Of a stretch of DNA of 64,000 nucleotides, positions 1 through 64,000 are shown piece after piece (positions within the stretch are counted from its first letter, which is position 1; the number at the start of each line of letters is the position of its first letter). The notes beneath the pieces were generated by a model. The model was not told the origin of the DNA. It did not search any database and saw nothing but the letters and a program-made list of their open reading frames with translations. The stretch lies in NCBI GenBank assembly GCA_037783545.1, contig JBBELK010000328.1, forward strand, positions 1,178,001-1,242,000, written 5' to 3'. Both the position numbers and the translations under genes were made by a program. This stretch comes from Henricia sp. BOLD:AAB3569 (Eukaryota > Echinodermata > Asteroidea > Spinulosida > Echinasteridae).

Positions 1-2181
1 CAACTTGACTCAGGACAAGTCGTCTATTAAGACAACTTGACTCGGGACAAGTGGTCTATTAAGACAACTTGACTCAGGACAAGTCGTCTATTAAGATAAC
101 TTGACTGGGGACAAGTCGTCTATTAAGACAACTTGACTCGGGACAAGTCGTCTATTAAGACAACTTGACTCAGGACAAGTCGTCCATTAAGACAACTTGA
201 CTCCGGACAAGTCGTCTATTAAGACAACTTGACTCAGGACAAGTCGTCTATTAAGACAACTTGACTCAGGACAAGTCGTCTATTAAGACAACTTGACTCG
301 GGACAAGTCGTCTATTAAGACAACTTGACTCGGGACAAGTGGTCTATTAAGACAACTTGACTCGGGACAAGTCGTCTATTAAGACAACTTGACTCAGGAC
401 AAGTGGTCTATTAAGACAACTTGACTCCGGACAAGTCGTCTATTAAGACAACTTGACTCAGGACAAGTGGTCTATTAAGACAACTTGACTCCGGACAAGT
501 CGTCTATTAAGACAACTTGACTCAGGACAAGTCGTCTATTAAGACAACTTGACTCAGGACAAGTCGTCTATTAAGACAACTGGACTTGGGACAAGTGGTC
601 TATTAAGACAACTTGACCCGGGACAAGTGGTCTATTAAGACAACTTGACTCGGGACAAGTCGTCTATTAAGACAACTTGACTCGGGACAAGTCGTCCATT
701 AAGACAACTTGACTCGGGACAAGTCGTCTATTAAGACAACTTGACTCAGGACAAGTCGTCTATTAAGACAACTTGACTCTGGACAAGTCGTCCATTAAGA
801 CAACTTGACTCGGGACAAGTCGTCTATTAAGACAACTTGACTCGGGACAAGTCGTCTATCAAGAACACTTGACTCGGGACAAGTCGTCTATTAAGACAAC
901 TTGACTCGGGACAAGTCGTCTATTAAGACAACTTGACTCGGGACAAGTCGTCTATTAAGACAACTTGACTCGGGACAAGTCGTCTATTAAGACAACTTGA
1001 CTCGGGACAAGTGGTCTATTAAGACAACTTGACTCGGGACAAGTCGTCTATTAAGACAACTTGACTCGGGACAAGTCGTCTATTAAGACAACTTGACTCG
1101 GGACAAGTCGTCTATTAAGACAACTTGACTCAGGACAAGTCGTCTATTAAGACAACTTGACTCGGTACAAGTCGTCTATTAAGACAACTTGACTCAGGAC
1201 AAGTCGTCTATTAAGACAACTTGACTGGGGACAAGTCGTCTATTAAGACAACTTGACTCGGGACAAGTCGTCTATTAAGACAACTTGACTCGGGACAAGT
1301 CGTCTATTAAGACAACTTGACTCGGGACAAGTCGTCTATTAAGACAACTTGACTCGGTACAAGTCGTCTATTAAGACAACTTGACTCGGTACAAGTCGTC
1401 TATTAAGACAACTTGACTCAGGACAAGTCGTCTATTAAGACAACTTGACTCAGGACAAGTCGTCTATTAAGACAACTTGACTCGGGACAAGTCGTCTATT
1501 AAGACAACTTGACTCAGGACAAGTCGTCTATTAAGACAACTTGACTCGGGACAAGTCGTCTATTAAGACAACTTGACTCGGGACAAGTCGTCTATTAAGA
1601 CAACTTGACTCGGGACAAGTCGTCTATTAAGACAACTTGACTCGGGACAAGTCGTCTATTAAGACAACTTGACTCGGGACAAGTCGTCTATTAAGACAAC
1701 TTGACTCGGTACAAGTCGTCTATTAAGACAACTTGACTCAGGACAAGTCGTCTATTAAGACAACTTGACTCGGGACAAGTCGTCTATTAAGACAACTTGA
1801 CTCGGGACAAGTCGTCTATTAAGACAACTTGACTCCGGACAAGTCGTCTATTAAGATAACTTGACTCAGGACAAGTCGTCTATTAAGACAACTTGACTCC
1901 GGACAAGTCGTCTATTAAGACAACTTGACTCCGGACAAGTCGTCTATTAAGACAACTTGACTCCGGACAAGTCGTCTATTAAGACAACTTGACTCCGGAC
2001 AAGTCGTCTATTAAGACAACTTGACTCGGGACAAGTCGTCTATCAAGAACACTTGACTCGGGACAAGTCGTCTATTAAGACAACTTGACTCAGGACAAGT
2101 CGTCTATTAAGACAACTTGACTCGGGACAAGTCGTCTATTAAGATAACTTGACTCAGGACAAGTCGTCTATTAAGACAACA
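1..2181. repeat. 32-bp satellite, about 68 units, CDAN1 intron 18
   Basis: The unit CAACTTGACTCGGGACAAGT plus CGTCTATTAAGA repeats without interruption from the window start to about 2181. Units vary mainly at CTCGGG/CTCAGG/CTCCGG and at CGTC/GGTC. A rare variant (TATCAAGAACACTTG) occurs at about 857 and 2041, exactly 37 units apart. The array has no long open frame and probably continues beyond the left edge. Confidence 0.97.
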
Positions 2182-2840
2182 TGATATATGTGATGTATAC
2201 TATATAAATCTATTTAGCTGGTAAAACAACATACAGGTTAATAGCACACAGAATTGGAAAAAATGCTTTTTGTTTAATTTTTTAGACTATTTTTCTACCT
2301 GTGACAAAATAAAAAGATAACAGCTTGAAAATAAGAATTTTGCAATCTCCAATTTGGATGCGGAAGCAAGAAGGCTTGGTGTAATTACTGCACTGCTTTA
2401 TGGAACCGATAAATTAGTATACAAAACATATTGGTTGTTTTTTAGGATATCCTTGAAAATATATCAATTGAGAGCGCAAAATTTCAGAATGGTAATGAGA
2501 AAAATATGACAAATGATATGGTACAAAAACATGTATGAAAATGTCAACACCATTGGGAAAAATGGGGGCTCAAATATGTGATCTGAAGCCAATTTCATCA
2601 AGCTATTTAGCAGAAAAATTTGCTTAATCAAAATTTTTTGTGCTTTATAAAAATAGAATAGTCAAAATTCTATGTCAACTTGTGTTCTTAGCAAGAATAG
2701 CAGAACACCAGTCCATTGTAATACACATCATATAAGATTTTGACTGCTAACCCATTTTTATAAACCAATTTTGGATTAAGCAGCTTTATGAAATCGGGCA
2801 TGGACACACTTCTTGAACTTCTTGTCAGCAGCCAATGTAC
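2182..2840. other. CDAN1 intron 18 remainder with a dispersed repeat
   Basis: AT-rich intron. About 2260-2570 resembles 27940-28240 (shared words GGTGTAAT, CTGCTTTAT, ATAAATTAG, ATTGAGAGCG), so both are copies of one dispersed family. No coding signal seen. Confidence 0.5.
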
Positions 2841-2986
2841 CTTATATTGCTGGATGAGTACGGACGGTGCAGGGACATCCGGGTCATGGCTGTCTGGTAG
2901 ACACAACTTGGGTTTACTATCAGCGTCCTTCTTGGCTGATCTGATGGCCCTGTCAACGCTGTTATTCAATTCTTGCTGGATGGCAG
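2841..2986 (-). CDS. CDAN1: CDAN1 exon 18 (last inside the window)
   Basis: The 146-nt exon follows CGTCTTTAG and precedes GTACAT, ending in phase 0. It encodes AIQQELNNSVDRAIRSAKKD and PDVPAPSVLIQQYK, matching human LIRREVKAAVSRTLRA and HAPLPSHLISEIKD. The following exons, equivalent to the human C-terminus, are not in the window. Confidence 0.88.
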
Positions 2987-5900
2987 CTAAAGACGGGATG
3001 AAAGGAAAGAATTGAGTGGTTGATTATGGCTTACATGTACAAAACATATGAGAAAGCTTTTCTCACAAAATCTTAAACAGCTAGAATCCCCCCGTCCACA
3101 TTTTTTAAGTTTTTCTGTTTATCATGGAGGTGTATGTGTCTACAACTCCATCACAACTTGTTTTTCTTAAAAAATCGACAGGCTTTTGCTTAAAACGTAA
3201 AGCAGTTCCGACCCTCTTCACCCGAAATTCTGAAACGCTCGAGGTTACTTAATTGGTTTGTTGATAAACAGGGTTTTGACGTCATCCTGAGAAACATACA
3301 AAACAGCCTGTGCAGTATTGAATGGAAAATACACGAAGTGAATGTTTATCATGCCTGTTTTGTCCTTGTAATTTAAAATACAAACGTGAAAAACACTTCA
3401 TATAATATGACAACACTCTACTATTACCTGTTTTGTGAAAAAACGGTGAAATTGTGGCTCACAGTGAAGCTCTTTTGAAGTAAATACTGGTGCATTGCGA
3501 CGGGTGGTTTTGTCACGGAACGAACGGCATTCACAGCGGTATATGTACAGCATGGAACAGTACATGTACCTGCGGGCCGCTAGTTCCCACGTGTTTGAAC
3601 ATCGGCCGGTACAAGTTAGAATGAGCGACTCATTTTTATCTCTCTTGGTAATAAAAGAGCAGCTACTGGGCATATCTCTGGCTTTTTGGACCAACAAAAT
3701 TCTTCAAAAAACACCATCTAACAGAGACGGTTTTCCAAGTTGTTTGCGTGTAAACGTATGGAGCTAACAATCGTGTTGACTTCTCTTTCTCAGGATTGCG
3801 TCACGGGGTCACGCGCATATCATGAATACCTAATAAGCGTTTCAGAAATCGCGAAAATCTCATTTTCGAAAAGCGCACTTTTGCTTGCAATTTATCAACT
3901 TAAAACCGACAATTAAATGTTTGGACTATCGAAAACAGCCTAAATGCTAGATTTTCGTGAAGGGGGATTCTTCCTCTTCAAATTTTTTCTCACTCCTAAA
4001 TTTTCCGAGTCAGTTGAAAGGAAAACATTTCTGATCAACCCAAATTCGGGTGGGATTCGAACTGATGACCTCCTGCAAACTTGACAACTAATAGTAATAT
4101 AGTCCTAATCGGGATTCACACTTGAGACATCTGAAACACCGGGCAGATGATCTACCCTCTGAGCTATGAGGCACAGTGGTATACTCCCTCATGTTTCCCC
4201 CAAGACCTCCAACACACAGGGCAGATGCTCTACCAGCTGAGCAATGATGCACAGTGGTATACTCCCTCAGGTTTTCCCCAACACCTCTGACACACCAGGC
4301 AGATGCTCTACCAGGTGAGCTATGAGGCACAGTGGTATACTCCCTCATGTTTCCCCCAAGACCTCCAACACACAGGGCAGATGCTCTACCAGCTGAGCAA
4401 TGATGCACAGTGGTATACTCCCTCAGGTTTTCCCCAACACCTCTGACACACCAGGCAGATGCTCTACCAGGTGAGCTATGAGGCACAGTGGTATACTCCC
4501 TCATGTTTCCCCCAAGACCTCCAACACACAGGGCAGATGCTCTACCAGCTGAGCAATGATGCACAGTGGTATACTCCCTCAGGTTTTCCCCAACACCTCT
4601 GACACACCAGGCAGATGCTCTACCAGGTGAGCTATGAGGCACAGTGGTATACTCCCTCATGTTTCCCCCAAGACCTCCAACACACAGGGCAGATGCTCTA
4701 CCAGCTGAGCAATGATGCACAGTGGTATACTCCCTCAGGTTTTCCCAAACACCTCTGACACACCAGGCAGATGCTCTACCAGCTGAGCTATGAGGCACAG
4801 TGGTATACTCCCTCATGTTTCCCCCAAGACCTCCAACACACAGGGCAGATGCTCTACCAGCTGAGCAATGATGCACAGTGGTATACTCCCTCAGGTTTTC
4901 CCCAACACCTCTGACACACCAGGCAGATGCTCTACCAGCTGAGCTATGAGGCACAGTGGTATACTCCCTCATGTTTCCCCCAAGACCTCCAACACACAGG
5001 GCAGATGCTCTACCAGCTGAGCAATGATGCACAGTGGTATACTCCCTCAGGTTTTCCCCAACACCTCTGACACACCAGGCAGATGCTCTACCAGGTGAGC
5101 TATGAGGCACAGTGGTATACTCCCTCAGGTTTTCCCCCAAGACCTCCAACACACAGGGCAGATGCTCTACCAGCTGAGCAATGATGCACAGTGGTATACT
5201 CCCTCAGGTTTTCCCCAACACCTCTGACACACCAGGCAGATGCTCTACCAGCTGAGCTATGAGGCACAGTGGTATACTCCCTCATGTTTCCCCCAAGACC
5301 TCCAACACACAGGGCAGATGCTCTACCAGCTGAGCAATGATGCACAGTGGTATACTCCCTCAGGTTTTCCCCAACACCTCTGACACACCAGGCAGATGCT
5401 CTACCAGGTGAGCTATGAGGCACAGTGGTATACTCCCTCAGGTTTTCCCCCAAGACCTCCAACACACAGGGCAGATGCTCTACCAGCTGAGCAATGATGC
5501 ACAGTGGTATACTCCCTCAGGTTTTCCCCAACACCTCTGACACACCAGGCAGATGCTCTACCAGGTGAGCTATGAGGCACAGTGGTATACTCCCTCAGGT
5601 TTTCCCCCAAGACCTCCAACACACAGGGCAGATGCTCTACCAGGTGAGCAATGATGCACAGTGGTATACTCCCTCAGGTTTTCCCCAACACCTCTGACAC
5701 ACCAGGCAGATGCTCTACCAGGTGAGCTATGAGGCACAGTGGTATACTCCCTCATGTTTCCCCCAAGACCTCCAACACACAGGGCAGATGCTCTACCAGC
5801 TGAGCAATGATGCACAGTGGTATACTCCCTCAGGTTTTCCCCAACACCTCTGACACACCAGGCAGATGCTCTACCAGGTGAGCTATGAGGCACAGTGGTA

Positions 5901-8900
5901 TACTCCCTCATGTTTCCCCCAAGACCTCCAACACACAGGGCAGATGCTCTACCAGCTGAGCAATGATGCACAGTGGTATACTCCCTCAGGTTTTCCCCAA
6001 CACCTCTGACACACCAGGCAGATGCTCTACCAGGTGAGCTATGAGGCACAGTGGTACACTCCCTCAGGTTTCCCCCAAGACCTCCAACACACAGGGCAGA
6101 TGCTCTACCAGCTGAGCAATGATGCACAGTGGTATACTCCCTCAGGTTTTCCCCAACACCTCTGACACACCAGGCAGATGCTCTACCAGGTGAGCTATGA
6201 GGCACAGTGGTATACTCCCTCAGGTTTCCCCCAAGACCTCCAACACACAGGGCAGATGCTCTACCAGGTGAGCTATGATGCACAGTGGTATACTCCCTCA
6301 GGTTTTCCCCAACACCTCTGACACACCAGGCAGATGCTCTACCAGGTGAGCTATGAGGCACAGTGGTATACTCCCTCAGGTTTCCCCCAAGACCTCCAAC
6401 ACACAGGGCAGATGCTCTACCAGGTGAGCTATGAGGCACAGTGGTATACTCCCTCAGGTTTCCCCCCAACACCTCTGACACACCAGGCAGATGCTCTACC
6501 AGGTGAGCTATGAGGCACAGTGGTATACTCCCTCAGGTTTCCCCCAAGACCTCCAACACACAGGGCAGATGCTCTACCAGGTGAGCTATGAGGCACAGTG
6601 GTATACTCCCTCAGGTTTCCCCCCAACACCTCTGACACACCAGGCAGATGCTCTACCAGGTGAGCTATGAGGCACAGTGGTATACTCCCTCAGGTTTCCC
6701 CCCAACACCTCTGACACACAGGGCAGATGCTCTACCAGGTGAGCTATGATGCACAGTGGTATACTCCCTTAGGTTTTCCCCCAAGACCTCTGACACACCA
6801 GGCAGATGCTCTACCGGTTGAGCTACATGTATGAGGTACAGGGGTATACTTCTTCTGGTTGACCTACATGTACGACCAGCTGTGCACTGTATAGCTCAGC
6901 TGGTAGAGCGTCTGCCCAGTGAGTCAGAGGTCTCGGGTTCAAATCCCAATAAGGCCCTTACAATTTGTCTCTAATCCCAAGTTTGGTTATGACGCACCTT
7001 GTATCTGCGTGTCAATCCAGCGAGCCGCTCTCTCCATAGCTAGCCGGCTAGTGATATAAGCCGCAGCCTTTAAGACTTGTTCCGATGTCTCAATAGGAAG
7101 CAGCACAGACAATGCCATTTGACTTCTACTGGACACAAACCTTTCAAGTAAAAAGTATCAATAACTTTGATTAAATAGCAGCTCTTAAAGACCGATCACA
7201 TGACTGGAAAACGTTTAATAACAAGATTACGTAACTAAAAAATAATGTTGATAAACTGCCTTGTAGAAATTTCAGCCATATAGATGCAGTAATACTTCAG
7301 AAAACCTGAACAATCCATGCATGTTTTGTGTTAAAACGCAACCCTGTATAACATCAAATAACTCACTCATTTGCTTTCTTTTTAGCTGCTTCTCTGGTTG
7401 CTATAGTAATCTCCTCACCCCTGGCCTTAATTCGTCTCAATAGTGCTCTCTTCATCTCTGTAGACCACTCTTCATCTAGTGTCCCGACTTCTTCTGATCT
7501 GACTTCACATTCTAAGAGTCTGATTGCCGCATTGCGAGCTGCCGAGACCAGCGTAGCATCGATGTGTTTGATGCAGTTTGAGGACAATCGAGAGCTGATG
7601 AAATCCACCGTCTTCTTCAATGATGGAGAGTGATTGTCAAAGAAGTTCTTCTCCAGATCTTGCTGCAAACATGATTAGGCAATTCATTTTAATAATCGGA
7701 TTAATTTTAGTTTTGATCACAATATTTTAAATAAAGAGATTATTACATCGGCTCATTTGATGTTAAATGAATGCATTTTGCCCGTACATGACACGTTGTG
7801 TATGGGAAAATTATACCAATCTCATAACATTATCGTCATCATCCAATGTCGATATTAAAACTTGCCTTTTGGAAGAAATAATTTTGGGATGGTAAAGCAC
7901 GTATTCTTGCCTAAAACTGTTTGTGTATGAGAACAAATATATATATCTCCAATTCTACATCTTATTCTCCATCAAACTATCGCAGTAAATTCTTGTGTTC
8001 AAACACATCCACTGGGGTCACATGCTCAAAGTTGGTATTACTTAAAGATCACAGTACGGTAGTCTTAGTGTAAACTTGGGAAATAAAGCGTACCTGAAGT
8101 TGGTGCGCTGTCTGAATGGATGGGGGAGGAGTCTTGGCTGAAATTGGCGTGATCTTTTTCATTGGTGTTGTTTTAGACCCACAACCCAATGATGCATCTG
8201 ATAACAGTACTCGCACATCGCCTGTAGGTGGTGCAAAGATAAGTCAAAATCAAACTACAATGTCCAAGTATGGGATGAAAAAAGGTCGACTCTATTAAGC
8301 CCGAGTCAATTCGAATAATTTAGTATACGAATATTCGATTTTTAAATTATTCGAATATTCGATCGTGTATTTGTTCCCAAAAGAAAAGGCCCCAAACCTG
8401 TGGCGGTCTGATCGCCGGTGGCAGAAAACACATGCCCTAATTTCCGGGTTTGAAATTTGAGATGTTTGCTTTCAAGATTTTGAGGGTATCCAAATACCCA
8501 ACCATTACGGTTACTGTGAATTTGGTTCTTTTCAAACCCAAATTATCATAAAACTTCTTATCTCCCATTTTTGTTCGAATTCCAAAAGAAATATTTAAAT
8601 ATTAGATTTTCGATCGAATATTCGAATATTCGAATATTTGGCACAGGCTTACACTCTATCATTAGCAATGACCCAATATTACCTCATCAGTTGTCCAGGG
8701 AAAATAACGTAATAATGAAGTGTTTGACAAACACCACATGAATATATTTCTGTCCAAGACGGTACTTTCTGTAAATTAACAAATTAAATCATATTAAAGG
8801 AGAATCGAGAGATAAACTGCCCTGTGATTGGTCAATGATATCTCACCTAGATATGGACAGCAGAGATAGAGTAACTGCTGGTCTACTAGACGATGGCCGT

Positions 8901-11900
8901 CTAGCGCTGTGCTGAAGGGAGCTTCATGGTTTGTCACAGTGTCTACGATGAAGTCATCAGTAAAACTCATAAAGTACATGGATGTGGGTCAGCTGACCAC
9001 ATACTGCCCTGTGATTGGTCAATGATATCTCACCTAGATATGGACAGCAGAGATAGAGTAACTGCTGGTCTACTAGACGATGGCTGTCTAGCGCTGTGCT
9101 GAATGGAGCTTCATGGTTTGTCACAGTGTCTACGATGAAGTCATCAGTAAAACTCATAAAGTACATGGATGTGGGTCAGCTGACCACATACTGCCCTGTG
9201 ATTGGTCAATGATATCTCACCTAGATATGGACAGCAGAGATAGAGTAACTGCTGGTCTACTAGACGATGGCTGTCTAGCGCTGTGCTGAAGGGAGCTTCA
9301 TGGTTTGTCACAGTGTCTACGATTAAGTCATCAGTAAAACTCATAAAGTACATGGATGTGGGTCAGCTGACCACATACTGCCCTGTGATTGGTCAATGAT
9401 ATCTCACCTAGATATGGACAGCAGAGATAGAGTAACTGCTGGTCTACTAGACGATGGCCGTCTAGCGCTGTGCTGAATGGAGCTTCATGGTTTGTCACAG
9501 TGTCTACGATGAAGTCATCAGTAAAACTCATAAAGTACATGGATGTGGGTCAGCTGACCACATACTGCCCTGTGATTGGTCAATGATATCTCACCTAGAT
9601 ATGGACAGCAGAGATAGAGTAACTGCTGGTCTACTAGACGATGGCCGTCTAGCGCTGTGCTGAATGGAGCTTCATGGTTTGTCACAGTGTCTACGATGAA
9701 GTAATCAGTAAAACTCATAAAGTACATGGATGCTGGCATTCGGGTCAGCTGACCACATACTGCCCTGTGATTGGTCAATGATATCTCACCTAGATATGGA
9801 CAGCAGAGATAGAGTAACTGCTGGTCTACTAGACGATGGCCGTCTAGCGCTGTGCTGAATGGAGCTTCATGGTTTGTCACAGTGTCTACGATGAAGTCAT
9901 CAGTAAAACTCATAAAGTACATGGACGTGGGTCAGCTGACCACATACTGCCCTGTGATTGGTCAATGATATCTCACCTAGATATGGACAGCAGAGATAGA
10001 GTAACTGCTGGTCTACTAGACGATGGCCGTCTAGCGCTGTGCTGAAGGGAGCTTCATGGTTTGTCACAGTGTCTACGATGAAGTCATCAGTAAAACTCAT
10101 AAAGTACATGGATGTGGGTCAGCTGACCACATACTGCCCTGTGATTGGTCAATGATATCTCACCTAGATATGGACAGCAGAGATAGAGTAACTGCTGGTC
10201 TACTAGACGATGGCTGTCTAGCGCTGTACTGAATGGAGCTTCATGGTTTGTCACAGTGTCTACGATGAAGTCATCAGTAAAACTCATAAAGTACATGGAT
10301 GTGGGTCAGCTGACCACATACTGCCCTGTGATTGGTCAATGATATCTCACCTAGATATGGACAGCAGAGATAGAGTAACTGCTGGTCTACTAGACGATGG
10401 CTGTCTAGCGCTGTGCTGAAGGGAGCTTCATGGTTTGTCACAGTGTCTACGATGAAGTCATCAGTAAAAGTCATAAAGTACATGGATGCTGGCATTCGGG
10501 TCAGCTGACCACATACTGCCCTGTGATTGGTCAATGATATCTCACCTAGATATGGACAGCAGAGATAGAGTAACTGCTGGTCTACTAGACGATGGCCGTC
10601 TAGCGCTGTGCTGAATGGAGCTTCATGGTTTGTCACAGTGTCTACGATGAAGTCATCAGTAAAACTCATAAAGTACATGGACGTGGGTCAGCTGACCACA
10701 TACTGCCCTGTGATTGGTCAATGATATCTCACCTAGATATGGACAGCAGAGATAGAGTAACTGCTGGTCTACTAGACGATGGCTGTCTAGCGCTGTACTG
10801 AATGGAGCTTCATGGTTTGTCACAGTGTCTACGATGAAGTCATCAGTAAAACTCATAAAGTACATGGATGTGGGTCAGCTGACCACATACTGCCCTGTGA
10901 TTGGTCAATGATATCTCACCTAGATATGGACAGCAGAGATAGAGTAACTGCTGGTCTACTAGACGATGGCTGTCTAGCGCTGTGCTGAAGGGAGCTTCAT
11001 GGTTTGTCACAGTGTCTACGATGAAGTCATCAGTAAAAGTCATAAAGTACATGGATGCTGGCATTCGGGTCAGCTGACCACATACTGCCCTGTGATTGGT
11101 CAATGATATCTCACCTAGATATGGACAGCAGAGATAGAGTAACTGCTGGTCTACTAGACGATGGCCGTCTAGCGCTGTGCTGAATGGAGCTTCATGGTTT
11201 GTCACAGTGTCTACGATGAAGTCATCAGTAAAACTCATAAAGTACATGGATGCTGGCATTCGGGTCAGCTGACCACATACTGCCCTGTGATTGGTCAATG
11301 ATATCTCACCTAGATATGGACAGCAGAGATAGAGTAACTGCTGGTCTACTAGACGATGGCTGTCTAGCGCTGTGCTGAATGGAGCTTCATGGTTTGTCAC
11401 AGTGTCTACGATGAAGTCATCAGTAAAACTCATAAAGTACATGGATGTGGGTCAGCTGACCACATACTGCCCTGTGATTGGTCAATGATATCTCACCTAG
11501 ATATGGACAGCAGAGATAGAGTAACTGCTGGTCTACTAGACGATGGCTGTCTAGCGCTGTGCTGAAGGGAGCTTCATGGTTTGTCACAGTGTCTACGATG
11601 AAGTCATCAGTAAAAGTCATAAAGTACATGGATGCTGGCATTCGGGTCAGCTGACCACATACTGCCCTGTGATTGGTCAATGATATCTCACCTAGATATG
11701 GACAGCAGAGATAGAGTAACTGCTGGTCTACTAGACGATGGCCGTCTAGCGCTGTGCTGAATGGAGCTTCATGGTTTGTCACAGTGTCTACGATGAAGTC
11801 ATCAGTAAAACTCATAAAGTACATGGATGTGGGTCAGCTGACCACATACTGCCCTGTGATTGGTCAATGATATCTCACCTAGATATGGACAGCAGAGATA

Positions 11901-14900
11901 GAGTAACTGCTGGTCTACTAGACGATGGCTGTCTAGCGCTGTGCTGAATGGAGCTTCATGGTTTGTCACAGTGTCTACGATGAAGTCATCAGTAAAAGTC
12001 ATAAAGTACATGGATGCTGGCATTCGGGTCAGCTGACCACATACTGCCCTGTGATTGGTCAATGATATCTCACCTAGATATGGACAGCAGAGATAGAGTA
12101 ACTGCTGGTCTACTAGACGATGGCCGTCTAGCGCTGTGCTGAAGGGAGCTTCATGGTTTGTCACAGTGTCTACGATGAAGTCATCAGTAAAACTCATAAA
12201 GTACATGGATGTGGGTCAGCTGACCACATACTGCCCTGTGATTGGTCAATGATATCTCACCTAGATATGGACAGCAGAGATAGAGTAACTGCTGGTCTAC
12301 TAGACGATGGCTGTCTAGCGCTGTGCTGAATGGAGCTTCATGGTTTGTCACAGTGTCTACGATGAAGTCATCAGTAAAACTCATAAAGTACATGGATGCT
12401 GGCATTCGGGTCAGCTGACCACATACTGCCCTGTGATTGGTCAATGATATCTCACCTAGATATGGACAGCAGAGATAGAGTAACTGCTGGTCTACTAGAC
12501 GATGGCTGTCTAGCGCTGTGCTGAATGGAGCTTCATGGTTTGTCACAGTGTCTACGATTAAGTCATCAGTAAAACTCATAAAGTACATGGATGTGGGTCA
12601 GCTGACCACATACTGCCCTGTGATTGGTCAATGATATCTCACCTAGATATGGACAGCAGAGATAGAGTAACTGCTGGTCTACTAGACGATGGCCGTCTAG
12701 CGCTGTGCTGAATGGAGCTTCATGGTTTGTCACAGTGTCTACGATGAAGTCATCAGTAAAACTCATAAAGTACATGGACGTGGGTCAGCTGACCACATAC
12801 TGCCCTGTGATTGGTCAATGATATCTCACCTAGATATGGACAGCAGAGATAGAGTAACTGCTGGTCTACTAGACGATGGCCGTCTAGCGCTGTGCTGAAG
12901 GGAGCTTCATGGTTTGTCACAGTGTCTACCATGAAGTCATCAGTAAAACTCATAAAGTACATGGATGCTGGCATACCAGGGACCTGTGAATGAGTAACAG
13001 TGATTTACAGTGTGTTATGATCAAACCTGTATGGGTTTTATTGGGATTTGAACCCGATATGGTCCATTTCAATGGCGATTAGACAACATACTAAATATTG
13101 CATTCGTTACTTTGATCAGTTGCACTCACATGCAACACCGATAAACAAGTTGGGTTCACAGGGAAAACCCGAGGACTATATCACTGTGCCTCACAATTCA
13201 GCTGGTAGAGCATCTGCCTGGCGTGTCAGAGGTCTTGGGTTAAAATCCCGATAAGGCTCGTGCGATTTGTCACTCATCCCACGTTTGGTTGTTTCATTTC
13301 AATGGTGATTAGGCACCATAACAAATAGGGTGCTATGATGTCATGCAGACAACCAAAAAGCATTACCAGTGTCTGTATTACAGGAGAAAAAGGTAAAATA
13401 CAATATATGGTATGGTGCCTAATAACCATTGAAATGAAACAACAAACCATGAGATGAAAGATGAATTATACAGTCCTCACCAGGAAATTAGAAATTTGTT
13501 GATTTTGAATCTACAGTACCATCCATTAATTATTACGGGTTTGTCCAATTGTAATGCACTTTGCTTATCGTCTTCAACTTCTGCAACTTTTATAGCTTTT
13601 GTTTTACCTTCCGGTTCTATTTCTACTACTTCTATGTGGCTTGCCACTAGCGAACTGATGAAATGACTGTCAATTAGGTATTCTACTTATGCTCGAGTTT
13701 ACTGCCGGATTGGTCTGTACTTCTACGTGGAGTTTGTTGATATCGTTGATATCCAACCTGAAGTTTCCTATCCTAAATTTGGGCAATACAAACTTGACTA
13801 CTTTGGTAAATGCCAACATTAACGGCAAGCCTAAACCATTAATCATCTCGGCACTGATCTTAGCTTCATATAGTTGGTTTAATTTAATCAAACTTTCTTC
13901 GTTCATGGTTTCTGCTTTTTCTGGGGGTATTCCTTGCCGAGGTAGGCCTTTGATTTATTGAAAGCCACTACTTTGAGAATTTTTAGTTTTTAAATCGTCA
14001 GACTGAGGTTTACTCTCTTTTAAAATATTGTCAAATTCCATCTTCATCTTTTAAATATAGATTTTACTTAATCCACTAAGAAAATTCTGCAAGTAGAAGG
14101 CTATTTAACCTGTGTCAAGGATGTTAATTGGGGTTTGTATTTTGCCGTCAGGAAAGGGCAAAACAAAACCCTACTTAACGTCCAAGGCTCTGCCAGGGTC
14201 AAAACGTGAGGACTTGACAGTCTGTGTGACAAACATGCCATGAAGAAAATGTGAATTATAGACTGGTTATGTGAAAGACTCGAATTCTGTCTCATGTCTC
14301 TGATTCCTTAGTCACAGCTTCCACTGACCTCAAAGAGCCATCCTAGGACCAGGAGAATGAGGAGCATGTTGTAGCTGGTCTGATCCATGGACAACATCCT
14401 GGAAACATCCCTGAGGAGGGAATAAGACATTCCTGAAGTTATAGCTCTGAAAAAATACTGAAACAGCCTCATTGTTATCAATTACATGTAGGTTCTGCCA
14501 TGACCGGTTTTAATTATTCAATTTTTTTGGGTATTTAATCACAGCCCGTAGGCTAAATTGTATCTTCCTCCTAAACATGGAGATACATGGGTCATTATTC
14601 CATGAAAACGGGACAGTGTCCCCCGTACATCATGACACTTTTGGAGATTTTTTATAATTAATGGACTTCAAAGAATGATTACCCTCGGCATATACATGTA
14701 AATAATATATGACCTCATGAATTGAACACCACGTTTATCTCTTTATACTACCCAAAACATAATGAGAACGATTCAATAAACTAGTGCGATCTTCTAAATG
14801 CAAGTGTGACATTTTAAAACTTGTAAAACATTTTCAAAACGTAACAAATTTCGCTCATAATGTATTATAACTCGATAAAGGTTTTACAGCTGGGTAAAAT

Positions 14901-17900
14901 CAGCAACTACCTTTTCCAGAAAGAAACTTGTCAAAAAGACTTGAAATGTGATTGTAACCGTGAAAAATGATACAACTCAATAAAACTGAATAAAATGACA
15001 CCGGGGATCTAAGGACCAAGTCGCGAACTGTTTTTAAAGAAAGGTTTAATGAATAACGACACCAAAATGAAACAGACCAAATAATCAACTAAAATTAAAC
15101 TAAACTAAAATCTTAAACTTGAAATGCACCAACTTATAAGAAACCTGTTAAAACCAACTATAAAAACCAAACACTAGAAACATCAAACCAACACAGTGTA
15201 AAGTATAAACCTAGAGGCAAAATCAGGGAACCTGTAAACAAACAAAACCAAAAGAGCAAAGAATTAATTACATGGATAAATACATTATACTTTGGAGCCA
15301 GGGAGGGTGCAATAAACTAAACAAGGGACCTAGAAACTTATGAATATTCATGAGGTAATAAAACCACTAAGCCTATAGCCAGGCACACCATGTGTCCTTC
15401 AATGAATCTAGGACAAAGGGAATGCCAAAGCACATGTTTTTAAAAGTACAGAAAAGGAAATTATATCAAGAAATGTAGCAAAAAGAGTCAAAGTAAAGTC
15501 CAGAATTTCAAGTGTAAATGCAGGAAGAACTTAAATTCAAAATGGTTTTACAACTAAAAAGCAGAGGGAAGTTATGTTGTTTCAAATTTCAAAGTCACTG
15601 AAGTATCGTACTTCTGACAAGAAAACCCCAAAGTATAAACTGTAAAAGTAACACTTTTAAAGAAACCACTATAGACTAATGTTATATAAGTAAAGTTGAT
15701 AATAACAAGAAAACTCACCAGGGATGTGCAGACATTTAGACTTACAAAAACAGCAGAAAAACACAGGGTTGTGAAGAGATAAAAATACAGGTCTTCTCTT
15801 GATGCTGCTGGTCTACACACTGACCATGTGCTTGTGGTCACAGGGCCAGTGACCTCTACAGAAATAAACTATTAAGGGGATGCACTACAAAAGACACGGG
15901 TCATACACAATCTAATGGGGCTTACACATGGGAAACTAAAAGGACATTAAGAATACACTACAGGGGATGCACACCTATGAGAGAAACGGACAATTATTAC
16001 ACAATTTAAAGAAAATTATTTATAAACAGTTTTCACCCTTCTACACTCACGCCTGCTAAAACCCATTGCTGTCCTCAGCAATGACAAATTTTAAGCAGTA
16101 ATCTACGTTTAATTTACACAATTATTATATACAACAATAAAACAACACACTTGTTGAAATAAATGACAATAAACAAATCAAATCGAATTCAGTTCATCAC
16201 GGTGGACGATCTGCTGGCTGGTCTACACAGCTTGCATTTCTGCCGTCTTTCTTGCTTGAGGAATGCTCCCCAACCTCGACATGTTGCTGCAACTTGGCCG
16301 GTGTACATAGAGCCGTCTCCTGACTGGCTGCAGCCTGCACTGGTTGCGTGGTAGGTGTAGGTGCTGTCATCATCGCCTGCTGTTGGAGTTTCCGGACCTC
16401 TTGCCGATTAGCCTATGTCATATCACTCAAGCGTGACCAGTGCGCTTGCGCATTGAGGACCGAGAGCGGACAAATGTCAATATGGCGAATGGAACAAAGG
16501 GTTTAGCGTTTGTGTTCGGCCGCCATGTTGACAATTGTCCGCTTTAGTCGGTCACGCTTGAGTGTGTGACAGAGGCTAATGCCGCCTCATGTAGGCCATC
16601 GTTTCATCATGGAGACTTGGCCAGAAGTACTGTGCCTTGACCATGCTGAGCACCTTGCTGTACCCCTGGCTCTCCATTTCCTTATGCAGGTCCCGGAAAA
16701 CGTCCTTCCTCAGGCGATGTGGCAGCACCACCCGATAACGCGCTTCATCAGTGCCTCGTTTGAACAGGAGCACGCCGCCTCTGACCTCCAGATGGTTCCA
16801 GACATGCAGTAGTTTCTGCACCGGTCTGGACTCTCGTGCCATCTTCCTACGGGTCATGCGGCAAGTCCTGTTCGCCTTAAGCTGCAGCACACGGTGAATG
16901 GCTGTGTCACTCCTCTGAGCATTGAGCAAACTGGCTGAATGTTCCTGGCTGGTTTTGTGGTGCGGAGTTTTGTTGGACGATCCACTTGCAGTGTCTCTTT
17001 CAGGCGAAACTCCAAAGAGCTCTTCCTTGGGTGCATCCTTGCCAGGCTCCTCTGCGGCTACTGATGAGCTGATAGGAGTGCAGCGAATCGTACTCTGGGG
17101 CTGTGGATGCCGACCACATTCCGAGTTATGTACGTACAGTTGCTGCCTCTGCTGTTCAGCAATCACCTGACTGAGGATGTTCTTCAGTTCGGCCAGCTGC
17201 TGGAATTGCTGCAAGATGACTTGCTGCATCTGGGCCTGATGATGCAACACCTCCAGCCAGCTCGGTTGATTTCCGCATCTGCAAACACCCTCTGGAACAG
17301 CGGAGTCTTGCAACTTGGAACTACCCTCTGTAGTGACGACGGCGGGTGGCGACGTACTTGGCTCTGCACTATGGGGCACTGGATCAAACCCCAATAGCTG
17401 CAGCGTCGTCAACTCCCCTGGACCCATCCTGAACCATCCAGGTCAAATACTAATACACTGTGTTGGCACGACTTAAACTGACAACTGAAACTAATCCTTG
17501 AGACAAAGACCTAATCCTAAACCTAAAGTGAGACCATGAAATGAGACCACAAAACCTAACGATAAAAACAGTTGGCTACGTTATAAAAAACGAAAGTCCT
17601 ACCCGGATCTTCCACCAAAAAGTAAAAAAATGTAACCGTGAAAAATGATACAACTCAATAAAACTGAATAAAATGACACCGGGGATCTAAGGACCAAGTC
17701 GCGAACTGTTTTTAAAGAAAGGTTTAATGAATAACGACACCAAAATGAAACAGACCAAATAATCAACTAAAATTAAACTAAACTAAAATCTTAAACTTGA
17801 AATGCACCAACTTATAAGAAACCTGTTAAAACCAACTATAAAAACCAAACACTAGAAACATCAAACCAACACAGTGTAAAGTATAAACCTAGAGGCAAAA

Positions 17901-20900
17901 TCAGGGAACAAAAACAGCAGAAAAACACAGGGTTGTGAAGAGATAAAAATACAGGTCTTCTCTTGATGCTGCTGGTCTACACACTGACCATGTGCTTGTG
18001 GTCACAGGGCCAGTGACCTCTACAGAAATAAACTATTAAGGGGATGCACTACAAAAGACACGGGTCATACACAATCTAATGGGGCTTACACATGGGAAAC
18101 TAAAAGGACGATAAGAATACACTACAGGGGATGCACACCTATGAGAGAAACGGACAATTATTACACAATTTAAAGAAAATTATTTATAAACAGTTTTCAC
18201 CCTTCTACATGATCGCAAGAGTTTAAAAATGTGTTGGAGTCCCCCCCCCCTTACTTCGTGAAACTATTTTCTTGAATACGTTCAAGACTATAATACCAAG
18301 ACATTTTTTTTTCAAACCATTTGTAAATTATTTTAAATATTCTACGTTATTTAGAAATTACACAGAAATTTCTTTAACATTTTTGGTTAAACTTGAGTGC
18401 CTTAGTCAAGGGCACAGGAACCACAACCGGGTATCAAACCTGCAACATCAGGCTTTCAACCCTGTTGTGAGTCAACGACCTAAACCACTCAAGCACAGTA
18501 CCCCTTCAGTCGGCCTCTTGTTAATAAGAAGCCCTTGCATGGGTATAAACAGGATCCTTATCTTATCAGGAATAAAAGAAACTAACAGCATTGAACATGG
18601 AACCTAACATTTTCATTCAACTAAGGTTCAAATGCATTTTTTGGGTAAAAATTTACCTGTAAATCTGGATGAGTAGCCTGAGAATCGCCTGAAAAGATTC
18701 CAGCCGAGTTGCGATTGGGTCCATCATGCTAAGGTACTCTACGATCCACGGGACTGTGAAGACGAGGCGATGGTGACAGTAGGAGAGTCCTAAGACACCA
18801 AGGATGTCCATGGGAGACTAGGCACAGAAATCAGACAAAGAGGACAGTCTACATTAGGTTATCATGACAGGGTTTTCATGTGACAGTCCCTTGTGATGGG
18901 ACTGTGAAGACGAGGCGATGGTGACAGTAGGAGAGTCCTAAGACACCAAGGATGTCCATGGGAGACTAGGCACAGAAATCAGACAAAGAGGACAGTCTAC
19001 ATTAGGTTATCATGACAGGGTTTTCATGTGACAGTCCCTTGTGATGATGGGACTGTGAAGACGAGGCGATGGTGACAGTAGGAGAGTCCTAAGACACCAA
19101 GGATGTCCATGGGAGACTAGGCACAGAAATCAGACAAAGAGGACAGTGTACATTAGGTTATCATGACAGGGTTTTCATGTGACAGTCCCTTGTGACGGGA
19201 CTGTGAAGACGAGGCGATGGTGACAGTAGGAGAGTCCTAAGACACCTAGGATGTCCATGGGAGACTAGGCACAGAAATCACACAAAGAGGAAAGTCTACA
19301 TTAGGTTATCATGACAGGGTTTTCATGTGACAGTCCCTTGAGGCACCATGGCCGAGTGGTGAAGGGCGCTGAATCCAAGACTATGTTGAATCCACAGGTC
19401 GTGGGTTCGAATCCCTTCCCGGGTAGTCCATGATACATGTGCTCTTCAGCAAGGTACTTTGCCACAATTTACTACCCTCATACATGTAGGTACCCATTTG
19501 GTTGTGGGTGGAGAGAGGCAATGTATGGCCAAGTGTCTTGCCCAAGGGCACACACTTTGGACATGGGCAGGTCTAGATTCAAACTCATAATATGCAAAAA
19601 TAACGAGGTTTTTGACTTTGATTTGCTACGATACCCTTCTTATGATGTCTATAGACAGCCGAAGTGTGACGTGGGTTGCCATGTTAATTGGCTCTAAACA
19701 TCAAGGCTGTCGGAAAAAGTACCATTGCAAAAGCACAGGGACACGGTTCAGTGATTTTTTAGTGTAGAGCCAAGGCAACTAACAAAAGATGACGTATTCA
19801 CTTCGGCAGTCTATTGGAAGAGGCAAAATATGGAGCTGATTTGGAAGGAGAGGTCAGGGTTTGAAGGCCTTTTCAACAAAAATCCATCTACATTAATAAA
19901 TGTTGTAATAAACTTTGTGCACAATAACTACAGCTCCACAATAAATGCCGACAACCTTTCATTTGATTTCATGTTTTGCTTACCTTGTTTCTGAATGCAA
20001 TCACATCACTTTGGACCGATTCAGGAAGAGCATCGCTTCCTTGGTAGGGCAAGAAGACCAGGAATCCTAGGAATTTGGCCAGTAGCCTGGCAGACTGCAA
20101 GCTGCTGCTGAAACTGATGCGCACCTCCTGAGGTCAAACACAAGATAATTATATCAATTTGTGTTGCACCATGTGATGAGCAATAACTTTAAATAGTAAG
20201 ACAGTTATGATATAGATGGTAGCACTCTCTAAGACTAACTTTTACATTTTGTTTTAACCATAAGCTTTCGTAGCGACAACTACTTCATCAGATGCAATGA
20301 AGATGGGACAAATTAAGTGGGCCTTATGTACATGTACTGCATTCCCATTGGTCAAGACGACGTCATGTGGTTGGTTTTAACCTAATTGTTCACTCTCGGT
20401 GATTGAGTGATTAAGATGTCTGCCTAGTATGCAGGAGGTCATAGATTGAAGCCCCACCCAAGCACACTGGGTGGGACTCCACACTGAGGCTTGCCGCATG
20501 GTGATTGAGTGGTTAAGACGTCTGCCTAGTAAGCAGGAGGTCATAGATTGAAGCCCCACCCAAGCACACTGGGTGGGACTCCACACTGAGGCTTGCCGCA
20601 TGGTGATTGAGTGGTTAAGACGTCTGCCTAGTAAGCAGGAGGTCATAGATTGAAGCCCCACCCAAGCACACTGGGTGGGACTCCACACTGAGCCTTGCCG
20701 TGCGGTGATTGAGTGATTAAGATGTCTGCCTACATGCAGGAGGTCATAGATTGAAGCCCCACCCAAGCACACTGGGTGGGACTCCACACTGAGGCTTGCC
20801 GCATGGTGATTGAGTGGTTAAGACGTCTGCCTAGTAAGCAGGAGGTCATAGATTGAAGCCCCACCCAAGCACACTGGGTGGGACTCCACACTGAGGCTTG

Positions 20901-23900
20901 CCGCATGGTGATTGAGTGGTTAAGACGTCTGCCTAGTAAGCAGGAGGTCATAGATTGAAGCCCCACCCAAGCACACTGGGTGGGACTCCACACTGAGCCT
21001 TGCCGTGCGGTGATTGAGTGATTAAGATGTCTGCCTACATGCAGGAGGTCATGGGTTGAAGCCCCACCCAAGCACACTGGGTGGGACTCCACACTGAGCC
21101 TTGCCGTGCGGTGATTGAGTGATTAAGATGTCTGCCTACATGCAGGAGGTCATAGATTGAAGCCCCACCCAAGCACACTGGGTGGGACTCCACACTGAGC
21201 CTTGCCGTGCGGTGATTGAGTGATTAAGATGTCTGCCTACATGCAGGAGGTCATAGATTGAAGCCCCACCCAAGCACACTGGGTGGGACTCCACACTGAG
21301 CCTTGCCGTGCGGTGATTGAGTGATTAAGATGTCTGCCTAGTATGCAGGAGGTCATAGATTGAAGCCCCACCCAAGCACACTGGGTGGGACTCCACACTG
21401 AGGCTTGCCGCATGGTGATTGAGTGGTTAAGACGTCTGCCTAGTAAGCAGGAGGTCATGGGTTGAAGCCCCACCCAAGCACACTGGGTGGGACTCCACAC
21501 TGAGCCTTGCCGCATGGTGATTGAGTGATTAAGATGTCTGCCTAGTATGCAGGAGGTCATAGATTGAAGCCCCACCCAAGCACACTGGGTGGGACTCCAC
21601 ACTGAGCCTTGCCGTGCGGTGATTGAGTGATTAAGATGTCTGCCTACATGCAGGAGGTCATAGATTGAAGCCCCACCCAAGCACACTGGGTGGGACTCCA
21701 CACTGAGCCTTGCCGTGCGGTGATTGAGTGATTAAGATGTCTGCCTACATGCAGGAGGTCATAGATTGAAGCCCCACCCAAGCACACTGGGTGGGACTCC
21801 ACACTGAGCCTTGCCGTGCGATGATTGAGTGATTAAGATGTCTGCCTAGTATGCAGGAGGTCATAGATTGAAGCCCCACCCAAGCACACTGGGTGGGACT
21901 CCACACTGAGCCTTGCCGCATGGTGATTGAGTGGTTAAGACGTCTGCCTAGTATGCAGGAGGTCATGGGTTGAAGGCCCACCCAAGCACACTGGGTGGGA
22001 CTCCACACTGAGCCTTGCCGTGCGGTGATTGAGTGGTTAAGATGTCTGCCTAGTATGCAGGAGGTCATGGGTTGAAGCCCCACCCAAGCACACTGGGTGG
22101 GACTCCACACTGAGCCTTGCCGCATGGTGATTGAGTGGTTAAGATGTCTGCCTAGTATGCAGGAGGTCATGGGTTGAAGCCCCACCCAAGCACACTGGGT
22201 GGGACTCCACACTGAGCCTTGCCGCATGGTGATTGAGTGGTTAAGACGTCTGCCTAGTATGCAGGAGGTCATGGGTTGAAGGCCCACCCAAGCACACTGG
22301 GTGGGACTCCACACTGAGCCTTGCCGTGCGGTGATTGAGTGGTTAAGACGTCTGCCTAGTATGCAGGAGGTCATGGGTTGAAGCCCCACCCAAGCACACT
22401 GGGTGGGACTCCACACTGAGCCTTGCCGCATGGTGATTGAGTGGTTAAGACGTCTGCCTAGTATGCAGGAGGTCATGGGTTGAAGCCCCACCCAAGCACA
22501 CTGGGTGGGACTCCAAACTGAGCCTTGCCGTGCGGTGATTGAGTGGTTAAGACGTCTGCCTAGTATGCAGGAGGTCATGGGTTGAAGCCCCAACCAAGCA
22601 CACTGGGTGGGACTCTACACTGAGCCTTGCCGCATGGTGATTGAGTGGTTAAGATGTCTGCCTACATGCAGGAGGTCATGGGTTGAAGCCCCACCCAAGC
22701 ACACTGGGTGGGACTCCACACTGAGCCTTGCCGTGCGGTGATTGAGTGGTTAAGATGTCTGCCTACATGCAGGAGGTCATGGGTTGAAGCCCCACCCAAG
22801 CACACTGGGTGGGACTCCACACTGAGCCTTGCCGCATGGTGATTGAGTGGTTAAGATGTCTGCCTAGTATGCAGGAGGTCATGGGTTGAAGCCCCACCCA
22901 AGCACACTGGGTGGGACTCTACACTCAGCCTTGCCGCATGGTGATTGAGTGGTTAAGATGTCTGCCTACATGCAGGAGGTCATGGGTTGAAGCCCCACCC
23001 AAGCACACTGGGTGGGACTCCACACTGAGCCTTGCCGTGCGGTGATTGAGTGGTTAAGATGTCTGCCTACATGCAGGAGGTCATGGGTTGAAGCCCCACC
23101 CAAGCACACTGGGTGGGACTCCACACTGAGCCTTGCCGTGCGGTGATTGAGTGGTTAAGATGTCTGCCTACATGCAGGAGGTCATGGGTTGAAGCCCCAC
23201 CCAAGCACACTGGGTGGGACTCTACACTGAGCCTTGCCGCATGGTGATTGAGTGGTTAAGATGTCTGCCTACATGCAGGAGGTCATGGGTTGAAGCCCCA
23301 CCCAAGCACACTGGGTGGGACTCCACACTGAGCCTTGCCGTGCGGTGATTGAGTGGTTAAGATGTCTGCCTACATGCAGGAGGTCATGGGTTGAAGCCCC
23401 ACCCAAGCACACTGGGTGGGACTCTACACTCAGCCTTGTCGCGCGGTGATTGAGTGGTTAAGATGTCTGCCTAGTATGCAGGAGGTCATGGGATGAAGCC
23501 CCACCCAAGCACACTGGGTGGGACTCCACACTGAGCCTTGCCGCATGGTGATTGAGTGGTTAAGATGTCTGCCTACATGCAGGAGGTCATGGGTTGAAGC
23601 CCCACCCAAGCACACTGGGTGGGACTCCACACTGAGCCTTGCCGTGCGGTGATTGAGTGGTTAAGATGTCTGCCTACATGCAGGAGGTCATGGGTTGAAG
23701 CCCCACCCAAGCACACTGGGTGGGACTCTACACTCAGCCTTGTCGCGCGGTGATTGAGTGGTTAAGATGTCTGCCTAGTATGCAGGAGGTCATGGGTTGA
23801 AGCCCCACCCAAGCACACTGGGTGGGACTCTACACTGAGCCTTGCCGCATGGTGATTGAGTGGTTAAGATGTCTGCCTACATGCAGGAGGTCATGGGTTG

Positions 23901-26900
23901 AAGCCCCACCCAAGCACACTGGGTGGGACTCCACAATGAGCCTTGCCGCATGGTGATTGAGTGATTAAGACGTCTGCCTAGTATGCAGGAGGTCATAGAT
24001 TGAGGCCTCACCCAAGTACACTGGGTGGGACTCCACACTGAGCCTTGCCGCATGGTGATTGAGTGGTTAAGATGTCTGCCTACATGCAGGAGGTCATGGG
24101 TTGAAGCCCCACCCAAGCACACTGGGTGGGACTCCACACTGAGCCTTGCCGCATGGTGATTGAGTGGTTAAGATGTCTGCCTAGTATGCAGGAGGTCATG
24201 GGTTATAGCCCCACCCAAGCACACTGGGTGGGACTCTACACTGAGCCTTGCCGCGCGGTGATTGAGTGGTTAAGATGTCTGCCTACATGCAGGAGGTCAT
24301 GGGTTGAAGCCCCACCCAAGCACACTGGGTGGGACTCCAAACTGAGCCTTGCCGTGCGGTGATTGAGTGGTTAAGACGTCTGCCTAGTATGCAGGAGGTC
24401 ATGGGTTGAAGCCCCACCCAAGCACACTGGGTGGGACTCTACACTGAGCTTTGCCGCATGGTGATTGAGTGGTTAAGATGTCTGCCTACATGCAGGAGGT
24501 CATGGGTTGAAGCCCCACCCAAGCACACTGGGTGGGACTCCACACTGAGCCTTGCCGTGCGGTGATTGAGTGGTTAAGACATCTGCCTAGTATGCAGGAG
24601 GTCATGGGTTGAAGCCCCACCCAAGCACACTGGGTGGGACTCCACACTGAGCCTTGCCGTGCGGTGATTGAGTGGTTAAGACATCTGCCTAGTATGCAGG
24701 AGGTCATGGGTTGAAGCCCCACCCAAGCACACTGGGTGGGACTCCACACTGAGCCTTGCCGCATGGTGATTGAGTGGTTAAGATGTCTGCCTAGTATGCA
24801 GGAGGTCATGGGTTGAAGCCACACCCAAGCACACTGGGTGGGACTCCACACTGAGCCTTGCCGCATGGTGATTGAGTGGTTAAGACGTCTGCCTAGTATG
24901 CAGGAGGTCATGGGTTGAAGCCCCACCCAAGCACACTGGGTGGGACTCCAAACTGAGCCTTGCCGTGCGGTGATTGAGTGGTTAAGACGTCTGCCTAGTA
25001 TGCAGGAGGTCATGGGTTGAAGCCCCACCCAAGCACACTGGGTGGGACTCTACACTGAGCTTTGCCGCATGGTGATTGAGTGGTTAAGATGTCTGCCTAC
25101 ATGCAGGAGGTCATGGGTTGAAGCCCCACCCAAGCACACTGGGTGGGACTCCACACTGAGCCTTGCCGTGCGGTGATTGAGTGGTTAAGACATCTGCCTA
25201 GTATGCAGGAGGTCAGGGGTTGAAGCCCCACCCAAGCACACTGGGTGGGACTCCACACTGAGCCTTGCCGCATGGTGATTGAGTGGTTAAGATGTCTGCC
25301 TAGTATGCAGGAGGTCATGGGTTGAAGCCCCACCCAAGCACACTGGGTGGGACTCCACACTGAGCCTTGCCGCATGGTGATTGAGTGGTTAAGACGTCTG
25401 CCTAGTATGCAGGAGGTCATGGGTTGAAGGCCCACCCAAGCACACTGGGTGGGACTCCACACTGAGCCTTGCCGCATGGTGATTGAGTGGTTAAGATGTC
25501 TGCCTAGTATGCAGGAGGTCATAGGTTGAAGCCCCACCCAAGCACACTGGGTGGGACTCCACACTGAGCCTTGCCGTGCGGTGATTGAGTGGTTAAGACG
25601 TCTGCCTAGTATGCAGGAGGTCATAGGTTGAAGCCCCACCCAAGCACACTGGGTGGGACTCCACACTGAGCCTTGCCGTGCGGTGATTGAGTGGTTAAGA
25701 TGTCTGCCTAGTATGCAGGAGGTCATGGGTTGAAGCCCCACCCAAGAACACTGGGTGGGACTCCACACTGAGCCTTGCCGCATGGTGATTGAGTGGTTAA
25801 GATGTCTGCCTAGTATGCAGGAGGTCATGGGTTGAAGCCCCACCCAAGCACACTGGGTGGGACTCCACACTGAGCCTTGCCGTGCGGTGATTGAGGGGTT
25901 AAGACGTCTGCCTAGTATGCAGGAGGTCATGGGTTGAAGCCCCACCCAAGCACACTGGGTGGGACTCCACACTGAGCCTTTCCGCATGGTGATTGAGCAG
26001 GCCTCAAATTTTGCAGTTTTTAGGGCAAGGCCACTTTGGCCTTGCATGAAGGCAAATTAGAAAGGGCACCGAGGCCACAAGGCGGGGCACTAAGGCCAAC
26101 TTTAGTTTTGAAAAAGGGCAACAAGGCAAGGAAAAAACAATGAAAACAAATGTTTGTTTGGAGTCGAGTAGGTCTGGTGGCAAAGTTTATACACAAAGGA
26201 ATTGGGGCCGAGTCGGTCTGGGGCCGAGTTTATACACAAAGCAATTGGGGCCGAGTTGGTCAGGGGCCGAGTTTGTACACAAGGCAATTGGGGCCGAGTT
26301 GGTCTGAGGCCGAGTTTGTACACAAGGCAATTGGGGCCGAGTTTGTTTGGACAAAACGTTTTCGCCACGCACGCCACGCCGGTAAAACTGGGCGGTATAC
26401 CCAGTACATGTACATGACGAATACCAGTGAAAGCATAATGCAAATGCCGGCTCATGTACTTTTTTCCTTCCATGCGCTGGTGTACCCACCATAGACGATG
26501 TATGAGCTGTGTGGCTTATCAGTGCAGTACATGTACATTACTTTACACGTGTACCGTACATGCGCTATGCATTGATGACCGACTGCGTGCCATAGTCGAG
26601 TCACATGGCGCGCGCTGTGCTGGCTCGCTTGTTGATATGATGTTCGTTCAGTTTCTAGGAATTTTGGCAGAGTTTAAACACGTGGCCGTACGCGTACCGC
26701 GGTACACTTTGAGTGTCGTTTATCGCCCATTTTATCTTGATGCAAAACAGGGGCACGACGGCCATCGGCGAAAAAAGGCAGGGCATTTTTGGCCGTGAAA
26801 GGGCCAAATTTTTGAGGGGCATCAAGGTCAGTAAGAGGGGCATCGGCGGCCATGGCCGTCGTGGCCGCCGTGAAATTTGAGCCCTGGTTAAGATGTCTGC

Positions 26901-29900
26901 CTAGTATGCAGGAGGTCATGGGTTATAGCCCCACCCAAGCACACTGGGTGGGACTCCACACTGAGCCTTGCCGTGCGGTGATTGAGTGGTTAAGATGTCT
27001 GCCTAGTATGCAGGAGGTCATGGGTTGAAGCCCCACCCAAGCACACTGGGTGGGACTCTACAATGAGCCTTGTCACGCGTAATTTTGATGTGCATTGCTT
27101 TGAGGAAGTGGCGTGAAGGGATTATGAGAAACGATGCAATTAAAACTACAGAATTAATGGGAAGTGTTTTTATGATTCTGTGATTTTCAGTGCCTCATTT
27201 ACTCCAAATTCACTCCACATCGCTTTTTCTCAAATTACATTCATTTGACAACAATGATCTCAACCACACAGTATTCCATTCAGAGCAGGTCCCCCCCCCC
27301 CCCCCCCCCCCCCTATGCCCCGCTACTTACATCATCAACACCGCTGGACTCTGAATCACCATCTTGATCAGATAAACCAAACTGCATATCATTAAGCTGT
27401 GGGCAGAATACACAAACAATAGGTGCTGAAAAAGGAGTTGAAATACACATTTGTGGAATGAAAACAAATTACAGCCATTAAATAAAATAGCCTTGTCATG
27501 ACAGGGGCAGGTTTTTATATTTAAACGATTTGACAATAGATCCACAAAGTGCCTATTCGTGCATGATGAATGGTGACAATGTGACTGCCCCCTGTCATGG
27601 CTACCGTAGCATATTTTGGACAAAGATTATTAAGATGTTTATCTAAAGACACCCATCACATCTTTAGCAGACTTACCGGCTAAAACATGGAGGTGGTAAG
27701 GTTATGTTGATGTTAAGTCTTATAAGTTAATTGTGCTCTTAAAGAAAAAATTAAACATGATCTATAAAAATAAATTACCTCCAAAATTTTGCTGGAGAAG
27801 TTGTTGATGAGATGCTGAGAAAACAAATAGCTGTGAATAAATGCACATTAAAATGTTACAGAACAACAAGCAAATAATGCACAATATTTACATAGATTCA
27901 TTATCCAGGGAACAAAAGTACACCGCAAAATACAATCAGAATTTACTGTCAAGATTTTTTTTCAGATTTTTTCCAGAAATTGGATTTTGTTCTAACCTAA
28001 CAATCATGTCAAATATCTCCCCAATTTCAATGTGGAGGCAAAAAGTTTGGTGTAATCGCTACAATGCTTTATATAACTAGATAAATTAGTTCACAAAACG
28101 TTTTTTTTTTTTTTGGACAATATACTGATTGAGAGCGTAACATTTCAAAATGGTATTTAGAAAAATACCAAAAATGATACACGTATGTATCAAAATCTCA
28201 ACACCTACATGTATAGACAAATTATTGCATCGTGAGACACTTCTTTGAAAGATGAATTGCAAAAAGATGTTGAGCTATTCTGCATTTTAAGGGTGTGACT
28301 ATGTGAGCTTGGTATTAATCAAAACAATAATGTGGAAATTATAACATGTACAGCACTTATTATATATCACAGCACTTCACATTATTTTGGGGATCTAAAT
28401 AGAGCCCCTTTCCTGTTAGGCGCTCATGAGATAATTACAAATCTTGTATTACCAGTATACAATGAACATCCTTGGAGGCATTCATGGTATTTATGGCAAA
28501 GTGCCTTGTCCAAGGGCACACACTATTGGCAAAGCATAGATTCGATCCCAACTGCAGAAGGTTTTGAGTTTGGTACACTAGACCACTCAGCCATACAATG
28601 TAGTTTACTTCTTATTATTCCTTCCATTAAAGGCCCACTGTATCATTTGTAATGACCCCAACAGTTAATCAACGAGTTGACAGGGACAACCTCAGTGATC
28701 TCCACTAGTCCAAATTTTGTCCGGGCGCACCAAGCCGATATCGCTCAGCGGGGGGGCACGCACCAAACCAAACACACTACCACGAACGCACCCGGACGGC
28801 CGTACCCGTACGCCGCGGCAGTGCTTGGCATGCAGCGCCCTCAAGAGGTCAACAAAATCGACTCTTGAGGGCGCTGTTCAACAAATGCATACTGTCATGG
28901 CCGTTATCGATGCGGATTTGGGTCGTCGATCCGATAAATATGCGTGGTAAATAACCGATAATGACACCAGTGGCTACCGAATCACGTTAGATGAATTTAC
29001 ACCTCATCTTGGAATGACTTGGCTGTACTTTCATAGTGTTTTGGAGGAGAAATTATATATTTTTTTGTCCGGGCGGCACAATGTTTTGTCCGGGCGGCAA
29101 ATTTTTGTCCGGGCGCTAACGGTACCTCTGATGATTTTGTCCGGGCGGCGCGCCCGGACAAAACCGGTAGTGGAGATCACTGAACCTTACTCAAAGTAAA
29201 GATTAAACTGGTAGCAACTATCCAATGAAATGTTTCCGCCAGAGACGATATAATTTTACCAGAAAATAGTCCATGAAGATGAAATTATTTAGATCGTTTG
29301 TGAACGATTTACTTTTCATCTGGGCAGTCCGAAATGGGCACTATGTACTGCGTGTATGCTGTTCCAACGCGATGCATTTTAAAAAATGCATTGCGTGGGA
29401 ATGACGCAGTATGACGCGCAAGACAGAGTGCATGACGCGAGCCACAGAGTACGCGACCAACTGAAAACGAATATTTTAAACACCCAAGACCAGCAAAACG
29501 CATATGGAATTTCATGTTTTTAGAAGACGTGGTACATTTGACAGAGGTGAAATTTCTTTGGATGAATTTGTTGATGTCTTTCTTTTGATTTATAATGGTT
29601 TTATTCCCAGAATCGCTCAAAAACAGATCAATTATAGGGCCTTTACAGATGGAGGCTCACCAATGAGCGACAGACAAATTCGCGGCAACCGCTCTTATGG
29701 TCCCTGAGATGTAGGGTCATGGTGCAGGCTAATATATAGCCTCGTCCATTCTGCAAATAGGGTGTGTATCTTATCGAAATCAAATATCACAGAGAAAACA
29801 ACCTGTAAACTCGTGACATTTTAGTTTCAGCTATATTCACAATATATTACAGATATGGTCACATTTGCTTCAAGAAGGTGTCATATAGATGGTTGAATTG

Positions 29901-32900
29901 ACCGTATATGGGAACTCTTTGGTACGAACAACAAACAACAACACACAACCCAGCGCGTGTGATTTGATTAGCCTAGCAACGCATAAACACTGTGGCGAGC
30001 TTGCATAAATAATGAGCCTCCACCCTCCAGGATTGTAAGTGCAGCTGCCCTACTCGGGCAAGGTATGGAGCGCGGTGGGGTGTATTGACAAGGCTGTCTT
30101 TAATAATAAATGTCAGGAAGTCAACTGTTGTCATCTAAGGATCAACCATAGCTTGATGAATTTAGTCTGCAGATATTGTGCAAGGAATAAGAGAATTTGA
30201 AGTACAATGTACCTGTCAGCTGCTACGATGAACTCCTTGAAGAACTCTTGGCATCCATGGAAGGCAGGAGGGGGACTTGGGCCAGCAGAGGTAGTAGGGA
30301 TTGAGAATCGCTCCTCAAGCCTGTATGAACAATGAAGGAAAACAATGTAAACTGATGTGAAGCTGCGGTTAATCTTTGAGCATTACACTACCACTTGGGT
30401 GTTCCAAAATACGAAGAAATACAACGGTCAAACATGAAACATTTATCTGTCTGTTTCAACATTTAAAATATATCTCTACAGATTCTGAACCAGTGGCAAT
30501 ATTATAAGTACTTTACAACAGGGTCAATAATTAGACAGTGACAAATCAGCAACATTGGTGTGATGCATGGGAGACTCTTCAGTGACATACAATGCAAAAT
30601 ACATCACATGTGTGTCAGACACACCTCCCACCGCAGACGTCCCATTGTCCATCTTTTGTTTGGACTTAGTTTTTTTGGCGACTGCTCTAATTTGTTTTGT
30701 ACACGATTCTAAACCGCGGACGTCCTTAGAAATCGCGGACCCAATTGTTCCTATTGTTAAACGTCCCCAATTTGAATACAGAAACCCGCACACAAGTACC
30801 ACAGATGTACGGTGTATTTCTAAAACAACCATTCCAGAATGCAATTTGTGTATGCACATACGCTGGGTAATGCCTGACACACAAGACATTTCATGAAACA
30901 TGTAACAGAACGTTTATTTGATCAAAATATTCACCTATCCAACACCCGCCAAAAAGACCAAACTGTCAAAATGTCACCTGTATTGTAGTGCGCATCAGCA
31001 TGGAGTGAATTTGGAGATAAACGACACACTGACAACTGACAAATCACAAAATCACAAAATATTTTCCACTTGTTATTTCTGTAATTTTAAAAACTGCAGA
31101 ACCATAGTTGATTGCTTTGAAGTCAACAGATTTGGACTGTCACCGGAAGGACAAGCGTCATCATTCTCCTACAACTCGGAAATTTGGAATGTTACCTTTT
31201 GAATTTTTCTGGATTTGTTTTCTTGAGATCCCCTAGAAAGCCTCTCTCCCTGCCGTCATCCCGATGGTCTGAGATCAGACGCTCACCCTGGCACATCTAA
31301 TGTAGGAAGAGTTAACAAATAATACAGCAAGTAGGTTTAATAATGCACTGTCATCTCAATGGTCTGACATCAGAGCACCTCCATGAACATCTACATGTAT
31401 ATACCCAGCACGATATGTGGCGGAGGGACTCTCCCCTAACGCCCCTATACCTCAACACACTCTTCACTTTTGTTAACGCACCAATCCCGCCTAAAAACTG
31501 AAAGGAATTCCTTGGAAATTCCTTGGAGGTTTGAGACACAATGGCAGAACAATGGTAGGGGGGATACCCTCTGCCACATATCAAGCTGCATATGTTGTAC
31601 TTTAGGGTAACTTTTAAAAATGGCCCGACAATGTAAGGTAAAAATATGCAACGATGCATGTCCTCAATGAACAAAAATAACTGCCCTAAAAGATGGCTGT
31701 TATTCGATACAGTCTATAGATGTTGCAGGTCATTGCACCAATATAGACTGGTATCGTCATAGGAAATGGAGAAACAATGATTTACTCTCATTTCTCCACA
31801 ATGGATTGGGACATGGTGAGTCTCAAGTAGTCGTGTCGGTGTTTCCCTGGATTTACAAATTCAGATTAGATTTAGATGTATTGAATACTAACCCTGGTGA
31901 GTTGAGAGCTGAATAGTCGAGCAAAGTGAGCACAGTTAGCAGCATCCACGACGCTCTGAACCAAATCCCTGGCAAAGACAGTTTAAACGTGAACTAAAAT
32001 AAACATTCTACACTCTCAAGAAAAAAAATAAGGAGACAGCTAGAGCTGAAAGCCTAAATACATCATTTGCAGTTGGACACTCTTACTGCCTACCTGATCC
32101 TCTTAGACATGGCTGCCTCCATGCTCCATCCTGGCACCTGGTGATGATCAAGCCACTCGGGTGCTAACTCATAAAACCTGGCCCTAAACCACAAATGACT
32201 GACACTCTTACTGCCTACCTGATACTCTTAGACATGGTTGCCTCCGTGCTCCATCCTGGCACCTGGTGATGATCAAGCCACTCGGGTGCTAACTCATAAA
32301 ACCTGGCCCTAAACCACAAATCACTGACACTCTTACTGCCTACCTGATACTCTTAGACATGGTTGCCTCCGTGCTCCATCCTGGCACCTGGTGATGATCA
32401 AGCCACCTAGGTGCTAACTCATAAAACCTGTCCCTGAACCACAAATCACTGACACTCTTACTGCCTACCTGATCCTCTTAGACATGGCTGCCTCCATGCT
32501 CCATATCCTGGCACCTGGTGATGATCAAGCCACTCGGGTGCTAACTCATAAAACCTGTCATGAAACCACAAATCACTGACACTCTTACTGCCTATACCTG
32601 ATCCTCTTAGACATGATTGCCTCCATGCTCCATCCTGGCACCTGGTGATGATCAAGCCACTCGGGTGCTAACTCATAAAACCTGTCATGAAACCACAAAT
32701 CACTGACACTCTTACTGCCTATACCTGATCCTCTTAGACATGGCTGCCTCCATGCTCCATCCTGGCACCTGGTGATGATCAAGCCACTCGGGTGCTAACT
32801 CATAAAACCTGTCCCTGAACCACAAATCACTGACACTCTTACTGCCTACCTGATCCTCTTAGACATGGCTGCCTCCATGCTCCATCCTGGCACCTGGTGA

Positions 32901-35900
32901 TGATCAAGCCACTCGGGTGCTAACTCATAAAACCTGGCCCTAAACCACAAATGACTGACACTCTTACTGCCTACCTGATACTCTTAGACATGGTTGCCTC
33001 CATGCTCCATCCTGGCACCTGGTGATGATCAAGCCACCCAGGTGCCAACTCATAAAACCTGTCCCTAAACCACAAATCACTGACACTCTTACTGCCTACC
33101 TGATCCTCTTAGACATGGCTGCCTCCATGCTCCATCCTGGCACCTGGTGATGATCAAGCCACTCGGGTGCTAACTCATAAAACCTGGCCCTAAACCACAA
33201 ATGACTGACACTCTTACTGCCTACCTGATACTCTTAGACATGGTTGCCTCCGTGCTCCATCCTGGTACCTGGTGATGATCAAGCCACTCGGGTGCTAACT
33301 CATAAAACCTGGCCCTAAACCACAAATCACTGACACTCTTACTGCCTACCTGATACTCTTAGACATGGTTGCCTCCGTGCTCCATCCTGGCACCTGGTGA
33401 TGATCAAGCCACCCAGGTGCCAACTCATAAAACCTGTCCCTAAACCACAAATCACTGACACTCTTACTGCCTACCTGATCCTCTTAGACATGATTGCCTC
33501 CATGCTCCATCCTGGCACCTGGTGATGATCAAGCCACTCGGGTGCTAACTCATAAAACCCGTCATGAAACCACAAATCACTGACACTCTTACTGCCTATA
33601 CCTGATCCTCTTAGACATGATTGCCTCCATGCTCCATCCTGGCACCTGGTGATGATCAAGCCACTCGGGTGCTAACTCATAAAACCTGTCATGAAACCAC
33701 AAATCACTGACACTCTTACTGCCTATACCTGATCCTCTTAGACATGGCTGCCTCCATGCTCCATCCTGGCACCTGGTGATGATCAAGCCACTCTGGTGCT
33801 AACTCATAAAACCTGTCCCTGAACCACAAATCACTGACACTCTTACTGCCTACCTGATCCTCTTAGACATGGCTGCCTCCATGCTCCATCCTGGCACCTG
33901 GTGATGATCAAGCCACTCGGGTGCTAACTCATAAAACCTGTCCCTGAACCACAAATCACTGACACTCTTACTGCCTACCTGATCCTCTTAGACATGGCTG
34001 CCTCCATGCTCCATCCTGGCACCTGGTGATGATCAAGCCACCCAGGTGCCAACTCATAAAACCTGTCCCTAAACCACAAATCACTGACACTCTTACTGCC
34101 TACCTGATTCTCTTAGACATGGTTGCCTCCGTGCTCCATCCTGGCACCTGGTGATGATCAAGCCACCTAGGTGCTAACTCATAAAACCTGTCCCTAAACC
34201 ACAAATCACTGACACTCTTACTGCCTACCTGATCCTCTTAGACATGGCTGCCTCCATGCTCCATCCTGGCACCTGGTGATGATCAAGCCACTCGGGTGCT
34301 AACTCATAAAACCTGTCCCTAAACCACAAATCACTGACACTCTTACTGCCTACCTGATCCTCTTAGACATGGTTGCCTCCATGCTCCATCCTGGCACCTG
34401 GTGATGATCAAGCCACTCGGGTGCTAACTCATAAAACCTGTCCCTAAACCACAAATCACTGACACTCTTACTGCCTACCTGATCCTCTTAGACATGGTTG
34501 CCTCCGTGCTCCATCCTGGCACCTGGTGATGATCAAGCCACTCGGGTGCTAACTCATAAAACCTGTCCCTAAACCACAAATCACTGACACTCTTACTGCC
34601 TACCTGATCCTCTTAGACATGGTTGCCTCCGTGCTCCATCCTGGCACCTGGTGATGATCAAGCCACCTAGGTGCTAACTCATAAAACTTGTCCCTAAACC
34701 ACAAATCACCGACACTCTTACTGCCTACCTGATCCTCTTAGACATGGTTGCCTCCGTGCTCCATCCTGGCACCTGGTGACGATCAAGCCACTCGGGTGCT
34801 AACTCATAAAACCTGTCCCTAAACCACAAATCACCGACACTCTTACTGCCTACCTGATCCTCTTAGACATGGTTGCCTCCATGCTCCATCCTGGCACCTG
34901 GTGATGATCAAGCCAATATCGGATTAACTCATAAAACTTATCCCTGTTGAGATAAAAAGAAATACAAATCAAGTAAAAAGTAAATCCTTAAATGCCTTAA
35001 AATATCTTTGATAAATTCCTGTTATCTTGACAGCAAATGCCCCACGTTTAGACTCAGGCCATTCTTAGTTAAAAAAATGCCAACCTTACAGAATATTCAA
35101 CTCAAATTTGACGAACATGTAAATAAAAGTTCAATATGGTTTTCTTTTTAGTAGTTGATGACGTTTTCTTATACTGCCCACAAATCCACCAAGAAAGACG
35201 CTCAGTTCACTCACGTCATTACATGTACCGGTACCTCTAATCACTGAGCTCAATTATATCATTCCATTAAACCTTCCCAACTCTCTGGGGAGCATGCAGT
35301 CCTGGCTGCCTGTTTGGCACTCATGAGCTAATCAAACAAGCACCTTTACAGATACCAATGTACTCATTAGCTCCTAGGTGGAGAGAGGCAATTTGTGGCA
35401 AAGTGCCTTGCTGGAGAGCATGACTTGGCCAGGATTCGAACCCATAACATTTAGAATCAAACAGGTCTTGAATACTATGCACTAGATCACTCAGCCACAG
35501 TAGTGATATGCAGTTTTATCAGATCAACTTTGGTGTGATTCTTGCGATAATTACACGCAAGCTATGGGGCCCTATGCCATTTTCACTAAGTTGCTGAAGG
35601 TCACATAGATGTTGGTGTGATGACTACCTTTGTTTCTTGAAGCTATGGAAGGCACCTTCTGAGGGGAAGTTTGTCCTGTTATCAGTGTCTGCCAAGAAGG
35701 GAACCGCCTGGACAGGAGACTTGGCAGTTTGAATGATGGATCTTTGTGCGGTGTTGCAGTCAATAGCAGACTCCAGCTGAGATTTGAGGGCTGGACTGAA
35801 GTCAGATAGGTGAGGCAAATCTGATAATAGCTTGAGGGTTGTCCTGTCCAGGAAGGTCAGCAGCCTGTTAGAGATAGACGGGGAAATGACAAGTGTGTTT

Positions 35901-38900
35901 TCGAGGGTGTCTTAGAACAAAAACTGATAATAAAATGCTAATGTACTCAGTAATTGCTGAAGAAATTTGGAAAATGGCAACCAGTAACTATTACATCTTG
36001 GTGTCTTTCTTATCCAGAATACCTTCATGGATTACTGAGCACCGATGATTCAAAGCAACCAGTAACTATTACATCTTGGTGTCTTTCTTATCCAGAATAC
36101 CTTCATGGATTACTGAGCACCGATGGTTCAAAGCAACCAGTAACTATTACATCTTGGTGTCTTTCTTATTCAGAATACATTCATGGATTACTGAGCACCT
36201 ATGGTCAAAAATAGCTTGGCACCAGATTATGAAAAGGTTCATCAGATAAAAAAGGATAAACAGAACAAAAAGACCAATAATCACCTTAAACGTGGAATTG
36301 TTTCAAAAAAGGGTGCAAGACATGATGCACTGGGTAATAACTGACAGGTTACAGATATGCACATACCAAAACTGCTCATGGAGCACATACACAGCAAACT
36401 GTACACAGTTGTGGATAGAGCACAAATAGTTAACATCTTCCAGGTCACAATGCTTGTTGGTGTTGTCTATAGAGGGCGCACTTCCCTTGGCCGTCAGCAG
36501 GTGCACAATGAAGTAGAGTTCAAGGGTCAGGTTGGGCATCAAACATTCTATACAAAGAACAATACCAGAGAGAGTTAACGTCCCCTGGGTCACAATGCTT
36601 GTTAATGTTGTCTATAGAGGGCGCACTTCCCTTGGCCGTCAGCAGGTGCACAATGAAGTAGAGTTCAAGGGTCAGGTTGGGCATCAAACATTCTACACAA
36701 AGAACAATAGCCAATGATGACACGTACATGTACATGTACATTACATACCCTATGTGGATTGCTGGACAAAGGATGTCCACACTTTGCGGAAAGAGATAAC
36801 GCTATGTGGACTGGCACACGTCCACAGTCAGGTCGTCCAAGCTTTAACATTTACCGGTATATACAAGGTTAGGGGTCAGGGTGGGGGAGTAAGTTTAGGG
36901 TTAGGGTTTAGGTGAAAAAAGTTGTTTGCATTTTGAAACAAGGGTGGCCTTTTGGAACAGTTTATATAACTACACGAGAACGTGTAGAAACTAATTTTCA
37001 CATAAGGTACATGTATGGAACGTAGGGATATATGTGTGTGTGTCCATGGCTAAGATATTAGAAGCCTAAAAGTGAATTTTTGACGTTTACATTTACTTTT
37101 TATTTAGTCCCGATCGCTGTTTAGATTTTTTGCACACACTTTATACATGTACCGGTAGTAGCACATTTCTGAAATATCACCTTGAAGTCCAAATCAAACA
37201 TTGAACAAAAACACCATGGAGGTCCTTGGAATCTCCAGAATTCTGGGCAGTAGTCACTTTTTACCGCTGATTCCTCTAAACAGCAAAAAACTCCTCCAAC
37301 GTAATTTTTCTTTACATTTCTCCAGCAAACTGCACCGATGTTGGAATTCAATAGCCTGATTAATTGCGAACCAATCAGTACATACAGTACATGTAGATAG
37401 CCCGCCCTCTTGTGGTCAACTCATTGTATGATGTCACTGCAGTACAATGAGATGACCACAAGAGGCCAGTACCTGCGAACCCGCTTGGACTCCAATATAT
37501 TGCAAGCCACGTCCCAATGTTAAAAAAGTGATATTTACATGTAGGGTCCAAGTTCCTCGGAGTACCAAGCAACAAGTTGAATAGGTTCCCAATTTCTAAC
37601 TAAAATGTTCTTCAAACATTATACTTTGGTATGGCATAGACTTTTGTTGCCATGGGCAAAGCAAGCCTGGTTAGATTGTCCCTACATGTACCGGTACATG
37701 TAGGGTGACATGGGTGAGTGGATAATTTGGTTTGTTTTGCTCAGTACATGTACCGTACCGGTATGTCCACTATATAAAACAGCATTACCTTTTATGCATG
37801 CCGAGTAGAGATCTGCAAGCTTGTAAACAAACTCTAGATATGTTACTTGATCTCTGCAAGGCGTTGTGAACTCGGACTGACATGAAAACACCGCTGAGGA
37901 CTGGGAAGACTTGACGGGCGTCTTGACTGGAGACTGGATGTCAGAGACTGGATGACTGGATGCTGAATCTTGGCTTGCCTGCTGCTTCAAGCGTTCCAGT
38001 CTTAGAAGCTCTCTTTCCATCTCAAGACCTCGAGAAGAAGAAGGGGTTTGTTGATCTGCAGCTTCATGGGGATTGAGATGGTTTAGATGCGGCTCTTCTT
38101 GGTAGGATTTGGAGAACGCGGGAGCAGTCAGAGGCTGCCGTTTGACTCTGGTTACAAGAGCCTTGCGCTGACCAGTAACAGCTGTTAGTGTGATTCGTCT
38201 TGTTGGAGTGTTTATGTTTATTGACGGAGACGGAGCCCCAACAACGGGGAATTCCTCCGAGTCATCGAGGACAAATTCAGGAGTTTTGCAATCTTGGAAG
38301 ACGGATACTGTCTTAGATTTCAAGGAGCTGTCGCTGTAGGAAGTCTTGTTGCCTTTACCACCGGATCGACGTTTATTGTTGGCAGGAGTCTTTTGGGAAG
38401 TGCTGTCTTTATGATATTGATCGCTTCTCCTTCTTCCTTTAGGATGGTTAAGACTGAAACCATCGGATTTAATGTACTGACCGAGAGTTAGCTGTTCGTC
38501 CTTTTTGTTGAAGGATGGGGAAACTCTTTTTGATCTTGCCTTGTTTTCATTGAGAGGTGTCTTAAGATAGAACTGGCCGTCCTGCAGCCATGTGTCTGCT
38601 TCTGGCAACCTGCTTGGACTTTCAGTCTTACCAAAAACAGGGGTGAGCGTCTCATTAGAAACATCCGACTTCAAAGGACTGGGGCTAAAGAGCTGGGTCC
38701 GATTGAGGCGACGCTGAACATTCCTGTTGCTTGAGTCTTGTTTGAGTGTGCGATGTTCATCAGTGGAGTTCTGGCGCTGCAGGTTGGACCTGCGAAACTT
38801 CTGGGCACTTGCAGGCGTCTTAGCTGGGGACAGTCCTGTTGTAGACGAGCCGTGCACAAGGTGAGAGGTCTGATCACGTAGATAGTTGATGAAAAATGGC

Positions 38901-41900
38901 AAGAACTCGGCCCGGAGAGACTTGTCTTTCAGAATAGCAGTTTCTGTTTCAACCTGTATAAATATTAAATCAATACATGTACATGTAGGTTTAGTGCATG
39001 GGGTTCCAGTGGGTGTCGGTGCACAATCTTTCCAAATATTATTGAAAAGACATATTTTCGGCCTTGTTCCACAGACTTAACACACAGCATGTAGGATCAT
39101 ACCAAACATTTTGTTATTAAATTCAACATTAATTAATTGTCAGGAGTTAATATGCAGAATGCTACAGCAGCCTTGACAAGAATACTGTACATGTACCATG
39201 TATGTCAGAGGCACTTTCCTCGCCATTTTGGCCAGGGAGTGACTCGGCAGAGTGACTCAGTGAGGAGGAAGTTAGCGAGGAGGTAAGAAGGTCAGCGGTG
39301 CAAGTTGACTCCTGACGCCTACCCGGTACGTGCGTGAATGGCCGATTATATGGCTGTGTCTGTGTGCATAGTTGGCCAACTCGACTCGAACCAACTCAAC
39401 CGTTTTGCATCAGTGCTCTTTCTGATCTTGTAGCACACCATTTTACACGGCCTTGTCAGAAAAAAATAATACTGCACCGAGGCAAAAGCTTATCTTCATG
39501 CGAATCCCTGGCACGAAAAATTACGCAAAAGCGAAATTTTCTAATTTTGCAGTGCAAATTTGCAGGAACTTCTTCCCCTGTATAAATACCATACACTATA
39601 CATACATGTACCGGTACACCCTCGCCACTAATTCTTCATAATATGACATGATAACACCCCAGAAAATGTAAATATGGCGAAACATGAATTTAGCAGTGAG
39701 AAAATTTCAAATTTTCCTTTGAAAACACTTTTTTTCCATGATGACTCAAACATCAAAAAAGGATAAAAGGGAGCAAAATTTGGAGTAAAATCAAATTTTC
39801 AGCCAGCGTGGTACCACAGACTTCATGCTAGGCCGCGTCAAAAGGAAAGTAGTTCCGCCAACGCGGATGAATTTTGTTTACACTATTTTAAGCCTAAACT
39901 GGTCCCCTGTCCACATATATACATGTACGTCGTACATGTATATGAGCGAGAGCAGCGTAGTGCACATACCGGTAGACAGGGGACCAGTCTAGGCTTAACA
40001 TAGTGTAAACAAAATCCATCCGCGTTAGTGGGACTACTTTCCTTTTGACGCGATATAGTAGCGAAGTCAAGTCCCCCGTCTGTTCCAGATTTGTCGATTT
40101 TACTCCAAATTTTGCTCCCTTTTATCCTTTTTTGATGTTTGAGTCATCATGGAAAAAGAACGACAAGGGTACAGAAGTCTTGAGATTACAAGGACCTCCA
40201 TGGTGTGCTTTTAAATGTCTGATTTGGAATTTACGGTAAGAATTTTCACACGGGTATTTGGACTCTTGGAGGGCGTGTAAGAATGATCCACACGGCGAAT
40301 GGGGTTAAAATGTTAAGGGGCTAAAAGTGTTATATAAAAAATGATAACGTCCCAATATAAACGTCAAAAACAACACTTTTAGCCTACTAAAAGTAGGGCA
40401 TGTAGGGACTTGGAAAAAAATTCAAAGTTCGATTTTGATTGAAAATATCATCTCACATTACAGATTATTTTCTGTAAATTCTAAAACAGCATTTACCACA
40501 TAAATTGAGCAAGCGGTAGCCGAGATATGCATCTTAGGAATCGGCCGTTTTCCCGCGAAATCGTGCGTGTAAACTGATTAGGAGAAAGCTCGAAGAATGC
40601 GATGCAGTATGAAGCGCCCCCACAGTGACATATTGCGCCAAGCCAATGAAGATATCTTGAACTTCAAGTCTGATTAGTCTTAGTTCAACATGCTGTCTGT
40701 TTTCTGCTCAACTACGGTATAAAGCTTTGTCAGGAAAGCATCAATGCAACAGGAGTACAAAGCACACATGAGGGCGCGCACTACATGTATGTGTAAGAGC
40801 ACATATTTACGCCTGGAATGAAAACCACGCACTTGACGACGCTCACAAAGAGTAAGTGATAATCATTTTTGGGGGCAAAAACAAACAAACAAAGGGCATG
40901 TGTTTTACACTGAAATTTTGCACAAACACAGACAACAATCTCCCTAAACTGTAACTGGTTTCACAAGTTTGTTTCGCAACACAAACTACCCTTTTTGGAC
41001 CAGAAATCTCACCGTCAAACAAACATCTTGCTGTGTTCCAATTTAAATATTTCCAATTTTTGTTTTTTAAATAAATATCGTCAGAAAGTGTTCTTTATTT
41101 TCTGTATATATTAAAAAGTTTGGAATTGAACAATGTTGTGATGTTTTACAGCGCATTTTTCATGATGCGCCACTTCGCATACGGCAGAAATCCACTGCGA
41201 AACTGAGCAGTATTACTGTACCCGGTGCGCGCGCGATGACGTCACATATTTCCAAGTCCCTACTGCAGGGAAGGAAATCAATGATATTGTGTGTTTTTTT
41301 TTGTGTAAGTGCCGACTTACATTTTTTTGAAATGGACCGAGAATAACATGCCGACTTGGGCGAAATGACGACTTACAAATGCCGACTTAGAAACAAACAT
41401 TTCAATGGAAATGCATTGTAGACGATCGGGACTTTCGTCAGACGACCGACTTAGGCGATTTGCCGACTTGTAGTTTTTATGTACGATGTCGAATTGGCCG
41501 GAGTTTACTGTCACTGACTGTACATGTACATCAACAGATCATCAAATTCTAAGATATACTTCCCACTTGCACTTCTGTCGCAAATGTTGCATTTCTGAGA
41601 TAAATAAATGATAAAATTACTGCATCAAGTAAAGCACAAAATGACGCGGCGAGCGTTCTGCGCGTAAGCGCGACAACAGAGGGCGCGCGCGCGTGAATGA
41701 TTAAGTTGTGCACTATTAAACTGAAGGCAATCTTTGAAGGACAAAATGTGATTCCAAAATGTTGATTCCAGGAGGTAATTTCATTCAAATCTTTGTTCAA
41801 TGTATATGAAACAAATACCGAATTTCTTTTCCAAGTCGCTACCGTATGATTGAATAAACAGGTCAACTCGTACGCGAGCCAACTCGTACGCGTGCCAACT

Positions 41901-42775
41901 CGTACGCAAGTTGGTCAAGTCGTACACGTGCCAACTCGTACACGTGCCAACTCGTAATCATCGTTATTTTAACGGAATCATTTTAACGGGATATATTAAT
42001 TTGTTTTCCCCTGCAGACTGCAATCATGAACCAATTGAAGAACATATTTCTTCCCTGGCCTTCTCTAACCAGCTCCACCCTTTTACAAGTTTTAGAGGCA
42101 GGAGATAGTTTATGGAATTCGCACGGAGGAAGGAAACCCATTCCCGGTGGGCACGCGCGATGCCATGGCTTCCGCGGTCGTCGGGAAATAAATGTATCAT
42201 CACATCCTCGTCTGATCGCCCCAAACTTTTTTCCGATTGTTGGAAACATCTTCCGATTGTTGGAAACATCTTCCGATTGTTGGAAAAATCTTCCGATTGT
42301 TGGAAACATCTTCCGATTGTTGGAAACATCTTCCGATTGTTGGAAACATCTTCCGATTGTTGGAAACATCTTCCGATTGTTGGAAACATCTTCCGATTGT
42401 TGGAAACATCTCCCGATTGTTGGAAACATCTTCCGATTGCGTACGAGTTGGTCGGCGTACGAGTTGGCACGCGTACGAGTTGGTCGGCGTACGAGCTGGC
42501 ACGCGTACGAGTTGGTTGCGTACGAGTTGGCACGCGTACGAGTTGACCAGCTTCGGTATGATTAGCCCAATTTCCGGACAATAGAATACAGAGAACTTTA
42601 TTCATTTACAAGACTACTAAAAGTATATTTTTAACAAAAATAACAGTGACTACAACTATAAACACTCAAATTACAATTAGTACGATATTACCACATTTCC
42701 GTCTGAATACAGCCACAAAACCAAATGTTTGGCAGAAATTCTCCCGGCGAAGTACTCTTCCAGCACGACCGCCAT
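2841..42775 (-). CDS. CDAN1: codanin-1 gene, 18 of its coding exons (3' end beyond the window)
   Basis: Codanin-1 holds the histone chaperone ASF1 in the cytoplasm and works with CDIN1; human mutations cause congenital dyserythropoietic anaemia type I. Eighteen exons, each with AG acceptor and GT donor, join in frame: 42775-42692, 38953-37789, 36547-36367, 35864-35628, 34943-34854, 31968-31893, 31296-31196, 30320-30213, 27830-27779, 27396-27331, 20127-19984, 18817-18657, 14410-14329, 12983-12830, 8221-8094, 7662-7367, 7128-6998, 2986-2841. Their lengths sum to 1,134 codons without a stop; the human protein is 1,227 residues, so roughly the last tenth is off the left edge. Recognisable blocks in order: FLPFFINYLRDQ, the ASF1-binding B-domain-like [59 protein letters not shown]-like block, TVPWIVEYLS, VLGWLFE, VDQQLLYLCCPYLG, MKKITP, SSNCIKHI. 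Four exons are partly or wholly amplified in tandem arrays. It is divergent from SIVA1. Confidence 0.93.
2987..4085. other. CDAN1 intron 17, proximal part
   Basis: Unique-looking, AT-rich intron. Short open frames occur on both strands but show no recognisable protein, no splice-consistent match to codanin and no repeats. Nothing further is supported. Confidence 0.5.
4085..6840 (-). repeat. tandem array of tRNA-like SINE heads, 157-bp dimers, CDAN1 intron 17
   Basis: Read on the minus strand, each ~78-bp half-unit contains AGCTCAGCTGGTAGAGCATC, the D-arm/A-box of a tRNA, then TGTCAGAGGTGTTGGGG or TGTTGGAGGTCTTGGGG and GAGGGAGTATACCACTGTGC. Two half-unit types alternate, giving a 157-bp higher-order unit, about 17 times. 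The low-coordinate end keeps a B-box-like GTGTGAATCCCGAT, so the array grew from one SINE-like copy. A single relative lies at 13150-13262. Long minus-strand open frames (up to 354 codons) are a by-product of the repeat. Confidence 0.93.
6868..6965 (+). repeat. solitary tRNA-like SINE head
   Basis: TAGCTCAGCTGGTAGAGCG (A-box) and CGGGTTCAAATCCC (B-box) are spaced as in a tRNA, but the anticodon and acceptor stems do not pair. It is oriented opposite to the adjacent array, so it forms an inverted pair with it. Confidence 0.7.
6998..7128 (-). CDS. CDAN1: CDAN1 exon 17
   Basis: The 131-nt exon lies between TGTCCAG and GTGCGT. It encodes RSQMALSVLLPIETSEQVL and KAAAYITSRLAMERAARWID, matching human [20 protein letters not shown] and ATEKACAWLSANI. 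It leaves in phase 1. The tRNA-like array lies in the next intron. Confidence 0.9.
7240..7340. repeat. dispersed intronic repeat
   Basis: The stretch with CTTGTAGAAATTTCAGCCA and AGTAATACTTCAGAAAACC recurs inverted at about 55260-55360. It overlaps the short intron between exons 16 and 17. Confidence 0.5.
7367..7662 (-). CDS. CDAN1: CDAN1 exon 16
   Basis: The 296-nt exon follows GTTTGCAG and precedes GTGAGT, ending in phase 2. It encodes QDLEKNFFDNHSPSLKKTVD and FISSRLSSNCIKHIDATLV, matching human QLAQAFFHNQPPSLRRTVE and FVAERIGSNCVKHIKATLV. The second half is charged and helical (KRALLRRIKARGEE). An apparent stop right after KKKANE disappears once the GTGAGT donor is used. Confidence 0.93.
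8094..8221 (-). CDS. CDAN1: CDAN1 exon 15
   Basis: The 128-nt exon lies between CACCTACAG and GTACGC. It encodes DVRVLLSDASLGCGSKTT, then PMKKITPISAKTPPPS and HQLQ, matching human ELRKLLASW...FMRKITPTTTTS...GLQ. It takes the frame from phase 1 to phase 0. Confidence 0.92.
8294..8660. repeat. AT-rich region with CGAATATTCG palindromes, start of intron 14
   Basis: Clusters of TTCGAATATTCGAT flank a ~250-bp centre on both sides, giving a foldback-like outline, possibly a MITE with degenerate inverted ends. No open frame of note. 8660-8793 is plain intron. Confidence 0.45.
8794..12985 (-). repeat. 22-copy tandem array of CDAN1 exon 14
   Basis: Units of 187 bp or 195 bp each contain nearly all of exon 14 (MYFMSFTDDF to LYLCCPYL), its GTGAGA donor and about 60 bp of intron 14. 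The 195-bp form has 8 extra bases (GAATGCCAG variant) before CATCCATG. The 195-bp unit is 65 codons and stays open through the intron part; the 187-bp unit shifts frame. Variation is slight: GGC/AGC (Gly/Ser), FIV/LIV/FMV and AAACTC/AAAGTC. The 5'-most copy alone has the true acceptor; all other copies fall inside intron 14. Confidence 0.95.
12830..12983 (-). CDS. CDAN1: CDAN1 exon 14 (5'-most, complete copy of the array)
   Basis: The 154-nt exon follows ATTCACAG and precedes GTGAGA. It starts VPGMPASMYFMSFTDDFMV and ends HRLVDQQLLYLCCPYL, matching human VDTV and VVDQQLLYTCCPYIGEL. It is the first transcribed of 22 tandem copies and the only one attached to the orthodox acceptor; its GTPG-like start (VPG) is absent from the rest. 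It leaves in phase 1, which fits exon 15. Confidence 0.9.
13150..13262 (+). repeat. tRNA-like SINE head, relative of the 4.1-6.8 kb array
   Basis: It contains GGGAAAACCCGAGG, CACTGTGCCTCA, TTCAGCTGGTAGAGCATC and GGGTTAAAATCCCG in order. This is the array's unit plus the B-box end, so it may resemble the founder. It is opposite in orientation to the array. Confidence 0.7.
13285..13448. mobile_element. short palindromic MITE
   Basis: GTTTCATTTCAATGGTGATT and AGGCACCATA at the left are matched by the inverted GGTGCCTAATAACCATTG and AAATGAAAC at the right, enclosing about 90 bp. A related CATTTCAATGGCGATTAG lies at about 13065. Confidence 0.7.
13450..14095 (-). other. unrecognised open-frame remnant in CDAN1 intron 13
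   Basis: About 13670-13906 (minus) is open for 78 codons beginning MNEESLIKLNQLYEAKIS, with FRIGNFRLDINDINK further on, and similar open frame continues upstream after an interruption. The composition looks protein-like, but I recognise no family, and it does not join to codanin. It could be a relic of a mobile element. Confidence 0.3.
14329..14410 (-). CDS. CDAN1: CDAN1 exon 13
   Basis: The 82-nt exon lies between TCCCTCCTCAG and GTCAGT. It encodes DVSRMLSMDQTSYNML and LILLVLGWLFE, matching human KMCFLNKLLLLAVLGWLFQ. It takes the frame from phase 2 to phase 0. Confidence 0.9.
14953..18209 (-). mobile_element. Ty3/gypsy-type LTR retrotransposon, broken, in CDAN1 intron 12
   Basis: The ends are a direct repeat starting TGTAACCGTG and ending CCCTTCTACA (14953-16045 and 17631-18209), flanked by a TGAT target duplication. 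The internal part carries, on the minus strand, a gag-like region and an integrase-type zinc-binding segment, giving the family. It lies in the same orientation as CDAN1. The internal region is much shorter than in whole elements, so it is a broken copy with several breaks. The end repeats are almost identical where they overlap, so insertion is recent. A small DNA element is nested at about 16405-16580. Confidence 0.85.
16405..16580. mobile_element. small TIR element nested in the LTR element
   Basis: Inverted ends ATTAGCCTATGTCAT..CACTCAAGCGTGACC and GGTCACGCTTGAGTG..GACAGAGGCTAAT enclose about 110 bp. A possible GCCG target duplication flanks it. It must be younger than the LTR element that hosts it. 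Confidence 0.7.
18390..18512 (-). repeat. tRNA-derived SINE
   Basis: On the minus strand GTGCTTGAGTGGTTTAGG (A-box) and CAGGTTTGATACCCGG (B-box) are followed by CCCTTGACTAAGGCACT, a body motif also in the copy at 59985-60200. The arrangement resembles V-domain SINEs. Confidence 0.65.
18657..18817 (-). CDS. CDAN1: CDAN1 exon 12 (complete copy)
   Basis: The 161-nt exon follows TGTGCCTAG and precedes GTAAAT. It encodes SPMDILGVLGLSYCHHRLVF, TVPWIVEYLSMMDPIA and AILRLLIQIY, matching human VLTVPWLVEFLSFADHVVP and FTLLLRLHR. Its first ~62 bp and acceptor recur three more times upstream (18897-19340). Only this copy continues beyond TVP. It leaves in phase 2. Confidence 0.9.
18753..19340 (-). repeat. 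partial tandem copies of CDAN1 exon 12 and its acceptor
   Basis: Three ~147-150-bp units upstream of the complete exon each repeat intron sequence, the TGTGCCTAG acceptor and the first ~62 bp of exon 12 (SPMDILGVLG to VFTVP), then break into the next unit at ACAGTCCCATCAC. Copies differ by a few bases. The array ends directly at the SINE at 19341. Confidence 0.88.
19341..19580 (+). repeat. tRNA-derived SINE (Ser/Leu-tRNA-like head)
   Basis: ATGGCCGAGTGGTGAAGGGC (A-box) and CGTGGGTTCGAATCCC (B-box) are followed by TCTTCAGCAAGGTACTTTGC and CTTGCCCAAGGGCACACAC. Copies of the same body lie at 28385-28610 and 35290-35512. Confidence 0.75.
19984..20127 (-). CDS. CDAN1: CDAN1 exon 11
   Basis: The 144-nt, phase-0 exon lies between ACCTCAG and GTAAGC. 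It encodes [20 protein letters not shown] then GFLVFLPYQGSDALPESV and ends FRNK. Human codanin-1 has [20 protein letters not shown] and LPYRGPEPP here. The intron before it (7.2 kb) holds the larger tRNA-like array. Confidence 0.92.
20390..27075 (+). repeat. large tandem array of a second tRNA-like unit, ~101 bp, CDAN1 intron 10
   Basis: About 57 units of 101-102 bp, each with GTGATTGAGTGGTTAAGA (tRNA-Ser/Leu-like A-box), GGTCATGGGTTGAAGCCCC (B-box with one mismatch) and the hairpin CCCACCCAAGCACACTGGGTGGG. Variants TAGTATGCAGG, TAGTAAGCAGG and TACATGCAGG are distributed in blocks, a sign of block duplication. The tRNA-like strand is plus, antisense to CDAN1. The array is interrupted at 25998-26886. 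Open frames of up to 316 codons on the minus strand are by-products. Confidence 0.94.
25998..26886. mobile_element. non-autonomous DNA element inserted in the tRNA-like array
   Basis: Ends CAGGCCTCAAATTTT and AAATTTGAGCCCTG are inverted repeats of the hAT-like CAGGGCTCAAATTT type. The 889-bp interior is GC-rich, with AGGGCAAGGCCACTTTGGCC palindromes and three to four ~60-bp repeats of a GGGGCCGAGTTGGTC motif (26195-26345). No target duplication is visible; a TG of the array is missing or shared with the end. Confidence 0.65.
27291..27313. repeat. poly-C run of 23
   Basis: Twenty-three C in a row lie in intron 10, about 12 bases from the exon 10 donor; on the transcript this is a G-run that could form a quadruplex near the splice site. 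Confidence 0.9.
27331..27396 (-). CDS. CDAN1: CDAN1 exon 10 (short)
   Basis: The 66-nt exon lies between CCCACAG and a strong GTAAGT donor. It encodes LNDMQFGLSDQDGDSESSGV plus DD, matching human [20 protein letters not shown] in position and acidity. A run of 23 C (G on the coding strand) starts about 12 bases beyond the donor, within the intron. Confidence 0.85.
27779..27830 (-). CDS. CDAN1: CDAN1 exon 9 (short)
   Basis: This 52-nt exon lies between TATTCACAG and GTAATT. It encodes YLFSQHLINNFSSKILE, matching human FQFNQHLMDSLSLKIQE, and takes the reading frame from phase 2 to phase 0. It is too short to show as an open reading frame on its own. Confidence 0.9.
28385..28610 (-). repeat. 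tRNA-derived SINE
   Basis: On the minus strand ATGGCTGAGTGGTCTAG (A-box) and TTGGGATCGAATC (B-box) start the element; GTGTGCCCTTGGACAAGGC and the GCTCATGAG region follow. It belongs with the copies at 19341 and 35290. Confidence 0.65.
28693..29182. mobile_element. 490-bp TIR element
   Basis: CAGTGATCTCCACTA at the left pairs with TAGTGGAGATCACTG at the right, and TTTTGTCCGGGCG repeats recur inside in both orientations near the ends. A direct AACCT flanks both ends (28688-28692, 29183-29187), a likely 5-bp target duplication. Confidence 0.75.
30213..30320 (-). CDS. CDAN1: CDAN1 exon 8
   Basis: The 108-nt exon follows TTCATACAG and precedes GTACAT. It encodes LEERFSIPTTSAGPSPPPAF and HGCQEFFKEFIVAAD, matching human [20 protein letters not shown] and GCQGFFRDFILSA closely. 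Phase 2 at both ends. Confidence 0.93.
30530..30910. repeat. dispersed repeat, CDAN1 intron 7
   Basis: GTGACAAATCAGCAA..TTGGTGT, CAGAATGCAATTTG, TGCACATAC and AGACATTTCATGAAACAT recur in the same order at 54318-54500, so both are copies of one family. Opposed open frames here are by-products. Confidence 0.6.
31196..31296 (-). CDS. CDAN1: CDAN1 exon 7
   Basis: The 101-nt exon follows CTACATTAG and precedes GTAACA. It reads MCQGERLISDHRDDGRERG then FLGDLKKTNPEKFK and ends in phase 2. The human region is poorly conserved here (MCQSPGGAG... LGADKLGRLW), so the call rests on splice sites, phase and position between two well-conserved exons. Confidence 0.75.
31893..31968 (-). CDS. CDAN1: CDAN1 exon 6
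   Basis: The 76-nt exon lies between TTTGCCAG and a weaker GTTAGT donor. It encodes DLVQSVVDAANCAHFARLF and SSQLTR, corresponding to human [20 protein letters not shown]. It enters in phase 2 and leaves in phase 0, consistent with its neighbours. The exon-5 array ends about 120 bp upstream of it. Confidence 0.85.
32085..34943 (-). repeat. 23-copy tandem array of CDAN1 exon 5
   Basis: Units of 125 or 127 bp contain an 84-nt version of exon 5 (FYELAPEWLDHHQVPGW and SMEAAMSKRIR), the GTAGGC (or GTATAGG) donor and about 41 bp of intron ending in GGGACAG, GGGCCAG or CATGACAG. The 84-nt exon copies are phase 2-2, so any one could be added without a shift. Almost all are open; one near 32500 has two extra bases. 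The 5'-most copy (34854-34943) is the divergent, orthodox exon. Confidence 0.95.
34854..34943 (-). CDS. CDAN1: CDAN1 exon 5 (5'-most, splice-competent copy of the array)
   Basis: The 90-nt exon follows a good TCTCAACAG acceptor and ends before GTAGGC; both ends are phase 2. It encodes DKFYELIRYWLDHHQVPGW and SMEATMSKRIR, matching human DVFYEVLREWEDHHEEPGW and the following SRIR. It is the first transcribed of 23 tandem copies and the only one with the GGATAAG start and a pyrimidine-rich acceptor. The other 22 begin at GTTTTATGAG and encode ELAPEW in place of ELIRYW. Confidence 0.88.
35290..35512 (-). repeat. tRNA-derived SINE
   Basis: On the minus strand GTGGCTGAGTGATCTAG (A-box) and TATGGGTTCGAATCC (B-box) are followed by CTCCAGCAAGGCACTTTGCC, TGCCTCTCTCCACC and GCTCATGAGTGCC. 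It is the fullest copy of the 19341 family. Confidence 0.7.
35628..35864 (-). CDS. CDAN1: CDAN1 exon 4
   Basis: The 237-nt exon follows CTAACAG and precedes GTAGTC; it is phase 2 at both ends. It encodes LLTFLDRTTLKLLSDL, then DFSPALKSQLESAI, and ends [20 protein letters not shown] plus QR. Human codanin-1 has LSNLDKGTLRLLAE, CFSPALQGRLRAAYE and [20 protein letters not shown] in the same order, one of the best matches in the window. Confidence 0.93.
35977..36205. repeat. three 79-bp tandem repeats, CDAN1 intron 3
   Basis: CAACCAGTAACTATTACATC opens each unit, and TTACTGAGCACCGATG lies near its end. The third unit is slightly diverged. It carries no exon. Confidence 0.85.
36367..36547 (-). 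CDS. CDAN1: CDAN1 exon 3 (complete copy)
   Basis: The 181-nt exon follows GTATAG and precedes GTATGTG. It encodes [18 protein letters not shown] and then CSIHNCVQFAVYVLHEQF, matching human NLVPNLFLELFFVFQLL and SIHDCVFFAVQVLECHF. A partial copy of its first ~110 bp with its own acceptor lies just upstream at about 36573-36692. Only this downstream copy continues into the conserved second half, so it is taken as the functional one. It enters in phase 1 and leaves in phase 2. Confidence 0.88.
36560..36700 (-). pseudogene. partial upstream duplicate of CDAN1 exon 3
   Basis: The first ~110 bp of exon 3 and its acceptor (GTGTAG) are repeated, nearly identical, about 145 bp upstream in transcription order. 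The copy departs from exon 3 after the IDNINKHCDPGDVN stretch and runs into the intron before the complete copy, so reading through it soon meets a stop. It is either a dead partial duplicate or a decoy acceptor. The flanking intron segment with the TTAACGTCCCC-type sequence is part of the duplicated unit. Confidence 0.75.
36720..37788. other. CDAN1 intron 2 remainder
   Basis: It holds ACATGTACATGTACAT at 36725, a run of GGTTAGGGTTTAGG-like sequence near 36870-36910 and a segment (about 37170-37230, CACCATGGAGGTCCTTGG) that recurs inverted at about 40185-40230. No gene is seen. Confidence 0.45.
37789..38953 (-). CDS. CDAN1: CDAN1 exon 2 (large, B-domain-like ASF1-binding motif)
   Basis: This 1,165-nt exon opens after a TATACAG acceptor and closes before GTAATG in phase 1. 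It starts VETETAILKDKSLR, then FLPFFINYLRDQ, close to human FVPFLLNFLREQ. The middle is basic, Ser/Pro-rich and probably disordered (SPAKTP, QLFSPSP). EEFPVVG followed by TRRITLTAV corresponds to human EEFPPVG and RRINPTPV, the B-domain-like segment used to bind ASF1. The end, FVYKLADLYSACIK, leads into the conserved helical region of exon 3. Confidence 0.92.
39731..40157. mobile_element. 427-bp foldback element, CDAN1 intron 1
   Basis: Arms of about 180 bp, starting TTTTTCCATGATGACTCAAA and ending with its inverse, include CAAAAAAGGATAAAAGGGAG and AAAAGGAAAGTAGT. The centre has ACATGTACGTCGTACATGT. The arms differ by scattered changes and no target duplication is clear. Confidence 0.75.
40399..41275. 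mobile_element. possible TIR element, CDAN1 intron 1
   Basis: GTAGGGACTTGGAAA at 40400 is matched by inverted TTTCCAAGTCCCTAC at 41253. The interior shows no open frame of note. The short ends make this a tentative call. Confidence 0.35.
41868..42550. repeat. CGTACGAGTTGG inverted clusters around a 20-bp minisatellite, CDAN1 intron 1
   Basis: About five GCCAACTCGTACGCG words at 41868-41955 face about seven inverted copies (GCGTACGAGTTGGC) at 42440-42545. Between them, 42232-42440 is eleven copies of TTCCGATTGTTGGAAACATC, itself near-palindromic (TTCC..GGAA). With a 20-bp period every frame stays open, so open frames here mean nothing. Confidence 0.85.
42692..42775 (-). CDS. CDAN1: CDAN1 exon 1, coding part
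   Basis: The exon holds 28 codons beginning MAVVLEEYFAGRIS and ending SDGNV, followed by a GTAATA donor; it ends in phase 0. The start resembles the remembered human start MAAVLESLLREE, and the following hydrophobic HLVLWLY matches human VVRWIA in position. No other in-frame ATG lies closer, so this start is preferred. It faces the SIVA1 start across the shared upstream region. Confidence 0.88.
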
Positions 42776-43222
42776 TTTTCAATTTCGAACTTTGAATTAA
42801 CTTTTATTTTTATTTTTTTAATTCGATCTCGGTTAGGCAAATATGAAATTGTTTTTTAAAATAATGTTAGCCTTAATATAATAATAATAAATAATAACTT
42901 GTAGTAACTGGCAAATGAAATAGAAAATAATGAGTTATTTTCTTTTTTCTTTTCGTGTTAGCGCCGACATGATTGGAGTACACAAGCTCGTATGCATTTA
43001 CAAGCGAACGTTTTCGCGCCAAAAATTATAGGGTCATGACCTTTATTAAATGCCAAACATAGGTAAACAACCTGACGTGCGTTGAACCAGAGTCTCTGGT
43101 TGAACATGTTGAAGTACCTTGAATCGTTCTCTCTCAATTTCACGCATTGTACACCAATGATCAAGTTGTCGGTAGTTGCACAAAACGTTCTCTCGTGAGC
43201 TAGTGGCATAGTGATTCTAAAC
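42776..43222. promoter_or_regulatory. shared CDAN1/SIVA1 bidirectional promoter region
   Basis: Only 447 bp separate the CDAN1 start codon (minus) from the SIVA1 start codon (plus), so both 5' UTRs and core promoters must lie here or in unseen upstream exons. No TATA box is obvious. A GATTGG (CCAAT on the minus strand) is at about 42970 and an E2F-like element is at 43011-43020. The CDAN1-side half is AT-rich. Confidence 0.65.
43011..43020. promoter_or_regulatory. candidate E2F site
   Basis: TTTTCGCGCC matches the E2F consensus TTTSSCGC closely and lies between the two divergent genes. In mammals SIVA1 and CDAN1 have both been reported as E2F1-responsive; use here is inference. Confidence 0.45.
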
Positions 43223-43337
43223 ATGTTGAAAAGATCGTGCCCTTTCGAGTCTCACCCGAATCAGCTGAAAACTCACGTCGGACAGAAGGAAGTTGCGCAA
43301 GGTGTTAACAAGGAAAAGCACATGAAAGAAGTTTATG
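43223..43337 (+). CDS. SIVA1: SIVA1 exon 1, coding part
   Basis: The exon encodes MLKRSCPFESHPNQLKTHVG and EVAQGVNKEKHMKEVY, and ends in phase 1 before GTAAAT. An in-frame upstream ATG at 43211 would add MILN; the ATG at 43223 aligns with the human start MPKRSCPF and is preferred. Confidence 0.9.
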
Positions 43338-46300
43338 GTAAATTAAATGACCACTATAGCAGGCATAAAATACCATACCTGTACACCCTCGCTACCCCTA
43401 GAACTATGGGGGATATAGTATCCCCCATAGGTTATGTTGTTTTTTTCCAATATGGCGGCGCCTGAACTTTAAGATCGGACCGATACGGTTTAAGCTAGCG
43501 CAATAATCCGCTCCCCAATCGCCACCAAACTCCGTCTGATAGTTCTTGAGACACTCACCTTGCGTGTGTCTACGGAATTTCGGTACCATTTGTCCACTAA
43601 ATTCTCCGAAAATAATGTTGGGAAATGAACGGGAACATGTGTGATGCATCCACATGCATTTTACCGAATGCCTCAATCATGCATGTGGATGCATCGCACA
43701 TGTTCCCGTTCATTTCCCAACATTATTTTCGGAGAATTTAGTGGACAAATGGTACCGAAATTCCGTAGACACACGCAAGGTGAGTGTCTCAAGAACTATC
43801 AGACGGAGTTTGGTGGCGATTGGGGAGCGGATTATTGCGCTAGCTTAAACCGTATCGGTCCGATCTTAAAGTTCAGGCGCCGCCATATTGGAAAAAAAAC
43901 AACATAACCTATGGGGGATACTATATCCCCCATAGTTCTAGGGGTACACCCTCGCCACTAATGTTTTATAATATGACACGACAACACCCCAGAAAGTGTA
44001 AATATGGTGAGGAAACGTGAATTTAACACAGTGACTGAGAAAAGTATAGACTTAGTGCATTGAGTCTCAACTGGGTGTATGGCAATTGGTATGTTTTCCT
44101 TTTTTTTCTTTTCTAAAATTATTATTATTATTATTATTTATTCGGCTATTCAACAACAAATTTTACAACGTGCAAATATACATAAAACCATACATACAAG
44201 GAACAAAACTTAACTGAAACAAAACTACCCAATTCAAGCTGGCCAGGGCCGACAAAAGTATAATAATACACTGTTGCTCGAAAGCCTGTCGACCCAAACT
44301 CAAAGTGGGAAATGACTAAACGTATAGTCGCCAGGTTCGTAAGCTTGCAAACCCCCTCCCCGAGGTCACGGACCTGGTGACCATGTACATTGTACAATAC
44401 ATGTCGGCATTTACGTTTTATAATCAGCTATTAATACGTGTAGTAATTGTAAGAACTCTGGATGCGGCAATAGGGCGACAAATTAGGAAACCCTTTCCCC
44501 GGGGACCACCGAAATTTCGGCAAGAATCACTCAAATTGACACCAAATTTCTCTACCCTAAGCTTCCAAAAATGGTTACAGTAATAGCACATGTTCTAGAC
44601 CTAATAAAAATGGTTCTCGATTTAAAAAAAATGTTTTTTGACCTAAACAAATGGTTTAAAGAAATATATACTCTCCAACAAAAGAAACTGTATGTGCATG
44701 ATAAAAATTGCTGTATTTTTTTCAGCCATGGCAGATAACTCGCTGGAATAAACTGTTAATGAAAGTCCATGAAATCTTTCAAATGGTTAACCGAACTTGA
44801 AATGTACAAAATGTGTTCTTCGTGTTCTCAGAGGTTGCTGAAAACTGACTTGCCAATATTGAAGTCACAAAGTCAGTATCGAGTGTGTCCCCCTTGTGCA
44901 TTAATCACTGCTGTGCATCTTCGCCTCATGGAGCCAATGACACGCGCATGAAAGAGAATATTGACTTTTGGGTAGTCCTTTTATACGGCTTGCTAACGAG
45001 ACCTGAACTTTATGGAATTCTGTTACATAACAACCTGTAGGACCCCTATTGTGAAATCAACACCCAGGCATGCCTAAGTCCTGCACTATGCCATGAGCAG
45101 GTTTTAGTGCATAACCTTTTTCTAACAATGTCAGAGAATATTGTCTGTGAATTTGGTGTTTATTTTCCACCTTCTTGAAAAAATACAGCAATTTTTACCA
45201 TGCACAGTTTCTTTTGTTGGAGCATGGAGTATATATTAGGGCGACACCAAATTGTCGCCCTATTAAGCGTGTCGCCCTAATATAGCTTTTTTACACACAA
45301 ATTGTTGCCCTATCCTAGCAAACAGAGTTTTTGCAGATACTATGTGAGGGAAAAAACAATGTTAATTGAAAAGTTATGCACCTATCAATTGGACGCCAAC
45401 AAATTTTGGAGTAAGAAAAATTTAAGATTTTGTGAGGAAACACTTTTTGTTTTATCCTGTATCCAAGTTCTGAAGCCATGATCAACTTCTCAATTCTTTC
45501 CGGGAAAGATTTTCTTAGAAGACAGTACACTTACATTTATTTTCAGCCAATCTGTTTTGAACACAAGGTCTGATAGTTGTTGTTCTTTTGCATGAGGCCC
45601 TAGGGTGACTTCATTATTTCCATATTCCTTTCCACAGAGAAAACTTTGGCCATGATGTTTGCATCCCAGAGACAATCTGGTAAAGACGATGTGAACTCAG
45701 CAGCTACTACACCTCATAATGTGACATCATCGGATCACAGTGGACATCGATGTCATTCCCAACTCACAGAATTACTACCAGGACAGTGTTTATTGGATGA
45801 ACATGGCAAAGTTATCAATAGACAGACTGTGGTGCCAAATGCAAATGGGGATGGTGAGTGTCATGTGAGCACATACACTTTAGATCAGCAGTGCATTCAA
45901 AATGTTGTGCACAAAAGGTGTGTTGAGGCGATCACAACAGACAGCGGACCCACATTATTCAACAGTTCTTGCAAATAGGCACAAACATCATTTTAAATTT
46001 AGAAACACGAGAAAATTACAATGCCCCAAATGTGTTTCGAACCCGGTCCTTGTAAGCCAAGGACCTGGGTTAGAATCCAAGTCGGGGCATTGCAATTTTC
46101 TTGTGTTTCTAAATTAATCTTTCAATTATCAATCCTATCATATAGATACACCTTCAATAAACATCATTTAGGCCCATTATTTTCACTAAGCTAATTAACT
46201 AAAGTTAAGACAACGATTACAGCAATAATTACCATAAAACAATGCATTATTTTCTTTTCGATGTGTAAATGTGAACATGCAAACAAAAAAAGTGCAATTT

Positions 46301-49300
46301 CTCTTCTTGCGCACAATTTCTCACCAACAGCAATCACTTATTGTGTAAAACATTTGTGCATGCACACATCACTTGTTGAATGACAACAATCAATAAAATA
46401 GTTTTAAATGTTGGTCACTGGTGGGAAATTTGGCTGTTAATACATGTTGTACCGGTACATGTATGCGTACTATAGCGGCAATGCCTGATGACCAGTTAGA
46501 TAACAATTCAATTCAATTAACATCAAAATAATAATAATTGGCTGGGTATGTGTACTAAGATTGAGGCAAATATTTTGCGTCTTGATAATTCGTCTGTTTT
46601 AAAAGTGCAAAGAAGAAAAATATTATTTTAGGGGCTGCTTAAAGCCATTCATTAACTCTTCTGCTACGGTACATACGTACATCTCTCACAGCAGCATGAG
46701 AAATGTTTACTTCCAGCCAGAAAACGGCTGTAAATATCAAGAAATCTGGCCTATTCTGTAAAGGACTACGACGTAATTGAACAAAAACTAGATAGTGGTA
46801 GACTTTCATCTGGAAGTGGTTGTTTCTCAAGTAGCCTGAACAGAGCAGTCATCCGGCTCCAGAGAGCGGTCACCTGCCCCCCTTAGAGCGGTCATCCGGC
46901 CCCAGAGAGCGGTCATCCAGCCCCAGAGAGCGGTCATCCGGCTCCAGAGAGCGGTCACCTGCCCCCCTTAGAGCGGTCATCCGGCCCCAGAGAGCGGTCA
47001 TCCGGCCCCAGAGAGCGGTCATCCGGCCCCAGAGAGCGGTCATCCGGCTCCAGAGAGCGGTCACCTGCCCCCCTTAGAGCGGTCATCCGGCCCCAGAGAG
47101 GGGTCATCCGGCCCCAGAGAGCGGTCATCCAGCCCCAGAGAGCGGTCATCCGGCCCCAGAGAGCGGTCACCTGCCCCCCTTAGAGCGGTCATCCGGCCCC
47201 AGAGAGCGGTCATCCGGCCCCAGAGAGCGGTCATCCGGCTCCAGAGAGCGGTCATCCGGCCCCAGAGAGCGGTCATCCGGCCCCAGAGAGCAGTCATCCG
47301 GCCCCAGAGAGCGGTCATCCAGCCCCAGAGAGCGGTCATCCGGCCCCAGAGAGCGGTCACCTGCCCCCCTTAGAGCGGTCATCCGGCCCCAGAGAGCGGT
47401 CATCCGGCTCCAGAGAGCGGTCATCCGGCCCCAGAGAGCGGTCATCCGGCTCCAGAGAGCGGTCATCCGGCCCCAGCTGCAGGACTTTTTTGTAGCAAGT
47501 TTGCTACTTATATACTTTGAGCGAGATTTTCCTCTCACCCAGGACACAGATTTCCAAAGTAGAGGAACTCATACATGTATACCTTTTCCAAAACACGTTC
47601 CCTTATCCAGAAATATTTCTCCATTGCCGTTTAAAAAACATGGCGGCAGCTTTCTGGGCGTGTGGTAATGCATTGAGCAGTGCCCTTAATGCTAAAAAAG
47701 TCCGGCCGCTGGGTGCAGTTGACCGCTGTGGCTATTTCTCAAGCTGGTGTGAGTGGCGCACAGTAGTACGTGTAGAAGAGTTAAATTGACAGAAATAATA
47801 TTTGGAAAAAGGACTGTCATACATGACGTAAGTGCCAACAACTCCCACAACAACAACTTGAAAAAATTATTATGGAATAAAACATTTGTTGTATCACTGC
47901 ATGTATTGTATGGCCTAGACTGGTCAGCACATTGTGAATGTCTTTTGTTTGACCATGCATACATGTGCAGCAGAATCAGTTAGCAAACCGCCACAGCTAA
48001 CCATGACAGCACACTGCTATACATGCCGGGAATCACTGTGAATGTCTTTTGTTTCATCACATACAGCAGAATCAGTTAGCAAACCGCCACAGCTAACCAT
48101 GACAGCACACTGCTATACATGCCGGGAATCACTGTGAATGTCTTTTGTTTCATCACATACAGCAGAATCAGTTAGCAAACCGCCACAGCTAACCATGACA
48201 GCACACTGCTATACATGCCGGGAATCCCTGTGTCCTCGCTGTGCTAGAATCTGCCTTCAGTGTGATAATCCATTCTGCAGTATGTGCTCACTAATCAAGT
48301 AAGTGTCAATAATAATAATAATGGTGGATTCTAATATACCAAGCGCACATGTCCACCCTGCAGGGTGCTCCTGGCGCTGTTGCCATTATTAACGCTGCCA
48401 TCAGGGAATCACCAGAACCATTTCGCTATAATTAGGTGGCTGCTGGCAAGGCGCTCAACCCTATCAGCAGTTAGATTGTGGCATTCCCCTTAATTAACAG
48501 CTCCCCAAATATCGCTTGGGTTGACGAGGCAACTGGGATTAAGTGCCTTGCCCAGTCACTGAGTGATTATTTTAGGTGCCTTAAATTGCAATTTGATGTT
48601 AGTCATTGTTACATGATGGGCCATTCACCATCACGTGCCAGTGGTTATTGTTGGTGTTTACCAGTGCATGAACTCTGGGATCCACTCGCATCCCAAACGC
48701 GCAATCTACAAAGTAACTCCTTTTTTAGCTACCTAGCTGGGAATAGTTGATTACGCACAAGCTTTAGATAACTGTATCCCAATTCAAACGTGACTTATGT
48801 GCGTCCGATACGGCTTGTTATGCGCGTGATTCTATGTGTGGAGTGGTACTTTGATCTCGCGTCAAGTTTGCTTGAAGATAAATTTGTTATCCCACTGGCG
48901 CTCGTGGAATGCAGCATAATGTACTAAATGTAGTACGTCTGCGTCCCATATCCCACTCGGTCTTCGGCCTCATGGTATATGGGACGCAGACGCACTACAT
49001 ACATGACATAATGCTGTATTCCACTCGCGGGATAACTAATATTATATACCTCATGCGTAGATTCCAGTCATCTGATTGGTTAAAAGTGGGGGCATTGAAT
49101 CGGCTAGACCCGGCGCGTATATGCCGACCGGTCAATAGTCTTTGCCATGCCCCGGGCATAGTCATTTAGCGGGTTACGGACGCGCGCATTACATGCGTTA
49201 GCATATAGCTAGTTGTGCACCAACTATGCAGCTGGGCATAGTCATTTAGCGGGTTCCGGACGCGCGCATTACATGTGTTAGCATATAGCTATTGCTGTGC

Positions 49301-50040
49301 ACCAACTATGCAGCTGTGCGCTTTACGTAAACATTCATCAGGACGGTAATGGCGGAATCTCGACGTCATTTTGTCGTCTGTCGTAGATGATGAAGTCCTT
49401 AAGAAAGTAAGAGAAGTGGCCTACAGTGAACACTGTGTCAGGTGAAATGTGCTACTAAAGTGCCAGGTGATTATGCTACAATGTTTGCTGTAAATATACA
49501 ACTTTTCCGCCGTAGACCAGCTTCCGAAATCGGAACGCAAAGGACCACTGTCATGACTGTATATTATGTCTCGTTACTTTTAACCAACCAGATGACAAAA
49601 ATCTACACACTTTCGGTATATAAAACAAATATTGACTGCTGTTTATTCGGGTCATGGTTAAGATTATAGGCCCTCGGTGATCTCGAAGCCATGACTATGC
49701 CCCTCGGCTTCCGCCTCGGGGCATAGTCATGGCTTCGAGATCACCTTGGGCCTATAATCTTAACCATGCCCCTCATTGCAGTCAATATTTGTATAATATT
49801 GTTTATTTCAGGTGGATAGTCGATATTTGCAAATAGTCGATAGTTGGAAATTGACAAACCAGTTCTCTTGGCTTTCGCCTTGGGACTTCCAATACCTTGG
49901 GGAGCTAATATTGACTATCCACCCTCAAACCATGACGTTGTATTTGTATAATATTTAATGCTAATGTTATATTTGTTTGCAGCTATGATGAGGCTGTTGA
50001 GAGAGTTTTGTGCCTGAGTTGCTCTTCACATATGAAGTAA
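43223..50040 (+). CDS. SIVA1: SIVA1 apoptosis regulator, four coding exons
   Basis: Siva is a small zinc-binding protein that binds TNF-receptor family tails such as CD27 and promotes apoptosis in mammals. Exons 43223-43337, 45638-45853, 48163-48298 and 49983-50040 join in frame to 174 residues plus TAA; human SIVA1 is 175. The start MLKRSCPFESHPNQLKTHVG matches human MPKRSCPF...LKVRVSQ. The middle has LPGQCLLDEHGKVI against human GQMLIGPDGRLI. The C-terminal cysteine module CYTC, LCPRC, CLQC, FCSMC and VLCLSC follows the human pattern ALCGQC, CWGC, CTLC, VLCTSC. Introns hold a large palindrome, a GC-rich minisatellite and hairpins. A candidate AATAAA is at 51009. It is divergent from CDAN1 and tail to tail with the third gene. 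Confidence 0.92.
43393..43946. mobile_element. 554-bp near-perfect palindrome, SIVA1 intron 1
   Basis: Two arms of about 266 bp, starting TACCCCTAGAACTATGGGGG, are joined by a 19-bp centre (43660-43678). CACCCTCGC flanks both sides directly, a 9-bp target duplication as made by Mutator-like or foldback transposons. It sits in an older repeat (GTACACCCTCGCCACTAAT) also found at 39612. Few arm differences imply a recent insertion. Confidence 0.85.
44662..45238. mobile_element. 577-bp TIR element, SIVA1 intron 1
   Basis: CCAACAAAAGAAACTGT and AAAAATTGCTGTATTTTTT on the left are matched in inverse on the right, giving ends of about 75 bp. The interior has a short open frame (44769-44951) with no recognised product. 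A second small hairpin, TTAGGGCGACA..TGTCGCCCTAA, follows at 45238-45290. Confidence 0.65.
45638..45853 (+). CDS. SIVA1: SIVA1 exon 2
   Basis: The 216-nt exon lies between TTTCCACAG and GTGAGT. It starts EKTLAMMFASQRQSG, continuing EVYEKT as in human VFEKTKRLLFLGAQ, and ends GQCLLDEHGKVI and PNANGD. The middle, rich in Ser, Thr and His, has no clear human match. Phase 1 at both ends. Confidence 0.88.
45996..46115. repeat. 120-bp hairpin repeat, SIVA1 intron 2
   Basis: AATTTAGAAACACGAGAAAA and ATTACAATGCCCC pair with the inverse GGGGCATTGCAATTTTC and TTGTGTTTCTAAATT. Each arm has a tRNA B-box-like word (TTCGAACCCGG, GGGTTAGAATCC), as if two SINE ends met head to head. Confidence 0.7.
46845..47478. 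repeat. GC-rich 21-bp minisatellite with 106-bp higher-order unit, SIVA1 intron 2
   Basis: The unit GCGGTCATCCGGCCCCAGAGA repeats about 29 times. Every fifth or so unit is replaced by GCGGTCACCTGCCCCCCTTA, giving a ~106-bp higher-order period. With a 21-bp basic unit the minus strand stays open (MTALWGR / DDRSLGP) but there is no sign of a real protein. Confidence 0.92.
47930..48162 (+). repeat. two partial tandem copies of SIVA1 exon 3 and its acceptor
   Basis: A unit of about 100 bp is present twice before the complete exon. It begins GTGAATGTCTTTTGTTT, includes the acceptor, the ESVSKPPQ start and the CYTC codons, and stops at CGGGAATCACT where the next unit's GTGAATG begins. In the second unit and the real exon the acceptor is CATACAG; in the first it is ATGTGCAG. 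The copies are nearly identical, so the duplication is recent. Confidence 0.85.
48163..48298 (+). CDS. SIVA1: SIVA1 exon 3 (zinc-binding module, complete copy)
   Basis: The 136-nt exon follows ATACAG and precedes GTAAGT, ending in phase 2. It encodes ESVSKPPQLTMTAHCYTC, then RESLCPRCARICLQC and NPFCSMCSLI. Its acceptor and first half are repeated twice immediately upstream (47930-48135); only this third copy extends into the second half of the cysteine module. Confidence 0.92.
48305..48725. repeat. dispersed repeat, probable SINE-like, SIVA1 intron 3
   Basis: It starts after an (AAT)n run, has AAGCGCACATGTCCACCCTG and later GTGCCTTGCCCAGTCACTGAG, a body motif like that of the SINEs here. No tRNA head is clear. 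Confidence 0.4.
48904..49024. repeat. 121-bp hairpin, SIVA1 intron 3
   Basis: GTGGAATGCAGCATAATGT at one end and ACATAATGCTGTATTCCAC at the other pair, as do GTCTGCGTCCCATATCCCA and its inverse, with a loop of CTCGGTCTTCGGCCT. Confidence 0.8.
49145..49325. repeat. two tandem 87-bp units
   Basis: GGGCATAGTCATTTAGCGGG begins each unit and CACCAACTATGCAGCTG ends it. The two differ by a few bases. Confidence 0.8.
49620..49797. repeat. 178-bp hairpin, SIVA1 intron 3
   Basis: CAAATATTGACTGC and CATGGTTAAGATTATAGGCC pair with their inverses across a centre of CCCCTCGGCTTCCGCCTCGGGG. Pairing is almost perfect in the inner 110 bp. Confidence 0.82.
49811..49923. repeat. 113-bp hairpin, SIVA1 intron 3
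   Basis: GGTGGATAGTCGATATT pairs with AATATTGACTATCCACC; the centre, CTTGGCTTTCGCCTTGGGA, is like that of the preceding hairpin, so the two are related. Confidence 0.75.
49983..50040 (+). CDS. SIVA1: SIVA1 exon 4 with stop
   Basis: After TTTGCAG the exon encodes YDEAVERVLCLSCSSHMK and stops at TAA (50038-50040). Human SIVA1 ends DMYEKVLCTSCAMFET. The phase (2 to 1 nucleotide) restores the Asn of SLIN at the junction. Confidence 0.92.
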
Positions 50041-52023
50041 TTTCTGAAGATTATGACGATGTCCTACTGTCACATGAATCTGAAATGTTGCCTCATTTTG
50101 AGGATTGTTTTCTAAAAAGAATGTTGTCTAATAGTATTTATAACATATTTGTTGCAGTTTACAGTTTAGAAGTAAAATTGTACTTATAAACCAGCATTTA
50201 AATGCAAGATCTGCTGTTTCAAAAGCCAAAACGTCTCTTCCTAAGTTAGCATTTCATCTGATCAATTCCTTGTGATGAGAACCAGCACCACTTGACTTGT
50301 ACAGATCTGTTTCAACATAATTTGGGAGATTTCTGTAAAAGAACAGAGGTCTCGTTTTATGGGCTTTTCATATATATATGTAGGCTAATGCGGTTGCTTG
50401 TGAAATTACCAAAGAAGTATTTAACAAAATCTGAATCCTGCTTTAATTAACAGTCCGTGGTTCTTGGCAAATTCAATTTTTTTCTCTCTGAACGAATTTT
50501 TCAACCATTTACTTTATTTTAACGGAAAAAAATCATAGTTTGAACTTTAGACATCGGCAACCCTGTGAAAAAAGCCATTTGTTTTACATTGTATTTGGTC
50601 CGTGACCCGCGGCGTGCAACGCGTACTCTGGACTCAATATAGTCGAATCTCTTGTCTCTGAAGACTTTCAGAGACGGAAGAAACAAGAAAACAATTGATT
50701 TGGCAGGCCGCTGGTATAGAGAGCATGTTGTGCGCTGCGCACTGCAGACCAGATATAGGATGGACTTGGGCAAATATATGCCTCGAATTATTTCGGACCG
50801 AACTAATTCGAAATATTTACAGCAATTGTTTGATAACTAAACGTTGGTTGATTTTTGCTCATTGGTGTCTCATTTAAAAGCAAAAAACTTTAATGTTTCT
50901 AGGAAAATATAAATTTAAAAAAAACCTTATTTTTCAAGGTGCCACACCCGCACGGACCGTGTATCTTTAAGAATTGGGTCTTTCCAGAGTAATGGGGTAC
51001 ATTTGAAAAATAAATCAATAATTACTTCCAGATGTCGTTAGTGTATCTCAGATAACTTTGCCCAAAAAGGTAAGAAATTGCTGCCACAACATACATTTTT
51101 GAAAAACTTCTGTACAAATTTCCCCTTTATGTATGTAACAGACAGACCAATTGTGAAACTGCCCTACAAGATGGCAGCTATTCGATACGGTCTATTTAGA
51201 CTGGAATCAATCCATACACCTCTAGTCAAAATATGGAGTTGATGAATGTAAAAGGTAGTCTTTTCACGAGTCTACAGGCTCATACGCAATATTTTGGCGA
51301 CTTCACAAAGCCTGGGAAAAACACCAAGTTCTTGGATTGAAAAATTAAGTTGTACATATGTATAAATTTGTGTATATTAAAGATATCTTGGAAGCAAATT
51401 TGCCATCTTCTATGCTTGTGTTTTCATATATGTACACGGAGTAACTTCTTTTTTTATGATGTACACATGAATTCACACATAATATTCAGACAAGTTACCA
51501 ATACAACTTTATTTGCACTTGAATGTACAAAACAGGATAAAATATTTTAAACAAATTAAAGGGATACAGGAATGCACCAAACTGATATAGTGGGCACACT
51601 GACGACACCCAAACTGACGTCACTATTTACATCCATGCTTTTCTATGGCCCTACATTTTTGTAGATATATCATCCAATAGCTAGAATAGCACATGTGTAT
51701 ATATTGCATTCACTTCTCCGAGAGTTTACTGTATATATATACATCTGAAAATTATGCTTAAGCATGGCATGCCGTGTGTGAACTTTCCTATTCCGTCTGT
51801 TATCAGCTGTGAGGCACTTTTGCCCAATCCCTGGCTCGAATCATTTTGCCACCTCATGAAAACATTTCAACACAAACATTTTACTGCCAAAAAGAAGGCC
51901 CAAATAGATCTAGAGAAAAGGAATCTTTACTGTGAAAGTCACAAATTGGCACAAGAATTATGATAAAAGATTATACAGTGCGAGGAAAAAAAATATACAC
52001 ATTTAAAATTACTTGTTTTTTAA

Positions 52024-52362
52024 GGTACCAATATTTATGAGTTTTTTTTACTTGGTAGCAGTTTAATTAAATTATGTTTCATGAATGACCGCACATGAGG
52101 CAAATAAGGGCGTCAGGTGGAAACAACTTGCGCTAGGAAAAAGTATGGCTAGGAACAAGAAATAGATTTGAACCTGTGAACATACGCACAATGAAACATT
52201 TTGTACGCTATTCTTCATTTTAAAACATGGTGTGTTTTGGTGTCTTTTTTCAATTGGTGCAAGTCGTGTTCCACCCGACACCCTTATTTGCCTCATACGG
52301 TACATGAAATATAATTGAAGAGAACTTATCCATGTCAAACCATCTCATATAAATATTGGTAC
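52024..52362. mobile_element. 339-bp TIR element
   Basis: GGTACCAATATTTATGAG at the left matches inverse CTCATATAAATATTGGTAC at the right; nested inside, ATGAGGCAAATAAGGG pairs with CCCTTATTTGCCTCAT. No open frame of note. Confidence 0.65.
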
Positions 52363-53502
52363 ACTAAAACACAACAGGTCATTTTAAAAAGTGTATAGTT
52401 TTTTTTGGACTCACTTAAAATATGAAGATACATTTGTAAACTTACAATGTCTAATTGTAACAAAAATATACAATAAATCAAAATCATTTTGACTATTCTA
52501 ATCATTTGTTAATAATCCTAAGTTTGATGAATATTAGCGAGGTTTAGATGCAAACGTGAAATAGATCGAGCACTGGTCATATCTTTTGAAGGTATCAAAA
52601 CCCAGGTTCAAATTTTACTTACGCCAAAAGTGTTATCTTGCCACGAAAGTCACATTTGTGGATTTTTGTTTTCGTCTGTTCTAAGATTTCCTCAAAGTAA
52701 TGACCAAGTGTTTAAACCATTTTATGTTCACGTTTTACGTGCATCTAAACATCCCTACTCTCTAAAGTGTGTTGCTTTAACTTTTACAATAAAATATATC
52801 ATTTAAAAGATTTCTATGAAGGCACAGTATATATAAGTATATGGATCAAATGAGCTGCTTTCTGTAATACATGTATTTAGAATATACTTTTAATGGAGTA
52901 TATTAATTTCGAAAATTAAAAAAACTTTTTAATTAACACGCAAACAATGACTAAATCTAACTTGTATAACTTAACTCTGTTGGTCTTAGTCACTATGATA
53001 CTGGTTATGAAGGTACGGTACCTGTATCATGGTCTTGTAATGTCACAGACACTCACTGGAAGTTTTTGACTCTTCATGGCTATTCCGGCAAGAAAAAACG
53101 GAGTATAGAAATTGCAGCAGTATTTGACAATGTCAATTCAATTTTTTTTTTTTACTTGTACTTTTTGACGAAGAGTTTCAAAGTAATAAAAAAATAACAC
53201 ATGTACAATGTCCTGTATACATGCATATTTAAACCTGGTACTTTTGGTCAGGTTGTTTAGAAATATATAAATCAATTAATTGCAACTGACAGCTTTTCTC
53301 CTCGTTTTCGTGGCAAAGCTTCTCATAGTGATAATCTTGCATATTATTTAAGCCTAGCACCGCTACCTTTGGTCTCGTTTTGGAATGAACTGACAGTCTA
53401 CCGATGAAATTGGCGTGTTTTGAAATAACATGAAATATCTGTCAACCAAAATTTCAAGTGACTTGAAATAAGCATACATTGTATCTGTACAGATTCTGAA
53501 CC

Positions 53503-53821
53503 AGTGTACACCTATCTTCCTGTCGCAAGGGTCTCTGCTCCACATCGAGTTGAGCTAAGCTGTATTAGGACCCCGGGCTGTTCGACCAATGAGAGATCCT
53601 GAAAACTTGTCACAGCACTTTTGACCTTTTAATGAAGCTGTTTCGACCAATCATCTCGCGCGTTGTATCAGCTCGCGACATCGTAGCCGACAATTACCAC
53701 AATTCCTATGGGGGAGATCTTTTTTATGTACATGTATATCATTTTATCGTACACTTATGTACGCAGTATAAATGTTCGTAACTGAAGGAAGACCCTTGCG
53801 ACAGGAAGATGGTGTACACCA
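53503..53821. mobile_element. 319-bp TIR element
   Basis: GTGTACACCTATCTTCCTGT and CGCAAGGGTCT at the left pair with AGACCCTTGCGACAGGAAGA and TGGTGTACACC at the right. Interior contains no gene. Confidence 0.72.
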
Positions 53822-54915
53822 TACATTGTACTACATGATAAGGTATTTTTGGACAAGGTCATGAATGCATAGTTCCAATCTGTTAATCAACCGAACCCGC
53901 CGACCAATCACAACAGAGCTAGAAGATAGCGCCCACATAGGTCAAAGTGCATTGCCTCACAAACAACATCACGCAATATTCTGCCCATACGTTGTACGCA
54001 GTTTTCCGGTCGAATTTTTTGTTTCAAGCCGGACGATTCGCTGTTCAAAGGTGAGAAAGCGAATTTGTATGAATATATGACATCTCTGTATCACTGGCCT
54101 TTTACTAAGTGCGTGCTACAGTAACTGTCGACCCTGAAACATGAATACCTTTGAGTTTTCTCCAATGGATCTGTGCTCTCCGTTGAAAGTCCCATTGGTT
54201 TGTGCAGTGTGTGTGGACATTTTGATGATAGCGTGTGTGGCATAGCAACAATATCCAAGGGGGGCGGGGTTAATTTGGCAAACTCGGAACTATGCATTGT
54301 TTCGGCTAATCGATATTAAAGTGACAAATCAGCAAAATTGGTGTTTAACAGGAGACATTCTCTGGTTAACACAAAAAGGATGACGCTTGGGACACATGTA
54401 CATTTTCATTTCTCTCAAACAACCAATTCAGAATGAAATTTGAGGGTGCACATACATCAGCTTAGTAAGACATTTCATGAAACATTTGAAGTACCAATAA
54501 CTTATAGGGTATTTTCAGACGGAGGGCTGCTTTTGTTAAGCTTTAATCCAATTAATGAACTCAGTGGGGGTTCACTGGAGCCAAGTGCTGTGTAGTCCAA
54601 ATGCTCTCCTGTTCAAACGGTGATGATAACTCGATCTGGATCTAGAGTTATGGCCAAATAGTTTACATATTTGTCTTTTTACAGAGTGCCAATGCGACAT
54701 CTTACATGCAATTAATGCAGTATAGAGATCAGTGCATGCCATGTTTTGGGTGGAGCTAGCTAGCTCCGGAGATAGCCCCTCGTCTAAACGACATAATAGT
54801 TATTGCTGAGCATCTCGTTACAGGGCATTATTTGAAATGTCACGTTATTTTGAAACACCCCTATTAACAGGCTACTGATAACAGGACTCTTCACGATGCA
54901 CTGGCTGCTGACGTC

Positions 54916-55035
54916 TTATTTCTTCTTGATAACATCCTCAGACTTAATGTTGTAATACTGGTGTCTAAGGGCCTCGTTGGTAACGGAGCGATTCTTGGCC
55001 ACTTTCTTAGCCTTGTCTCTGGATGGCATGAACGC
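54916..55035 (-). CDS. third gene, terminal exon f with stop
   Basis: After TTGCTGCAG the exon encodes AFMPSRDKAKKVAKNRSVTN and EALRHQYYNIKSEDVIKKK, then TAA at 54916-54918. The very basic tail is unusual. A possible ATTAAA signal lies near 54543 on the minus strand. Confidence 0.85.
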   Translation of the reverse strand, partial: AFMPSRDKAKKVAKNRSVTNEALRHQYYNIKSEDVIKKK

Positions 55036-58000
55036 CTGCAGCAAGACGGAGTTGGACAAATGGTTAAAGTCCCAATACAACATTTGCAGTTAATCAACAT
55101 TTTACTATATGAGTTGACAAGGAAAGACGACAAAGTGTTGATAGCAATAGGAAAAAAAAAACAATATGATTTGTTTTCCCCTGTGTAAAATGTTACCTTT
55201 GTGGGAGAAATTGCCAACTGAAGGTGCTTTATTTTCTGCAGACAATTTTTTCACCATTCATTCAACACAAAAACCATGCATGGATTTTCTAGGTTTTCTG
55301 AAGTATTACTCCATTTAAATGTGGCTGAAATTTCTACAAGGCAATATCAACATTCTTTAGTTATGCTGGTCCTGTTTTTAGAAGTTTTTTAATCATGTAA
55401 TCCATCTATAATTGTGTGATTTTTCAAAAATTAAACAGTTATCACACAGCAGAATACGGCATTATGTAGTGCATATATCTACATCCCATATGTGACCTGC
55501 TCTGTAATAATGAGACAAATGTTCTGCAGATAGACTGGGTCGAGTTTTCACGACCACTAGTAGGAATCTGCAGCAGATCCAGCCTCATAAATACAAAAAC
55601 ACAATGGAAATGTCTGGCGGAACCCGGACATTCCAGACAGTATCTGGGCACCGCCAGGAATTTCCAATTTCTACTTGTGGTTGCGAAAACTCGACCTAGC
55701 CTGCAGAACATACGTCACAGACTATAGACCCTTTGTGCATCTATTGTCAGGGGCCGTCCAAAGTTATCAACATTTTCACGGTTCTACAAAGCGTAGGAAG
55801 GGGGAGGGGGGTCGAGAGCCAAGATTATGACACTTCATGGTACTGACAGAAGGAGTAGTACGGAGGAGGGAGGTGGTCTTAAAAAATACTCTGCTTTGTA
55901 GAACTGTGAAAATGTTGACAGCTTTGGACAGCCCCTTAGGTATTTATAGCAAAACAAAATCAAGAAAACATTCACAAAAATTTAAGGTTACATTTTCACA
56001 ACTACATGTAAAGCCCGCTGCACACCTTTGCGATTCACCGGCCAATCGTCCCCACATACCAGAAAGGTGTGCGCTGAAACAATTTGGGCCGGTCTGACCA
56101 TAACACCGCACGACGGGACAAATCAAACTTGATTGATTTTTCCGCATCTGATGGACCGGTGTCCGATAAATAGCAAAGGCGTGCGGCGGGCTTAAAATAG
56201 CCAACATTTTTCCCCTTACCTCAATGTCTGCATCAAGTCATCAGATAACGGAGCTGATTGATAGGTCGCACCGCCGGCAGCTAGTTAGGTGCTCCATAAG
56301 GGAGGAGCTATGGAGGGGGTACAATGCCTGCCTTGCAGGGGGGTGGCTTGCCTCCATGTTTGACTTCTTGGTCTGCATCATGTCATCAGATAACAGAGCT
56401 GGTTGATAGGTCGCACCGCCGGCAGCTGGTTAGGTGCTCCATAAGGGAGGAGCTATGAGGAGTACAATGCCTGCCTTGCAGGGCGGTGGCTTACCTCCAT
56501 GTTTGATTTCTTGGTCTGCATCATGTCATCAGATAACGGAGCTGGTTGATAGGACGCACTGCCGGCAGCTGGTTAGGTGCTCCATAAGGGAGGAGCTATG
56601 GAGGGGTACAATGCCTGCCTTGCAGGGCGGTGGCTTACCTCCATGTTTGATTTCTTGGTCTGTTTGAGCTTGGTCTGCATCATGTCATCAGATAACGGAG
56701 CTGGTTGATAGGTCGCACCGCCGGCAGCTAGTTAGGTGCTCCATAAGGAAGGAGCTATGAGGGGTACAATGCCTGCCTTGCAGGGCGGTGGCTTACCTCC
56801 ATGTTTGATTTCTTGGTCTGTTTGAGCTTGGTCTGCATCATGTCATCAGATAACGGAGCTGGTTGATAGGTCGCACCGCCGGCAGCTAGTTAGGTGCTCC
56901 ATAAGGGAGGAGCTATGGAGGGGTACAATGCCTGCCTTGCAGGGCGGTGGCTTACCTCCAGGTTTTTTTTCTTGGTCTGTTTGAGTTTGGTCTGCATCAT
57001 GTCATCAGATAACGGAGCTGGTTGATAGGTCGCACCGGCGGCAGCTGGTTAGGTGCTCCATAAGGGAGGAGCTATGAGGGGTACAATGCCTGCCTTGCAG
57101 GGCGGTGGCTTACCTCCAGGTTTGATTGCTTGGTCTGCATCATGTCTTCAGATAACGGAGCTGATTGATAGGACGCACCGGCGGCAGCTGGTTAGGTGCT
57201 CCATAAGGGAGGAGCTATGAGGAGTACAATGCCTGCCTTGCAGGGCGGTGGCTTACCTCCATGTTTGATTTCCTGGTCTGTTTGAGCTTGGTCTGCATCA
57301 TGTCATCAGATAACGGAGCTGATTGATAGGACGCACCGGCGGCAGCTAGTTAGGTGCTCCATAAGGGAGGAGCTATGAGGAGTACAATGCCTGCCTTGCA
57401 GGGCGGTGGCTTACCTCCATGTTTGATTTCCTGGTCTGTTTGAGTTTGGTCTGCATCATGTCATCAGATAACGGAGCTGGTTGATAGGTTGCACCGCCGG
57501 CAGCTAGTTAGGTGCTCCATAAGGGAGGAGCTATGGAGGGGTACAATGCCTGCCTTGCAGGGCGGTGGCTTACCTCCATGTTTGATTTCCTGGTCTGTTT
57601 GAGTTTGGTCTGCATCATGTCATCAGATAACGGAGCTGGTTGATAGGTCGCACCGCCGGCAGCTAGTTAGGTGCTCCATAAGGGAGGAGCTATGAGGAGT
57701 ACAATGCCTGCCTTGCAGGGCGGTAGCTTACCTCCATGTTTGATTTCTTGGTCTGTTTGAGTTTGGTCTGCATCATGTCATCAGATAACGATGCTGGTTG
57801 ATAGGTCGCACCGGCGGCAGCTAGTTAGGTGCTCCATAAGGGAGGAGCTATGAGGGGTACAATGCCTGCCTTGCAGGGCGGTGGCTTACCTCCATGTTTG
57901 ATTGCTTGGTCTGCATCATGTCATCAGATAACGGAGCTGGTTGATAGGTCGCACCGGCGGCAGCTGGTTAGGTGCTCCATAAGGGAGGAGCTATGAGGAG

Positions 58001-61000
58001 TACAATGCCTGCCTTGCAGGGCGGTGGCTTACCTCCAGGTTTGATTTCTTGGTCTGTTTGAGCTTGGTCTGCATCATGTCTTCAGATAACGGAGCTGATT
58101 GATAGGACGCACCGGCGGCAGCTAGTTAGGTGCTCCATAAGGGAGGAGCTATGAGGAGTACAATGCCTGCCTTACCTCCATGTTTGATTTCTTGGTCTGT
58201 TTGAGCTTGGTCTGCATCATGTCTTCAGATAACGGAGCTGATTGATAGGACGCACCGGCGGCAGCTAGTTAGGTGCTCCATAAGGGAGGAGCTATGGAGG
58301 GGTACAATGCCTGCCTTGCAGGGCGGTGGCTTACCTCCATGTTTGATTTCTTGGTCTGTTTGAGCTTGGTCTGCATCATGTCTTCAGATAACGGAGCTGA
58401 TTGATAGGACGCACCGGCGGCAGCTAGTTAGGTGCTCCATAAGGGAGGAGCTATGGAGGGGTACAATGCCTGCCTTGCAGGGCGGTGGCTTACCTCCATG
58501 TTTGATTTCTTGGTCTGTTTGAGCTTGGTCTGCATCATGTCTTCAGATAACGGAGCTGATTGATAGGACGCACCGGCGGCAGCTAGTTAGGTGCTCCATA
58601 AGGGAGGAGCTATGGAGGGGTACAATGCCTGCCTTGCAGGGCGGTGGCTTACCTCCATGTTTGATTTCTTGGTCTGTTTGAGCTTGGTCTGCATCATGTC
58701 TTCAGATAACGGAGCTGATTGATAGGACGCACCGGCGGCAGCTAGTTAGGTGCTCCATAAGGGAGGAGCTATGGAGGGGTACAATGCCTGCCTTGCAGGG
58801 CGGTGGCTTACCTCCATGTTTGATTTCTTGGTCTGTTTGAGCTTGGTCTGCATCATGTCTTCAGATAACGGAGCTGATTGATAGGACGCACCGGCGGCAG
58901 CTAGTTAGGTGCTCCATAAGGGAGGAGCTATGGAGGGGTACAATGCCTGCCTTGCAGGGCGGTGGCTTACCTCCATGTTTGATTTCTTGGTCTGTTTGAG
59001 CTTGGTCTGCATCATGTCTTCAGATAACGGAGCTGATTGATAGGACGCACCGGCGGCAGCTAGTTAGGTGCTCCATAAGGGAGGAGCTATGAGGAGTACA
59101 ATGCCTGCCTTGCAGGGGGGTGGCTTACCTCCATGTTTGATTTCTTGGTCTGTTTGAGCTTGGTCTGCATCATGTCTTCAGATAACGGAGCTGATTGATA
59201 GGACGCACCGGCGGCAGCTAGTTATTAGGTGCTCCATAAGGGAGGAGCTATGGAGGGGTACAATGCCTGCCTTGCAGGGCGGTGGCTTACCTCCAGGTTT
59301 GATTTCTTGGTCTGTTTGAGCTTGGTCTGCATCATGTCTTCAGATAACGGAGCTGATTGACAGGACGCACCAGGGGGAGCTAGTTTGTATTGATGTGGTC
59401 GATATGCAAGTTGAGATTCTCCAGATGATTGAGGTTGAGGCGCAGACTATGAGAGAATAGAAACGAATGGTCAATGCCTAGGTTGCCTTCCAAACACGCA
59501 AACATTGCAGTTATTTGTCGACAGGTACGGCGGCGGTAGAGGAGTGCACGAAGGCACTGTAACCAGTGACGAACGTTGGCAATGTCTGCGTAAGTGGAGC
59601 ACAGGCCTGGGATCAATTTAATAAAGTACCCAAATCCATCGCAACTTGCCAAACCTTTGTTTGCCACAGGTTCAGCGAATTACCATTGATTTGGGCACTT
59701 GCGACATGTCGCAAATCTTAATGAAATAGAACCCTGGTCTATTAAAGGAGCGTGTTCAGAAAAATGGATTTCGTTTTAACCTAACAATCATATTAAATAC
59801 CTCCCCAAAATACTATTCATGGGAAAAAAACAGGACATTTGCAATCTGCAATTTGCACGTGCGACGTGCCTTGCTTTTAGATAAAGCGATGTGGAGGGAA
59901 TTTTGAGTGAAACGATGCACTGAAAATCACTGAATTATGAAATTTTGTGGAAGGAACTGTATTTGGTTTTCAGTGCATTGTAGGGTACCATGGCCCAAGT
60001 GGTTTGGGTCACTGACTCACAATACTCGAGTGAAAACTTGGGGTTGCAGGTTCGATACCCGGCTGGGGTACCTATGCCCTTGAGCAAGGCACTTAAACAC
60101 ACTTGCTCTATCCTTCGGAAGGGATTTAAAGCCGTTGGTCCAGTGTGTTGTGTAAGGGGATTCCACCTACATGTATGTAGTTCGAAGGTTTGGTGAAAGA
60201 CACTTGTAACCTACAGGCTGCAAATTGAGGTTCATTAAACCCATTAAATAAATAAAATAGATAAATAAAAATGAGTCTTTGGAATGGCCTTACCCTTTGC
60301 TGCAGCATGTTGTCAAAGTCCATAGCGACTCCCAAGTAGTTGCTGGCCGATTCACGTTGATCATCGGTGTGAGCCGCTCTGGTCAGATAACGGCCATGGG
60401 AGTACCTGGACAGAAATGCATCACATATTGTATAATACAAAATCAAAAAGATAACGTCCACACTTTATTTATTAAAACAAACTTTTTCTTGAATGACTAA
60501 AAACAAAAATGCTGAAGACTTTTACATTTGGGCTCATGTAGACCAGAGAACAATGTTTGTTTCGTCTGTTCATCTACATGTATGTTCAGCGTCTGCTTTA
60601 TTTAATGTCTGTGTCAATACTTTCCAATACAATCCCCTGTTACTGTCACAGCTACATGTAGAAGACCCTTTAATTGCCTGCAGCTGACTGGGCTATTCCT
60701 ACAGCGGACAGTTATACTCTATCCTAAGCAGTAAATGGGTGCTTACAGCTAGTTTCATACAATTTGGCCCTGCTCAGTCTACTTACAGATGAAGTCGAGC
60801 ATTTTCAATCTGGTTTTTCTCAGCGAGTGCCGCGGCTTGGCGCATGGCTGCTACTGACGTCACTGCAGCATTCAGATTCTTAATAATAACAATATTATAA
60901 TCGGGTAAGGGCAAAACAAACCCTAATTAACAACAAATATAACAAACCTACAGAGGATGCTGATTCACAATGTCATTTTGCAGTGGCTGTCATTATTCAA

Positions 61001-64000
61001 GCATTTGTTGTAATACTCTTCATAAGACTTTTAGTGCATAGATACAATTTATTTTATTTTTTGAATGAACAGATGCTCGCGTATCAGAGCTGAACTATAA
61101 AGCATAAACTTTAAGCTACAATATGTCACAAAATGCAAATTAAAATTAAATGACGGCTCATAAATGATTGCGAGAGAACCTCCAGCAATATTTAGTCAAA
61201 GCAGGCACAAACTCAACAAAATGAATGACTCGTACCTGCTCCATCTGTTGTCTGTCTGCTGTTGTCTTGCGTTCCTCGGTGACGATGCGTAGAAATCGAC
61301 GTCCATCGGTCTTCGTGTATTTTATCTGGACCTATTGATATATACCAAATGATACATACTCATGAAAATGGCAAACAATTATTTGTAATACGTCCACATA
61401 ACTCCATTAATAGCTAGAACCGAAACAGAGCCGAGACGTGCATAACTGCACTTTCTCATTAGCATAGTTTTAGGCACCTTCATTTGCATAGTATTGGACA
61501 CTATTTGCATAGTTTTGGGCACTGAATTGAATATCACGTAAAACCTTCCGCATGCGCAATTTTTGAATGTTTGTGATGATCGTGTGTTATATTCAAACAC
61601 AAAATGTGCAAATTTGCGCACGCGTTCCAAACCGCCCGAAACTTACAATGTATCTAGCTTTTAATATAAATCTGAGACTAGGTCTAAAAAAAGGAATCAT
61701 ACTTTTGATCCTAAATGTCATTTGCCAACGGATATAAACCAAAATGTTAGATAATGTAAACAAGGCCTGACAAATTGTATTGAGCGACTTGACTCAGCTT
61801 TTAAATCTGAACCTCCGAGAAGTTGAGATTTAAAAATGCTATTTTAGAATGTGTGACTTCTGACTTGACGTCCTCCAATGTGGATACATACTGCAGCCAA
61901 AATGTCATTGCACACCTCCTTGATCGTTTTGTGCAACTCATCAAGAGGTGCAAAGGGACCTCTGACATAGATCATTTCTTTGACATTGAAGGAATGCTGC
62001 ATCACCCCTAATGTCATTGCACACCTCCTTGATCGTTTTGTGCATCTCATCAAGAGGTGCAAAGGGACCTCTGACATAGATCATTTCTTTGACATTGAAG
62101 GAATGCTGCATCACCCCTAATGTCATTGCACACCTCCTTGATCGTTTTGTGCATCTCATCAAGAGGTGCAAAGGGACCTCTGACATAGATCATTTCTTTG
62201 ACATTGAAGGAATGCTGCATCACCCCTAATGTCATTGCACACCACCTTGATCGTTTTGTGCATCTCATCAAGAGGTGCAAAGGGACCTCTGACATAGATA
62301 ATTTCTTTGACATTGAAGGAATGCTGCATCACCCCTAATGTCATTGCACACCTCCTTGATCGTTTTGTGCAACTCATCAAGGGGTGCAAAGGGACCTCTG
62401 ACATTGAAGGAATGCTGCATCACCCCTAATGTCATTGCACACCACCTTGATCGTTTTGTGCAACTCATCAAGAGTTGCAAAGGGACCTCTGACATTGAAG
62501 GAATGCTGCATCACCCCTAATGTCATTGCACACCACCTTGATCGTTTTGTGCATCTCATCAAGAGGTGCAAAGGGACCTCTGACATTGAAGGAGTGCTGC
62601 ATCACCCCTAATGTCATTGCACACCACCTTGATCGTTTTGTGCAACTCATCAAGAGGTGCAAAGGGACCTCTGACATTGAAGGAGTGCTGCATCACCCCT
62701 AATGTCACTGCACACCACCTTGATCGTTTTGTGCAACTCATCAAGAGGTGCAAAGGGACCTCTGACATTGAAGGAGTGCTGCATCACCCCTAATGTCATT
62801 GCACACCACCTTGATCGTTTTGTGCAACTCATCAAGAGGTGCAAAGGGACCTCTGACATAGATCATTCTTTGACATTGAAGGAGTGCTGCATCACCCCTA
62901 ATGTCATTGCACACCACCTTGATCGTTTTGTACAACTCATCAAGAGGTGCAAAGGGACCTCTGACATTGAAGGAATGCTGCATCACCCCTAATGTCACTG
63001 CACACCACCTTGATCGTTTTGTGCATCTTATCAAGAGGTGCAAAGGGACCTCTGACATAGATCATTTCTTTGACATTGAAGGAATGCTGCATCACCCCTA
63101 ATGTCATTGCACACCACCTTGATCGTTGTGTGCATCTCATCAAGAGGTGCAAAGGGACCTCTGACATAGATCATTTCTTTGACATTGAAGGAATGCTGCA
63201 TCACCCCTAATGTCATTGCACACCACCTTGATCGTTTTGTGCAACTCATCAAGAGGTGCAAAGGGACCTCTGACATTGAAGGAATGCTGCATCACCCCTA
63301 ATGTCACTGCACACCACCTTGATCGTTTTGTGCAACTCATCAAGAGGTGCAAAGGGACCTCTGACATTGAAGGAATGCTGCATCACCCCTAATGTCACTG
63401 CACACCACCTTGATCGTTTTGTGCATCTTATCAAGAGGTGCAAAGGGACCTCTGACATAGATCATTTCTTTGACATTGAAGGAATGCTGCATCACCCCTA
63501 ATGTCACTGCACACCACCTTGATCGTTTTGTGCAACTCATCAAGAGGTGCAAAGGGACCTCTGACATTGAAGGAATGCTGCATCACCCCTAATGTCACTG
63601 CACACCACCTTCATCGTTTTGTGCATCTCATCAAGAGGTGCAAAGGGACCTCTGACATAGATCATTTCTTTGACATTGAAGGAATGCTGCATCACCCCTA
63701 ATGTCACTGCACACCACCTTGATCGTTTTGTGCAACTCATCAAGAGGTGCAAAGGGACCTCTGACATTGAAGGAATGCTGCATCACCCCTAATGTCACTG
63801 CACACCACCTTGATCGTTTTGTGCAACTCATCAAGAGGTGCAAAGGGACCTCTGACATAGATCATTTCTTTGACATTGAAGGAATGCTGCATCACCCCTA
63901 ATGTCACTGCACACCACCTTGATCGTTTTGTGCATCTCATCAAGAGGTGCAAAGGGACCTCTGACATGGATCATTTCTTTGACATTGAAGGAATGCTGCA
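54916..64000 (-). CDS. 3' part of an unidentified gene; Sec23-like/vWA-associated C-terminal region suspected
   Basis: Six exons join in frame: 62007(?)-61865, 61331-61236, 60878-60787, 60405-60294, 59446-59291, 55035-54916. The product reads GPFAPLDELHKTIKEVCNDI, VQIKYTKTDGRRFLRIVTEE, NLNAAVTSVAAMRQAAALAE, YSHGRYLTRAAHTDDQRES and a basic tail ending NIKSEDVIKKK. A beta-strand block (IKYTKTDGRRFLRI) followed by Ala-rich helices recalls the Sec23-type trunk and the domain after vWA in circularly permuted Ras 1-like or Vwaint-type proteins; this is from memory and weak. That it is a real gene is well supported by splice sites and phases. The N-terminal part is off the right edge. Two of its exons sit in tandem arrays. 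Confidence 0.75.
55520..55711. mobile_element. 192-bp MITE
   Basis: TGTTCTGCAGATAGACTGGG and TCGAGTTTTCACGACCAC pair with the inverse GTGGTTGCGAAAACTCGA and CTAGCCTGCAGAACA. The inner part is also near-palindromic. Confidence 0.72.
55750..55936. mobile_element. 187-bp MITE
   Basis: GGGGCCGTCCAAAGTTATCA and ACATTTTCACGGTTCTACAA pair with TTGTAGAACTGTGAAAATGT and TGACAGCTTTGGACAGCCCC. Confidence 0.75.
56011..56193. mobile_element. 183-bp MITE
   Basis: AAGCCCGCTGCACACCTTTG pairs with CAAAGGCGTGCGGCGGGCTT. The interior contains further imperfect inverted words (ACCGGCC/GGCCGGT). Confidence 0.72.
56222..59390 (-). repeat. 21-copy tandem array of third-gene exon e
   Basis: Units of about 142-163 bp contain the second half of exon e (GASYQSAPLSEDMMQ to KKSNME), its GTAAGC donor and about 70 bp of intron with GCAAGGCAGGCATTGTACCC. 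Some units lack KLKQT codons (shorter form). The 5'-most copy has the true acceptor and the SAPQPQ half; the 3'-most ends DLMQTLR before GTAAGG. Confidence 0.93.
59291..59446 (-). CDS. third gene, exon e (5'-most, complete copy of the array)
   Basis: The 156-nt, phase-0 exon follows CTCTCATAG and precedes GTAAGC. It encodes SAPQPQSSGESQLAYRPHQY, then SEDMMQTKLKQTKKSNLE. It is the first transcribed of 21 tandem copies and the only one with the SAPQPQ half and the authentic acceptor. Confidence 0.85.
59447..60293. other. third gene, intron between exons d and e
   Basis: It holds a short dispersed repeat at 59755-59820 (AACCTAACAATCATATTAAA, also at 27985) and the SINE at 59985-60200. Otherwise unremarkable. 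Confidence 0.5.
59985..60200 (+). repeat. tRNA-derived SINE with V-domain-like body
   Basis: CATGGCCCAAGTGGTTTGGG (A-box) and TTGCAGGTTCGATACCCGG (B-box) are followed by GCCCTTGAGCAAGGCACTTA, which resembles the V domain of V-SINEs, and the (AAATA)n-like tail near 60240. Confidence 0.75.
60294..60405 (-). CDS. third gene, exon d
   Basis: The 112-nt exon between CTGTCCAG and GTAAGG encodes YSHGRYLTRAAHTDDQRES and NYLGVAMDFDNMLQQR. It restores phase 0. Confidence 0.85.
60787..60878 (-). CDS. third gene, exon c
   Basis: The 92-nt exon between ATTATTAAG and GTAAGT encodes NLNAAVTSVAAMRQAAALAE and KNQIENARLHL, an Ala-rich helix. It ends in phase 2. Confidence 0.85.
61236..61331 (-). CDS. third gene, exon b
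   Basis: The 96-nt, phase-0 exon between ATCAATAG and GTACGA encodes VQIKYTKTDGRRFLRIVTEE and RKTTADRQQMEQ. The pattern of alternating hydrophobics with a DGRR turn looks like two beta strands. Confidence 0.85.
61865..62007 (-). CDS. third gene, exon a (3'-most copy of an exon array)
   Basis: The 3' end is fixed: CIHIGGRQ followed by GTCAGA, phase 0. The 5' border is uncertain: an ACATTAG at 62008 would give 143 nt starting MQHSFNVKEMIYVRGPF, while a closer CAG before GPFAPL is also possible. Only this copy has LAAVCIHIGGRQ; all others run from VCNDI into the next repeat unit. Confidence 0.65.
61869..64000 (-). repeat. tandem array (at least 21 copies) of third-gene exon a
   Basis: Units of 91 or 109 bp (one near 108) each contain RGPFAPLDELHKTIKVVC followed by NDIRGDAAFLQC-type sequence. 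The 109-bp form has 18 extra bases (AGATCATTTCTTTGACAT on the plus strand). Both 91 and 109 leave one base over a codon multiple. The transcription-last copy keeps the real exon end; the other end is off the window. Both strands stay open by chance of composition. Confidence 0.92.

Follow-up and report, generated by a model that had tools for sequence, protein, structure and literature searches.

The stretch of DNA analysed here, referred to as the window, consists of 64,000 nucleotides from the sea star Henricia sp. and carries CDAN1, SIVA1 and the 3′ part of a putative third gene (Table 1). CDAN1 exons 2–18, when joined, give 1110 codons free of stops, and all 17 exons are preceded by AG and followed by GT. 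The CDAN1 model shows 72% identity to the Acanthaster planci protein over 721 residues (query residues 380–1100); over the same residues the identity is 67% with Asterias amurensis and 51% with Amphiura filiformis. A 741 aa query, which runs from the end of exon 2 to exon 18, aligns over its residues 10–739 with codanin-1 of PDB entry 9cvc (E-value = 5.4e-140), presumably the human protein. Proteins of Acanthaster, Asterias and other echinoderms match the model exon by exon when it is spliced through the intact exon copies listed in Table 1. By homology, the protein is predicted to continue beyond exon 18, toward or past the left end of the window. An exon-like stretch at 8775–8690 was rejected as a part of CDAN1; its phase does not fit, and the model without it aligns there with 9cvc.

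SIVA1 displays stop-free exon frames with GT-AG introns, and a Pfam Siva domain is found in exons 2–4 (E-value = 5.3e-11). The coding total as modelled is 4381 bp in 27 exons, CDAN1 exon 1 and exons outside the window excluded; the original prediction gave approximately 4.5 kb.

Table 1. Genes, tandem arrays and intact exon copies in the 64,000 nt window
Feature	Positions	Strand	Description
CDAN1 exons 2–18	2841..38953	(-)	17 exons, homology and open frame
SIVA1	43223..50040	(+)	4 exons, complete frame, 174 aa plus stop
Putative third gene, 3′ part	~64000 to 54916	(-)	frame open through six putative exons
CDAN1 exon 3 array	36443..36709	(-)	145-bp unit, 2 copies, acceptor and 5′ exon part
CDAN1 exon 3 intact copy	36547-36367	(-)	last copy of array
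CDAN1 exon 5 array	32076..34945	(-)	125-bp unit, 23 copies, whole 90-nt exon and donor
CDAN1 exon 5 intact copy	34943-34854	(-)	first copy of array
Likely decayed duplicate of CDAN1 exon 7 acceptor and start	31350..31399	(-)	51 bp, 78% identity, direct
CDAN1 exon 12 array	18750..19340	(-)	148/151-bp unit, 4 copies, acceptor and 5′ exon part
CDAN1 exon 12 intact copy	18817-18657	(-)	last copy of array
CDAN1 exon 14 array	8816..12967	(-)	187/195-bp unit, 22 copies, 3′ exon part, donor and intron start
CDAN1 exon 14 intact copy	12983-12830	(-)	first copy of array
SIVA1 exon 3 array	47968..48232	(+)	96-bp unit, 3 copies including diverged first, acceptor and 5′ exon part
SIVA1 exon 3 intact copy	48163-48298	(+)	last copy of array
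T5 array	56240..59385	(-)	~159-bp units, 20 copies and one degenerate; putative in-frame exon T5
T1 array	61901..64000	(-)	109/91-bp units, 20–21 copies, continues off window end
Putative exon T1	61961-61892	(-)	donor end within last array copy

Several other features were seen in the introns. CDAN1 intron 12 contains a retroelement-like open frame (17442–16579) with an integrase zinc-binding domain (Pfam E-value = 6.9e-7), which by eye is flanked on both sides by long similar sequence. A long inverted repeat, also recognized by eye, is situated directly 3′ of SIVA1 exon 1 (43404–43935) and contains a short direct match.

The window is rich in tandem repeats. TRF gave 45 overlapping rows; these were merged by hand into 18 arrays, with small rows scoring below 100 dropped, and the low end of the T5 array was extended by eye (TRF itself gives 56510–59385). 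The 18 arrays occupy 25,691 of the 64,000 bases (40%). A 32-bp unit is repeated 68 times at the left edge of the window (1–2184), past CDAN1 exon 18 and probably intronic. Tandem monomers that are tRNA-like (SINE-like) are found at 20398–25997, 26885–27072 and 4130–6825, and consist of a 102-bp unit with approximately 55 copies plus a 78/156-bp unit. Twelve of the 13 Rfam tRNA matches are in 102-bp units and one is just outside the 78-bp array; ARAGORN called no tRNA.

The original prediction was that seven exons of three neighbouring genes sit in tandem arrays of 2 to 23 copies. For five of these the exon is supported by homology: CDAN1 exons 3, 5, 12 and 14 and SIVA1 exon 3, with 2, 23, 4, 22 and 3 copies, respectively. 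The count of 23 at exon 5 comes from 19 anchored units, two of which are three-copy blocks. The complete exon said to remain at one end of the array is present in all five. The other two, termed T1 and T5, belong to the putative third gene and are plausible as exons; at T1 only the donor end is within the window. The arrays are of two types. On the acceptor side (CDAN1 exons 3 and 12, SIVA1 exon 3) the intact copy is the last one, and on the donor side (CDAN1 exons 14 and 5) it is the first. The repeat unit spans a single exon border at CDAN1 exons 3, 12 and 14 and SIVA1 exon 3, and at CDAN1 exon 5 it comprises the whole exon and its donor.

The copies other than the intact one, here called decoys, were compared with genuine splice sites by use of a small matrix built from 20 acceptors and 20 donors within the window. 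At exon 5, 17 of the 23 copies matched the pattern required for scoring. The acceptor of the intact copy scores 15.5 in sample and 12.1 when left out of the matrix; the other 16 give −0.2, −1.9 or −15.5 at the exon start, so that among the 17 copies scored a strong exon-start acceptor is found only in the intact one. The donors of the exon 5 copies score 8.1 or 4.3. Elsewhere the best cryptic partner donors reach 3.8 (exon 3), 3.9–4.7 (exon 12) and 1.3 (SIVA1 exon 3), with a genuine minimum of 4.4 and median of 8.6; the best cryptic partner acceptor at exon 14 reaches 3.2, with a genuine minimum of 5.3 and median of 12.0. A rule of one splice site per decoy is nevertheless not strict. In 6 of the 16 stretches between exon 5 decoy donors there is a cryptic AG of 6.3–7.4, exceeding the lowest score of a genuine acceptor (5.3), and the cryptic donor of one exon 12 decoy (4.7) likewise exceeds the lowest score of a genuine donor (4.4).

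The reading frame is open through the intact copies and is broken by the decoys. For 42 of the 43 decoys examined (3 at exon 12, 2 at SIVA1 exon 3, 21 at exon 14 and 16 of the 22 present at exon 5), extending the exon to the decoy site brings in a stop codon within the extension. The 43rd, at exon 3, shifts the frame and leads to a stop 57 codons on. The exon 5 peptide also distinguishes the copies. The intact copy encodes KFYELIRYWL, and the Acanthaster sequence is KFYELVREWL; the 18 anchored decoys encode RFYELAPEWL (15), RFYELAPRWL (2) and KFYELAPRWL (1). Thus the intact copy retains the R that is conserved in the relatives, and its I is similar to their V. At one residue, however, 15 of the 18 decoys have E as in the relatives and the intact copy has Y, i.e. 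the decoys look more ancestral there.

Near-identical copies are poorly handled by assemblers, and the arrays or their copy numbers might be artefacts of assembly. This is considered very improbable. Variant copies are interspersed, e.g. the 187- and 195-bp forms at exon 14 and the two three-copy blocks at exon 5, which is not expected from simple collapse or stutter, and the unit length differs between loci.

At the exon 11/12 joint of CDAN1 (18817), two residues are missing that are present in all six aligned echinoderm relatives. Since the exon 12 acceptor sits within the array, the array may have moved the splice site of this exon.

Intron gain by AG/GT duplication was considered for exon 14, whose units carry CTAG/GTGAG, and was rejected, since the repeats are located inside the intron and can be explained without a new exon junction.

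The third gene is less secure. No homologue was found in PDB (best E-value 0.51) or in protein searches, which covered relatives of approximately 102–866 aa, so that longer ones could be missed, and all Pfam matches are far below the cut-off. The acceptors of the presumed intact copies of T1 (−2.6) and T5 (−2.1) are lower than all 20 acceptors of CDAN1 and SIVA1 (lowest leave-one-out value −1.2). Codon scores in the reading frame are 0.149 (T1), 0.21 (T2), 0.125 (T3), 0.156 (T4) and 0.319 (T5), and these values reach, approach or exceed the 95% points of a null made from open intronic segments, which are 0.151 (70 nt), 0.157 (93 nt), 0.148 (112 nt) and 0.222 (36 nt); T5 compares with 0.222 and T1 with 0.151. 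T6 (−0.019) is unremarkable. Because of the weak acceptors, the negative homology searches and a T4 to T6 junction that stays in frame when T5 is omitted, T1 and T5 are regarded as no more than plausible exons of a third gene.

The copies could be in use as alternative or repeated exons in some transcripts, which would give the amplification a product. In each of the 20 full T5 copies (36 nt in 16, 21 nt in 4) the length is a multiple of three and the frame stays open; the donor is GT in 19 and GC in one, and the copies are spaced 107–126 nt apart. The open frame leaves room for T5 as a repeated microexon, and the cryptic acceptors of some exon 5 decoys point in the same direction. On the other hand, the acceptors of the 20 T5 copies score −1.7 or −2.1, again below all 20 acceptors of CDAN1 and SIVA1, and T5 is itself no more than a plausible exon; exon 5 copies are only approximately 35 nt apart, and the acceptor- and donor-type decoys have no homologous partner site. 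Use of the copies is rated improbable.

Three local direct repeats are found outside the arrays (offset 30–1500 bp, E-value up to 1e-3), and one of them is at an exon start. It repeats the acceptor of CDAN1 exon 7 together with the beginning of that exon (31296–31196) and is situated 95 bp upstream. The alignment is shorter than the full 95-bp offset, and the sequence suggests that this is likely a decayed tandem duplication. It is possibly an eighth and older case of exon-border amplification.

The frequency of overlap between arrays and exons was compared with chance placement in the window. An array was counted if it includes at least 10 bp of modelled exon, and arrays were collapsed to one unit each, giving a map of 39,866 bases of which 4381 are exon. 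Seven of the 18 arrays are on exons versus 2.8 expected from shuffled placement (P = 0.014), where this and the following P values refer to one window picked in a genome scan and are uncorrected for that pick. For units of at least 60 bp the count is 7 of 12 (P = 0.0017), and with the tRNA-like arrays also removed it is 7 of 9 (P = 0.00015); both the unit-length cut and the subsets were chosen after the data had been seen. Block rotation gives P = 0.017 and 0.0032.

These values, together with the duplicate at exon 7, where one of only three local direct repeats again falls at an exon start, are what would be expected from a mutational process that specifically favours exon–intron borders, e.g. 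breakage linked to nucleosomes, R-loops, GC content or the spliceosome, with a true enrichment as the result. However, exons outside arrays (GC 0.476) and the arrays themselves (0.507) are both GC-richer than the non-exon sequence outside arrays (0.392). When placement is matched for GC, 4.15 arrays on exons are expected (P = 0.095), and the two chosen subsets give P = 0.019 and 0.0017, respectively. When the third gene is left out, CDAN1 and SIVA1 alone show 5 of 16 versus 2.65 expected (P = 0.11; GC-matched 0.33), or 5 of 10 for units of at least 60 bp (P = 0.025; GC-matched 0.11). The excess of arrays on exons is thus modest and fragile. It is not regarded as established, because the subsets are post hoc and this window was itself selected by a genome scan, and the enrichment was rejected as proof of a border-seeking process. 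The overlap beyond chance that the original prediction described holds for simple shuffling in this window and weakens under GC matching or without the third gene; the local process that it proposed as one explanation is not established and is viewed as unlikely.

Its other explanation, survival of just those duplications that leave a spliceable copy, is in keeping with the anatomy of the arrays, but much of that anatomy is a matter of geometry. Whenever the duplicated segment spans one exon border, a whole exon is kept at one end of the array. Not one of the seven arrays is wholly within an exon, and purifying selection is not demonstrated by this, because only 1.5 are expected there (P = 0.19), or 0.6 without the long exon 2 (P = 0.52).

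The reading preferred here, with a probability of about 0.72, is that the arrays are minisatellites of the mirage type described in amphioxus, in which the repeat unit by chance includes an exon border and the copies are mostly ignored in splicing. An array would start with a local tandem duplication, probably by slippage or end-joining, and would later grow by unequal exchange. Where the unit includes one border only, i.e. an acceptor and exon start or an exon end and donor, the whole exon would be kept at one end and the remaining copies would be decoys lacking the matching second splice site. The decoys would be mostly ignored because this second site is missing or degraded: splicing by exon definition would mostly skip them, a normal protein would result, and the array could expand almost neutrally within the intron. 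Two further points limit this account. T5 copies, if real exons, have an acceptor as well as a donor and are at odds with the decoy model. A true excess of exon overlap would mean that chance placement alone does not account for the arrays.

Mirage minisatellites were reported in the amphioxus genes Adh3 and the globins BflGb6 and BflGb9 as repeats across an intron/exon border (PMC3087553), and further ones in troponin C and PGBD5 (PMC3902484). They involve the 5′ or 3′ border, have units of approximately 10–160 bp and carry splice signals in many copies (PMC3087553, PMC3902484). Splicing seemingly proceeds as normal, array length is variable and the edge copies are spared homogenisation; mirages are listed with length polymorphism and somatic instability, and a model of intron gain was also drawn from them (PMC3087553). 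The sea star arrays are similar to these descriptions in that the unit spans an exon border, either border is amplified and an intact exon is kept, which is predicted to be the copy used in mRNA. For the less homogenised edge copies of the amphioxus mirages the comparison is mixed: edge copies here are often the most diverged (E5_01, E12_01, T5_21 and, at SIVA1 exon 3, S3_01), but the first exon 14 copy is barely diverged (2 differences), contrary to strict edge exclusion. The sea star arrays differ in that the organism is not a lancelet and that five to seven cases are found across three neighbouring genes. Copy number is up to approximately 23, whereas 3 copies in one haplotype and 6 in the other are described for one amphioxus globin gene.

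Two other known systems share parts of this structure. Ordinary intronic minisatellites or VNTRs have the same architecture and a likely expansion by unequal exchange, but their unit does not include coding sequence and a splice site as it does here. Introns are also said to be gained by tandem duplication in a model of Rogers, and human introns reportedly arose from tandem arrays (Zhuo et al. 2007). The arrays resemble such intron gain in their exon-derived tandem copies with AG and GT signals, and are unlike it in that the copies lie within an intron beside an intact exon.

In a search of open-licence literature, none of the titles listed reports such exon-border arrays in sea stars. Judged against the amphioxus descriptions cited above, the taxon and the density are new here and the type of structure is already known. 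A much broader proposal would be that exon borders in sea stars are recurrently and preferentially amplified, so that a stock of one-sided decoys exists across the genome. Such decoys would arise, lose the second splice site and decay, as at exon 7, and would occasionally shift a splice site, as at exon 12, or supply new exons. This proposal is speculative and rather doubtful.

Mirages, described only in lancelets in the passages cited, are here extended to an echinoderm, at high density in this window. Where long reads and RNA-seq exist for a genome, the origin of mirages, how splicing tolerates them and what part they play in intron change could be measured. The CDAN1 exon 5 array, in which the decoys keep the donor and have a degraded exon-start acceptor, offers a naturally occurring test of exon definition.
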